A stretch of DNA of 64,000 nt from Hippasteria phrygiana (lineage: Eukaryota; Echinodermata; Asteroidea; Valvatida; Goniasteridae): assembly GCA_037893225.1 (NCBI GenBank), contig JAZGUH010000702.1, positions 868,001 through 932,000 on the forward strand, given 5' to 3'. Of the stretch, positions 1 through 64,000 are shown piece after piece. The notes under the pieces were generated by a model. It was given only the letters and a program-made list of their open reading frames with translations. It did not search any database and was not told the origin of the DNA. The position numbers and the translations under genes were made by a program. Positions within the stretch are counted from its first letter, which is position 1; every line of letters starts with the position of its first letter.

Positions 1-50
1 TCGAGCACATCGCTGAAAAAAATATTTCGAATTTTTTTAACACTCCACGT

Positions 51-70
51 CCAGTTTCGAGCACATCGCT
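51..70 (+). other. Exemplar of the invariant 20-bp core box
   Basis: The 20-mer CCAGTTTCGAGCACATCGCT opens all three length classes and is the most conserved part of the repeat. The variants I saw lie mostly at its 3' edge: CGGTG in some Lb units, CGCTC in Ld, CGCTGG in Lc and CACTT in Le. One internal change (TTTCCAG) occurs at 12165. Conservation across classes that differ elsewhere suggests a protein-binding box or simply the main recombination register. Against the CENP-B box pattern TTCGNNNNANNCGGG it matches TTCG and the CG but not the A or the final GG, so the resemblance is partial. Function is unproven. Confidence 0.8.
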
Positions 71-166
71 GAAAAAAATGTTTCGAATTTTTTTCTCTCC
101 AATTGGCATTTCAACATAACCAACGCGCCTAGCTCGGCGTATGGATTGTTCTGAACACCCCAGGGC
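52..166 (+). repeat. Exemplar L unit, type La (115 bp)
   Basis: It is distinguished by AAAATGTTTCGAA, CTCTCCAATTGG, CATAACC, the GC box as CGCCTAGCTCGGCG and a GGATTGTTCTGAACACCCC tail. GGATTG breaks the outer pair of the palindrome's left arm (GTGTTC becomes TTGTTC). It normally follows S2 or S1. Confidence 0.9.
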
Positions 167-263
167 CAGTTTCGAGCACATCGCTGAAAAAAGTTCCGAA
201 TTTTGTTTCTCTCCAATTGGCATTTCAACAAAACCAACGCGCCTAGCTCGGCGTATGGCACTC
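167..263 (+). repeat. Exemplar M unit, type Ma/Mg (97 bp)
   Basis: It has GAAAAAAGTTCCGAATTTTG followed by TTTCTC. Mg (for example 5558-5654) differs by T for that G, giving T8. Both follow La. The single T/G difference separates HOR-A-type (Ma) from HOR-B-type (Mg) arrays. Confidence 0.88.
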
Positions 264-378
264 CAGTTTCGAGCACATCGCTGAAAAAAAAGTTCCGAAT
301 TTTTTTCTTTTCAATTGCCATTTCAACAAAACCAACGCGCCCAGGGCGGCGTATGGAGTGTTCTGAACACCCAAGGGC
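264..378 (+). repeat. Exemplar L unit, type Lb (115 bp)
   Basis: The parts in order are core, A8, GTTCCGAA, T7, CTTTTCAATTGCC, ATTTCAACAAAACC, GC box CGCCCAGGGCG, TATGG, palindrome GTGTTCTGAACAC and CCAAGGGC. Lb follows nearly every M unit. Hand count gives 29 C, 24 G and 7 CpG in 115 bp, a CpG observed/expected ratio near 1.2. Sub-forms are Lb* (CATTTCAATTG, as at 1133-1247) and Lbt (GGATTG tail, as at 6139-6253). Confidence 0.93.
358..370. repeat. Exemplar of the L-unit palindrome GTGTTCTGAACAC
   Basis: Six-base arms flank one T. It is present in the GAGTG-tailed L units and absent from M and S. The GGATTG-tailed forms (La, Lbt) lose the outermost pair. Function unknown; it could form a short hairpin or bind a dimeric protein. 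Confidence 0.85.
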
Positions 379-436
379 CAGTTTCGAGCACATCGCTGAA
401 AAAAAATATTTCGATTTTTTTTGAAAACCCCACGTC
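379..436 (+). repeat. Exemplar S unit, type S1 (58 bp)
   Basis: The parts are core, A8, TATTTCGA, T8 and GAAAACCCCACGTC. The tail aligns with the end of L (GAACACCCCAGGGC), so S is L with 57 bp removed between the T-tract and the palindrome's right arm. Hand-counted GC is about 36%. Confidence 0.92.
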
Positions 437-534
437 CAGTTTCGAGCACATCGCTGAAAAAAATGTTTCGATTTTTTTTCTCTCCAATTGGCATTTCAAC
501 AAAACCAACGCGCCTAGCTCGGCGTATGGCACTC
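437..534 (+). repeat. Exemplar M unit, type Mb (98 bp)
   Basis: The parts are core, A7, TGTTTCGA, T8, CTCTCCAATTGG, CATTTCAACAAAACC, CGCGCCTAGCTCGGCG, TATGG and CACTC. The L palindrome is absent. Mb follows S1. Confidence 0.9.
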
Positions 535-649
535 CAGTTTCGAGCACATCGCTGAAAAAAAAGTTCCGAATTTTTTTCTTTTCAATTGCCATTTCAACAA
601 AACCAACGCGCCCAGGGCGGCGTATGGAGTGTTCTGAACACCCAAGGGC

Positions 650-747
650 CAGTTTCGAGCACATCGCTGAAAAAAATGTTTCGAATTTTTTTCTCTCCAA
701 TTGGCATTTCAACAAAACCAACGCGCCTAGCTCGGCGTATGGCACTC
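650..747 (+). repeat. Exemplar M unit, type Mc (98 bp)
   Basis: It is like Mb but has TTTCGAATTTTTTT, which creates a TTCGAA (BstBI-type) site. It follows Lb or sits between two Lb units. CAAAAAAACC variants mark one lineage (6.1, 31.2 and 33.2 kb). Confidence 0.9.
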
Positions 748-920
748 CAGTTTCGAGCACATCGCTGAAAAAAAAGTTCCGAATTTTTTTCTTTTCAATT
801 GCCATTTCAACAAAACCAACGCGCCCAGGGCGGCGTATGGAGTGTTCTGAACACCCAAGGGCCAGTTTCGAGCACATCGCTGAAAAAAAATATTTCGATT
901 TTTTTTGAAAACCCCACGTC

Positions 921-1035
921 CAGTTTCGAGCACATCGCTCAAAAAAAATTTTCCAATTTTTTTCTCTCCAATTGGCATTTCAACATAACCAACGCGCCTA
1001 GCTCGGCGTATGGAGTGTTCTGAACACCCCAGGGC
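921..1035 (+). repeat. Exemplar L unit, type Ld (115 bp)
   Basis: It is marked by CGCTCAAAAAAAATTTTCCAA: the core's last G is C and the TTCGAA centre is replaced by AATTTTCCAA, so the A-tract runs directly into Ts. Variants are A9-T3 (7621 region, 20400, 27924, 34461) and A4-T8 (50383, 52802, 55221, 60578). Confidence 0.9.
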
Positions 1036-1132
1036 CAGTTTCGAGCACATCGCTGAAAAAAGTTCCGAATTTTTTTTCTCTCCAATTGGCATTTCAACAA
1101 AACCAACTCGCCTAGCTCGGCGTATGGCACTC
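1036..1132 (+). repeat. Exemplar M unit, type Md (97 bp)
   Basis: It is marked by CCAACTCGCCTAG (T for G in the CGCG box). It follows Ld, Le and some Lc units and is followed by Lb*. Confidence 0.9.
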
Positions 1133-1305
1133 CAGTTTCGAGCACATCGCTGAAAAAAAAGTTCCGAATTTTTTTCATTTCAATTGCCATTTCAACAAAA
1201 CCAACGCGCCCAGGGCGGCGTATGGAGTGTTCTGAACACCCAAGGGCCAGTTTCGAGCACATCGCTGAAAAAAAATATTTCGATTTTTTTTGAAAACCCC
1301 ACGTC

Positions 1306-1419
1306 CAGTTTCGAGCACATCGCTGGAAAAAATGTTTCGAATTTTTTCTCTCCAATTGGCATTTCAACATAACCAACGCGCCTAGCTCGGCGTATGGAGT
1401 GTTCTGAACACCCCAGGGC
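1306..1419 (+). repeat. Exemplar L unit, type Lc (114 bp)
   Basis: It is marked by CGCTGGAAAAAATG and a T6 tract, CATAACC and CACCCCAGGGC. The Lc' sub-form (6312-6425) has CGCTGAAAAAAATG. Lc' occurs in two lineages, CTCTCCAATTGG and CTCTGCAATTGG. Confidence 0.9.
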
Positions 1420-1515
1420 CAGTTTCGAGCACATCGCTGAAAACATTTCCGAATTTTTTTCTCTCCAATTGGCATTTCAACAAAACCAACGCGCCTAGCT
1501 CGGCGTATGGCACTC
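1420..1515 (+). repeat. Exemplar M unit, type Me (96 bp)
   Basis: It is marked by an interrupted A-tract, GAAAACATTTCCGAA. It follows Lc and precedes Le in HOR-A. In HOR-I the same body carries an L tail (49503-49615, 113 bp). Confidence 0.9.
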
Positions 1516-1630
1516 CAGTTTCGAGCACATCACTTAAAAAAAAGTTCCGAATTTTTTTCTCTCCAATTGGCATTTCAACATAACCAACGCGCCTAGCTCG
1601 GCGTATGGAGTGTTCTGAACACCCCAGGGC
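1516..1630 (+). repeat. Exemplar L unit, type Le (115 bp), altered core
   Basis: The core reads CACATCACTTAAAAAAAAG instead of CACATCGCTGAAAAAAAAG, removing the core's second CpG. It follows Me in HOR-A. Other L units with the same CACTTA core are at 11839, 47640, 48079, 57720 and 58159. Confidence 0.9.
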
Positions 1631-2015
1631 CAGTTTCGAGCACATCGCTGAAAAAAGTTCCGAATTTTTTTTCTCTCCAATTGGCATTTCAACAAAACCA
1701 ACTCGCCTAGCTCGGCGTATGGCACTCCAGTTTCGAGCACATCGCTGAAAAAAAAGTTCCGAATTTTTTTCATTTCAATTGCCATTTCAACAAAACCAAC
1801 GCGCCCAGGGCGGCGTATGGAGTGTTCTGAACACCCAAGGGCCAGTTTCGAGCACATCGCTGAAAAAAAATATTTCGATTTTTTTTGAAAACCCCACGTC
1901 CAGTTTCGAGCACATCGCTGAAAAAAATGTTTCGAATTTTTTTCTCTCCAATTGGCATTTCAACATAACCAACGCGCCTAGCTCGGCGTATGGATTGTTC
2001 TGAACACCCCAGGGC

Positions 2016-3864
2016 CAGTTTCGAGCACATCGCTGAAAAAAGTTCCGAATTTTGTTTCTCTCCAATTGGCATTTCAACAAAACCAACGCGCCTAGCTCGG
2101 CGTATGGCACTCCAGTTTCGAGCACATCGCTGAAAAAAAAGTTCCGAATTTTTTTCTTTTCAATTGCCATTTCAACAAAACCAACGCGCCCAGGGCGGCG
2201 TATGGAGTGTTCTGAACACCCAAGGGCCAGTTTCGAGCACATCGCTGAAAAAAAATATTTCGATTTTTTTTGAAAACCCCACGTCCAGTTTCGAGCACAT
2301 CGCTGAAAAAAATGTTTCGATTTTTTTTCTCTCCAATTGGCATTTCAACAAAACCAACGCGCCTAGCTCGGCGTATGGCACTCCAGTTTCGAGCACATCG
2401 CTGAAAAAAAAGTTCCGAATTTTTTTCTTTTCAATTGCCATTTCAACAAAACCAACGCGCCCAGGGCGGCGTATGGAGTGTTCTGAACACCCAAGGGCCA
2501 GTTTCGAGCACATCGCTGAAAAAAATGTTTCGAATTTTTTTCTCTCCAATTGGCATTTCAACAAAACCAACGCTCCTAGCTCGGCGTATGGCACTCCAGT
2601 TTCGAGCACATCGCTGAAAAAAAAGTTCCGAATTTTTTTCTTTTCAATTGCCATTTCAACAAAACCAACGCGCCCAGGGCGGCGTATGGAGTGTTCTGAA
2701 CACCCAAGGGCCAGTTTCGAGCACATCGCTGAAAAAAAATATTTCGATTTTTTTGGAAAACCCCACGTCCAGTTTCGAGCACATCGCTCAAAAAAAATTT
2801 TCCAATTTTTTTCTCTCCAATTGGCATTTCAACATAACCAACGCGCCTAGCTCGGCGTATGGAGTGTTCTGAACACCCCAGGGCCAGTTTCGAGCACATC
2901 GCTGAAAAAAGTTCCGAATTTTTTTTCTCTCCAATTGGCATTTCAACAAAACCAACTCGCCTAGCTCGGCGTATGGCACTCCAGTTTCGAGCACATCGCT
3001 GAAAAAAAAGTTCCGAATTTTTTTCATTTCAATTGCCATTTCAACAAAACCAACGCGCCCAGGGCGGCGTATGGAGTGTTCTGAACACCCAAGGGCCAGT
3101 TTCGAGCACATCGCTGAAAAAAAATATTTCGATTTTTTTTGAAAACCCCACGTCCAGTTTCGAGCACATCGCTGGAAAAAATGTTTCGAATTTTTTCTCT
3201 CCAATTGGCATTTCAACATAACCAACGCGCCTAGCTCGGCGTATGGAGTGTTCTGAACACCCCAGGGCCAGTTTCGAGCACATCGCTGAAAACATTTCCG
3301 AATTTTTTTCTCTCCAATTGGCATTTCAACAAAACCAACGCGCCTAGCTCGGCGTATGGCACTCCAGTTTCGAGCACATCACTTAAAAAAAAGTTCCGAA
3401 TTTTTTTCTCTCCAATTGGCATTTCAACATAACCAACGCGCCTAGCTCGGCGTATGGAGTGTTCTGAACACCCCAGGGCCAGTTTCGAGCACATCGCTGA
3501 AAAAAGTTCCGAATTTTTTTTCTCTCCAATTGGCATTTCAACAAAACCAACTCGCCTAGCTCGGCGTATGGCACTCCAGTTTCGAGCACATCGCTGAAAA
3601 AAAAGTTCCGAATTTTTTTCATTTCAATTGCCATTTCAACAAAACCAACGCGCCCAGGGCGGCGTATGGAGTGTTCTGAACACCCAAGGGCCAGTTTCGA
3701 GCACATCGCTGAAAAAAAATATTTCGATTTTTTTTGAAAACCCCACGTCCAGTTTCGAGCACATCGCTGAAAAAAATGTTTCGAATTTTTTTCTCTCCAA
3801 TTGGCATTTCAACATAACCAACGCGCCTAGCTCGGCGTATGGATTGTTCTGAACACCCCAGGGC
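2016..3864. repeat. HOR-A copy 2 (1,849 bp)
   Basis: It has the same 19-unit order and length as the preceding copy. The differences I spotted are a G-to-T at 2574 (CGCTCCTAG for CGCGCCTAG) and, near 2755, one fewer T followed by an extra G in an S1 unit. Near identity over 1.8 kb points to recent duplication or strong homogenisation. Confidence 0.95.
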
Positions 3865-5117
3865 CAGTTTCGAGCACATCGCTGAAAAAAGTTCCGAATT
3901 TTGTTTCTCTCCAATTGGCATTTCAACAAAACCAACGCGCCTAGCTCGGCGTATGGCACTCCAGTTTCGAGCACATCGCTGAAAAAAAAGTTCCGAATTT
4001 TTTTCTTTTCAATTGCCATTTCAACAAAACCAACGCGCCCAGGGCGGCGTATGGAGTGTTCTGAACACCCAAGGGCCAGTTTCGAGCACATCGCTGAAAA
4101 AAAATATTTCGATTTTTTTTGAAAACCCCACGTCCAGTTTCGAGCACATCGCTGAAAAAAATGTTTCGATTTTTTTTCTCTCCAATTGGCATTTCAACAA
4201 AACCAACGCGCCTAGCTCGGCGTATGGCACTCCAGTTTCGAGCACATCGCTGAAAAAAAAGTTCCGAATTTTTTTCTTTTCAATTGCCATTTCAACAAAA
4301 CCAACGCGCCCAGGGCGGCGTATGGAGTGTTCTGAACACCCAAGGGCCAGTTTCGAGCACATCGCTGAAAAAAATGTTTCGAATTTTTTTCTCTCCAATT
4401 GGCATTTCAACAAAACCAACGCGCCTAGCTCGGCGTATGGCACTCCAGTTTCGAGCACATCGCTGAAAAAAAAGTTCCGAATTTTTTTCTTTTCAATTGC
4501 CATTTCAACAAAACCAACGCGCCCAGGGCGGCGTATGGAGTGTTCTGAACACCCAAGGGCCAGTTTCGAGCACATCGCTGAAAAAAAATATTTCGATTTT
4601 TTTTGAAAACCCCACGTCCAGTTTCGAGCACATCGCTCAAAAAAAATTTTCCAATTTTTTTCTCTCCAATTGGCATTTCAACATAACCAACGCGCCTAGC
4701 TCGGCGTATGGAGTGTTCTGAACACCCCAGGGCCAGTTTCGAGCACATCGCTGAAAAAAGTTCCGAATTTTTTTTCTCTCCAATTGGCATTTCAACAAAA
4801 CCAACTCGCCTAGCTCGGCGTATGGCACTCCAGTTTCGAGCACATCGCTGAAAAAAAAGTTCCGAATTTTTTTCATTTCAATTGCCATTTCAACAAAACC
4901 AACGCGCCCAGGGCGGCGTATGGAGTGTTCTGAACACCCAAGGGCCAGTTTCGAGCACATCGCTGAAAAAAAATATTTCGATTTTTTTTGAAAACCCCAC
5001 GTCCAGTTTCGAGCACATCGCTGGAAAAAATGTTTCGAATTTTTTCTCTCCAATTGGCATTTCAACATAACCAACGCGCCTAGCTCGGCGTATGGAGTGT
5101 TCTGAACACCCCAGGGC
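3865..5117. repeat. HOR-A copy 3, truncated after 13 units
   Basis: The order Ma to Lc of HOR-A is kept for 1,253 bp. Where copies 1 and 2 continue with Me (GAAAACATTTCC), this copy passes to Mf (GAAAAAAGTTCC with CGCCCCTAG), the first unit of HOR-B. The switch lies within the core/A-tract at about 5118-5141, consistent with exchange in register at the conserved core. Confidence 0.92.
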
Positions 5118-5214
5118 CAGTTTCGAGCACATCGCTGAAAAAAGTTCCGAATTTTTTTTCTCTCCAATTGGCATTTCAACAAAACCAACGCCCCTAGCTC
5201 GGCGTATGGCACTC
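5118..5214 (+). repeat. Exemplar M unit, type Mf (97 bp)
   Basis: It is marked by CCAACGCCCCTAG. It follows Lc/Lc' and precedes Lb, opening HOR-B. The HOR-I sub-form Mf' also has CTCGCCG for CTCGGCG (48276, 50580, 52999, 58356 and 60776 regions). Confidence 0.9.
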
Positions 5215-5329
5215 CAGTTTCGAGCACATCGGTGAAAAAAAAGTTCCGAATTTTTTTCTTTTCAATTGCCATTTCAACAAAACCAACGCGCCCAGGGCGG
5301 CGTATGGAGTGTTCTGAACACCCAAGGGC

Positions 5330-5386
5330 CAGTTTCGAGCACATCGCTGAAAAAAATATTTAGATTTTTTTTGAAAACCCCACGTC
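5330..5386 (+). repeat. Exemplar S unit, type S1b (57 bp)
   Basis: It differs from S1 by one A fewer in the tract and TATTTAGATT for TATTTCGATT. It is found before S2 in HOR-B, C, E, F and I. A shorter 56-bp form without TAT occurs at 17459 and 24712. Confidence 0.9.
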
Positions 5387-5442
5387 CAGTTTCGAGCACA
5401 TCGCTGAAAAAAATATTTCGAATTTTTTTAACACTCCACGTC
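5387..5442 (+). repeat. Exemplar S unit, type S2 (56 bp)
   Basis: The parts are core, A7, TATTTCGAA, T7, AACACTCCACGTC. The A7-TATTTCGAA-T7 stretch is nearly dyad-symmetric around TTCGAA. It normally precedes La. Confidence 0.9.
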
Positions 5443-6425
5443 CAGTTTCGAGCACATCGCTGAAAAAAATGTTTCGAATTTTTTTCTCTCCAATTGGCAT
5501 TTCAACATAACCAACGCGCCTAGCTCGGCGTATGGATTGTTCTGAACACCCCAGGGCCAGTTTCGAGCACATCGCTGAAAAAAGTTCCGAATTTTTTTTC
5601 TCTCCAATTGGCATTTCAACAAAACCAACGCGCCTAGCTCGGCGTATGGCACTCCAGTTTCGAGCACATCGCTGAAAAAAAAGTTCCGAATTTTTTTCTT
5701 TTCAATTGCCATTTCAACAAAACCAACGCGCCCAGGGCGGCGTATGGAGTGTTCTGAACACCCAAGGGCCAGTTTCGAGCACATCGCTGAAAAAAAATAT
5801 TTCGATTTTTTTTGAAAACCCCACGTCCAGTTTCGAGCACATCGCTGAAAAAAATGTTTCGATTTTTTTTCTCTCCAATTGGCATTTCAACAAAACCAAC
5901 GCGCCTAGCTCGGCGTATGGCACTCCAGTTTCGAGCACATCGCTGAAAAAAAAGTTCCGAATTTTTTTCTTTTCAATTGCCATTTCAACAAAACCAACGC
6001 GCCCAGGGCGGCGTATGGAGTGTTCTGAACACCCAAGGGCCAGTTTCGAGCACATCGCTGAAAAAAATGTTTCGAATTTTTTTCTCTCCAATTGGCATTT
6101 CAAAAAAACCAACGCGCCTAGCTCGGCGTATGGCACTCCAGTTTCGAGCACATCGCTGAAAAAAAAGTTCCGAATTTTTTTCTTTTCAATTGCCATTTCA
6201 ACAAAACCAACGCGCCCAGGGCGGCGTATGGATTGTTCTGAACACCCAAGGGCCAGTTTCGAGCACATCGCTGAAAAAAAATATTTCGATTTTTTTTGAA
6301 AACCCCACGTCCAGTTTCGAGCACATCGCTGAAAAAAATGTTTCGAATTTTTTCTCTGCAATTGGCATTTCAACATAACCAACGCGCCTAGCTCGGCGTA
6401 TGGAGTGTTCTGAACACCCCAGGGC

Positions 6426-6865
6426 CAGTTTCGAGCACATCGCTGAAAAAAGTTCCGAATTTTTTTTCTCTCCAATTGGCATTTCAACAAAACCAACGCC
6501 CCTAGCTCGGCGTATGGCACTCCAGTTTCGAGCACATCGCTGAAAAAAAAGTTCCGAATTTTTTTCTTTTCAATTGCCATTTCAACAAAACCAACGCGCC
6601 CAGGGCGGCGTATGGAGTGTTCTGAACACCCAAGGGCCAGTTTCGAGCACATCGCTGAAAAAAATATTTAGATTTTTTTTGAAAACCCCACGTCCAGTTT
6701 CGAGCACATCGCTGAAAAAAATATTTCGAATTTTTTTAACACTCCACGTCCAGTTTCGAGCACATCGCTGAAAAAAATGTTTCGAATTTTTTTCTCTCCA
6801 ATTGGCATTTCAACATAACCAACGCGCCTAGCTCGGCGTATGGATTGTTCTGAACACCCCAGGGC
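6426..6865. repeat. Partial HOR-B (five units) joining to HOR-A
   Basis: Mf, Lb, S1b, S2 and La follow the HOR-B order. The next unit is Ma (TTTTGTTTCTC) instead of Mg, so the array returns to HOR-A at 6866. La is common to both HORs and is the likely exchange point. Confidence 0.9.
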
Positions 6866-8599
6866 CAGTTTCGAGCACATCGCTGAAAAAAGTTCCGAAT
6901 TTTGTTTCTCTCCAATTGGCATTTCAACAAAACCAACGCGCCTAGCTCGGCGTATGGCACTCCAGTTTCGAGCACATCGCTGAAAAAAAAGTTCCGAATT
7001 TTTTTCTTTTCAATTGCCATTTCAACAAAACCAACGCGCCCAGGGCGGCGTATGGAGTGTTCTGAACACCCAAGGGCCAGTTTCGAGCACATCGCTGAAA
7101 AAAAATATTTCGATTTTTTTTGAAAACCCCACGTCCAGTTTCGAGCACATCGCTGAAAAAAATGTTTCGATTTTTTTTCTCTCCAATTGGCATTTCAACA
7201 AAACCAACGCGCCTAGCTCGGCGTATGGCACTCCAGTTTCGAGCACATCGCTGAAAAAAAAGTTCCGAATTTTTTTCTTTTCAATTGCCATTTCAACAAA
7301 ACCAACGCGCCCAGGGCGGCGTATGGAGTGTTCTGAACACCCAAGGGCCAGTTTCGAGCACATCGCTGAAAAAAATGTTTCGAATTTTTTTCTCTCCAAT
7401 TGGCATTTCAACAAAACCAACGCGCCTAGCTCGGCGTATGGCACTCCAGTTTCGAGCACATCGCTGAAAAAAAAGTTCCGAATTTTTTTCTTTTCAATTG
7501 CCATTTCAACAAAACCAACGCGCCCAGGGCGGCGTATAGAGTGTTCTGAACACCCAAGGGCCAGTTTCGAGCACATCGCTGAAAAAAAATATTTCGATTT
7601 TTTTTGAAAACCCCACGTCCAGTTTCGAGCACATCGCTCAAAAAAAAATTTCCAATTTTTTTCTCTCCAATTGGCATTTCAACATAACCAACGCGCCTAG
7701 CTCGGCGTATGGAGTGTTCTGAACACCCCAGGGCCAGTTTCGAGCACATCGCTGAAAAAAGTTCCGAATTTTTTTTCTCTCCAATTGGCATTTCAACAAA
7801 ACCAACTCGCCTAGCTCGGCGTATGGCACTCCAGTTTCGAGCACATCGCTGAAAAAAAAGTTCCGAATTTTTTTCATTTCAATTGCCATTTCAACAAAAC
7901 CAACGCGCCCAGGGCGGCGTATGGAGTGTTCTGAACACCCAAGGGCCAGTTTCGAGCACATCGCTGAAAAAAAATATTTCGATTTTTTTTGAAAACCCCA
8001 CGTCCAGTTTCGAGCACATCGCTGGAAAAAATGTTTCGAATTTTTTCTCTCCAATTGGCATTTCAACATAACCAACGCGCCTAGCTCGGCGTATGGAGTG
8101 TTCTGAACACCCCAGGGCCAGTTTCGAGCACATCGCTGAAAACATTTCCGAATTTTTTTCTCTCCAATTGGCATTTCAACAAAACCAACGCGCCTAGCTC
8201 GGCGTATGGCACTCCAGTTTCGAGCACATCACTTAAAAAAAAGTTCCGAATTTTTTTCTCTCCAATTGGCATTTCAACATAACCAACGCGCCTAGCTCGG
8301 CGTATGGAGTGTTCTGAACACCCCAGGGCCAGTTTCGAGCACATCGCTGAAAAAAGTTCCGAATTTTTTTTCTCTCCAATTGGCATTTCAACAAAACCAA
8401 CTCGCCTAGCTCGGCGTATGGCACTCCAGTTTCGAGCACATCGCTGAAAAAAAAGTTCCGAATTTTTTTCATTTCAATTGCCATTTCAACAAAACCAACG
8501 CGCCCAGGGCGGCGTATGGAGTGTTCTGAACACCCAAGGGCCAGTTTCGAGCACATCGCTGAAAAAAAATATTTCGATTTTTTTTGAAAACCCCACGTC
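6866..8599. repeat. HOR-A copy 4 lacking its final La
   Basis: Eighteen units match HOR-A copy 1 at a constant offset of 6,699 bp, ending with S1 where La would follow. Its Ld unit has A9-T3 (CAAAAAAAAATTTCC) where copies 1-3 have A8-T4. The A9 form is shared with the copies near 20400, 27924 and 34461, so these form a sub-lineage. A G-to-A change gives GTATAGAG near 7538. Confidence 0.93.
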
Positions 8600-9422
8600 C
8601 AGTTTCGAGCACATCGCTGGAAAAAATGTTTCGAATTTTTTCTCTCCAATTGGCATTTCAACATAACCAACGCGCCTAGCTCGGCGTATGGGTGTTCTGA
8701 ACACCCCAGGGCCAGTTTCGAGCACATCGCTGAAAAAAGTTCCGAATTTTTTTTCTCTCCAATTGGCATTTCAACAAAACCAACGCCCCTAGCTCGGCGT
8801 ATGGCACTCCAGTTTCGAGCACATCGCTGAAAAAAAAGTTCCGAATTTTTTTCTTTTCAATTGCCATTTCAACAAAACCAACGCGCCCAGGGCGGCGTAT
8901 GGAGTGTTCTGAACACCCAAGGGCCAGTTTCGAGCACATCGCTGAAAAAAATATTTAGATTTTTTTTGAAAACCCCACGTCCAGTTTCGAGCACATCGCT
9001 GAAAAAAATATTTCGAATTTTTTTAACACTCCACGTCCAGTTTCGAGCACATCGCTGAAAAAAATGTTTCGAATTTTTTTCTCTCCAATTGGCATTTCAA
9101 CATAACCAACGCGCCTAGCTCGGCGTATGGATTGTTCTGAACACCCCAGGGCCAGTTTCGAGCACATCGCTGAAAAAAGTTCCGAATTTTTTTTCTCTCC
9201 AATTGGCATTTCAACAAAACCAACGCGCCTAGCTCGGCGTATGGCACTCCAGTTTCGAGCACATCGCTGAAAAAAAAGTTCCGAATTTTTTTCTTTTCAA
9301 TTGCCATTTCAACAAAACCAACGCGCCCAGGGCGGCGTATGGAGTGTTCTGAACACCCAAGGGCCAGTTTCGAGCACATCGCTGAAAAAAAATATTTCGA
9401 TTTTTTTTGAAAACCCCACGTC
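8600..9422. repeat. HOR-C copy 1 (823 bp, 9 units)
   Basis: Unit order is Lc'' Mf Lb S1b S2 La Mg Lb S1. The Lc'' unit is 113 bp because one A is missing (GTATGGGTGTTC in place of GTATGGAGTGTTC). The deletion recurs 823 bp later, so it predates this tandem duplication. Confidence 0.93.
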
Positions 9423-10245
9423 CAGTTTCGAGCACATCGCTGGAAAAAATGTTTCGAATTTTTTCTCTCCAATTGGCATTTCAACATAACCAACGCGCCT
9501 AGCTCGGCGTATGGGTGTTCTGAACACCCCAGGGCCAGTTTCGAGCACATCGCTGAAAAAAGTTCCGAATTTTTTTTCTCTCCAATTGGCATTTCAACAA
9601 AACCAACGCCCCTAGCTCGGCGTATGGCACTCCAGTTTCGAGCACATCGCTGAAAAAAAAGTTCCGAATTTTTTTCTTTTCAATTGCCATTTCAACAAAA
9701 CCAACGCGCCCAGGGCGGCGTATGGAGTGTTCTGAACACCCAAGGGCCAGTTTCGAGCACATCGCTGAAAAAAATATTTAGATTTTTTTTGAAAACCCCA
9801 CGTCCAGTTTCGAGCACATCGCTGAAAAAAATATTTCGAATTTTTTTAACACTCCACGTCCAGTTTCGAGCACATCGCTGAAAAAAATGTTTCGAATTTT
9901 TTTCTCTCCAATTGGCATTTCAACATAACCAACGCGCCTAGCTCGGCGTATGGATTGTTCTGAACACCCCAGGGCCAGTTTCGAGCACATCGCTGAAAAA
10001 AGTTCCGAATTTTTTTTCTCTCCAATTGGCATTTCAACAAAACCAACGCGCCTAGCTCGGCGTATGGCACTCCAGTTTCGAGCACATCGCTGAAAAAAAA
10101 GTTCCGAATTTTTTTCTTTTCAATTGCCATTTCAACAAAACCAACGCGCCCAGGGCGGCGTATGGAGTGTTCTGAACACCCAAGGGCCAGTTTCGAGCAC
10201 ATCGCTGAAAAAAAATATTTCGATTTTTTTTGAAAACCCCACGTC
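9423..10245. repeat. HOR-C copy 2 (823 bp)
   Basis: It has the same nine-unit order and the same one-base deletion in the L unit as the preceding copy. From 9536 the units also fit HOR-B, which then runs to 10843, so HOR-C looks like a contracted HOR-B. Confidence 0.92.
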
Positions 10246-10843
10246 CAGTTTCGAGCACATCGCTGAAAAAAATGTTTCGATTTTTTTTCTCTCCAATTGG
10301 CATTTCAACAAAACCAACGCGCCTAGCTCGGCGTATGGCACTCCAGTTTCGAGCACATCGCTGAAAAAAAAGTTCCGAATTTTTTTCTTTTCAATTGCCA
10401 TTTCAACAAAACCAACGCGCCCAGGGCGGCGTATGGAGTGTTCTGAACACCCAAGGGCCAGTTTCGAGCACATCGCTGAAAAAAATGTTTCGAATTTTTT
10501 TCTCTCCAATTGGCATTTCAACAAAACCAACGCGCCTAGCTCGGCGTATGGCACTCCAGTTTCGAGCACATCGCTGAAAAAAAAGTTCCGAATTTTTTTC
10601 TTTTCAATTGCCATTTCAACAAAACCAACGCGCCCAGGGCGGCGTATGGATTGTTCTGAACACCCAAGGGCCAGTTTCGAGCACATCGCTGAAAAAAAAT
10701 ATTTCGATTTTTTTTGAAAACCCCACGTCCAGTTTCGAGCACATCGCTGAAAAAAATGTTTCGAATTTTTTCTCTCCAATTGGCATTTCAACATAACCAA
10801 CGCGCCTAGCTCGGCGTATGGAGTGTTCTGAACACCCCAGGGC
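10246..10843. repeat. End of a complete HOR-B copy (9536-10843)
   Basis: Mb, Lb, Mc, Lbt, S1 and Lc' complete the 14-unit HOR-B that starts at 9536, exactly 1,308 bp. Its Lc' has CTCTCCAATTGG, not the CTGCAATTGG form seen at 6.3 kb, so it belongs to the other HOR-B lineage. Confidence 0.9.
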
Positions 10844-12222
10844 CAGTTTCGAGCACATCGCTGAAAAAAGTTCCGAATTTTTTTTCTCTCCAATTGGCAT
10901 TTCAACAAAACCAACTCGCCTAGCTCGGCGTATGGCACTCCAGTTTCGAGCACATCGCTGAAAAAAAAGTTCCGAATTTTTTTCATTTCAATTGCCATTT
11001 CAACAAAACCAACGCGCCCAGGGCGGCGTATGGAGTGTTCTGAACACCCAAGGGCCAGTTTCGAGCACATCGCTGAAAAAAAATATTTCGATTTTTTTTG
11101 AAAACCCCACGTCCAGTTTCGAGCACATCGCTGGAAAAAATGTTTCGAATTTTTTCTCTCCAATTGGCATTTCAACATAACCAACGCGCCTAGCTCGGCG
11201 TATGGAGTGTTCTGAACACCCCAGGGCCAGTTTCGAGCACATCGCTGAAAAAAGTTCCGAATTTTTTTTCTCTCCAATTGGCATTTCAACAAAACCAACG
11301 CGCCTAGCTCGGCGTATGGCACTCCAGTTTCGAGCACATCGCTGAAAAAAAAGTTCCGAATTTTTTTCTTTTCAATTGCCATTTCAACAAAACAAACGCG
11401 CCCAGGGCGGCGTATGGAGTGTTCTGAACACCCAAGGGCCAGTTTCGAGCACATCGCTGAAAAAAATATTTCGATTTTTTTTGAAAACCCCACGTCCAGT
11501 TTCGAGCACATCGCTGAAAAAAATATTTCGAATTTTTTTAACACTCCACGTCCAGTTTCGAGCACATCGCTGAAAAAAATGTTTCGAATTTGTTTCTCTC
11601 CAATTGGCATTTCAACATAACCAACGCGCCTAGCTCGGCGTATGGATTGTTCTGAACACCCCAGGGCCAGTTTCGAGCACATCGCTGAAAAAAATATTTC
11701 GAATTTTTTTAACACTCCACGTCCAGTTTCGAGCACATCGCTGAAAAAAATGTTTCGAATTTTTTTCTCTCCAATTGGCATTTCAACAAAACCAACGCGC
11801 CTAGCTCGGCGTATAGAGTGTTCTGAACACCCAAGGGCCAGTTTCGAGCACATCACTTAAAAAAATGTTTCGAATTTTTTCTCTCCAATTGGCATTTCAA
11901 CATAACCAACGCGCCTAGCTCGGCGTATGGAGTGTTCTGAACACCCCAGGGCCAGTTTCGAGCACATCGCTGAAAAAAGTTCCGAATTTTTTTTCTCTCC
12001 AATTGGCATTTCAACAAAACCAACTCGCCTAGCTCGGCGTATGGCACTCCAGTTTCGAGCACATCGCTGAAAAAAAAGTTCCGAATTTTTTTCATTTCAA
12101 TTGCCATTTCAACAAAACCAACGCGCCCAGGGCGGCGTATGGAGTGTTCTGAACACCCAAGGGCCAGTTTCCAGCACATCGCTGAAAAAAAATATTTCGA
12201 TTTTTTTTGAAAACCCCACGTC
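10844..12222. repeat. Mosaic region with unusual unit orders
   Basis: The order is Md Lb* S1 Lc Mg Lb S1 S2 La S2 L L(CACTTA) Md Lb* S1. La followed directly by S2 (11668), then an L with GTATAGAG (11724) joined straight to another L with CATCACTTAAA (11839), is not seen elsewhere in the window. Private changes include AAACAAACG near 11391, TTTGTTTC in La near 11590, and the only internal core mutation (TTTCCAGC) at 12165. The block has escaped the homogenisation seen around it. Confidence 0.88.
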
Positions 12223-13147
12223 CAGTTTCGAGCACATCGCTGAAAAAAATATTTCGAATTTTTTTAACACTCCACGTCCAGTTTCGAGCACATCGCTGAA
12301 AAAAATGTTTCGAATTTTTTTCTCTCCAATTGGCATTTCAACATAACCAACGCGCCTAGCTCGGCGTATGGATTGTTCTGAACACCCCAGGGCCAGTTTC
12401 GAGCACATCGCTGAAAAAAGTTCCGAATTTTTTTTCTCTCCAATTGGCATTTCAACAAAACCAACGCGCCTAGCTCGGCGTATGGCACTCCAGTTTCGAG
12501 CACATCGCTGAAAAAAAAGTTCCGAATTTTTTTCTTTTCAATTGCCATTTCAACAAAACCAACGCGCCCAGGGCGGCGTATGGAGTGTTCTGAACACCCA
12601 AGGGCCAGTTTCGAGCACATCGCTGAAAAAAAATATTTCGATTTTTTTTGAAAACCCCACGTCCAGTTTCGAGCACATCGCTGAAAAAAATGTTTCGATT
12701 TTTTTTCTCTCCAATTGGCATTTCAACAAAACCAACGCGCCTAGCTCGGCGTATGGCACTCCAGTTTCGAGCACATCGCTGAAAAAAAAGTTCCGAATTT
12801 TTTTCTTTTCAATTGCCATTTCAACAAAACCAACGCGCCCAGGGCGGCGTATGGAGTGTTCTGAACACCCAAGGGCCAGTTTCGAGCACATCGCTGAAAA
12901 AAATGTTTCGAATTTTTTTCTCTCCAATTGGCATTTCAACAAAACCAACGCGCCTAGCTCGGCGTATGGCACTCCAGTTTCGAGCACATCGCTGAAAAAA
13001 AAGTTCCGAATTTTTTTCTTTTCAATTGCCATTTCAACAAAACCAACGCGCCCAGGGCGGCGTATGGATTGTTCTGAACACCCAAGGGCCAGTTTCGAGC
13101 ACATCGCTGAAAAAAAATATTTCGATTTTTTTTGAAAACCCCACGTC
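12223..13147. repeat. HOR-H copy 1 (925 bp, 10 units)
   Basis: Unit order is S2 La Mg Lb S1 Mb Lb Mc Lbt S1, summing to 925 bp. The next unit is again S2, which starts the second copy. Confidence 0.92.
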
Positions 13148-14072
13148 CAGTTTCGAGCACATCGCTGAAAAAAATATTTCGAATTTTTTTAACACTCCAC
13201 GTCCAGTTTCGAGCACATCGCTGAAAAAAATGTTTCGAATTTTTTTCTCTCCAATTGGCATTTCAACATAACCAACGCGCCTAGCTCGGCGTATGGATTG
13301 TTCTGAACACCCCAGGGCCAGTTTCGAGCACATCGCTGAAAAAAGTTCCGAATTTTGTTTCTCTCCAATTGGCATTTCAACAAAACCAACGCGCCTAGCT
13401 CGGCGTATGGCACTCCAGTTTCGAGCACATCGCTGAAAAAAAAGTTCCGAATTTTTTTCTTTTCAATTGCCATTTCAACAAAACCAACGCGCCCAGGGCG
13501 GCGTATGGAGTGTTCTGAACACCCAAGGGCCAGTTTCGAGCACATCGCTGAAAAAAAATATTTCGATTTTTTTTGAAAACCCCACGTCCAGTTTCGAGCA
13601 CATCGCTGAAAAAAATGTTTCGATTTTTTTTCTCTCCAATTGGCATTTCAACAAAACCAACGCGCCTAGCTCGGCGTATGGCACTCCAGTTTCGAGCACA
13701 TCGCTGAAAAAAAAGTTCCGAATTTTTTTCTTTTCAATTGCCATTTCAACAAAACCAACGCGCCCAGGGCGGCGTATGGAGTGTTCTGAACACCCAAGGG
13801 CCAGTTTCGAGCACATCGCTGAAAAAAATGTTTCGAATTTTTTTCTCTCCAATTGGCATTTCAACAAAACCAACGCGCCTAGCTCGGCGTATGGCACTCC
13901 AGTTTCGAGCACATCGCTGAAAAAAAAGTTCCGAATTTTTTTCTTTTCAATTGCCATTTCAACAAAACCAACGCGCCCAGGGCGGCGTATGGAGTGTTCT
14001 GAACACCCAAGGGCCAGTTTCGAGCACATCGCTGAAAAAAAATATTTCGATTTTTTTTGAAAACCCCACGTC
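13148..14072. repeat. HOR-H copy 2 (925 bp)
   Basis: It has the same order as the preceding copy, but Ma (TTTTGTTTC) replaces Mg and the GAGTG form of Lb replaces Lbt. The second copy is therefore joined to HOR-A-type variants, showing that unit type can change while register is kept. Confidence 0.9.
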
Positions 14073-15765
14073 CAGTTTCGAGCACATCGCTCAAAAAAAA
14101 TTTTCCAATTTTTTTCTCTCCAATTGGCATTTCAACATAACCAACGCGCCTAGCTCGGCGTATGGAGTGTTCTGAACACCCCAGGGCCAGTTTCGAGCAC
14201 ATCGCTGAAAAAAGTTCCGAATTTTTTTTCTCTCCAATTGGCATTTCAACAAAACCAACTCGCCTAGCTCGGCGTATGGCACTCCAGTTTCGAGCACATC
14301 GCTGAAAAAAAAGTTCCGAATTTTTTTCATTTCAATTGCCATTTCAACAAAACCAACGCGCCCAGGGCGGCGTATGGAGTGTTCTGAACACCCAAGGGCC
14401 AGTTTCGAGCACATCGCTGAAAAAAAATATTTCGATTTTTTTTGAAAACCCCACGTCCAGTTTCGAGCACATCGCTGGAAAAAATGTTTCGAATTTTTTC
14501 TCTCCAATTGGCATTTCAACATAACCAACGCGCCTAGCTCGGCGTATGGAGTGTTCTGAACACCCCAGGGCCAGTTTCGAGCACATCGCTGAAAAAAGTT
14601 CCGAATTTTTTTTCTCTCCAATTGGCATTTCAACAAAACCAACGCCCCTAGCTCGGCGTATGGCACTCCAGTTTCGAGCACATCGCTGAAAAAAAAGTTC
14701 CGAATTTTTTTCTTTTCAATTGCCATTTCAACAAAACCAACGCGCCCAGGGCGGCGTATGGAGTGTTCTGAACACCCAAGGGCCAGTTTCGAGCACATCG
14801 CTGAAAAAAATATTTAGATTTTTTTTGAAAACCCCACGTCCAGTTTCGAGCACATCGCTGAAAAAAATATTTCGAATTTTTTTAACACTCCACGTCCAGT
14901 TTCGAGCACATCGCTGAAAAAAATGTTTCGAATTTTTTTCTCTCCAATTGGCATTTCAACATAACCAACGCGCCTAGCTCGGCGTATGGATTGTTCTGAA
15001 CACCCCAGGGCCAGTTTCGAGCACATCGCTGAAAAAAGTTCCGAATTTTTTTTCTCTCCAATTGGCATTTCAACAAAACCAACGCGCCTAGCTCGGCGTA
15101 TGGCACTCCAGTTTCGAGCACATCGCTGAAAAAAAAGTTCCGAATTTTTTTCTTTTCAATTGCCATTTCAACAAAACCAACGCGCCCAGGGCGGCGTATG
15201 GAGTGTTCTGAACACCCAAGGGCCAGTTTCGAGCACATCGCTGAAAAAAAATATTTCGATTTTTTTTGAAAACCCCACGTCCAGTTTCGAGCACATCGCT
15301 GAAAAAAATGTTTCGATTTTTTTTCTCTCCAATTGGCATTTCAACAAAACCAACGCGCCTAGCTCGGCGTATGGCACTCCAGTTTCGAGCACATCGCTGA
15401 AAAAAAAGTTCCGAATTTTTTTCTTTTCAATTGCCATTTCAACAAAACCAACGCGCCCAGGGCGGCGTATGGAGTGTTCTGAACACCCAAGGGCCAGTTT
15501 CGAGCACATCGCTGAAAAAAATGTTTCGAATTTTTTTCTCTCCAATTGGCATTTCAACAAAACCAACGCGCCTAGCTCGGCGTATGGCACTCCAGTTTCG
15601 AGCACATCGCTGAAAAAAAAGTTCCGAATTTTTTTCTTTTCAATTGCCATTTCAACAAAACCAACGCGCCCAGGGCGGCGTATGGATTGTTCTGAACACC
15701 CAAGGGCCAGTTTCGAGCACATCGCTGAAAAAAAATATTTCGATTTTTTTTGAAAACCCCACGTC
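14073..15765. repeat. Ld-to-Lc segment followed by HOR-B missing its last unit
   Basis: Bases 14073-14571 are Ld Md Lb* S1 Lc, as in HOR-A. From 14572 the order is Mf Lb S1b S2 La Mg Lb S1 Mb Lb Mc Lbt S1, which is HOR-B without its closing Lc'. The closing unit is instead the chimera at 15766. Confidence 0.9.
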
Positions 15766-15862
15766 CAGTTTCGAGCACATCGCTGAAAAAAATGTTTCGA
15801 ATTTTTTCTCTCCAATTGGCATTTCAACAAAACCAACGCCCCTAGCTCGGCGTATGGCACTC
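15766..15862. repeat. Chimeric unit Lc'/Mf (97 bp)
   Basis: The first half has the Lc' signature (AAAATGTTTCGAATTTTTTCTC). The second half has the Mf signature (AACAAAACC, CGCCCCTAG, ending GGCACTC). Complete HOR-B has a 114-bp Lc' followed by a 97-bp Mf here, so exactly one unit equivalent (114 bp) was lost by exchange inside the shared CTCTCCAATTGGCATTTCAAC. Confidence 0.88.
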
Positions 15863-16090
15863 CAGTTTCGAGCACATCGCTGAAAAAAAAGTTCCGAATT
15901 TTTTTCTTTTCAATTGCCATTTCAACAAAACCAACGCGCCCAGGGCGGCGTATGGAGTGTTCTGAACACCCAAGGGCCAGTTTCGAGCACATCGCTGAAA
16001 AAAATATTTAGATTTTTTTTGAAAACCCCACGTCCAGTTTCGAGCACATCGCTGAAAAAAATATTTCGAATTTTTTTAACACTCCACGTC

Positions 16091-16263
16091 CAGTTTCGAG
16101 CACATCGCTGAAAAAAATGTTTCGAATTTTTTTCTCTCCAATTGGCATTTCAACATAACCAACGCGCCTAGCTCGGCGTATGGATTGTTCTGAACACCCC
16201 AGGGCCAGTTTCGAGCACATCGCTGAAAAAAAATATTTCGATTTTTTTTGAAAACCCCACGTC
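16091..16263. repeat. La joined directly to S1 (212 bp missing)
   Basis: La (16091-16205) is followed by S1 at 16206. Elsewhere La S1 is separated by an M-L pair (Mg Lb, 97+115 bp). The same joint occurs at 23459, exactly 7,253 bp away, so the deletion predates the large duplication. Confidence 0.9.
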
Positions 16264-19090
16264 CAGTTTCGAGCACATCGCTGAAAAAAATGTTTCGATT
16301 TTTTTTCTCTCCAATTGGCATTTCAACAAAACCAACGCGCCTAGCTCGGCGTATGGCACTCCAGTTTCGAGCACATCGCTGAAAAAAAAGTTCCGAATTT
16401 TTTTCTTTTCAATTGCCATTTCAACAAAACCAACGCGCCCAGGGCGGCGTATGGAGTGTTCTGAACACCCAAGGGCCAGTTTCGAGCACATCGCTGAAAA
16501 AAATGTTTCGAATTTTTTTCTCTCCAATTGGCATTTCAACAAAACCAACGCGCCTAGCTCGGCGTATGGCACTCCAGTTTCGAGCACATCGCTGAAAAAA
16601 AAGTTCCGAATTTTTTTCTTTTCAATTGCCATTTCAACAAAACCAACTCGCCCAGGGCGGCGTATGGAGTGTTCTGAACACCCAAGGGCCAGTTTCGAGC
16701 ACATCGCTGAAAAAAAATATTTCGATTTTTTTTGAAAACCCCACGTCCAGTTTCGAGCACATCGCTCAAAAAAAATTTTCCAATTTTTTTCTCTCCAATT
16801 GGCATTTCAACATAACCAACGCGCCTAGCTCGGCGTATGGAGTGTTCTGAACACCCCAGGGCCAGTTTCGAGCACATCGCTGAAAAAAGTTCCGAATTTT
16901 TTTTCTCTCCAATTGGCATTTCAACAAAACCAACTCGCCTAGCTCGGCGTATGGCACTCCAGTTTCGAGCACATCGCTGAAAAAAAAGTTCCGAATTTTT
17001 TTCATTTCAATTGCCATTTCAACAAAACCAACGCGCCCAGGGCGGCGTATGGAGTGTTCTGAACACCCAAGGGCCAGTTTCGAGCACATCGCTGAAAAAA
17101 AATATTTCGATTTTTTTTGAAAACCCCACGTCCAGTTTCGAGCACATCGCTGGAAAAAATGTTTCGAATTTTTTCTCTCCAATTGGCATTTCAACATAAC
17201 CAACGCGCCTAGCTCGGCGTATGGAGTGTTCTGAACACCCCAGGGCCAGTTTCGAGCACATCGCTGAAAAAAGTTCCGAATTTTTTTTCTCTCCAATTGG
17301 CATTTCAACAAAACCAACGCCCCTAGCTCGGCGTATGGCACTCCAGTTTCGAGCACATCGGTGAAAAAAAAGTTCCGAATTTTTTTCTTTTCAATTGCCA
17401 TTTCAACAAAACCAACGCGCCCAGGGCGGCGTATGGAGTGTTCTGAACACCCAAGGGCCAGTTTCGAGCACATCGCTGAAAAAAAATTTAGATTTTTTTT
17501 GAAAACCCCACGTCCAGTTTCGAGCACATCGCTGAAAAAAATATTTCGAATTTTTTTAACACTCCACGTCCAGTTTCGAGCACATCGCTGAAAAAAATGT
17601 TTCGAATTTTTTTCTCTCCAATTGGCATTTCAACATAACCAACGCGCCTAGCTCGGCGTATGGATTGTTCTGAACACCCCAGGGCCAGTTTCGAGCACAT
17701 CGCTGAAAAAAGTTCCGAATTTTTTTTCTCTCCAATTGGCATTTCAACAAAACCAACGCGCCTAGCTCGGCGTATGGCACTCCAGTTTCGAGCACATCGC
17801 TGAAAAAAAAGTTCCGAATTTTTTTCTTTTCAATTGCCATTTCAACAAAACCAACGCGCCCAGGGCGGCGTATGGAGTGTTCTGAACACCCAAGGGCCAG
17901 TTTCGAGCACATCGCTGAAAAAAAATATTTCGATTTTTTTTGAAAACCCCACGTCCAGTTTCGAGCACATCGCTGAAAAAAATGTTTCGATTTTTTTTCT
18001 CTCCAATTGGCATTTCAACAAAACCAACGCGCCTAGCTCGGCGTATGGCACTCCAGTTTCGAGCACATCGCTGAAAAAAAAGTTCCGAATTTTTTTCTTT
18101 TCAATTGCCATTTCAACAAAACCAACGCGCCCAGGGCGGCGTATGGAGTGTTCTGAACACCCAAGGGCCAGTTTCGAGCACATCGCTGAAAAAAATGTTT
18201 CGAATTTTTTTCTCTCCAATTGGCATTTCAACAAAACCAACGCGCCTAGCTCGGCGTATGGCACTCCAGTTTCGAGCACATCGCTGAAAAAAAAGTTCCG
18301 AATTTTTTTCTTTTCAATTGCCATTTCAACAAAACCAACGCGCCCAGGGCGGCGTATGGATTGTTCTGAACACCCAAGGGCCAGTTTCGAGCACATCGCT
18401 GAAAAAAAATATTTCGATTTTTTTTGAAAACCCCACGTCCAGTTTCGAGCACATCGCTGAAAAAAATGTTTCGAATTTTTTCTCTGCAATTGGCATTTCA
18501 ACATAACCAACGCGCCTAGCTCGGCGTATGGAGTGTTCTGAACACCCCAGGGCCAGTTTCGAGCACATCGCTGAAAAAAGTTCCGAATTTTTTTTCTCTC
18601 CAATTGGCATTTCAACAAAACCAACGCCCCTAGCTCGGCGTATGGCACTCCAGTTTCGAGCACATCGGTGAAAAAAAAGTTCCGAATTTTTTTCTTTTCA
18701 ATTGCCATTTCAACAAAACCAACGCGCCCAGGGCGGCGTATGGAGTGTTCTGAACACCCAAGGGCCAGTTTCGAGCACATCGCTGAAAAAAATATTTAGA
18801 TTTTTTTTGAAAACCCCACGTCCAGTTTCGAGCACATCGCTGAAAAAAATATTTCGAATTTTTTTAACACTCCACGTCCAGTTTCGAGCACATCGCTGAA
18901 AAAAATGTTTCGAATTTTTTTCTCTCCAATTGGCATTTCAACATAACCAACGCGCCTAGCTCGGCGTATGGATTGTTCTGAACACCCCAGGGCCAGTTTC
19001 GAGCACATCGCTGAAAAAAGTTCCGAATTTTTTTTCTCTCCAATTGGCATTTCAACAAAACCAACGCGCCTAGCTCGGCGTATGGCACTC

Positions 19091-19205
19091 CAGTTTCGAG
19101 CACATCGCTGAAAAAAAAGTTCCGAATTTTTTTCTTTTCAATTGCCATTTCAACAAAACCAACGCGCCCAGGGCGGCGTATGGAGTGTTCTGAACACCCC
19201 AGGGC
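19091..19205. repeat. Hybrid L unit, Lb body with Lc tail
   Basis: The body has the Lb marks (CTTTTCAATTGCC, CCCAGGGCGGCG), but the tail is CACCCCAGGGC as in Lc, and Mf follows. Relative to HOR-B this removes 656 bp. The equivalent place in copy B has a different hybrid (26615-26729) and retains 271 bp more, so the two contractions are independent. Confidence 0.88.
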
Positions 19206-19645
19206 CAGTTTCGAGCACATCGCTGAAAAAAGTTCCGAATTTTTTTTCTCTCCAATTGGCATTTCAACAAAACCAACGCCCCTAGCTCGGCGTATGGCAC
19301 TCCAGTTTCGAGCACATCGCTGAAAAAAAAGTTCCGAATTTTTTTCTTTTCAATTGCCATTTCAACAAAACCAACGCGCCCAGGGCGGCGTATGGAGTGT
19401 TCTGAACACCCAAGGGCCAGTTTCGAGCACATCGCTGAAAAAAATATTTCGATTTTTTTTGAAAACCCCACGTCCAGTTTCGAGCACATCGCTGAAAAAA
19501 ATATTTCGAATTTTTTTAACACTCCACGTCCAGTTTCGAGCACATCGCTGAAAAAAATGTTTCGAATTTTTTTCTCTCCAATTGGCATTTCAACATAACC
19601 AACGCGCCTAGCTCGGCGTATGGATTGTTCTGAACACCCCAGGGC

Positions 19646-21495
19646 CAGTTTCGAGCACATCGCTGAAAAAAGTTCCGAATTTTGTTTCTCTCCAATTGGC
19701 ATTTCAACAAAACCAACGCGCCTAGCTCGGCGTATGGCACTCCAGTTTCGAGCACATCGCTGAAAAAAAAGTTCCGAATTTTTTTCTTTTCAATTGCCAT
19801 TTCAACAAAACCAACGCGCCCAGGGCGGCGTATGGAGTGTTCTGAACACCCAAGGGCCAGTTTCGAGCACATCGCTGAAAAAAAATATTTCGATTTTTTT
19901 TGAAAACCCCACGTCCAGTTTCGAGCACATCGCTGAAAAAAATGTTTCGATTTTTTTTCTCTCCAATTGGCATTTCAACAAAACCAACGCGCCTAGCTCG
20001 GCGTATGGCACTCCAGTTTCGAGCACATCGCTGAAAAAAAAGTTCCGAATTTTTTTCTTTTCAATTGCCATTTCAACAAAACCAACGCGCCCAGGGCGGC
20101 GTATGGAGTGTTCTGAACACCCAAGGGCCAGTTTCGAGCACATCGCTGAAAAAAATGTTTCGAATTTTTTTCTCTCCAATTGGCATTTCAACAAAACCAA
20201 CGCGCCTAGCTCGGCGTATGGCACTCCAGTTTCGAGCACATCGCTGAAAAAAAAGTTCCGAATTTTTTTCTTTTCAATTGCCATTTCAACAAAACCAACG
20301 CGCCCAGGGCGGCGTATGGAGTGTTCTGAACACCCAAGGGCCAGTTTCGAGCACATCGCTGAAAAAAAATATTTCGATTTTTTTTGAAAACCCCACGTCC
20401 AGTTTCGAGCACATCGCTCAAAAAAAAATTTCCAATTTTTTTCTCTCCAATTGGCATTTCAACATAACCAACGCGCCTAGCTCGGCGTATGGAGTGTTCT
20501 GAACACCCCAGGGCCAGTTTCGAGCACATCGCTGAAAAAAGTTCCGAATTTTTTTTCTCTCCAATTGGCATTTCAACAAAACCAACTCGCCTAGCTCGGC
20601 GTATGGCACTCCAGTTTCGAGCACATCGCTGAAAAAAAAGTTCCGAATTTTTTTCATTTCAATTGCCATTTCAACAAAACCAACGCGCCCAGGGCGGCGT
20701 ATGGAGTGTTCTGAACACCCAAGGGCCAGTTTCGAGCACATCGCTGAAAAAAAATATTTCGATTTTTTTTGAAAACCCCACGTCCAGTTTCGAGCACATC
20801 GCTGGAAAAAATGTTTCGAATTTTTTCTCTCCAATTGGCATTTCAACATAACCAACGCGCCTAGCTCGGCGTATGGAGTGTTCTGAACACCCCAGGGCCA
20901 GTTTCGAGCACATCGCTGAAAACATTTCCGAATTTTTTTCTCTCCAATTGGCATTTCAACAAAACCAACGCGCCTAGCTCGGCGTATGGCACTCCAGTTT
21001 CGAGCACATCACTTAAAAAAAAGTTCCGAATTTTTTTCTCTCCAATTGGCATTTCAACATAACCAACGCGCCTAGCTCGGCGTATGGAGTGTTCTGAACA
21101 CCCCCAGGGCCAGTTTCGAGCACATCGCTGAAAAAAGTTCCGAATTTTTTTTCTCTCCAATTGGCATTTCAACAAAACCAACTCGCCTAGCTCGGCGTAT
21201 GGCACTCCAGTTTCGAGCACATCGCTGAAAAAAAAGTTCCGAATTTTTTTCATTTCAATTGCCATTTCAACAAAACCAACGCGCCCAGGGCGGCGTATGG
21301 AGTGTTCTGAACACCCAAGGGCCAGTTTCGAGCACATCGCTGAAAAAAAATATTTCGATTTTTTTTGAAAACCCCACGTCCAGTTTCGAGCACATCGCTG
21401 AAAAAAATGTTTCGAATTTTTTTCTCTCCAATTGGCATTTCAACATAACCAACGCGCCTAGCTCGGCGTATGGATTGTTCTGAACACCCCAGGGC
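19646..21495. repeat. HOR-A copy inside duplication 1A (1,850 bp)
   Basis: The 19-unit HOR-A order is complete. It is one base longer than the copies at the left end because Le ends with five Cs (CACCCCCAGG near 21102). The same extra C is present in 27170-29019. Confidence 0.92.
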
Positions 21496-22633
21496 CAGTT
21501 TCGAGCACATCGCTGAAAAAAGTTCCGAATTTTGTTTCTCTCCAATTGGCATTTCAACAAAACCAACGCGCCTAGCTCGGCGTATGGCACTCCAGTTTCG
21601 AGCACATCGCTGAAAAAAAAGTTCCGAATTTTTTTCTTTTCAATTGCCATTTCAACAAAACCAACGCGCCCAGGGCGGCGTATGGAGTGTTCTGAACACC
21701 CAAGGGCCAGTTTCGAGCACATCGCTGAAAAAAAATATTTCGATTTTTTTTGAAAACCCCACGTCCAGTTTCGAGCACATCGCTGAAAAAAATGTTTCGA
21801 TTTTTTTTCTCTCCAATTGGCATTTCAACAAAACCAACGCGCCTAGCTCGGCGTATGGCACTCCAGTTTCGAGCACATCGCTGAAAAAAAAGTTCCGAAT
21901 TTTTTTCTTTTCAATTGCCATTTCAACAAAACCAACGCGCCCAGGGCGGCGTATGGAGTGTTCTGAACACCCAAGGGCCAGTTTCGAGCACATCGCTGAA
22001 AAAAATGTTTCGAATTTTTTTCTCTCCAATTGGCATTTCAACAAAACCAACGCGCCTAGCTCGGCGTATGGCACTCCAGTTTCGAGCACATCGCTGAAAA
22101 AAAAGTTCCGAATTTTTTTCTTTTCAATTGCCATTTCAACAAAACCAACGCGCCCAGGGCGGCGTATGGAGTGTTCTGAACACCCAAGGGCCAGTTTCGA
22201 GCACATCGCTGAAAAAAAATATTTCGATTTTTTTTGAAAACCCCACGTCCAGTTTCGAGCACATCGCTCAAAAAAAATTTTCCAATTTTTTTCTCTCCAA
22301 TTGGCATTTCAACATAACCAACGCGCCTAGCTCGGCGTATGGAGTGTTCTGAACACCCCAGGGCCAGTTTCGAGCACATCGCTGAAAAAAGTTCCGAATT
22401 TTTTTTCTCTCCAATTGGCATTTCAACAAAACCAACTCGCCTAGCTCGGCGTATGGCACTCCAGTTTCGAGCACATCGCTGAAAAAAAGTTCCGAATTTT
22501 TTTCATTTCAATTGCCATTTCAACAAAACCAACGCGCCCAGGGCGGCGTATGGAGTGTTCTGAACACCCAAGGGCCAGTTTCGAGCACATCGCTGAAAAA
22601 AAATATTTCGATTTTTTTTGAAAACCCCACGTC

Positions 22634-22730
22634 CAGTTTCGAGCACATCGCTGGAAAAAATGTTTCGAATTTTTTCTCTCCAATTGGCATTTCAACATAA
22701 CCAACGCGCCTAGCTCGGCGTATGGCACTC
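22634..22730. repeat. Chimeric unit, Lc body with M tail (97 bp)
   Basis: It begins with the Lc signature CGCTGGAAAAAATG and has CATAACC, a mark of L units, but ends GTATGGCACTC as M units do. This is the right breakpoint of duplication 1A. The joint falls at GTATGG, immediately before the palindrome that distinguishes L from M. Confidence 0.88.
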
Positions 22731-23115
22731 CAGTTTCGAGCACATCGCTGAAAAAAAAGTTCCGAATTTTTTTCTTTTCAATTGCCATTTCAACAAAACC
22801 AACGCGCCCAGGGCGGCGTATGGATTGTTCTGAACACCCAAGGGCCAGTTTCGAGCACATCGCTGAAAAAAAATATTTCGATTTTTTTTGAAAACCCCAC
22901 GTCCAGTTTCGAGCACATCGCTGAAAAAAATGTTTCGAATTTTTTCTCTCCAATTGGCATTTCAACATAACCAACGCGCCTAGCTCGGCGTATGGAGTGT
23001 TCTGAACACCCCAGGGCCAGTTTCGAGCACATCGCTGAAAAAAGTTCCGAATTTTTTTTTCTCTCCAATTGGCATTTCAACAAAACCAACGCCCCTAGCT
23101 CGGCGTATGGCACTC
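22731..23115. repeat. Link between the two large duplicated segments
   Basis: The units are Lbt, S1, Lc' and Mf, i.e. the end and start of HOR-B. The Mf here is 98 bp because its T-tract has nine Ts near 23051, which may be a real indel or a homopolymer sequencing error. Confidence 0.88.
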
Positions 23116-26100
23116 CAGTTTCGAGCACATCGCTGAAAAAAAAGTTCCGAATTTTTTTCTTTTCAATTGCCATTTCAACAAAACCAACGCGCCCAGGGCG
23201 GCGTATGGAGTGTTCTGAACACCCAAGGGCCAGTTTCGAGCACATCGCTGAAAAAAATATTTAGATTTTTTTTGAAAACCCCACGTCCAGTTTCGAGCAC
23301 ATCGCTGAAAAAAATATTTCGAATTTTTTTAACACTCCACGTCCAGTTTCGAGCACATCGCTGAAAAAAATGTTTCGAATTTTTTTCTCTCCAATTGGCA
23401 TTTCAACATAACCAACGCGCCTAGCTCGGCGTATGGATTGTTCTGAACACCCCAGGGCCAGTTTCGAGCACATCGCTGAAAAAAAATATTTCGATTTTTT
23501 TTGAAAACCCCACGTCCAGTTTCGAGCACATCGCTGAAAAAAATGTTTCGATTTTTTTTCTCTCCAATTGGCATTTCAACAAAACCAACGCGCCTAGCTC
23601 GGCGTATGGCACTCCAGTTTCGAGCACATCGCTGAAAAAAAAGTTCCGAATTTTTTTCTTTTCAATTGCCATTTCAACAAAACCAACGCGCCCAGGGCGG
23701 CGTATGGAGTGTTCTGAACACCCAAGGGCCAGTTTCGAGCACATCGCTGAAAAAAATGTTTCGAATTTTTTTCTCTCCAATTGGCATTTCAACAAAACCA
23801 ACGCGCCTAGCTCGGCGTATGGCACTCCAGTTTCGAGCACATCGCTGAAAAAAAAGTTCCGAATTTTTTTCTTTTCAATTGCCATTTCAACAAAACCAAC
23901 TCGCCCAGGGCGGCGTATGGAGTGTTCTGAACACCCAAGGGCCAGTTTCGAGCACATCGCTGAAAAAAAATATTTCGATTTTTTTTGAAAACCCCACGTC
24001 CAGTTTCGAGCACATCGCTCAAAAAAAATTTTCCAATTTTTTTCTCTCCAATTGGCATTTCAACATAACCAACGCGCCTAGCTCGGCGTATGGAGTGTTC
24101 TGAACACCCCAGGGCCAGTTTCGAGCACATCGCTGAAAAAAGTTCCGAATTTTTTTTCTCTCCAATTGGCATTTCAACAAAACCAACTCGCCTAGCTCGG
24201 CGTATGGCACTCCAGTTTCGAGCACATCGCTGAAAAAAAAGTTCCGAATTTTTTTCATTTCAATTGCCATTTCAACAAAACCAACGCGCCCAGGGCGGCG
24301 TATGGAGTGTTCTGAACACCCAAGGGCCAGTTTCGAGCACATCGCTGAAAAAAAATATTTCGATTTTTTTTGAAAACCCCACGTCCAGTTTCGAGCACAT
24401 CGCTGGAAAAAATGTTTCGAATTTTTTCTCTCCAATTGGCATTTCAACATAACCAACGCGCCTAGCTCGGCGTATGGAGTGTTCTGAACACCCCAGGGCC
24501 AGTTTCGAGCACATCGCTGAAAAAAGTTCCGAATTTTTTTTCTCTCCAATTGGCATTTCAACAAAACCAACGCCCCTAGCTCGGCGTATGGCACTCCAGT
24601 TTCGAGCACATCGGTGAAAAAAAAGTTCCGAATTTTTTTCTTTTCAATTGCCATTTCAACAAAACCAACGCGCCCAGGGCGGCGTATGGAGTGTTCTGAA
24701 CACCCAAGGGCCAGTTTCGAGCACATCGCTGAAAAAAAATTTAGATTTTTTTTGAAAACCCCACGTCCAGTTTCGAGCACATCGCTGAAAAAAATATTTC
24801 GAATTTTTTTAACACTCCACGTCCAGTTTCGAGCACATCGCTGAAAAAAATGTTTCGAATTTTTTTCTCTCCAATTGGCATTTCAACATAACCAACGCGC
24901 CTAGCTCGGCGTATGGATTGTTCTGAACACCCCAGGGCCAGTTTCGAGCACATCGCTGAAAAAAGTTCCGAATTTTTTTTCTCTCCAATTGGCATTTCAA
25001 CAAAACCAACGCGCCTAGCTCGGCGTATGGCACTCCAGTTTCGAGCACATCGCTGAAAAAAAAGTTCCGAATTTTTTTCTTTTCAATTGCCATTTCAACA
25101 AAACCAACGCGCCCAGGGCGGCGTATGGAGTGTTCTGAACACCCAAGGGCCAGTTTCGAGCACATCGCTGAAAAAAAATATTTCGATTTTTTTTGAAAAC
25201 CCCACGTCCAGTTTCGAGCACATCGCTGAAAAAAATGTTTCGATTTTTTTTCTCTCCAATTGGCATTTCAACAAAACCAACGCGCCTAGCTCGGCGTATG
25301 GCACTCCAGTTTCGAGCACATCGCTGAAAAAAAAGTTCCGAATTTTTTTCTTTTCAATTGCCATTTCAACAAAACCAACGCGCCCAGGGCGGCGTATGGA
25401 GTGTTCTGAACACCCAAGGGCCAGTTTCGAGCACATCGCTGAAAAAAATGTTTCGAATTTTTTTCTCTCCAATTGGCATTTCAACAAAACCAACGCGCCT
25501 AGCTCGGCGTATGGCACTCCAGTTTCGAGCACATCGCTGAAAAAAAAGTTCCGAATTTTTTTCTTTTCAATTGCCATTTCAACAAAACCAACGCGCCCAG
25601 GGCGGCGTATGGATTGTTCTGAACACCCAAGGGCCAGTTTCGAGCACATCGCTGAAAAAAAATATTTCGATTTTTTTTGAAAACCCCACGTCCAGTTTCG
25701 AGCACATCGCTGAAAAAAATGTTTCGAATTTTTTCTCTGCAATTGGCATTTCAACATAACCAACGCGCCTAGCTCGGCGTATGGAGTGTTCTGAACACCC
25801 CAGGGCCAGTTTCGAGCACATCGCTGAAAAAAGTTCCGAATTTTTTTTCTCTCCAATTGGCATTTCAACAAAACCAACGCCCCTAGCTCGGCGTATGGCA
25901 CTCCAGTTTCGAGCACATCGGTGAAAAAAAAGTTCCGAATTTTTTTCTTTTCAATTGCCATTTCAACAAAACCAACGCGCCCAGGGCGGCGTATGGAGTG
26001 TTCTGAACACCCAAGGGCCAGTTTCGAGCACATCGCTGAAAAAAATATTTAGATTTTTTTTGAAAACCCCACGTCCAGTTTCGAGCACATCGCTGAAAAA

Positions 26101-29100
26101 AATATTTCGAATTTTTTTAACACTCCACGTCCAGTTTCGAGCACATCGCTGAAAAAAATGTTTCGAATTTTTTTCTCTCCAATTGGCATTTCAACATAAC
26201 CAACGCGCCTAGCTCGGCGTATGGATTGTTCTGAACACCCCAGGGCCAGTTTCGAGCACATCGCTGAAAAAAGTTCCGAATTTTTTTTCTCTCCAATTGG
26301 CATTTCAACAAAACCAACGCGCCTAGCTCGGCGTATGGCACTCCAGTTTCGAGCACATCGCTGAAAAAAAAGTTCCGAATTTTTTTCTTTTCAATTGCCA
26401 TTTCAACAAAACCAACGCGCCCAGGGCGGCGTATGGAGTGTTCTGAACACCCAAGGGCCAGTTTCGAGCACATCGCTGAAAAAAAATATTTCGATTTTTT
26501 TTGAAAACCCCACGTCCAGTTTCGAGCACATCGCTGAAAAAAATGTTTCGATTTTTTTTCTCTCCAATTGGCATTTCAACAAAACCAACGCGCCTAGCTC
26601 GGCGTATGGCACTCCAGTTTCGAGCACATCGCTGAAAAAAAAGTTCCGAATTTTTTTCTCTGCAATTGGCATTTCAACATAACCAACGCGCCTAGCTCGG
26701 CGTATGGAGTGTTCTGAACACCCCAGGGCCAGTTTCGAGCACATCGCTGAAAAAAGTTCCGAATTTTTTTTCTCTCCAATTGGCATTTCAACAAAACCAA
26801 CGCCCCTAGCTCGGCGTATGGCACTCCAGTTTCGAGCACATCGCTGAAAAAAAAGTTCCGAATTTTTTTCTTTTCAATTGCCATTTCAACAAAACCAACG
26901 CGCCCAGGGCGGCGTATGGAGTGTTCTGAACACCCAAGGGCCAGTTTCGAGCACATCGCTGAAAAAAATATTTAGATTTTTTTTGAAAACCCCACGTCCA
27001 GTTTCGAGCACATCGCTGAAAAAAATATTTCGAATTTTTTTAACACTCCACGTCCAGTTTCGAGCACATCGCTGAAAAAAATGTTTCGAATTTTTTTCTC
27101 TCCAATTGGCATTTCAACATAACCAACGCGCCTAGTTCGGCGTATGGATTGTTCTGAACACCCCAGGGCCAGTTTCGAGCACATCGCTGAAAAAAGTTCC
27201 GAATTTTGTTTCTCTCCAATTGGCATTTCAACAAAACCAACGCGCCTAGCTCGGCGTATGGCACTCCAGTTTCGAGCACATCGCTGAAAAAAAAGTTCCG
27301 AATTTTTTTCTTTTCAATTGCCATTTCAACAAAACCAACGCGCCCAGGGCGGCGTATGGAGTGTTCTGAACACCCAAGGGCCAGTTTCGAGCACATCGCT
27401 GAAAAAAAATATTTCGATTTTTTTTGAAAACCCCACGTCCAGTTTCGAGCACATCGCTGAAAAAAATGTTTCGATTTTTTTTCTCTCCAATTGGCATTTC
27501 AACAAAACCAACGCGCCTAGCTCGGCGTATGGCACTCCAGTTTCGAGCACATCGCTGAAAAAAAAGTTCCGAATTTTTTTCTTTTCAATTGCCATTTCAA
27601 CAAAACCAACGCGCCCAGGGCGGCGTATGGAGTGTTCTGAACACCCAAGGGCCAGTTTCGAGCACATCGCTGAAAAAAATGTTTCGAATTTTTTTCTCTC
27701 CAATTGGCATTTCAACAAAACCAACGCGCCTAGCTCGGCGTATGGCACTCCAGTTTCGAGCACATCGCTGAAAAAAAAGTTCCGAATTTTTTTCTTTTCA
27801 ATTGCCATTTCAACAAAACCAACGCGCCCAGGGCGGCGTATGGAGTGTTCTGAACACCCAAGGGCCAGTTTCGAGCACATCGCTGAAAAAAAATATTTCG
27901 ATTTTTTTTGAAAACCCCACGTCCAGTTTCGAGCACATCGCTCAAAAAAAAATTTCCAATTTTTTTCTCTCCAATTGGCATTTCAACATAACCAACGCGC
28001 CTAGCTCGGCGTATGGAGTGTTCTGAACACCCCAGGGCCAGTTTCGAGCACATCGCTGAAAAAAGTTCCGAATTTTTTTTCTCTCCAATTGGCATTTCAA
28101 CAAAACCAACTCGCCTAGCTCGGCGTATGGCACTCCAGTTTCGAGCACATCGCTGAAAAAAAAGTTCCGAATTTTTTTCATTTCAATTGCCATTTCAACA
28201 AAACCAACGCGCCCAGGGCGGCGTATGGAGTGTTCTGAACACCCAAGGGCCAGTTTCGAGCACATCGCTGAAAAAAAATATTTCGATTTTTTTTGAAAAC
28301 CCCACGTCCAGTTTCGAGCACATCGCTGGAAAAAATGTTTCGAATTTTTTCTCTCCAATTGGCATTTCAACATAACCAACGCGCCTAGCTCGGCGTATGG
28401 AGTGTTCTGAACACCCCAGGGCCAGTTTCGAGCACATCGCTGAAAACATTTCCGAATTTTTTTCTCTCCAATTGGCATTTCAACAAAACCAACGCGCCTA
28501 GCTCGGCGTATGGCACTCCAGTTTCGAGCACATCACTTAAAAAAAAGTTCCGAATTTTTTTCTCTCCAATTGGCATTTCAACATAACCAACGCGCCTAGC
28601 TCGGCGTATGGAGTGTTCTGAACACCCCCAGGGCCAGTTTCGAGCACATCGCTGAAAAAAGTTCCGAATTTTTTTTCTCTCCAATTGGCATTTCAACAAA
28701 ACCAACTCGCCTAGCTCGGCGTATGGCACTCCAGTTTCGAGCACATCGCTGAAAAAAAAGTTCCGAATTTTTTTCATTTCAATTGCCATTTCAACAAAAC
28801 CAACGCGCCCAGGGCGGCGTATGGAGTGTTCTGAACACCCAAGGGCCAGTTTCGAGCACATCGCTGAAAAAAAATATTTCGATTTTTTTTGAAAACCCCA
28901 CGTCCAGTTTCGAGCACATCGCTGAAAAAAATGTTTCGAATTTTTTTCTCTCCAATTGGCATTTCAACATAACCAACGCGCCTAGCTCGGCGTATGGATT
29001 GTTCTGAACACCCCAGGGCCAGTTTCGAGCACATCGCTGAAAAAAGTTCCGAATTTTGTTTCTCTCCAATTGGCATTTCAACAAAACCAACGCGCCTAGC

Positions 29101-30250
29101 TCGGCGTATGGCACTCCAGTTTCGAGCACATCGCTGAAAAAAAAGTTCCGAATTTTTTTCTTTTCAATTGCCATTTCAACAAAACCAACGCGCCCAGGGC
29201 GGCGTATGGAGTGTTCTGAACACCCAAGGGCCAGTTTCGAGCACATCGCTGAAAAAAAATATTTCGATTTTTTTTGAAAACCCCACGTCCAGTTTCGAGC
29301 ACATCGCTGAAAAAAATGTTTCGATTTTTTTTCTCTCCAATTGGCATTTCAACAAAACCAACGCGCCTAGCTCGGCGTATGGCACTCCAGTTTCGAGCAC
29401 ATCGCTGAAAAAAAAGTTCCGAATTTTTTTCTTTTCAATTGCCATTTCAACAAAACCAACGCGCCCAGGGCGGCGTATGGAGTGTTCTGAACACCCAAGG
29501 GCCAGTTTCGAGCACATCGCTGAAAAAAATGTTTCGAATTTTTTTCTCTCCAATTGGCATTTCAACAAAACCAACGCGCCTAGCTCGGCGTATGGCACTC
29601 CAGTTTCGAGCACATCGCTGAAAAAAAAGTTCCGAATTTTTTTCTTTTCAATTGCCATTTCAACAAAACCAACGCGCCCAGGGCGGCGTATGGAGTGTTC
29701 TGAACACCCAAGGGCCAGTTTCGAGCACATCGCTGAAAAAAAATATTTCGATTTTTTTTGAAAACCCCACGTCCAGTTTCGAGCACATCGCTCAAAAAAA
29801 ATTTTCCAATTTTTTTCTCTCCAATTGGCATTTCAACATAACCAACGCGCCTAGCTCGGCGTATGTAGTGTTCTGAACACCCCAGGGCCAGTTTCGAGCA
29901 CATCGCTGAAAAAAGTTCCGAATTTTTTTTCTCTCCAATTGGCATTTCAACAAAACCAACTCGCCTAGCTCGGCGTATGGCACTCCAGTTTCGAGCACAT
30001 CGCTGAAAAAAAAGTTCCGAATTTTTTTCATTTCAATTGCCATTTCAACAAAACCAACGCGCCCAGGGCGGCGTATGGAGTGTTCTGAACACCCAAGGGC
30101 CAGTTTCGAGCACATCGCTGAAAAAAAATATTTCGATTTTTTTTGAAAACCCCACGTCCAGTTTCGAGCACATCGCTGGAAAAAATGTTTCGAATTTTTT
30201 CTCTCCAATTGGCATTTCAACATAACCAACGCGCCTAGCTCGGCGTATGG
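23116..30250. repeat. Large segmental duplication 1, copy B (7.14 kb)
   Basis: This is the partner of 15863-22725. It is 272 bp longer: 271 bp come from a retained S1-Mb-L trimer at about 26459-26729 and one base from an A-tract. Differences I saw besides that are CCTAGTTCGG near 27136, TATTTAG instead of TATTTCG in the S1 near 26967, and GTATGTAGTG near 29866. A HOR-A copy lies at 27170-29019. Confidence 0.94.
26615..26729. repeat. Hybrid L unit, Lb start with Lc' body
   Basis: The start has the Lb mark GAAAAAAAAGTTCCG. From the T-tract onward it is Lc' of the CTGCAATTGG lineage with CATAACC and CACCCCAGGGC. The crossover therefore lies in the T-tract/CTCT stretch near 26650-26661. It is a different breakpoint from the hybrid at 19091-19205 in the sister segment. 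Confidence 0.88.
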
Positions 30251-30369
30251 AGTGTTCTGAACACCCCAGGGCCAGTTTCGAGCACATCGCTGAAAAAAGT
30301 TCCGAATTTTTTTTCTCTCCAATTGGCATTTCAACAAAACCAACGCCCCTAGCTCGGCGTATGGCACTC
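30251..30369. repeat. Lc tail and Mf unit leading into HOR-D
   Basis: Bases 30251-30272 finish the Lc unit whose body belongs to duplication 1B. Bases 30273-30369 are Mf, followed by the CGGTG form of Lb that opens HOR-D. Confidence 0.88.
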
Positions 30370-32384
30370 CAGTTTCGAGCACATCGGTGAAAAAAAAGTT
30401 CCGAATTTTTTTCTTTTCAATTGCCATTTCAACAAAACCAACGCGCCCAGGGCGGCGTATGGAGTGTTCTGAACACCCAAGGGCCAGTTTCGAGCACATC
30501 GCTGAAAAAAATATTTAGATTTTTTTTGAAAACCCCACGTCCAGTTTCGAGCACATCGCTGAAAAAAATATTTCGAATTTTTTTAACACTCCACGTCCAG
30601 TTTCGAGCACATCGCTGAAAAAAATGTTTCGAATTTTTTTCTCTCCAATTGGCATTTCAACATAACCAACGCGCCTAGCTCGGCGTATGGATTGTTCTGA
30701 ACACCCCAGGGCCAGTTTCGAGCACATCGCTGAAAAAAGTTCCGAATTTTTTTTCTCTCCAATTGGCATTTCAACAAAACCAACGCGCCTAGCTCGGCGT
30801 ATGGCACTCCAGTTTCGAGCACATCGCTGAAAAAAAAGTTCCGAATTTTTTTCTTTTCAATTGCCATTTCAACAAAACCAACGCGCCCAGGGCGGCGTAT
30901 GGAGTGTTCTGAACACCCAAGGGCCAGTTTCGAGCACATCGCTGAAAAAAAATATTTCGATTTTTTTTGAAAACCCCACGTCCAGTTTCGAGCACATCGC
31001 TGAAAAAAATGTTTCGATTTTTTTTCTCTCCAATTGGCATTTCAACAAAACCAACGCGCCTAGCTCGGCGTATGGCACTCCAGTTTCGAGCACATCGCTG
31101 AAAAAAAAGTTCCGAATTTTTTTCTTTTCAATTGCCATTTCAACAAAACCAACGCGCCCAGGGCGGCGTATGGAGTGTTCTGAACACCCAAGGGCCAGTT
31201 TCGAGCACATCGCTGAAAAAAATGTTTCGAATTTTTTTCTCTCCAATTGGCATTTCAAAAAAACCAACGCGCCTAGCTCGGCGTATGGCACTCCAGTTTC
31301 GAGCACATCGCTGAAAAAAAAGTTCCGATTTTTTTTCTTTTCAATTGCCATTTCAACAAAACCAACGCGCCCAGGGCGGCGTATGGATTGTTCTGAACAC
31401 CCAAGGGCCAGTTTCGAGCACATCGCTGAAAAAAAATATTTCGATTTTTTTTGAAAACCCCACGTCCAGTTTCGAGCACATCGCTGAAAAAAATGTTTCG
31501 AATTTTTTCTCTGCAATTGGCATTTCAACATAACCAACGCGCCTAGCTCGGCGTATGGAGTGTTCTGAACACCCCAGGGCCAGTTTCGAGCACATCGCTG
31601 AAAAAAGTTCCGAATTTTTTTTCTCTCCAATTGGCATTTCAACAAAACCAACGCCCCTAGCTCGGCGTATGGCACTCCAGTTTCGAGCACATCGCTGAAA
31701 AAAAAGTTCCGAATTTTTTTCTTTTCAATTGCCATTTCAACAAAACCAACGCGCCCAGGGCGGCGTATGGAGTGTTCTGAACACCCAAGGGCCAGTTTCG
31801 AGCACATCGCTGAAAAAAATATTTCGATTTTTTTTGAAAACCCCACGTCCAGTTTCGAGCACATCGCTGAAAAAAATATTTCGAATTTTTTTAACACTCC
31901 ACGTCCAGTTTCGAGCACATCGCTGAAAAAAGTTCCGAATTTTTTTCTCTCCAATTGGCATTTCAACAAAACCAACGCGCCTAGCTCGGCGTATGGCACT
32001 CCAGTTTCGAGCACATCGCTGAAAAAAAAGTTCCGAATTTTTTTCTTTTCAATTGCCATTTCAACAAAACCAACGCGCCCAGGGCGGCGTATGGAGTGTT
32101 CTGAACACCCAAGGGCCAGTTTCGAGCACATCGCTGAAAAAAAATATTTCGATTTTTTTTGAAAACCCCACGTCCAGTTTCGAGCACATCGCTGGAAAAA
32201 ATGTTTCGAATTTTTTCTCTCCAATTGGCATTTCAACATAACCAACGCGCCTAGCTCGGCGTATGGAGTGTTCTGAACACCCCAGGGCCAGTTTCGAGCA
32301 CATCGCTGAAAACATTTCCGAATTTTTTTCTCTCCAATTGGCATTTCAACAAAACCAACGCCCCTAGCTCGGCGTATGGCACTC
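30370..32384. repeat. HOR-D copy 1 (2,015 bp, 22 units)
   Basis: Unit order is Lb S1b S2 La Mg Lb S1 Mb Lb Mc Lbt S1 Lc' Mf Lb S1 S2 M Lb S1 Lc Me/Mf. Private marks are CAAAAAAACC in Mc, GTTCCGATTTTT in Lbt (near 31328) and CTGCAATTGG in Lc'. The S2 at 31850 is followed by a 96-bp M with no La between, and the last unit is an Me/Mf hybrid. All recur 2,015 bp later except the last two units. Confidence 0.94.
32289..32384. repeat. Hybrid Me/Mf unit (96 bp)
   Basis: It starts GAAAACATTTCC like Me but has CGCCCCTAG like Mf. It sits at the seam between the two HOR-D copies and is likely the exchange product that made the tandem duplication. Confidence 0.85.
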
Positions 32385-34189
32385 CAGTTTCGAGCACATC
32401 GGTGAAAAAAAAGTTCCGAATTTTTTTCTTTTCAATTGCCATTTCAACAAAACCAACGCGCCCAGGGCGGCGTATGGAGTGTTCTGAACACCCAAGGGCC
32501 AGTTTCGAGCACATCGCTGAAAAAAATATTTAGATTTTTTTTGAAAACCCCACGTCCAGTTTCGAGCACATCGCTGAAAAAAATATTTCGAATTTTTTTA
32601 ACACTCCACGTCCAGTTTCGAGCACATCGCTGAAAAAAATGTTTCGAATTTTTTTCTCTCCAATTGGCATTTCAACATAACCAACGCGCCTAGCTCGGCG
32701 TATGGATTGTTCTGAACACCCCAGGGCCAGTTTCGAGCACATCGCTGAAAAAAGTTCCGAATTTTTTTTCTCTCCAATTGGCATTTCAACAAAACCAACG
32801 CGCCTAGCTCGGCGTATGGCACTCCAGTTTCGAGCACATCGCTGAAAAAAAAGTTCCGAATTTTTTTCTTTTCAATTGCCATTTCAACAAAACCAACGCG
32901 CCCAGGGCGGCGTATGGAGTGTTCTGAACACCCAAGGGCCAGTTTCGAGCACATCGCTGAAAAAAAATATTTCGATTTTTTTTGAAAACCCCACGTCCAG
33001 TTTCGAGCACATCGCTGAAAAAAATGTTTCGATTTTTTTTCTCTCCAATTGGCATTTCAACAAAACCAACGCGCCTAGCTCGGCGTATGGCACTCCAGTT
33101 TCGAGCACATCGCTGAAAAAAAAGTTCCGAATTTTTTTCTTTTCAATTGCCATTTCAACAAAACCAACGCGCCCAGGGCGGCGTATGGAGTGTTCTGAAC
33201 ACCCAAGGGCCAGTTTCGAGCACATCGCTGAAAAAAATGTTTCGAATTTTTTTCTCTCCAATTGGCATTTCAAAAAAACCAACGCGCCTAGCTCGGCGTA
33301 TGGCACTCCAGTTTCGAGCACATCGCTGAAAAAAAAGTTCCGATTTTTTTTCTTTTCAATTGCCATTTCAACAAAACCAACGCGCCCAGGGCGGCGTATG
33401 GATTGTTCTGAACACCCAAGGGCCAGTTTCGAGCACATCGCTGAAAAAAAATATTTCGATTTTTTTTGAAAACCCCACGTCCAGTTTCGAGCACATCGCT
33501 GAAAAAAATGTTTCGAATTTTTTCTCTGCAATTGGCATTTCAACATAACCAACGCGCCTAGCTCGGCGTATGGAGTGTTCTGAACACCCCAGGGCCAGTT
33601 TCGAGCACATCGCTGAAAAAAGTTCCGAATTTTTTTTCTCTCCAATTGGCATTTCAACAAAACCAACGCCCCTAGCTCGGCGTATGGCACTCCAGTTTCG
33701 AGCACATCGCTGAAAAAAAAGTTCCGAATTTTTTTCTTTTCAATTGCCATTTCAACAAAACCAACGCGCCCAGGGCGGCGTATGGAGTGTTCTGAACACC
33801 CAAGGGCCAGTTTCGAGCACATCGCTGAAAAAAATATTTCGATTTTTTTTGAAAACCCCACGTCCAGTTTCGAGCACATCGCTGAAAAAAATATTTCGAA
33901 TTTTTTTAACACTCCACGTCCAGTTTCGAGCACATCGCTGAAAAAAGTTCCGAATTTTTTTCTCTCCAATTGGCATTTCAACAAAACCAACGCGCCTAGC
34001 TCGGCGTATGGCACTCCAGTTTCGAGCACATCGCTGAAAAAAAAGTTCCGAATTTTTTTCTTTTCAATTGCCATTTCAACAAAACCAACGCGCCCAGGGC
34101 GGCGTATGGAGTGTTCTGAACACCCAAGGGCCAGTTTCGAGCACATCGCTGAAAAAAAATATTTCGATTTTTTTTGAAAACCCCACGTC
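32385..34189. repeat. HOR-D copy 2, ending after 20 units
   Basis: It matches copy 1 at offset 2,015 through the S1 ending at 34189, with the private marks intact (for example GTTCCGATTTTT near 33343). Copy 1 continues with Lc, while this copy continues with Mb. Confidence 0.94.
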
Positions 34190-36149
34190 CAGTTTCGAGC
34201 ACATCGCTGAAAAAAATGTTTCGATTTTTTTTCTCTCCAATTGGCATTTCAACAAAACCAACGCGCCTAGCTCGGCGTATGGCACTCCAGTTTCGAGCAC
34301 ATCGCTGAAAAAAAAGTTCCGAATTTTTTTCTTTTCAATTGCCATTTCAACAAAACCAACGCGCCCAGGGCGGCGTATGGAGTGTTCTGAACACCCAAGG
34401 GCCAGTTTCGAGCACATCGCTGAAAAAAAATATTTCGATTTTTTTTGAAAACCCCACGTCCAGTTTCGAGCACATCGCTCAAAAAAAAATTTCCAATTTT
34501 TTTCTCTCCAATTGGCATTTCAACATAACCAACGCGCCTAGCTCGGCGTATGGAGTGTTCTGAACACCCCAGGGCCAGTTTCGAGCACATCGCTGAAAAA
34601 AGTTCCGAATTTTTTTTCTCTCCAATTGGCATTTCAACAAAACCAACTCGCCTAGCTCGGCGTATGGCACTCCAGTTTCGAGCACATCGCTGAAAAACAA
34701 GTTCCGAATTTTTTTCATTTCAATTGCCATTTCAACAAAACCAACGCGCCCAGGGCGGCGTATGGAGTGTTCTGAACACCCAAGGGCCAGTTTCGAGCAC
34801 ATCGCTGAAAAAAAATATTTCGATTTTTTTTGAAAACCCCACGTCCAGTTTCGAGCACATCGCTGGAAAAAATGTTTCGAATTTTTTCTCTCCAATTGGC
34901 ATTTCAACATAACCAACGCGCCTAGCTCGGCGTATGGAGTGTTCTGAACACCCCAGGGCCAGTTTCGAGCACATCGCTGAAAACATTTCCGAATTTTTTT
35001 CTCTCCAATTGGCATTTCAACAAAACCAACGCTCCTAGCTCGGCGTATGGCACTCCAGTTTCGAGCACATCACTTAAAAAAAAGTTCCGAATTTTTTTCT
35101 CTCCAATTGGCATTTCAACATAACCAACGCGCCTAGCTCGGCGTATGGAGTGTTCTGAACACCCCAGGGCCAGTTTCGAGCACATCGCTGAAAAAAGTTC
35201 CGAATTTTTTTTCTCTCCAATTGGCATTTCAACAAAACCAACTCGCCTAGCTCGGCGTATGGCACTCCAGTTTCGAGCACATCGCTGAAAAAAAAGTTCC
35301 GAATTTTTTTCATTTCAATTGCCATTTCAACAAAACCAACGCGCCCAGGGCGGCGTATGGAGTGTTCTGAACACCCAAGGGCCAGTTTCGAGCACATCGC
35401 TGAAAAAAAATATTTCGATTTTTTTTGAAAACCCCACGTCCAGTTTCGAGCACATCGCTGGAAAAAATGTTTCGAATTTTTTCTCTCCAATTGGCATTTC
35501 AACATAACCAACGCGCCTAGCTCGGCGTATGGAGTGTTCTGAACACCCCAGGGCCAGTTTCGAGCACATCGCTGAAAAAAGTTCCGAATTTTTTTTCTCT
35601 CCAATTGGCATTTCAACAAAACCAACGCCCCTAGCTCGGCGTATGGCACTCCAGTTTCGAGCACATCGCTGAAAAAAAAGTTCCGAATTTTTTTCTTTTC
35701 AATTGCCATTTCAACAAAACCAACGCGCCCAGGGCGGCGTATGGAGTGTTCTGAACACCCAAGGGCCAGTTTCGAGCACATCGCTGAAAAAAATATTTCG
35801 AATTTTTTTAACACTCCACGTCCAGTTTCGAGCACATCGCTGAAAAAAATGTTTCGAATTTTTTTCTCTCCAATTGGCATTTCAACATAACCAACGCGCC
35901 TAGCTCGGCGTATGGATTGTTCTGAACACCCCAGGGCCAGTTTCGAGCACATCGCTGAAAAAAGTTCCGAATTTTTTTTCTCTCCAATTGGCATTTCAAC
36001 AAAACCAACGCGCCTAGCTCGGCGTATGGCACTCCAGTTTCGAGCACATCGCTGAAAAAAAAGTTCCGAATTTTTTTCTTTTCAATTGCCATTTCAACAA
36101 AACCAACGCGCCCAGGGCGGCGTATGGAGTGTTCTGAACACCCAAGGGC
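34190..36149. repeat. HOR-A-like segment and bridge to HOR-E
   Basis: The order is Mb Lb S1 Ld Md Lb* S1 Lc Me Le Md Lb* S1 Lc Mf Lb S2 La Mg Lb. The first 13 units follow HOR-A, with a missing Mc-Lb pair, the A9-T3 form of Ld and CGCTCCTAG in Me near 35033. At 35767 Lb is joined directly to S2; the S1b normally between them is absent. An isolated A-to-C interrupts an A-tract near 34698. Confidence 0.9.
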
Positions 36150-38326
36150 CAGTTTCGAGCACATCGCTGAAAAAAAATATTTCGATTTTTTTTGAAAACC
36201 CCACGTCCAGTTTCGAGCACATCGCTGAAAAAAATGTTTCGATTTTTTTTCTCTCCAATTGGCATTTCAACAAAACCAACGCGCCTAGCTCGGCGTATGG
36301 CACTCCAGTTTCGAGCACATCGCTGAAAAAAAAGTTCCGAATTTTTTTCTTTTCAATTGCCATTTCAACAAAACCAACGCGCCCAGGGCGGCGTATGGAG
36401 TGTTCTGAACACCCAAGGGCCAGTTTCGAGCACATCGCTGAAAAAAATGTTTCGAATTTTTTTCTCTCCAATTGGCATTTCAACAAAACCAACGCGCCTA
36501 GCTCGGCGTATGGCACTCCAGTTTCGAGCACATCGCTGAAAAAAAAGTTCCGAATTTTTTTCTTTTCAATTGCCATTTCAACAAAACCAACGCGCCCAGG
36601 GCGGCGTATGGATTGTTCTGAACACCCAAGGGCCAGTTTCGAGCACATCGCTGAAAAAAAATATTTCGATTTTTTTTGAAAACCCCACGTCCAGTTTCGA
36701 GCACATCGCTGAAAAAAATGTTTCGAATTTTTTCTCTCCAATTGGCATTTCAACATAACCAACGCGCCTAGCTCGGCGTATGGAGTGTTCTGAACACCCC
36801 AGGGCCAGTTTCGAGCACATCGCTGAAAAAAGTTCCGAATTTTTTTTCTCTCCAATTGGCATTTCAACAAAACCAACGCCCCTAGCTCGGCGTATGGCAC
36901 TCCAGTTTCGAGCACATCGCTGAAAAAAAAGTTCCGAATTTTTTTCTTTTCAATTGCCATTTCAACAAAACCAACGCGCCCAGGGCGGCGTATGGAGTGT
37001 TCTGAACACCCAAGGGCCAGTTTCGAGCACATCGCTGAAAAAAATATTTAGATTTTTTTTGAAAACCCCACGTCCAGTTTCGAGCACATCGCTGAAAAAA
37101 ATATTTCGAATTTTTTTAACACTCCACGTCCAGTTTCGAGCACATCGCTGAAAAAAATGTTTCGAATTTTTTTCTCTCCAATTGGCATTTCAACATAACC
37201 AACGCGCCTAGCTCGGCGTATGGATTGTTCTGAACACCCCAGGGCCAGTTTCGAGCACATCGCTGAAAAAAGTTCCGAATTTTGTTTCTCTCCAATTGGC
37301 ATTTCAACAAAACCAACGCGCCTAGCTCGGCGTATGGCACTCCAGTTTCGAGCACATCGCTGAAAAAAAAGTTCCGAATTTTTTTCTTTTCAATTGCCAT
37401 TTCAACAAAACCAACGCGCCCAGGGCGGCGTATGGAGTGTTCTGAACACCCAAGGGCCAGTTTCGAGCACATCGCTGAAAAAAAATATTTCGATTTTTTT
37501 TGAAAACCCCACGTCCAGTTTCGAGCACATCGCTGAAAAAAATGTTTCGATTTTTTTTCTCTCCAATTGGCATTTCAACAAAACCAACGCGCCTAGCTCG
37601 GCGTATGGCACTCCAGTTTCGAGCACATCGCTGAAAAAAAAGTTCCGAATTTTTTTCTTTTCAATTGCCATTTCAACAAAACCAACGCGCCCAGGGCGGC
37701 GTATGGAGTGTTCTGAACACCCAAGGGCCAGTTTCGAGCACATCGCTGAAAAAAATGTTTCGAATTTGTTTCTCTCCAATTGGCATTTCAACAAAACCAA
37801 CGCGCCTAGCTCGGCGTATGGCACTCCAGTTTCGAGCACATCGCTGAAAAAAAAGTTCCGAATTTTTTTCTTTTCAATTGCCATTTCAACAAAACCAACG
37901 CGCCCAGGGCGGCGTATGGAGTGTTCTGAACACCCAAGGGCCAGTTTCGAGCACATCGCTGAAAAAAAATATTTCGATTTTTTTTGAAAACCCCACGTCC
38001 AGTTTCGAGCACATCGCTCAAAAAAAATTTTCCAATTTTTTTCTCTCCAATTGGCATTTCAACATAACCAACGCGCCTAGCTCGGCGTATGGGGTGTTCT
38101 GAACACCCCAGGGCCAGTTTCGAGCACATCGCTGAAAAAAGTTCCGAATTTTTTTTCTCTCCAATTGGCATTTCAACAAAACCAACTCGCCTAGCTCGGC
38201 GTATGGCACTCCAGTTTCGAGCACATCGCTGAAAAAAAAGTTCCGAATTTTTTTCATTTCAATTGCCATTTCAACAAAACCAACGCGCCCAGGGCGGCGT
38301 ATGGAGTGTTCTGAACACCCAAGGGC
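36150..38326. repeat. HOR-E copy 1 (2,177 bp, 23 units)
   Basis: Unit order is S1 Mb Lb Mc Lbt S1 Lc' Mf Lb S1b S2 La Ma Lb S1 Mb Lb Mc Lb S1 Ld Md Lb*, summing to 2,177. It fuses most of HOR-B with the Ma-to-Lb* part of HOR-A. Its Ld tail is GGGGTGTTC, which perfects the palindrome at 38091-38109. One Mc in this copy has TTTGTTTC near 37768 and the sister copy does not. Confidence 0.94.
38091..38109. repeat. Extended perfect palindrome (9-bp arms)
   Basis: GGGGTGTTCTGAACACCCC is a perfect inverted repeat around a central T; the flanking T and A add a tenth pair. It arises from GGAG to GGGG in the tail of an Ld unit of HOR-E copy 1. Confidence 0.93.
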
Positions 38327-40503
38327 CAGTTTCGAGCACATCGCTGAAAAAAAATATTTCGATTTTTTTTGAAAACCCCACGTCCAGTTTCGAGCACATC
38401 GCTGAAAAAAATGTTTCGATTTTTTTTCTCTCCAATTGGCATTTCAACAAAACCAACGCGCCTAGCTCGGCGTATGGCACTCCAGTTTCGAGCACATCGC
38501 TGAAAAAAAAGTTCCGAATTTTTTTCTTTTCAATTGCCATTTCAACAAAACCAACGCGCCCAGGGCGGCGTATGGAGTGTTCTGAACACCCAAGGGCCAG
38601 TTTCGAGCACATCGCTGAAAAAAATGTTTCGAATTTTTTTCTCTCCAATTGGCATTTCAACAAAACCAACGCGCCTAGCTCGGCGTATGGCACTCCAGTT
38701 TCGAGCACATCGCTGAAAAAAAAGTTCCGAATTTTTTTCTTTTCAATTGCCATTTCAACAAAACCAACGCGCCCAGGGCGGCGTATGGATTGTTCTGAAC
38801 ACCCAAGGGCCAGTTTCGAGCACATCGCTGAAAAAAAATATTTCGATTTTTTTTGAAAACCCCACGTCCAGTTTCGAGCACATCGCTGAAAAAAATGTTT
38901 CGAATTTTTTCTCTCCAATTGGCATTTCAACATAACCAACGCGCCTAGCTCGGCGTATGGAGTGTTCTGAACACCCCAGGGCCAGTTTCGAGCACATCGC
39001 TGAAAAAAGTTCCGAATTTTTTTTCTCTCCAATTGGCATTTCAACAAAACCAACGCCCCTAGCTCGGCGTATGGCACTCCAGTTTCGAGCACATCGCTGA
39101 AAAAAAAGTTCCGAATTTTTTTCTTTTCAATTGCCATTTCAACAAAACCAACGCGCCCAGGGCGGCGTATGGAGTGTTCTGAACACCCAAGGGCCAGTTT
39201 CGAGCACATCGCTGAAAAAAATATTTAGATTTTTTTTGAAAACCCCACGTCCAGTTTCGAGCACATCGCTGAAAAAAATATTTCGAATTTTTTTAACACT
39301 CCACGTCCAGTTTCGAGCACATCGCTGAAAAAAATGTTTCGAATTTTTTTCTCTCCAATTGGCATTTCAACATAACCAACGCGCCTAGCTCGGCGTATGG
39401 ATTGTTCTGAACACCCCAGGGCCAGTTTCGAGCACATCGCTGAAAAAAGTTCCGAATTTTGTTTCTCTCCAATTGGCATTTCAACAAAACCAACGCGCCT
39501 AGCTCGGCGTATGGCACTCCAGTTTCGAGCACATCGCTGAAAAAAAAGTTCCGAATTTTTTTCTTTTCAATTGCCATTTCAACAAAACCAACGCGCCCAG
39601 GGCGGCGTATGGAGTGTTCTGAACACCCAAGGGCCAGTTTCGAGCACATCGCTGAAAAAAAATATTTCGATTTTTTTTGAAAACCCCACGTCCAGTTTCG
39701 AGCACATCGCTGAAAAAAATGTTTCGATTTTTTTTCTCTCCAATTGGCATTTCAACAAAACCAACGCGCCTAGCTCGGCGTATGGCACTCCAGTTTCGAG
39801 CACATCGCTGAAAAAAAAGTTCCGAATTTTTTTCTTTTCAATTGCCATTTCAACAAAACCAACGCGCCCAGGGCGGCGTATGGAGTGTTCTGAACACCCA
39901 AGGGCCAGTTTCGAGCACATCGCTGAAAAAAATGTTTCGAATTTTTTTCTCTCCAATTGGCATTTCAACAAAACCAACGCGCCTAGCTCGGCGTATGGCA
40001 CTCCAGTTTCGAGCACATCGCTGAAAAAAAAGTTCCGAATTTTTTTCTTTTCAATTGCCATTTCAACAAAACCAACGCGCCCAGGGCGGCGTATGGAGTG
40101 TTCTGAACACCCAAGGGCCAGTTTCGAGCACATCGCTGAAAAAAAATATTTCGATTTTTTTTTAAAACCCCACGTCCAGTTTCGAGCACATCGCTCAAAA
40201 AAAATTTTCCAATTTTTTTCTCTCCAATTGGCATTTCAACATAACCAACGCGCCTAGCTCGGCGTATGGGGTGTTCTGAACACCCCAGGGCCAGTTTCGA
40301 GCACATCGCTGAAAAAAGTTCCGAATTTTTTTTCTCTCCAATTGGCATTTCAACAAAACCAACTCGCCTAGCTCGGCGTATGGCACTCCAGTTTCGAGCA
40401 CATCGCTGAAAAAAAAGTTCCGAATTTTTTTCATTTCAATTGCCATTTCAACAAAACCAACGCGCCCAGGGCGGCGTATGGAGTGTTCTGAACACCCAAG
40501 GGC
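38327..40503. repeat. HOR-E copy 2 (2,177 bp)
   Basis: It has the same 23 units, including the GGGG form of the Ld tail at 40268. One S1 near 40162 has TTTAAAACCCC where copy 1 has TTTGAAAACC; that change is passed on 3,272 bp later (near 43434), so copy 2 was the template for the next amplification round. It also forms the first two thirds of HOR-F. Confidence 0.94.
40268..40286. repeat. Extended perfect palindrome
   Basis: Same 19-bp palindrome in the Ld unit of HOR-E copy 2, 2,177 bp from the previous one. Confidence 0.93.
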
Positions 40504-41598
40504 CAGTTTCGAGCACATCGCTGAAAAAAAATATTTCGATTTTTTTTGAAAACCCCACGTCCAGTTTCGAGCACATCGCTGGAAAAAATGTTTCGAATTT
40601 TTTCTCTCCAATTGGCATTTCAACATAACCAATGCGCCTAGCTCGGCGTATGGAGTGTTCTGAACACCCCAGGGCCAGTTTCGAGCACATCGCTGAAAAA
40701 AGTTCCGAATTTTTTTTCTCTCCAATTGGCATTTCAACAAAACCAACGCCCCTAGCTCGGCGTATGGCACTCCAGTTTCGAGCACATCGGTGAAAAAAAA
40801 GTTCCGAATTTTTTTCTTTTCAATTGCCATTTCAACAAAACCAACGCGCCCAGGGCGGCGTATGGAGTGTTCTGAACACCCAAGGGCCAGTTTCGAGCAC
40901 ATCGCTGAAAAAAATATTTAGATTTTTTTTGAAAACCCCACGTCCAGTTTCGAGCACATCGCTGAAAAAAATATTTCGAATTTTTTTAACACTCCACGTC
41001 CAGTTTCGAGCACATCGCTGAAAAAAATGTTTCGAATTTTTTTCTCTCCAATTGGCATTTCAACATAACCAACGCGCCTAGCTCGGCGTATGGATTGTTC
41101 TGAACACCCCAGGGCCAGTTTCGAGCACATCGCTGAAAAAAGTTCCGAATTTTTTTTCTCTCCAATTGGCATTTCAACAAAACCAACGCGCCTAGCTCGG
41201 CGTATGGCACTCCAGTTTCGAGCACATCGCTGAAAAAAAAGTTCCGAATTTTTTTCTTTTCAATTGCCATTTCAACAAAACCAACGCGCCCAGGGCGGCG
41301 TATGGAGTGTTCTGAACACCCAAGGGCCAGTTTCGAGCACATCGCTGAAAAAAAATATTTCGATTTTTTTTGAAAACCCCACGTCCAGTTTCGAGCACAT
41401 CGCTGAAAAAAATGTTTCGATTTTTTTTCTCTCCAATTGGCATTTCAACAAAACCAACGCGCCTAGCTCGGCGTGTGGCACTCCAGTTTCGAGCACATCG
41501 CTGAAAAAAAAGTTCCGAATTTTTTTCTTTTCAATTGCCATTTCAACAAAACCAACGCGCCCAGGGCGGCGTATGGAGTGTTCTGAACACCCAAGGGC

Positions 41599-44500
41599 CA
41601 GTTTCGAGCACATCGCTGAAAAAAAATATTTCGATTTTTTTTGAAAACCCCACGTCCAGTTTCGAGCACATCGCTGAAAAAAATGTTTCGATTTTTTTTC
41701 TCTCCAATTGGCATTTCAACAAAACCAACGCGCCTAGCTCGGCGTATGGCACTCCAGTTTCGAGCACATCGCTGAAAAAAAAGTTCCGAATTTTTTTCTT
41801 TTCAATTGCCATTTCAACAAAACCAACGCGCCCAGGGCGGCGTATGGAGTGTTCTGAACACCCAAGGGCCAGTTTCGAGCACATCGCTGAAAAAAATGTT
41901 TCGAATTTTTTTCTCTCCAATTGGCATTTCAACAAAACCAACGCGCCTAGCTCGGCGTATGGCACTCCAGTTTCGAGCACATCGCTGAAAAAAAAGTTCC
42001 GAATTTTTTTCTTTTCAATTGCCATTTCAACAAAACCAACGCGCCCAGGGCGGCGTATGGATTGTTCTGAACACCCAAGGGCCAGTTTCGAGCACATCGC
42101 TGAAAAAAAATATTTCGATTTTTTTTGAAAACCCCACGTCCAGTTTCGAGCACATCGCTGAAAAAAATGTTTCGAATTTTTTCTCTCCAATTGGCATTTC
42201 AACATAACCAACGCGCCTAGCTCGGCGTATGGAGTGTTCTGAACACCCCAGGGCCAGTTTCGAGCACATCGCTGAAAAAAGTTCCGAATTTTTTTTCTCT
42301 CCAATTGGCATTTCAACAAAACCAACGCCCCTAGCTCGGCGTATGGCACTCCAGTTTCGAGCACATCGCTGAAAAAAAAGTTCCGAATTTTTTTCTTTTC
42401 AATTGCCATTTCAACAAAACCAACGCGCCCAGGGCGGCGTATGGAGTGTTCTGAACACCCAAGGGCCAGTTTCGAGCACATCGCTGAAAAAAATATTTAG
42501 ATTTTTTTTGAAAACCCCACGTCCAGTTTCGAGCACATCGCTGAAAAAAATATTTCGAATTTTTTTAACACTCCACGTCCAGTTTCGAGCACATCGCTGA
42601 AAAAAATGTTTCGAATTTTTTTCTCTCCAATTGGCATTTCAACATAACCAACGCGCCTAGCTCGGCGTATGGATTGTTCTGAACACCCCAGGGCCAGTTT
42701 CGAGCACATCGCTGAAAAAAGTTCCGAATTTTGTTTCTCTCCAATTGGCATTTCAACAAAACCAACGCGCCTAGCTCGGCGTATGGCACTCCAGTTTCGA
42801 GCACATCGCTGAAAAAAAAGTTCCGAATTTTTTTCTTTTCAATTGCCATTTCAACAAAACCAACGCGCCCAGGGCGGCGTATGGAGTGTTCTGAACACCC
42901 AAGGGCCAGTTTCGAGCACATCGCTGAAAAAAAATATTTCGATTTTTTTTGAAAACCCCACGTCCAGTTTCGAGCACATCGCTGAAAAAAATGTTTCGAT
43001 TTTTTTTCTCTCCAATTGGCATTTCAACAAAACCAACGCGCCTAGCTCGGCGTATGGCACTCCAGTTTCGAGCACATCGCTGAAAAAAAAGTTCCGAATT
43101 TTTTTCTTTTCAATTGCCATTTCAACAAAACCAACGCGCCCAGGGCGGCGTATGGAGTGTTCTGAACACCCAAGGGCCAGTTTCGAGCACATCGCTGAAA
43201 AAAATGTTTCGAATTTTTTTCTCTCCAATTGGCATTTCAACAAAACCAACGCGCCTAGCTCGGCGTATGGCACTCCAGTTTCGAGCACATCGCTGAAAAA
43301 AAAGTTCCGAATTTTTTTCTTTTCAATTGCCATTTCAACAAAACCAACGCGCCCAGGGCGGCGTATGGAGTGTTCTGAACACCCAAGGGCCAGTTTCGAG
43401 CACATCGCTGAAAAAAAATATTTCGATTTTTTTTTAAAACCCCACGTCCAGTTTCGAGCACATCGCTCAAAAAAAATTTTCCAATTTTTTTCTCTCCAAT
43501 TGGCATTTCAACATAACCAACGCGCCTAGCTCGGCGTATGGGGTGTTCTGAACACCCCAGGGCCAGTTTCGAGCACATCGCTGAAAAAAGTTCCGAATTT
43601 TTTTTCTCTCCAATTGGCATTTCAACAAAACCAACTCGCCTAGCTCGGCGTATGGCACTCCAGTTTCGAGCACATCGCTGAAAAAAAAGTTCCGAATTTT
43701 TTTCATTTCAATTGCCATTTCAACAAAACCAACGCGCCCAGGGCGGCGTATGGAGTGTTCTGAACACCCAAGGGCCAGTTTCGAGCACATCGCTGAAAAA
43801 AAATATTTCGATTTTTTTTGAAAACCCCACGTCCAGTTTCGAGCACATCGCTGGAAAAAATGTTTCGAATTTTTTCTCTCCAATTGGCATTTCAACATAA
43901 CCAATGCGCCTAGCTCGGCGTATGGAGTGTTCTGAACACCCCAGGGCCAGTTTCGAGCACATCGCTGAAAAAAGTTCCGAATTTTTTTTCTCTCCAATTG
44001 GCATTTCAACAAAACCAACGCCCCTAGCTCGGCGTATGGCACTCCAGTTTCGAGCACATCGGTGAAAAAAAAGTTCCGAATTTTTTTCTTTTCAATTGCC
44101 ATTTCAACAAAACCAACGCGCCCAGGGCGGCGTATGGAGTGTTCTGAACACCCAAGGGCCAGTTTCGAGCACATCGCTGAAAAAAATATTTAGATTTTTT
44201 TTGAAAACCCCACGTCCAGTTTCGAGCACATCGCTGAAAAAAATATTTCGAATTTTTTTAACACTCCACGTCCAGTTTCGAGCACATCGCTGAAAAAAAT
44301 GTTTCGAATTTTTTTCTCTCCAATTGGCATTTCAACATAACCAACGCGCCTAGCTCGGCGTATGGATTGTTCTGAACACCCCAGGGCCAGTTTCGAGCAC
44401 ATCGCTGAAAAAAGTTCCGAATTTTTTTTCTCTCCAATTGGCATTTCAACAAAACCAACGCGCCTAGCTCGGCGTATGGCACTCCAGTTTCGAGCACATC

Positions 44501-44870
44501 GCTGAAAAAAAAGTTCCGAATTTTTTTCTTTTCAATTGCCATTTCAACAAAACCAACGCGCCCAGGGCGGCGTATGGAGTGTTCTGAACACCCAAGGGCC
44601 AGTTTCGAGCACATCGCTGAAAAAAAATATTTCGATTTTTTTTGAAAACCCCACGTCCAGTTTCGAGCACATCGCTGAAAAAAATGTTTCGATTTTTTTT
44701 CTCTCCAATTGGCATTTCAACAAAACCAACGCGCCTAGCTCGGCGTGTGGCACTCCAGTTTCGAGCACATCGCTGAAAAAAAAGTTCCGAATTTTTTTCT
44801 TTTCAATTGCCATTTCAACAAAACCAACGCGCCCAGGGCGGCGTATGGAGTGTTCTGAACACCCAAGGGC
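41599..44870. repeat. HOR-F copy 2 (3,272 bp)
   Basis: It shares the unit order and private variants of copy 1 (43905 and 44747 correspond to 40633 and 41475). After this copy the array resumes directly at Mc (44871), skipping the S1-Mb-Lb trimer that follows copy 1 at 41599-41869. Confidence 0.93.
43540..43558. repeat. Extended perfect palindrome
   Basis: Same 19-bp palindrome in HOR-F copy 2, 3,272 bp after the preceding one. Confidence 0.93.
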
Positions 44871-45255
44871 CAGTTTCGAGCACATCGCTGAAAAAAATGT
44901 TTCGAATTTTTTTCTCTCCAATTGGCATTTCAACAAAACCAACGCGCCTAGCTCGGCGTATGGCACTCCAGTTTCGAGCACATCGCTGAAAAAAAAGTTC
45001 CGAATTTTTTTCTTTTCAATTGCCATTTCAACAAAACCAACGCGCCCAGGGCGGCGTATGGATTGTTCTGAACACCCAAGGGCCAGTTTCGAGCACATCG
45101 CTGAAAAAAAATATTTCGATTTTTTTTGAAAACCCCACGTCCAGTTTCGAGCACATCGCTGAAAAAAATGTTTCGAATTTTTTCTCTCCAATTGGCATTT
45201 CAACATAACCAACGCGCCTAGCTCGGCGTATGGAGTGTTCTGAACACCCCAGGGC
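44871..45255. repeat. Start of a third HOR-F copy
   Basis: Mc, Lbt, S1 and Lc' match 41870-42254 at offset 3,001 bp, which is 3,272 less one 271-bp trimer. Agreement with HOR-F continues to about 46.9 kb, where Lc is followed by Me rather than Mf. Confidence 0.9.
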
Positions 45256-48200
45256 CAGTTTCGAGCACATCGCTGAAAAAAGTTCCGAATTTTTTTTCTC
45301 TCCAATTGGCATTTCAACAAAACCAACGCCCCTAGCTCGGCGTATGGCACTCCAGTTTCGAGCACATCGCTGAAAAAAAAGTTCCGAATTTTTATCTTTT
45401 CAATTGCCATTTCAACAAAACCAACGCGCCCAGGGCGGCGTATGGAGTGTTCTGAACACCCAAGGGCCAGTTTCGAGCACATCGCTGAAAAAAATATTTA
45501 GATTTTTTTTGAAAACCCCACGTCCAGTTTCGAGCACATCGCTGAAAAAAATATTTCGAATTTTTTTAACACTCCACGTCCAGTTTCGAGCACATCGCTG
45601 AAAAAAATGTTTCGAATTTTTTTCTCTCCAATTGGCATTTCAACATAACCAACGCGCCTAGCTCGGCGTATGGATTGTTCTGAACACCCCAGGGCCAGTT
45701 TCGAGCACATCGCTGAAAAAAGTTCCGAATTTTGTTTCTCTCCAATTGGCATTTCAACAAAACCAACGCGCCTAGCTCGGCGTATGGCACTCCAGTTTCG
45801 AGCACATCGCTGAAAAAAAAGTTCCGAATTTTTTTCTTTTCAATTGCCATTTCAACAAAACCAACGCGCCCAGGGCGGCGTATGGAGTGTTCTGAACACC
45901 CAAGGGCCAGTTTCGAGCACATCGCTGAAAAAAAATATTTCGATTTTTTTTGAAAACCCCACGTCCAGTTTCGAGCACATCGCTGAAAAAAATGTTTCGA
46001 TTTTTTTTCTCTCCAATTGGCATTTCAACAAAACCAACGCGCCTAGCTCGGCGTATGGCACTCCAGTTTCGAGCACATCGCTGAAAAAAAAGTTCCGAAT
46101 TTTTTTCTTTTCAATTGCCATTTCAACAAAACCAACGCGCCCAGGGCGGCGTATGGAGTGTTCTGAACACCCAAGGGCCAGTTTCGAGCACATCGCTGAA
46201 AAAAATGTTTCGAATTTTTTTCTCTCCAATTGGCATTTCAACAAAACCAACGCGCCTAGCTCGGCGTATGGCACTCCAGTTTCGAGCACATCGCTGAAAA
46301 AAAAGTTCCGAATTTTTTTCTTTTCAATTGCCATTTCAACAAAACCAACGCGCCCAGGGCGGCGTATGGAGTGTTCTGAACACCCAAGGGCCAGTTTCGA
46401 GCACATCGCTGAAAAAAAATATTTCGATTTTTTTTGAAAACCCCACGTCCAGTTTCGAGCACATCGCTCAAAAAAAATTTTCCAATTTTTTTCTCTCCAA
46501 TTGGCATTTCAACATAACCAACGCGCCTAGCTCGGCGTATGGAGTGTTCTGAACACCCCAGGGCCAGTTTCGAGCACATCGCTGAAAAAAGTTCCGAATT
46601 TTTTTTCTCTCCAATTGGCATTTCAACAAAACCAACTCGCCTAGCTCGGCGTATGGCACTCCAGTTTCGAGCACATCGCTGAAAAAAAAGTTCCGAATTT
46701 TTTTCATTTCAATTGCCATTTCAACAAAACCAACGCGCCCAGGGCGGCGTATGGAGTGTTCTGAACACCCAAGGGCCAGTTTCGAGCACATCGCTGAAAA
46801 AAAATATTTCGATTTTTTTTGAAAACCCCACGTCCAGTTTCGAGCACATCGCTGGAAAAAATGTTTCGAATTTTTTCTCTCCAATTGGCATTTCAACATA
46901 ACCAACGCGCCTAGCTCGGCGTATGGAGTGTTCTGAACACCCCAGGGCCAGTTTCGAGCACATCGCTGAAAACATTTCCGAATTTTTTTCTCTCCAATTG
47001 GCATTTCAACAAAACCAACGCGCCTAGCTCGGCGTATGGCACTCCAGTTTCGAGCACATCACTTAAAAAAAAGTTCCGAATTTTTTTCTCTCCAATTGGC
47101 ATTTCAACATAACCAACGCGCCTAGCTCGGCGTATGGAGTGTTCTGAACACCCCAGGGCCAGTTTCGAGCACATCGCTGAAAAAAGTTCCGAATTTTTTT
47201 TCTCTCCAATTGGCATTTCAACAAAACCAACTCGCCTAGCTCGGCGTATGGCACTCCAGTTTCGAGCACATCGCTGAAAAAAAAGTTCCGAATTTTTTTC
47301 ATTTCAATTGCCATTTCAACAAAACCAACGCGCCCAGGGCGGCGTATGGAGTGTTCTGAACACCCAAGGGCCAGTTTCGAGCACATCGCTGAAAAAAAAT
47401 ATTTCGTTTTTTTTTTAAAACCCCACTTCCAGTTTCGAGCACATCGCTGAAAAAAATGTTTCGAATTTTTTCTCTCCAATTGGCATTTCAACATAACCAA
47501 CGCGCCTAGCTCGGCGTATGGAGTGTTCTGAACACCACAGGGCCAGTTTCGAGCACATCGCTGAAAAAATTTCCGAATTTTTTTCTCTCCAATTGGCATT
47601 TCAACAAAACCAACGCGCCTAGCTCGGCGTATGGCACTCCAGTTTCGAGCACATCACTTAAAAAAAAGTTCCGAATTTTTTCTCTCCAATTGGCATTTCA
47701 ACATAACCAACGCGCCTAGCTCGGCGTATGGAGTGTTCTGAACACCCCAGGGCCAGTTTCGAGCACATCGCTGAAAAAAGTTCCGAATTTTTTTTCTCTC
47801 CAATTGGCATTTCAACAAAACCAACGCCCCTAGCTCGGCGTATGGCACTCCAGTTTCGAGCACATCGCTGAAAAAAAAGTTCCGAATTTTTTTCTTTTCA
47901 ATTGCCATTTCAACAAAACCAACGCGCCCAGGGCGGCGTATGGAGTGTTCTGAACACCCAAGGGCCAGTTTCGAGCACATCGCTGAAAAAAATATTTAGA
48001 TTTTTTTTGAAAACCCCACGTCCAGTTTCGAGCACATCGCTGAAAAAAATATTTCGAATTTTTTTAACACTCCACGTCCAGTTTCGAGCACATCACTTAA
48101 AAAAAAAGTTCCGAATTTTTTCTCTCCAATTGGCATTTCAACATAACCAACGCGCCTAGCTCGGCGTATGGAGTGTTCTGAACACCCCAGGGCCAGTTTC

Positions 48201-48405
48201 GAGCACATCGCTGAAAAAAGTTCCGAATTTTTTTTCTCTCCAATTGGCATTTCAACAAAACCAACGCCCCTAGCTCGCCGTATGGCACTCCAGTTTCGAG
48301 CACATCGCTGAAAAAAAAGTTCCGAATTTTTTTCTTTTCAATTGCCATTTCAACAAAACCAACGCGCCCAGGGCGGCGTATGGAGTGTTCTGAACACCCA
48401 AGGGC
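45256..48405. repeat. Segment X, copy 1 (3,150 bp)
   Basis: It starts with Mf and an Lb containing TTTATCTTTTC (near 45394), follows HOR-A order from Ma at 45696 to Lb* ending at 47371, then enters a diverged stretch: S1 with CGTTTTTTTTTTAAAACCCCACTTCC (47372), Lc' with CACCACAGGGC (47430), Me with AAAAAATTTCC (47544), L with CATCACTTAAA (47640), Mf Lb S1b S2, a second CACTTA-type L (48079), then Mf with CTCGCCGTATGG (48194). The segment is repeated at 55336-58485, offset 10,080. Confidence 0.92.
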
Positions 48406-49826
48406 CAGTTTCGAGCACATCGCTGAAAAAAATATTTAGATTTTTTTTGAAAACCCCACGTCCAGTTTCGAGCACATCGCTGAAAAAAATATTTCGAATT
48501 TTTTTAACACTCCACGTCCAGTTTCGAGCACATCGCTGAAAAAAATGTTTCGAATTTTTTTCTCTCCAATTGGCATTTCAACATAACCAACGCGCCTAGC
48601 TCGGCGTATGGATTGTTCTGAACACCCCAGGGCCAGTTTCGAGCACATCGCTGAAAAAAGTTCCGAATTTTGTTTCTCTCCAATTGGCATTTCAACAAAA
48701 CCAACGCGCCTAGCTCGGCGTATGGCACTCCAGTTTCGAGCACATCGCTGAAAAAAAAGTTCCGAATTTGTTTCTTTTCAATTGCCATTTCAACAAAACC
48801 AACGCGCCCAGGGCGGCGTATGGAGTGTTCTGAACACCCAAGGGCCAGTTTCGAGCACATCGCTGAAAAAAAATATTTAGATTTTTTTTGAAAACCCCAC
48901 GTTCAGTTTCGAGCACATCGCTGAAAAAAATGTTTCGATTTTTTTTCTCTCCAATTGGCATTTCAACAAAACCAACGCGCCTAGCTCGGCGTATGGCACT
49001 CCAGTTTCGAGCACATCGCTGAAAAAAAAGTTCCGAATTTTTTTCTTTTCAATTGCCATTTCAACAAAACCAACGCGCCCAGGGCGGCGTATGGAGTGTT
49101 CTGAACACCCCAGGGCCAGTTTCGAGCACATCGCTGAAAAAAATGTTTCGAATTTGTTTTCTCTCCAATTGGCATTTCAACAAAACCAACTCGCCTAGCT
49201 CGGCGTATGGCACTCCAGTTTCGAGCACATCGCTGAAAAAAAAGTTCCGAATTTTTTTCATTTCAATTGCCATTTCAACAAAACCAACGCGCCCAGGGCG
49301 GCGTATGGAGTGTTCTGAACACCCAAGGGCCAGTTTCGAGCACATCGCTGAAAAAAAATATTTCGATTTTTTTTGAAAACCCCACGTCCAGTTTCGAGCA
49401 CATCGCTGGAAAAAATGTTTCGAATTTTTTCTCTCCAATTGGCATTTCAACATAACCAACGCGCCTAGCTCGGCGTATGGAGTGTTCTGAACACCCCAGG
49501 GCCAGTTTCGAGCACATCGCTGAAAACATTTCCGAATTTTTTTCTCTCCAATTGGCATTTCAACAAAACCAACGCGCCTAGCTCGGCGTATGGAGTGTTC
49601 TGAACACCCCAGGGCCAGTTTCGAGCACATCGCTGAAAAAAGTTCCGAATTTTTTTTCTCTCCAATTGGCATTTCAACAAAACTAACGCCCCTAGCTCGG
49701 CGTATGGCACTCCAGTTTCGAGCACATCGCTGAAAAAAAAGTTCCGAATTTTTTCTTTTCAATTGCCATTTCAACAAAACCAACGCGCCCAGGGCGGCGT
49801 ATGGAGTGTTCTGAACACCCAAGGGC

Positions 49827-50111
49827 CAGTTTCGAGCACATCGCTGAAAAAAATATTTAGATTTTTTTTGAAAACCCCACGTCCAGTTTCGAGCACATCG
49901 CTGAAAAAAATATTTCGAATTTTTTTAACACCCCAGGGCCAGTTTCGAGCACATCGCTGAAAAAAATGTTTCGATTTTTTTTGAAAACCCCACGTCCAGT
50001 TTCGAGCACATCGCTGAAAAAAATATTTCGAATTTTTTTAACACTCCACGTCCAGTTTCGAGCACATCGCTGAAAAAAAATATTTCGATTTTTTTTTGAA
50101 AACCCCACGTC
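49827..50111. repeat. Run of five consecutive short units
   Basis: S1b, S2/La chimera, an S with AAAATGTTTCGATT ending GAAAACCCC (57 bp), S2 and a 59-bp S1 follow one another with no M or L between. It is the densest stretch of core boxes in the window, one per about 57 bp. In the other HOR-I copies an La splits this run into two and three. Confidence 0.9.
49884..49939. repeat. S2/La chimera at an exact one-unit deletion
   Basis: S2 normally ends AACACTCCACGTC and La ends GAACACCCCAGGGC. Here the sequence is AACACCCCAGGGCC, so exchange occurred at the shared AACAC. The three other HOR-I copies retain the 115-bp La at this place (52244, 54663 and 60020). Confidence 0.9.
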
Positions 50112-50709
50112 CAGTTTCGAGCACATCGCTGAAAAAAATGTTTCGAATTTTTTTCTCTCCAATTGGCATTTCAACAAAACCAACGCGCCTAGCTCGGCGT
50201 ATGGCACTCCAGTTTCGAGCACATCGCTGAAAAAAAAGTTCCGAATTTTTTTCTTTTCAATTGCCATTTCAACAAAACCAACGCGCCCAGGGCGGCGTAT
50301 GGAGTGTTCTGAACACCCAAGGGCCAGTTTCGAGCACATCGCTGAAAAAAAATATTTCGATTTTTTTTGAAAACCCCACGTCCAGTTTCGAGCACATCGC
50401 TCAAAATTTTTTTTCCAATTTTTGTCTCTCCAATTGGCATTTCAACATAACCAACGCGCCTAGCTCGGCGTATGGAGTGTTCTGAACACCCCAGGGCCAG
50501 TTTCGAGCACATCGCTGAAAAAAGTTCCGAATTTTTTTTCTCTCCAATTGGCATTTCAACAAAACCAACGCCCCTAGCTCGCCGTATGGCACTCCAGTTT
50601 CGAGCACATCGCTGAAAAAAAAGTTCCGAATTTTTTTCTTTTCAATTGCCATTTCAACAAAACCAACGCGCCCAGGGCGGCGTATGGAGTGTTCTGAACA
50701 CCCAAGGGC

Positions 50710-53128
50710 CAGTTTCGAGCACATCGCTGAAAAAAATATTTAGATTTTTTTTGAAAACCCCACGTCCAGTTTCGAGCACATCGCTGAAAAAAATATTTCG
50801 AATTTTTTTAACACTCCACGTCCAGTTTCGAGCACATCGCTGAAAAAAATGTTTCGAATTTTTTTCTCTCCAATTGGCATTTCAACATAACCAACGCGCC
50901 TAGCTCGGCGTATGGATTGTTCTGAACACCCCAGGGCCAGTTTCGAGCACATCGCTGAAAAAAGTTCCGAATTTTGTTTCTCTCCAATTGGCATTTCAAC
51001 AAAACCAACGCGCCTAGCTCGGCGTATGGCACTCCAGTTTCGAGCACATCGCTGAAAAAAAAGTTCCGAATTTTTTTCTTTTCAATTGCCATTTCAACAA
51101 AACCAACGCGCCCAGGGCGGCGTATGGAGTGTTCTGAACACCCAAGGGCCAGTTTCGAGCACATCGCTGAAAAAAAATATTTAGATTTTTTTTGAAAACC
51201 CCACGTTCAGTTTCGAGCACATCGCTGAAAAAAATGTTTCGATTTTTTTTCTCTCCAATTGGCATTTCAACAAAACCAACGCGCCTAGCTCGGCGTATGG
51301 CACTCCAGTTTCGAGCACATCGCTGAAAAAAAAGTTCCGAATTTTTTTCTTTTCAATTGCCATTTCAACAAAACCAACGCGCCCAGGGCGGCGTATGGAG
51401 TGTTCTGAACACCCCAGGGCCAGTTTCGAGCACATCGCTGAAAAAAATGTTTCGAATTTGTTTTCTCTCCAATTGGCATTTCAACAAAACCAACTCGCCT
51501 AGCTCGGCGTATGGCACTCCAGTTTCGAGCACATCGCTGAAAAAAAAGTTCCGAATTTTTTTCATTTCAATTGCCATTTCAACAAAACCAACGCGCCCAG
51601 GGCGGCGTATGGAGTGTTCTGAACACCCAAGGGCCAGTTTCGAGCACATCGCTGAAAAAAAATATTTCGATTTTTTTTGAAAACCCCACGTCCAGTTTCG
51701 AGCACATCGCTGGAAAAAATGTTTCGAATTTTTTCTCTCCAATTGGCATTTCAACATAACCAACGCGCCTAGCTCGGCGTATGGAGTGTTCTGAACACCC
51801 CAGGGCCAGTTTCGAGCACATCGCTGAAAACATTTCCGAATTTTTTTCTCTCCAATTGGCATTTCAACAAAACCAACGCGCCTAGCTCGGCGTATGGAGT
51901 GTTCTGAACACCCCAGGGCCAGTTTCGAGCACATCGCTGAAAAAAGTTCCGAATTTTTTTTCTCTCCAATTGGCATTTCAACAAAACTAACGCCCCTAGC
52001 TCGGCGTATGGCACTCCAGTTTCGAGCACATCGCTGAAAAAAAAGTTCCGAATTTTTTCTTTTCAATTGCCATTTCAACAAAACCAACGCGCCCAGGGCG
52101 GCGTATGGAGTGTTCTGAACACCCAAGGGCCAGTTTCGAGCACATCGCTGAAAAAAATATTTAGATTTTTTTTGAAAACCCCACGTCCAGTTTCGAGCAC
52201 ATCGCTGAAAAAAATATTTCGAATTTTTTTAACACTCCACGTCCAGTTTCGAGCACATCGCTGAAAAAAATGTTTCGAATTTTTTTCTCTCCAATTGCCA
52301 TTTCAACATAACCAACGCGCCTAGCTCGGCGTATGGATTGTTCTGAACACCCCAGGGCCAGTTTCGAGCACATCGCTGAAAAAAATGTTTCGATTTTTTT
52401 TGAAAACCCCACGTCCAGTTTCGAGCACATCGCTGAAAAAAATATTTCGAATTTTTTTAACACTCCACGTCCAGTTTCGAGCACATCGCTGAAAAAAAAT
52501 ATTTCGATTTTTTTTTGAAAACCCCACGTCCAGTTTCGAGCACATCGCTGAAAAAAATGTTTCGAATTTTTTTCTCTCCAATTGGCATTTCAACAAAACC
52601 AACGCGCCTAGCTCGGCGTATGGCACTCCAGTTTCGAGCACATCGCTGAAAAAAAAGTTCCGAATTTTTTTCTTTTCAATTGCCATTTCAACAAAACCAA
52701 CGCGCCCAGGGCGGCGTATGGAGTGTTCTGAACACCCAAGGGCCAGTTTCGAGCACATCGCTGAAAAAAAATATTTCGATTTTTTTTGAAAACCCCACGT
52801 CCAGTTTCGAGCACATCGCTCAAAATTTTTTTTCCAATTTTTGTCTCTCCAATTGGCATTTCAACATAACCAACGCGCCTAGCTCGGCGTATGGAGTGTT
52901 CTGAACACCCCAGGGCCAGTTTCGAGCACATCGCTGAAAAAAGTTCCGAATTTTTTTTCTCTCCAATTGGCATTTCAACAAAACCAACGCCCCTAGCTCG
53001 CCGTATGGCACTCCAGTTTCGAGCACATCGCTGAAAAAAAAGTTCCGAATTTTTTTCTTTTCAATTGCCATTTCAACAAAACCAACGCGCCCAGGGCGGC
53101 GTATGGAGTGTTCTGAACACCCAAGGGC
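50710..53128. repeat. HOR-I copy 2 (2,419 bp, 27 units)
   Basis: Unit order is S1b S2 La Ma Lb S1 Mb L M Lb* S1 Lc Me-with-L-tail Mf Lb S1b S2 La S S2 S1 Mc Lb S1 Ld' Mf' Lb, and lengths sum to 2,419. HOR-I marks are CACGTTCAG, TTTGTTTTCTC in M (near 51460), AAACTAACGCCCC in Mf, an La with CAATTGCC and CATAACC, Ld' with CAAAATTTTTTTTCC, and Mf' with CTCGCCGTATGG. Confidence 0.94.
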
Positions 53129-55547
53129 CAGTTTCGAGCACATCGCTGAAAAAAATATTTAGATTTTTTTTGAAAACCCCACGTCCAGTTTCGAGCACAT
53201 CGCTGAAAAAAATATTTCGAATTTTTTTAACACTCCACGTCCAGTTTCGAGCACATCGCTGAAAAAAATGTTTCGAATTTTTTTCTCTCCAATTGGCATT
53301 TCAACATAACCAACGCGCCTAGCTCGGCGTATGGATTGTTCTGAACACCCCAGGGCCAGTTTCGAGCACATCGCTGAAAAAAGTTCCGAATTTTGTTTCT
53401 CTCCAATTGGCATTTCAACAAAACCAACGCGCCTAGCTCGGCGTATGGCACTCCAGTTTCGAGCACATCGCTGAAAAAAAAGTTCCGAATTTTTTTCTTT
53501 TCAATTGCCATTTCAACAAAACCAACGCGCCCAGGGCGGCGTATGGAGTGTTCTGAACACCCAAGGGCCAGTTTCGAGCACATCGCTGAAAAAAAATATT
53601 TAGATTTTTTTTGAAAACCCCACGTTCAGTTTCGAGCACATCGCTGAAAAAAATGTTTCGATTTTTTTTCTCTCCAATTGGCATTTCAACAAAACCAACG
53701 CGCCTAGCTCGGCGTATGGCACTCCAGTTTCGAGCACATCGCTGAAAAAAAAGTTCCGAATTTTTTTCTTTTCAATTGCCATTTCAACAAAACCAACGCG
53801 CCCAGGGCGGCGTATGGAGTGTTCTGAACACCCCAGGGCCAGTTTCGAGCACATCGCTGAAAAAAATGTTTCGAATTTGTTTTCTCTCCAATTGGCATTT
53901 CAACAAAACCAACTCGCCTAGCTCGGCGTATGGCACTCCAGTTTCGAGCACATCGCTGAAAAAAAAGTTCCGAATTTTTTTCATTTCAATTGCCATTTCA
54001 ACAAAACCAACGCGCCCAGGGCGGCGTATGGAGTGTTCTGAACACCCAAGGGCCAGTTTCGAGCACATCGCTGAAAAAAAATATTTCGATTTTTTTTGAA
54101 AACCCCACGTCCAGTTTCGAGCACATCGCTGGAAAAAATGTTTCGAATTTTTTCTCTCCAATTGGCATTTCAACATAACCAACGCGCCTAGCTCGGCGTA
54201 TGGAGTGTTCTGAACACCCCAGGGCCAGTTTCGAGCACATCGCTGAAAACATTTCCGAATTTTTTTCTCTCCAATTGGCATTTCAACAAAACCAACGCGC
54301 CTAGCTCGGCGTATGGAGTGTTCTGAACACCCCAGGGCCAGTTTCGAGCACATCGCTGAAAAAAGTTCCGAATTTTTTTTCTCTCCAATTGGCATTTCAA
54401 CAAAACTAACGCCCCTAGCTCGGCGTATGGCACTCCAGTTTCGAGCACATCGCTGAAAAAAAAGTTCCGAATTTTTTCTTTTCAATTGCCATTTCAACAA
54501 AACCAACGCGCCCAGGGCGGCGTATGGAGTGTTCTGAACACCCAAGGGCCAGTTTCGAGCACATCGCTGAAAAAAATATTTAGATTTTTTTTGAAAACCC
54601 CACGTCCAGTTTCGAGCACATCGCTGAAAAAAATATTTCGAATTTTTTTAACACTCCACGTCCAGTTTCGAGCACATCGCTGAAAAAAATGTTTCGAATT
54701 TTTTTCTCTCCAATTGCCATTTCAACATAACCAACGCGCCTAGCTCGGCGTATGGATTGTTCTGAACACCCCAGGGCCAGTTTCGAGCACATCGCTGAAA
54801 AAAATGTTTCGATTTTTTTTGAAAACCCCACGTCCAGTTTCGAGCACATCGCTGAAAAAAATATTTCGAATTTTTTTAACACTCCACGTCCAGTTTCGAG
54901 CACATCGCTGAAAAAAAATATTTCGATTTTTTTTTGAAAACCCCACGTCCAGTTTCGAGCACATCGCTGAAAAAAATGTTTCGAATTTTTTTCTCTCCAA
55001 TTGGCATTTCAACAAAACCAACGCGCCTAGCTCGGCGTATGGCACTCCAGTTTCGAGCACATCGCTGAAAAAAAAGTTCCGAATTTTTTTCTTTTCAATT
55101 GCCATTTCAACAAAACCAACGCGCCCAGGGCGGCGTATGGAGTGTTCTGAACACCCAAGGGCCAGTTTCGAGCACATCGCTGAAAAAAAATATTTCGATT
55201 TTTTTTGAAAACCCCACGTCCAGTTTCGAGCACATCGCTCAAAATTTTTTTTCCAATTTTTGTCTCTCCAATTGGCATTTCAACATAACCAACGCGCCTA
55301 GCTCGGCGTATGGAGTGTTCTGAACACCCCAGGGCCAGTTTCGAGCACATCGCTGAAAAAAGTTCCGAATTTTTTTTCTCTCCAATTGGCATTTCAACAA
55401 AACCAACGCCCCTAGCTCGGCGTATGGCACTCCAGTTTCGAGCACATCGCTGAAAAAAAAGTTCCGAATTTTTATCTTTTCAATTGCCATTTCAACAAAA
55501 CCAACGCGCCCAGGGCGGCGTATGGAGTGTTCTGAACACCCAAGGGC
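53129..55547. repeat. HOR-I copy 3 (2,419 bp)
   Basis: It is the same as copy 2 until about 55263. The last two units (Mf at 55336 with CTCGGCG and Lb with TTTATCTTTTC) are those of segment X, so a switch back to X took place inside the Ld'/Lc' unit just after its T-tract. Confidence 0.93.
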
Positions 55548-58485
55548 CAGTTTCGAGCACATCGCTGAAAAAAATATTTAGATTTTTTTTGAAAACCCCA
55601 CGTCCAGTTTCGAGCACATCGCTGAAAAAAATATTTCGAATTTTTTTAACACTCCACGTCCAGTTTCGAGCACATCGCTGAAAAAAATGTTTCGAATTTT
55701 TTTCTCTCCAATTGGCATTTCAACATAACCAACGCGCCTAGCTCGGCGTATGGATTGTTCTGAACACCCCAGGGCCAGTTTCGAGCACATCGCTGAAAAA
55801 AGTTCCGAATTTTGTTTCTCTCCAATTGGCATTTCAACAAAACCAACGCGCCTAGCTCGGCGTATGGCACTCCAGTTTCGAGCACATCGCTGAAAAAAAA
55901 GTTCCGAATTTTTTTCTTTTCAATTGCCATTTCAACAAAACCAACGCGCCCAGGGCGGCGTATGGAGTGTTCTGAACACCCAAGGGCCAGTTTCGAGCAC
56001 ATCGCTGAAAAAAAATATTTCGATTTTTTTTGAAAACCCCACGTCCAGTTTCGAGCACATCGCTGAAAAAAATGTTTCGATTTTTTTTCTCTCCAATTGG
56101 CATTTCAACAAAACCAACGCGCCTAGCTCGGCGTATGGCACTCCAGTTTCGAGCACATCGCTGAAAAAAAAGTTCCGAATTTTTTTCTTTTCAATTGCCA
56201 TTTCAACAAAACCAACGCGCCCAGGGCGGCGTATGGAGTGTTCTGAACACCCAAGGGCCAGTTTCGAGCACATCGCTGAAAAAAATGTTTCGAATTTTTT
56301 TCTCTCCAATTGGCATTTCAACAAAACCAACGCGCCTAGCTCGGCGTATGGCACTCCAGTTTCGAGCACATCGCTGAAAAAAAAGTTCCGAATTTTTTTC
56401 TTCTCAATTGCCATTTCAACAAAACCAACGCGCCCAGGGCGGCGTATGGAGTGTTCTGAACACCCAAGGGCCAGTTTCGAGCACATCGCTGAAAAAAAAT
56501 ATTTCGATTTTTTTTGAAAACCCCACGTCCAGTTTCGAGCACATCGCTCAAAAAAAATTTTCCAATTTTTTTCTCTCCAATTGGCATTTCAACATAACCA
56601 ACGCGCCTAGCTCGGCGTATGGAGTGTTCTGAACACCCCAGGGCCAGTTTCGAGCACATCGCTGAAAAAAGTTCCGAATTTTTTTTCTCTCCAATTGGCA
56701 TTTCAACAAAACCAACTCGCCTAGCTCGGCGTATGGCACTCCAGTTTCGAGCACATCGCTGAAAAAAAAGTTCCGAATTTTTTTCATTTCAATTGCCATT
56801 TCAACAAAACCAACGCGCCCAGGGCGGCGTATGGAGTGTTCTGAACACCCAAGGGCCAGTTTCGAGCACATCGCTGAAAAAAAATATTTCGATTTTTTTT
56901 GAAAACCCCACGTCCAGTTTCGAGCACATCGCTGGAAAAAATGTTTCGAATTTTTTCTCTCCAATTGGCATTTCAACATAACCAACGCGCCTAGCTCGGC
57001 GTATGGAGTGTTCTGAACACCCCAGGGCCAGTTTCGAGCACATCGCTGAAAACATTTCCGAATTTTTTTCTCTCCAATTGGCATTTCAACAAAACCAACG
57101 CGCCTAGCTCGGCGTATGGCACTCCAGTTTCGAGCACATCACTTAAAAAAAAGTTCCGAATTTTTTTCTCTCCAATTGGCATTTCAACATAACCAACGCG
57201 CCTAGCTCGGCGTATGGAGTGTTCTGAACACCCCAGGGCCAGTTTCGAGCACATCGCTGAAAAAAGTTCCGAATTTTTTTTCTCTCCAATTGGCATTTCA
57301 ACAAAACCAACTCGCCTAGCTCGGCGTATGGCACTCCAGTTTCGAGCACATCGCTGAAAAAAAAGTTCCGAATTTTTTTCATTTCAATTGCCATTTCAAC
57401 AAAACCAACGCGCCCAGGGCGGCGTATGGAGTGTTCTGAACACCCAAGGGCCAGTTTCGAGCACATCGCTGAAAAAAAATATTTCGTTTTTTTTTTAAAA
57501 CCCCACTTCCAGTTTCGAGCACATCGCTGAAAAAAATGTTTCGAATTTTTTCTCTCCAATTGGCATTTCAACATAACCAACGCGCCTAGCTCGGCGTATG
57601 GAGTGTTCTGAACACCACAGGGCCAGTTTCGAGCACATCGCTGAAAAAATTTCCGAATTTTTTTCTCTCCAATTGGCATTTCAACAAAACCAACGCGCCT
57701 AGCTCGGCGTATGGCACTCCAGTTTCGAGCACATCACTTAAAAAAAAGTTCCGAATTTTTTCTCTCCAATTGGCATTTCAACATAACCAACGCGCCTAGC
57801 TCGGCGTATGGAGTGTTCTGAACACCCCAGGGCCAGTTTCGAGCACATCGCTGAAAAAAGTTCCGAATTTTTTTTCTCTCCAATTGGCATTTCAACAAAA
57901 CCAACGCCCCTAGCTCGGCGTATGGCACTCCAGTTTCGAGCACATCGCTGAAAAAAAAGTTCCGAATTTTTTTCTTTTCAATTGCCATTTCAACAAAACC
58001 AACGCGCCCAGGGCGGCGTATGGAGTGTTCTGAACACCCAAGGGCCAGTTTCGAGCACATCGCTGAAAAAAATATTTAGATTTTTTTTGAAAACCCCACG
58101 TCCAGTTTCGAGCACATCGCTGAAAAAAATATTTCGAATTTTTTTAACACTCCACGTCCAGTTTCGAGCACATCACTTAAAAAAAAAGTTCCGAATTTTT
58201 TCTCTCCAATTGGCATTTCAACATAACCAACGCGCCTAGCTCGGCGTATGGAGTGTTCTGAACACCCCAGGGCCAGTTTCGAGCACATCGCTGAAAAAAG
58301 TTCCGAATTTTTTTTCTCTCCAATTGGCATTTCAACAAAACCAACGCCCCTAGCTCGCCGTATGGCACTCCAGTTTCGAGCACATCGCTGAAAAAAAAGT
58401 TCCGAATTTTTTTCTTTTCAATTGCCATTTCAACAAAACCAACGCGCCCAGGGCGGCGTATGGAGTGTTCTGAACACCCAAGGGC
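55336..58485. repeat. Segment X, copy 2 (3,150 bp)
   Basis: It matches 45256-48405 at a constant 10,080-bp offset, including TTTATCTTTTC, the CGTTTTTTTTTT form of S1, CACCACAGGG and both CACTTA-type L units. One difference seen is T-to-C (TTCTCAATTGCC) near 56403. Confidence 0.94.
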
Positions 58486-60904
58486 CAGTTTCGAGCACAT
58501 CGCTGAAAAAAATATTTAGATTTTTTTTGAAAACCCCACGTCCAGTTTCGAGCACATCGCTGAAAAAAATATTTCGAATTTTTTTAACACTCCACGTCCA
58601 GTTTCGAGCACATCGCTGAAAAAAATGTTTCGAATTTTTTTCTCTCCAATTGGCATTTCAACATAACCAACGCGCCTAGCTCGGCGTATGGATTGTTCTG
58701 AACACCCCAGGGCCAGTTTCGAGCACATCGCTGAAAAAAGTTCCGAATTTTGTTTCTCTCCAATTGGCATTTCAACAAAACCAACGCGCCTAGCTCGGCG
58801 TATGGCACTCCAGTTTCGAGCACATCGCTGAAAAAAAAGTTCCGAATTTTTTTCTTTTCAATTGCCATTTCAACAAAACCAACGCGCCCAGGGCGGCGTA
58901 TGGAGTGTTCTGAACACCCAAGGGCCAGTTTCGAGCACATCGCTGAAAAAAAATATTTAGATTTTTTTTGAAAACCCCACGTTCAGTTTCGAGCACATCG
59001 CTGAAAAAAATGTTTCGATTTTTTTTCTCTCCAATTGGCATTTCAACAAAACCAACGCGCCTAGCTCGGCGTATGGCACTCCAGTTTCGAGCACATCGCT
59101 GAAAAAAAAGTTCCGAATTTTTTTCTTTTCAATTGCCATTTCAACAAAACCAACGCGCCCAGGGCGGCGTATGGAGTGTTCTGAACACCCCAGGGCCAGT
59201 TTCGAGCACATCGCTGAAAAAAATGTTTCGAATTTGTTTTCTCTCCAATTGGCATTTCAACAAAACCAACTCGCCTAGCTCGGCGTATGGCACTCCAGTT
59301 TCGAGCACATCGCTGAAAAAAAAGTTCCGAATTTTTTTCATTTCAATTGCCATTTCAACAAAACCAACGCGCCCAGGGCGGCGTATGGAGTGTTCTGAAC
59401 ACCCAAGGGCCAGTTTCGAGCACATCGCTGAAAAAAAATATTTCGATTTTTTTTGAAAACCCCACGTCCAGTTTCGAGCACATCGCTGGAAAAAATGTTT
59501 CGAATTTTTTCTCTCCAATTGGCATTTCAACATAACCAACGCGCCTAGCTCGGCGTATGGAGTGTTCTGAACACCCCAGGGCCAGTTTCGAGCACATCGC
59601 TGAAAACATTTCCGAATTTTTTTCTCTCCAATTGGCATTTCAACAAAACCAACGCGCCTAGCTCGGCGTATGGAGTGTTCTGAACACCCCAGGGCCAGTT
59701 TCGAGCACATCGCTGAAAAAAGTTCCGAATTTTTTTTCTCTCCAATTGGCATTTCAACAAAACTAACGCCCCTAGCTCGGCGTATGGCACTCCAGTTTCG
59801 AGCACATCGCTGAAAAAAAAGTTCCGAATTTTTTCTTTTCAATTGCCATTTCAACAAAACCAACGCGCCCAGGGCGGCGTATGGAGTGTTCTGAACACCC
59901 AAGGGCCAGTTTCGAGCACATCGCTGAAAAAAATATTTAGATTTTTTTTGAAAACCCCACGTCCAGTTTCGAGCACATCGCTGAAAAAAATATTTCGAAT
60001 TTTTTTAACACTCCACGTCCAGTTTCGAGCACATCGCTGAAAAAAATGTTTCGAATTTTTTTCTCTCCAATTGCCATTTCAACATAACCAACGCGCCTAG
60101 CTCGGCGTATGGATTGTTCTGAACACCCCAGGGCCAGTTTCGAGCACATCGCTGAAAAAAATGTTTCGATTTTTTTTGAAAACCCCACGTCCAGTTTCGA
60201 GCACATCGCTGAAAAAAATATTTCGAATTTTTTTAACACTCCACGTCCAGTTTCGAGCACATCGCTGAAAAAAAATATTTCGATTTTTTTTTGAAAACCC
60301 CACGTCCAGTTTCGAGCACATCGCTGAAAAAAATGTTTCGAATTTTTTTCTCTCCAATTGGCATTTCAACAAAACCAACGCGCCTAGCTCGGCGTATGGC
60401 ACTCCAGTTTCGAGCACATCGCTGAAAAAAAAGTTCCGAATTTTTTTCTTTTCAATTGCCATTTCAACAAAACCAACGCGCCCAGGGCGGCGTATGGAGT
60501 GTTCTGAACACCCAAGGGCCAGTTTCGAGCACATCGCTGAAAAAAAATATTTCGATTTTTTTTGAAAACCCCACGTCCAGTTTCGAGCACATCGCTCAAA
60601 ATTTTTTTTCCAATTTTTGTCTCTCCAATTGGCATTTCAACATAACCAACGCGCCTAGCTCGGCGTATGGAGTGTTCTGAACACCCCAGGGCCAGTTTCG
60701 AGCACATCGCTGAAAAAAGTTCCGAATTTTTTTTCTCTCCAATTGGCATTTCAACAAAACCAACGCCCCTAGCTCGCCGTATGGCACTCCAGTTTCGAGC
60801 ACATCGCTGAAAAAAAAGTTCCGAATTTTTTTCTTTTCAATTGCCATTTCAACAAAACCAACGCGCCCAGGGCGGCGTATGGAGTGTTCTGAACACCCAA
60901 GGGC
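58486..60904. repeat. HOR-I copy 4 (2,419 bp)
   Basis: It follows segment X copy 2 just as HOR-I copy 1 follows X copy 1, but keeps the La that copy 1 has lost, so offsets change from 10,080 to 10,195 after about 60010. All HOR-I marks are present. Confidence 0.94.
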
Positions 60905-61402
60905 CAGTTTCGAGCACATCGCTGAAAAAAATATTTAGATTTTTTTTGAAAACCCCACGTCCAGTTTCGAGCACATCGCTGAAAAAAATATTTCGAATTT
61001 TTTTAACACTCCACGTCCAGTTTCGAGCACATCGCTGAAAAAAATGTTTCGAATTTTTTTCTCTCCAATTGGCATTTCAACATAACCAACGCGCCTAGCT
61101 CGGCGTATGGATTGTTCTGAACACCCCAGGGCCAGTTTCGAGCACATCGCTGAAAAAAGTTCCGAATTTTGTTTCTCTCCAATTGGCATTTCAACAAAAC
61201 CAACGCGCCTAGCTCGGCGTATGGCACTCCAGTTTCGAGCACATCGCTGAAAAAAAAGTTCCGAATTTTTTTCTTTTCAATTGCCATTTCAACAAAACCA
61301 ACGCGCCCAGGGCGGCGTATGGAGTGTTCTGAACACCCAAGGGCCAGTTTCGAGCACATCGCTGAAAAAAAATATTTCGATTTTTTTTGAAAACCCCACG
61401 TC
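60905..61402. repeat. Partial HOR-I leading into HOR-G
   Basis: S1b, S2, La, Ma and Lb match the start of HOR-I. The next S1 (61345) is the ordinary TATTTCG/CACGTCC form instead of the TATTTAG/CACGTTC form of HOR-I, marking the change of lineage. Confidence 0.9.
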
Positions 61403-62271
61403 CAGTTTCGAGCACATCGCTGAAAAAAATGTTTCGATTTTTTTTCTCTCCAATTGGCATTTCAACAAAACCAACGCGCCTAGCTCGGCGTATGGCACTC
61501 CAGTTTCGAGCACATCGCTGAAAAAAAAGTTCCGAATTTTTTTCTTTTCAATTGCCATTTCAACAAAACCAACGCGCCCAGGGCGGCGTATGGAGTGTTC
61601 TGAACACCCAAGGGCCAGTTTCGAGCACATCGCTGAAAAAAATGTTTCGAATTTTTTTCTCTCCAATTGGCATTTCAACAAAACCAACGCGCCTAGCTCG
61701 GCGTATGGCACTCCAGTTTCGAGCACATCGCTGAAAAAAAAGTTCCGAATTTTTTTCTTTTCAATTGCCATTTCAACAAAACCAACTCGCCCAGGGCGGC
61801 GTATGGAGTGTTCTGAACACCCAAGGGCCAGTTTCGAGCACATCGCTGAAAAAAAATATTTCGATTTTTTTTGAAAACCCCACGTCCAGTTTCGAGCACA
61901 TCGCTCAAAAAATATTTTCCAATTTTTTTCTCTCCAATTGGCATTTCAACATAACCAACGCGCCTAGCTCGGCGTATGGGGTGTTCTGAACACCCCAGGG
62001 CCAGTTTCGAGCACATCGCTGAAAAAAGTTCCGAATTTTTTTTCTCTCCAATTGGCATTTCAACAAAACCAACTCGCCTAGCTCGGCGTATGGCACTCCA
62101 GTTTCGAGCACATCGCTGAAAAAAAAGTTCCGAATTTTTTTCATTTCAATTGCCATTTCAACAAAACCAACGCGCCCAGGGCGGCGTATGGAGTGTTCTG
62201 AACACCCAAGGGCCAGTTTCGAGCACATCGCTGAAAAAAAATATTTCGATTTTTTTTGAAAACCCCACGTC
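61403..62271. repeat. HOR-G copy 1 (869 bp, 9 units)
   Basis: Unit order is Mb Lb Mc Lb S1 Ld Md Lb* S1. Ld has the GGGGTGTTC tail (61978) and, only here, CAAAAAATATTTTCC in the A-tract. The second Lb has AACTCGCCCAG near 61786, also found at 16.6 kb and 23.9 kb. Confidence 0.93.
61978..61996. repeat. Extended perfect palindrome
   Basis: Same 19-bp palindrome in the Ld of HOR-G copy 1. Confidence 0.93.
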
Positions 62272-63140
62272 CAGTTTCGAGCACATCGCTGAAAAAAATG
62301 TTTCGATTTTTTTTCTCTCCAATTGGCATTTCAACAAAACCAACGCGCCTAGCTCGGCGTATGGCACTCCAGTTTCGAGCACATCGCTGAAAAAAAAGTT
62401 CCGAATTTTTTTCTTTTCAATTGCCATTTCAACAAAACCAACGCGCCCAGGGCGGCGTATGGAGTGTTCTGAACACCCAAGGGCCAGTTTCGAGCACATC
62501 GCTGAAAAAAATGTTTCGAATTTTTTTCTCTCCAATTGGCATTTCAACAAAACCAACGCGCCTAGCTCGGCGTATGGCACTCCAGTTTCGAGCACATCGC
62601 TGAAAAAAAAGTTCCGAATTTTTTTCTTTTCAATTGCCATTTCAACAAAACCAACGCGCCCAGGGCGGCGTATGGAGTGTTCTGAACACCCAAGGGCCAG
62701 TTTCGAGCACATCGCTGAAAAAAAATATTTCGATTTTTTTTGAAAACCCCACGTCCAGTTTCGAGCACATCGCTCAAAAAAAATTTTCCAATTTTTTTCT
62801 CTCCAATTGGCATTTCAACATAACCAACGCGCCTAGCTCGGCGTATGGGGTGTTCTGAACACCCCAGGGCCAGTTTCGAGCACATCGCTGAAAAAAGTTC
62901 CGAATTTTTTTTCTCTCCAATTGGCATTTCAACAAAACCAACTCGCCTAGCTCGGCGTATGGCACTCCAGTTTCGAGCACATCGCTGAAAAAAAAGTTCC
63001 GAATTTTTTTCATTTCAATTGCCATTTCAACAAAACCAACGCGCCCAGGGCGGCGTATGGAGTGTTCTGAACACCCAAGGGCCAGTTTCGAGCACATCGC
63101 TGAAAAAAAATATTTCGATTTTTTTTGAAAACCCCACGTC
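62272..63140. repeat. HOR-G copy 2 (869 bp)
   Basis: It has the same nine units. Its Ld again has the GGGG tail (62847) but the ordinary A8-T4 tract, and its Lb is the common AACGCGCCC form. Confidence 0.93.
62847..62865. repeat. Extended perfect palindrome
   Basis: Same 19-bp palindrome in the Ld of HOR-G copy 2, 869 bp after the preceding one. Confidence 0.93.
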
Positions 63141-64000
63141 CAGTTTCGAGCACATCGCTGAAAAAAATGTTTCGATTTTTTTTCTCTCCAATTGGCATTT
63201 CAACAAAACCAACGCGCCTAGCTCGGCGTATGGCACTCCAGTTTCGAGCACATCGCTGAAAAAAAAGTTCCGAATTTTTTTCTTTTCAATTGCCATTTCA
63301 ACAAAACCAACGCGCCCAGGGCGGCGTATGGAGTGTTCTGAACACCCAAGGGCCAGTTTCGAGCACATCGCTGAAAAAAATGTTTCGAATTTTTTTCTCT
63401 CCAATTGGCATTTCAACAAAACCAACGCGCCTAGCTCGGCGTATGGCACTCCAGTTTCGAGCACATCGCTGAAAAAAAAGTTCCGAATTTTTTTCTTTTC
63501 AATTGCCATTTCAACAAATCCAACGCGCCCAGGGCGGCGTATGGATTGTTCTGAACACCCAAGGGCCAGTTTCGAGCACATCGCTGAAAAAAAATATTTC
63601 GATTTTTTTTGAAAACCCCACGTCCAGTTTCGAGCACATCGCTGAAAAAAATGTTTCGAATTTTTTCTCTCCAATTGGCATTTCAACATAACCAACGCGC
63701 CTAGCTCGGCGTATGGAGTGTTCTGAACACCCCAGGGCCAGTTTCGAGCACATCGCTGAAAAAAGTTCCGAATTTTTTTTCTCTCCAATTGGCATTTCAA
63801 CAAAACCAACGCCCCTAGCTCGGCGTATGGCACTCCAGTTTCGAGCACATCGCTGAAAAAAAAGTTCCGAATTTTTTTCTTTTCAATTGCCATTTCAACA
63901 AAACCAACGCGCCCAGGGCGGCGTATGGAGTGTTCTGAACACCCAAGGGCCAGTTTCGAGCACATCGCTGAAAAAAATATTTAGATTTTTTTTGAAAACC
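63141..64000. repeat. HOR-B-like tail, cut by the window end
   Basis: The order is Mb Lb Mc Lbt S1 Lc' Mf Lb S1b. The first three units continue HOR-G; from Lbt on it is HOR-B. The final S1b is cut after 50 bp. A private A-to-T gives CAAATCCAACG near 63519. Confidence 0.92.

Follow-up and report, generated by a model that had tools for sequence, protein, structure and literature searches.

Block copying and deletion are thought to be the route by which many centromere repeats of animals and plants have grown. In the parts of the literature drawn on here, ape alpha satellite is described as having monomers of about 171 bp (PMC8336445) that are arranged in cascading higher-order repeats (HORs) and superHORs, a cascading HOR being one in which unit types recur, as against a Willard-type HOR in which each occurs once (PMC12428378). 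The orangutan Y array was reported to hold hundreds of HOR copies (PMC12428378), and the infrequent monomers of human cenX number 16, with 9 hybrids and 7 that carry large indels (PMC8336445). Hybrid monomers are also mentioned in PMC4496801, and PMC6429384 speaks of monomers of different lengths. The mouse minor satellite includes 112-64 dimers (PMC10880262), monomers of 99-411 bp lie in HOR arrays in the Drosophila ananassae subgroup (PMC11917152), and FabTR-2 of Lathyrus sativus is associated with centromeric chromatin (PMC7004042).

The stretch of 64,000 nucleotides analyzed here (the window) shares with the ape arrays recurring unit types, long n-mers and copies less than 1% divergent, but has three unit lengths, all between 56 and 116 bp and thus outside the ~171-bp alpha-satellite monomer, and 2-3 copies per HOR within the window. 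The remaining systems are likened to it by description. Like the mouse 112-64 satellite, it joins monomers of more than one length in a higher-order unit, although the mouse repeat has two units of two lengths (PMC10880262) and here three lengths are combined in HORs of 9-35 units and in larger blocks. Growth through in-frame indels of whole monomers and short conversion tracts, as proposed here, is shared with Arabidopsis CEN180, but that satellite measures 178 bp and most of its HORs comprise 2 or 3 monomers (PMC12321929). FabTR-2 likewise has a short monomer and several array-specific HOR patterns, but a single 49-bp consensus (PMC7004042). The Box 1 and 19-bp-box satellites of Meloidogyne resemble the array in having a short conserved box in variable units, and HORs, but differ in their monomers of 169-170 bp (two table rows) and identity down to 32% (PMC3694981, PMC9673304). 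An earlier note on this DNA had held that classical HOR satellites use monomers of one length; this does not hold, since mixed-length higher-order units have been published (PMC10880262, PMC8336445). The kind of array is already known, and its interest lies mainly in its readable hierarchy.

Unit architecture and unit order

Cutting at the conserved start, with mismatches tolerated, gave 684 cut sites and 683 units, all of which fell into three length classes: 195 S (56-59 bp), 190 M (96-99 bp) and 298 L (113-116 bp), in agreement with the ~58, 97 and 115 bp first read from the sequence. The word CAGTTTCGAG was counted 683 times on the + strand and 0 times on the - strand, none of 5467 self-alignments at ≥96% identity was on the minus strand, and no foreign insert was seen in the 64-kb array. 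The units thus run head to tail in one orientation across tens of kb, as in satellites with HORs. There are 74 distinct unit sequences; 622 of the 683 units are accounted for by 33 exact sequences with at least 4 copies each, and 24 are unique. Clustering at 1, 2 or 3 edits gives 20, 13 or 9 clusters, so that the earlier count of about 15 sub-types was fair, with a number that varies with the threshold. Types of the L class diverge by up to 18 edits per 115 bp.

Table 1. Positions of the array features in the window
Feature	Position	Strand	Basis or remark
Whole window	1..64000	+	single unbroken satellite array, 683 full units and partial ends, one orientation
Example L unit, type E, 115 bp	52..166	+	start, core, middle and tail
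Example M unit, type lettered L, 97 bp	167..263	+	CACTC replaces tail
Example S unit, type B, 58 bp	379..436	+	middle block absent
19-unit HOR, 1849 bp, 2.7 copies	52..5117	+	HOR caller and self-alignment
9-unit HOR, 823 bp, 2.1 copies	8542..10245	+	HOR caller
7-kb block, copy 1	15751..22823	+	self-alignment: 3484 bp at 99.7%, 3866 bp at 98.8%
Chimeric unit U, 115 bp	19091..19205	+	A prefix 109 nt, S-type suffix 32 nt; deletion footprint
7-kb block, copy 2	23003..30364	+	exceeds copy 1 mainly by 271 bp
Undeleted counterpart A-B-D-S, 386 bp	26344..26729	+	inside second 7-kb copy
22-unit HOR, 2016 bp, 2.05 copies	30101..34189	+	HOR caller
23-unit HOR, 2177 bp, 2.0 copies	36150..40561	+	HOR caller
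35-unit HOR, 3272 bp, 2.0 copies, 99.6% identical	38327..44870	+	HOR caller and self-alignment
10-kb block, left part	44870..49982	+	matches 54949..60062 at 99.7%, shift 10079
Chimeric unit b, 113 bp	49503..49615	+	M-type prefix 91 nt, L-type suffix 49 nt
27-unit HOR, 2419 bp, 2.5 copies	49940..55987	+	HOR caller and self-alignment
10-kb block, second copy of left part	54949..60062	+	self-alignment
9-unit HOR, 869 bp, 2.4 copies	61345..63451	+	HOR caller

The layout, complete in L, consists of a conserved 20-bp start, a core of A-tract, TTCGAA and T-tract, a 50-bp middle and a 22-bp tail. When aligned to L, the M unit lacks the tail and carries CACTC in its place, and the S unit lacks the middle, its core joining a 14-bp end that resembles that of the L tail. 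Thus, the three lengths, which had been taken as separate monomer classes, are real as lengths but do not look like independent monomers; they appear to be versions of one monomer that underwent two internal losses, and two deletions within an L-like monomer may have given rise to S and M.

The order of the units is strongly non-random. The longest repeated string of units was 50, against a maximum of 6 in 200 shuffles and 22 in 300 order-1 Markov strings, and a Lempel-Ziv (LZ) parse gave 77, against at least 259 and at least 125, respectively. Periodicity above the monomer, whose absence the earlier note had named as grounds for giving up its reading, is present: the base autocorrelation is highest, at 0.435, at 385 bp (L+M+L+S), whereas three shuffles of the unit order reached no more than 0.355. 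LMLS is the commonest word ending in S, and every one of the 190 M units, whichever of the 10 M types it belongs to, has L as its next unit. A Re-Pair grammar of the order (77 rules) brought no gain over the HOR caller.

Such regularity might suggest that the three lengths and the M-then-L order are kept by selection for nucleosome or kinetochore spacing, as L+S comes to 173 bp, M+L to 212 bp and LMLS to 385 bp, or about two nucleosomes. Along with the M-L rule and the 385-bp period, AA/TT power would fit this proposal, reaching 27-fold the mean at 96 bp and, as a raw value, 5.1-fold at 11 bp, but at 10.0-10.5 bp it is just 0.9-1.6 times the mean. Furthermore, the 190 M-L cases are not independent, because copying of a few founder blocks yields the same rule without selection, and we regard spacing selection as very unlikely. 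Slightly less likely still would be its extension, in which unit length serves as a code whose fixed grammar (M only before L, S closing words) sets chromatin spacing, so that the grammar, and not the bases alone, would be copied through four nested levels.

Higher-order repeats and larger blocks

At the level of unit types, seven HORs were found in tandem, each present roughly twice or more. All have whole-unit lengths (9, 9, 19, 22, 23, 27 and 35 units), with periods of 823, 869, 1849, 2016, 2177, 2419 and 3272 bp. In every one of the seven a unit type is repeated, as in BKJAHCEMA, in which A occurs twice, and none has each type only once, so that by the published definition (PMC12428378, cited part) the HORs are of cascading and not of Willard type. 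The reading of the array as nested units, HORs and blocks was right, as was the HOR size range of 823-3,272 bp, but the nine HOR types of the earlier note come to seven at the unit-type level. That count depends on the threshold, because at the base level there are 44 tandem alignments at ≥97% identity. As is characteristic of satellite HORs, blocks are more alike (98.1-99.25% above 1 kb) than the units inside a block.

The blocks of about 7 and 10 kb are likewise real, their copies lying about 7.3 and 10.1 kb apart, with the qualification that they differ by internal indels. The 7-kb copies align at a shift of 7252 and later of 7523, in pieces 99.7% and 98.8% identical, and the main difference between them is 271 bp, which is exactly the units B+D+S. 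The 10-kb block continues with 50324-54316 against 58102-62093, where the shift drops to about 7778, the 2419-bp HOR being present in fewer copies in the second block. Exact repeats extend to 3,398 bp, which is hard for an assembler to place, and the hierarchy might in part be an artefact of blocks that were repeated or dropped in assembly. This appears very improbable, as the differences between copies nest: the 27-unit HOR domain has unit types of its own (eight types whose every copy starts within 48846-60578), and a clean deletion of three units sets the 7-kb copies apart. The small set of exact unit sequences given above also argues that random error is low.

Relatives and chromosomal setting

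Exact 23-mer scans of prokaryote and viral contigs gave 0 matches each, and megablast of window positions 1-4000 against plasmids and phages gave none. The open frame at 315-905 (1 of 127 listed) had 2569 word-sharing candidates among proteins, none at E 0.001; the open frames were taken as chance because both strands are used and many repeat with the unit copies. Rfam (at gathering thresholds) and tRNA searches gave 0 matches in the window, and 18 unit words of 14-20 letters had no satellite match in the full text of papers. Five papers, on other subjects to judge by their abstracts (such as yeast replication, piggyBac vectors and lysine acetylation), each contained one 14-mer. That the family was not recognized at first therefore stands for the prokaryote, viral, plasmid, phage and protein collections at the sensitivities used, and the family, as compared with these collections and with the text of papers, may be undescribed.

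From the type of array, and from its absence in the prokaryotic and viral sets, we infer that the window is of eukaryotic origin; it would be heterochromatic, likely pericentromeric or centromeric, and would code for no protein. A telomeric or subtelomeric composite repeat, as in root-knot nematodes, would be a most improbable reading. The nematode repeats are described as similarly complex, stranded and made of elements of differing length (PMC10844300, PMC10630426, cited parts), but the elements of M. incognita share a 66-bp seed (Mi-Tel) and have G-runs predicted to form G4, whereas the S units measure only 56-59 bp and both strands of the window are free of G4 patterns; by unit length and G4 scan, these marks of the Meloidogyne composite telomere are lacking. 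The M. hapla telomere 16-mers (PMC12643312, cited part) and four canonical telomere motifs, six motifs in all, had 0 matches on both strands.

It was also considered that the array could be a CENP-A-bearing centromere core whose conserved 20-bp start acts as a protein-binding box akin to the CENP-B box. The first 19 bp are identical in 660 of the 683 units, and 4 of 20 columns are polymorphic in the start versus 36 of 72 in the middle and tail (Fisher p 0.02), although this test was unplanned and the start had been picked for its conservation. The CENP-B box has nine essential bases. On the minus strand the start region agrees with the human motif at 11 of 17 positions (381 places) or 10 of 17 (298), with 6 of the 9 essential bases; a box with all nine is absent, the best in the window having 7 of 9, at 9 places. 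Motifs in Meloidogyne that are called "CENP-B box-like" show as much likeness, with 10-12 of 17 positions (PMC3694981), and centromeres typically have HORs that were homogenised recently (PMC12321929), according to the cited parts of these papers. Nonetheless, when one LMLS word was put through 300 dinucleotide shuffles, 174 of them reached 11/17 and 118 reached both values; in 200 shuffles the best essential score averaged 6.9, above the 6 observed. The likeness is thus at chance, and identity of the start with a CENP-B box was rejected. A hairpin or cruciform was rejected as well, as the DNA folding predicted for five unit types, taken from the 33 common ones, was weak (z -1.06 to -1.58), which also speaks against a bound box. 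The centromere-core reading is thus possible but doubtful.

Probable growth by copying and loss of whole-unit blocks

We consider it highly probable that this single uninterrupted nested array expanded as blocks of whole units were duplicated, deleted and converted in register, guided by homology. Mixed S/M/L blocks would first have been copied in register, and later, larger copies would have been overlaid on earlier ones; unequal sister exchange or break-induced replication are the proposed agents, the two being indistinguishable in these sequence data. None of the 683 units is out of register, and therefore block junctions preserved the frame. The whole-unit lengths of the tandem HORs and the exact repeats of up to 3,398 bp also favor this model. 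The exact three-unit loss between the 7-kb copies, together with the exact chimera U, of type A on its left and S-type on its right, is the product expected from one in-register exchange. The right parent of U was assigned by position, an S-type variant lying there; its 32-nt suffix is compatible with types O and K as well.

Among the 24 distinct units that are at least 2 edits from every equally or more common unit, 7 are exact one-crossover chimeras of two such units; the other 17 are not simple chimeras and count against the growth model. The mean identity of tandem copies was 96.1-97.0% (bin means) below 1 kb (n=209), 98.1% at 1.0-1.5 kb (n=7), 98.7% at 1.5-2.1 kb (n=5) and 99.25% at 2.1-3.5 kb (n=5). 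That larger copies are younger rests on the 17 alignments above 1 kb, because across the full set of 226 tandem alignments identity and period showed no significant rank correlation (rho 0.09, p 0.18).

Mutation-accumulation lines of Arabidopsis were described as having indels that keep the frame and span 1-31 monomers, along with conversion tracts of less than 1 monomer (Dong et al. 2025, via the cited part of PMC12321929), a picture that the footprints in the window match by analogy. Here the three length classes serve as natural markers, and thus duplications, deletions and chimeras can be read and partly ordered. As a record of HOR formation the array is compact and unusually easy to read, so that models of satellite growth (in-register exchange versus break-induced replication, and the size of the copied block) become directly testable with the genome and reads. 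A further copy, absent from the earlier note, lies at a shift of 38,830 and extends over 5,261 bp at 99.4% identity.

Units and their conserved start

The start sequence CAGTTTCGAG was counted exactly 683 times on the plus strand of the window and 0 times on the minus strand, and mismatch-tolerant cutting gave 684 sites and 683 whole units, among which there are just 74 distinct sequences. The units fall into three length classes, S, M and L (table), with 0/683 lying outside these ranges. In an alignment of 33 unit types, each with at least four copies, all have in common a first part of about 46 bp, in which a 20-bp start that hardly varies is followed by an A-tract, a TTCGAA-like centre and a T-tract. 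After this first part L units continue with a middle block (50 bp) and then a tail (22 bp); M units have the middle and end in CACTC, and S units are without the middle, their core being joined to a 13-14-bp end resembling the end of the L tail. The full palindrome of the L tail, GTGTTCTGAACAC, is carried by 245/298 L units, 0/190 M units and 0/195 S units. Since the parts of L, M and S line up in this way, the three lengths appear to be a single monomer that underwent two internal losses. Rare single-edit unit variants were transversion-rich (5 transitions, 21 transversions; p 0.09 against one third).

The start has 4/20 polymorphic columns vs 36/72 in the middle and tail (p 0.02), in an unplanned test that the choice of cut site biases in its favour. 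It is possible, if rather doubtful, that the array is a CENP-A-bearing centromere core and that its start is a protein-binding box comparable to the CENP-B box. Read on the minus strand, the start region agrees with the human CENP-B box at 11/17 bases and 6/9 essential bases, and, in the available text of PMC3694981, Meloidogyne motifs termed CENP-B box-like match as many. However, both values were equalled in 118/300 dinucleotide shuffles of one LMLS word (four units in that order of classes), and 10/17 is also reached at other offsets of the units; the likeness was therefore given no weight. The best essential-base score, 7/9, occurs at 9 places in the window. The canonical telomere motif, the M. 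hapla 16-mer and the G4 pattern are all absent from the window, and five unit types folded merely slightly better than shuffles.

Unit order, HORs and larger blocks

An L unit directly follows M in 190/190 cases, all 10 M types included. When the array was cut after every run of S, 149 words resulted, 114 of them LMLS (53), MLMLS (34) or LMLSS (27), and the top autocorrelation peak, 385 bp, is the length of LMLS. The longest repeated string runs to 50 units; 200 shuffles gave 4.4 on average and never more than 6, and 300 first-order Markov strings never exceeded 22. The LZ complexity of the unit string is 77 vs at least 259 (shuffles) and at least 125 (Markov).

Unit classes, tandem higher-order repeats (HORs) and duplicated blocks
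Feature	First copy	Second copy	Length (bp)	Units per repeat	n
S units			56-59		195
M units			96-99		190
L units			113-116		298
Tandem HOR			823	9	
Tandem HOR			869	9	
Tandem HOR			1849	19	
Tandem HOR			2016	22	
Tandem HOR			2177	23	
Tandem HOR			2419	27	
Tandem HOR			3272	35	
7-kb block	15751-22823	23003-30364			
10-kb block, beginning	44870-49982	54949-60062			

Seven tandem HORs, of about two or more copies each, were called at the level of unit types. All seven are cascading HORs by the definition in the available text of PMC12428378, some unit type being present more than once; such a recurring type was found in 7/7. The blocks of about 7 and 10 kb described in the earlier note were both recovered, with copies that differ in HOR or unit number; past its beginning, the second copy of the 10-kb block has fewer 2419-bp repeats. 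The longest exact repeat measures 3,398 bp (at 15802 and 23055). A 5.26-kb segment, 3691-8950, is also present at 42523-47779 (shift 38,830, 99.4% identity), and this 38.8-kb spacing exceeds that of either block. The domain of the 2419-bp HOR (48846-60692) has unit types Z, a, b, c, d, e, f and g to itself within the window, and so resembles a separate layer.

Growth of the array

Out-of-frame units are absent from the array. The two 7-kb copies differ mainly by 271 bp, where one has the unit types A-B-D-S and the other a single unit, U, the loss being exactly B+D+S (S here a type, distinct from the length class). U is an exact chimera, with its left 109 nt from A and its right 32 nt S-type. 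The right partner is known from its position and not from its sequence, because the right-hand unit in the second 7-kb copy, though classed as type S, differs from the S consensus, being a variant of it, and the 32-nt suffix fits types O and K as well. Unit b is likewise a chimera, M on the left and L on the right. For 24 distinct units, every equally common or commoner unit is at least two edits away; a one-crossover chimera accounts exactly for 7 of them and not for the other 17. Tandem copies have a mean identity of 99.25% at periods of 2.1-3.5 kb (5 alignments) vs 96.1% at 0.3-0.6 kb (107); across all 226 tandem alignments the rank correlation of identity with period was not significant.

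The array very probably grew through in-register block duplication and conversion, for which sister exchange or break-induced replication would be possible routes. Satellites with nested higher-order levels are well known, and the mechanism here calls for no new category; the family itself was compared with prokaryote, viral, plasmid and phage sets. The footprints in the window fit the in-register block duplication and conversion recounted for Arabidopsis lines in the available part of PMC12321929. Like this array, the mouse minor satellite has higher-order units of mixed length, namely 112-64 dimers, which are moderately enriched in CENP-A (PMC10880262, available text). Three length classes inside HORs of 9-35 units were noticed in no case among the matches listed from the open-licence literature, as far as the text available from it goes.

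Composition and coding content

Exact 23-mer scans of prokaryote and viral contigs and a megablast of 1-4000 against plasmids and phages gave zero matches at the sensitivities used, and tRNA and Rfam searches of the window found none. Its kind, together with the lack of matches among prokaryotes and viruses, suggests that the array is eukaryotic. There are 127 open frames of at least 120 aa on both strands, the longest of 574 aa, composed of repeated units; they are likely due to chance, and no protein relative was found for the one frame searched. G+C makes up 44% of the window, which contains zero N, and the GC skew stays at about -0.16 to -0.19 throughout. Observed/expected ratios over 1-64000 are 1.36 for CpG, an excess, and 0.24 for TpA, a strong deficit, and the window bears no sign of the CpG decay of long-methylated DNA. 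In the AA/TT spectrum the period of 11 bp has 5.1 times and that of 96 bp 27 times the mean power, with no such rise at 10.0-10.5 bp.
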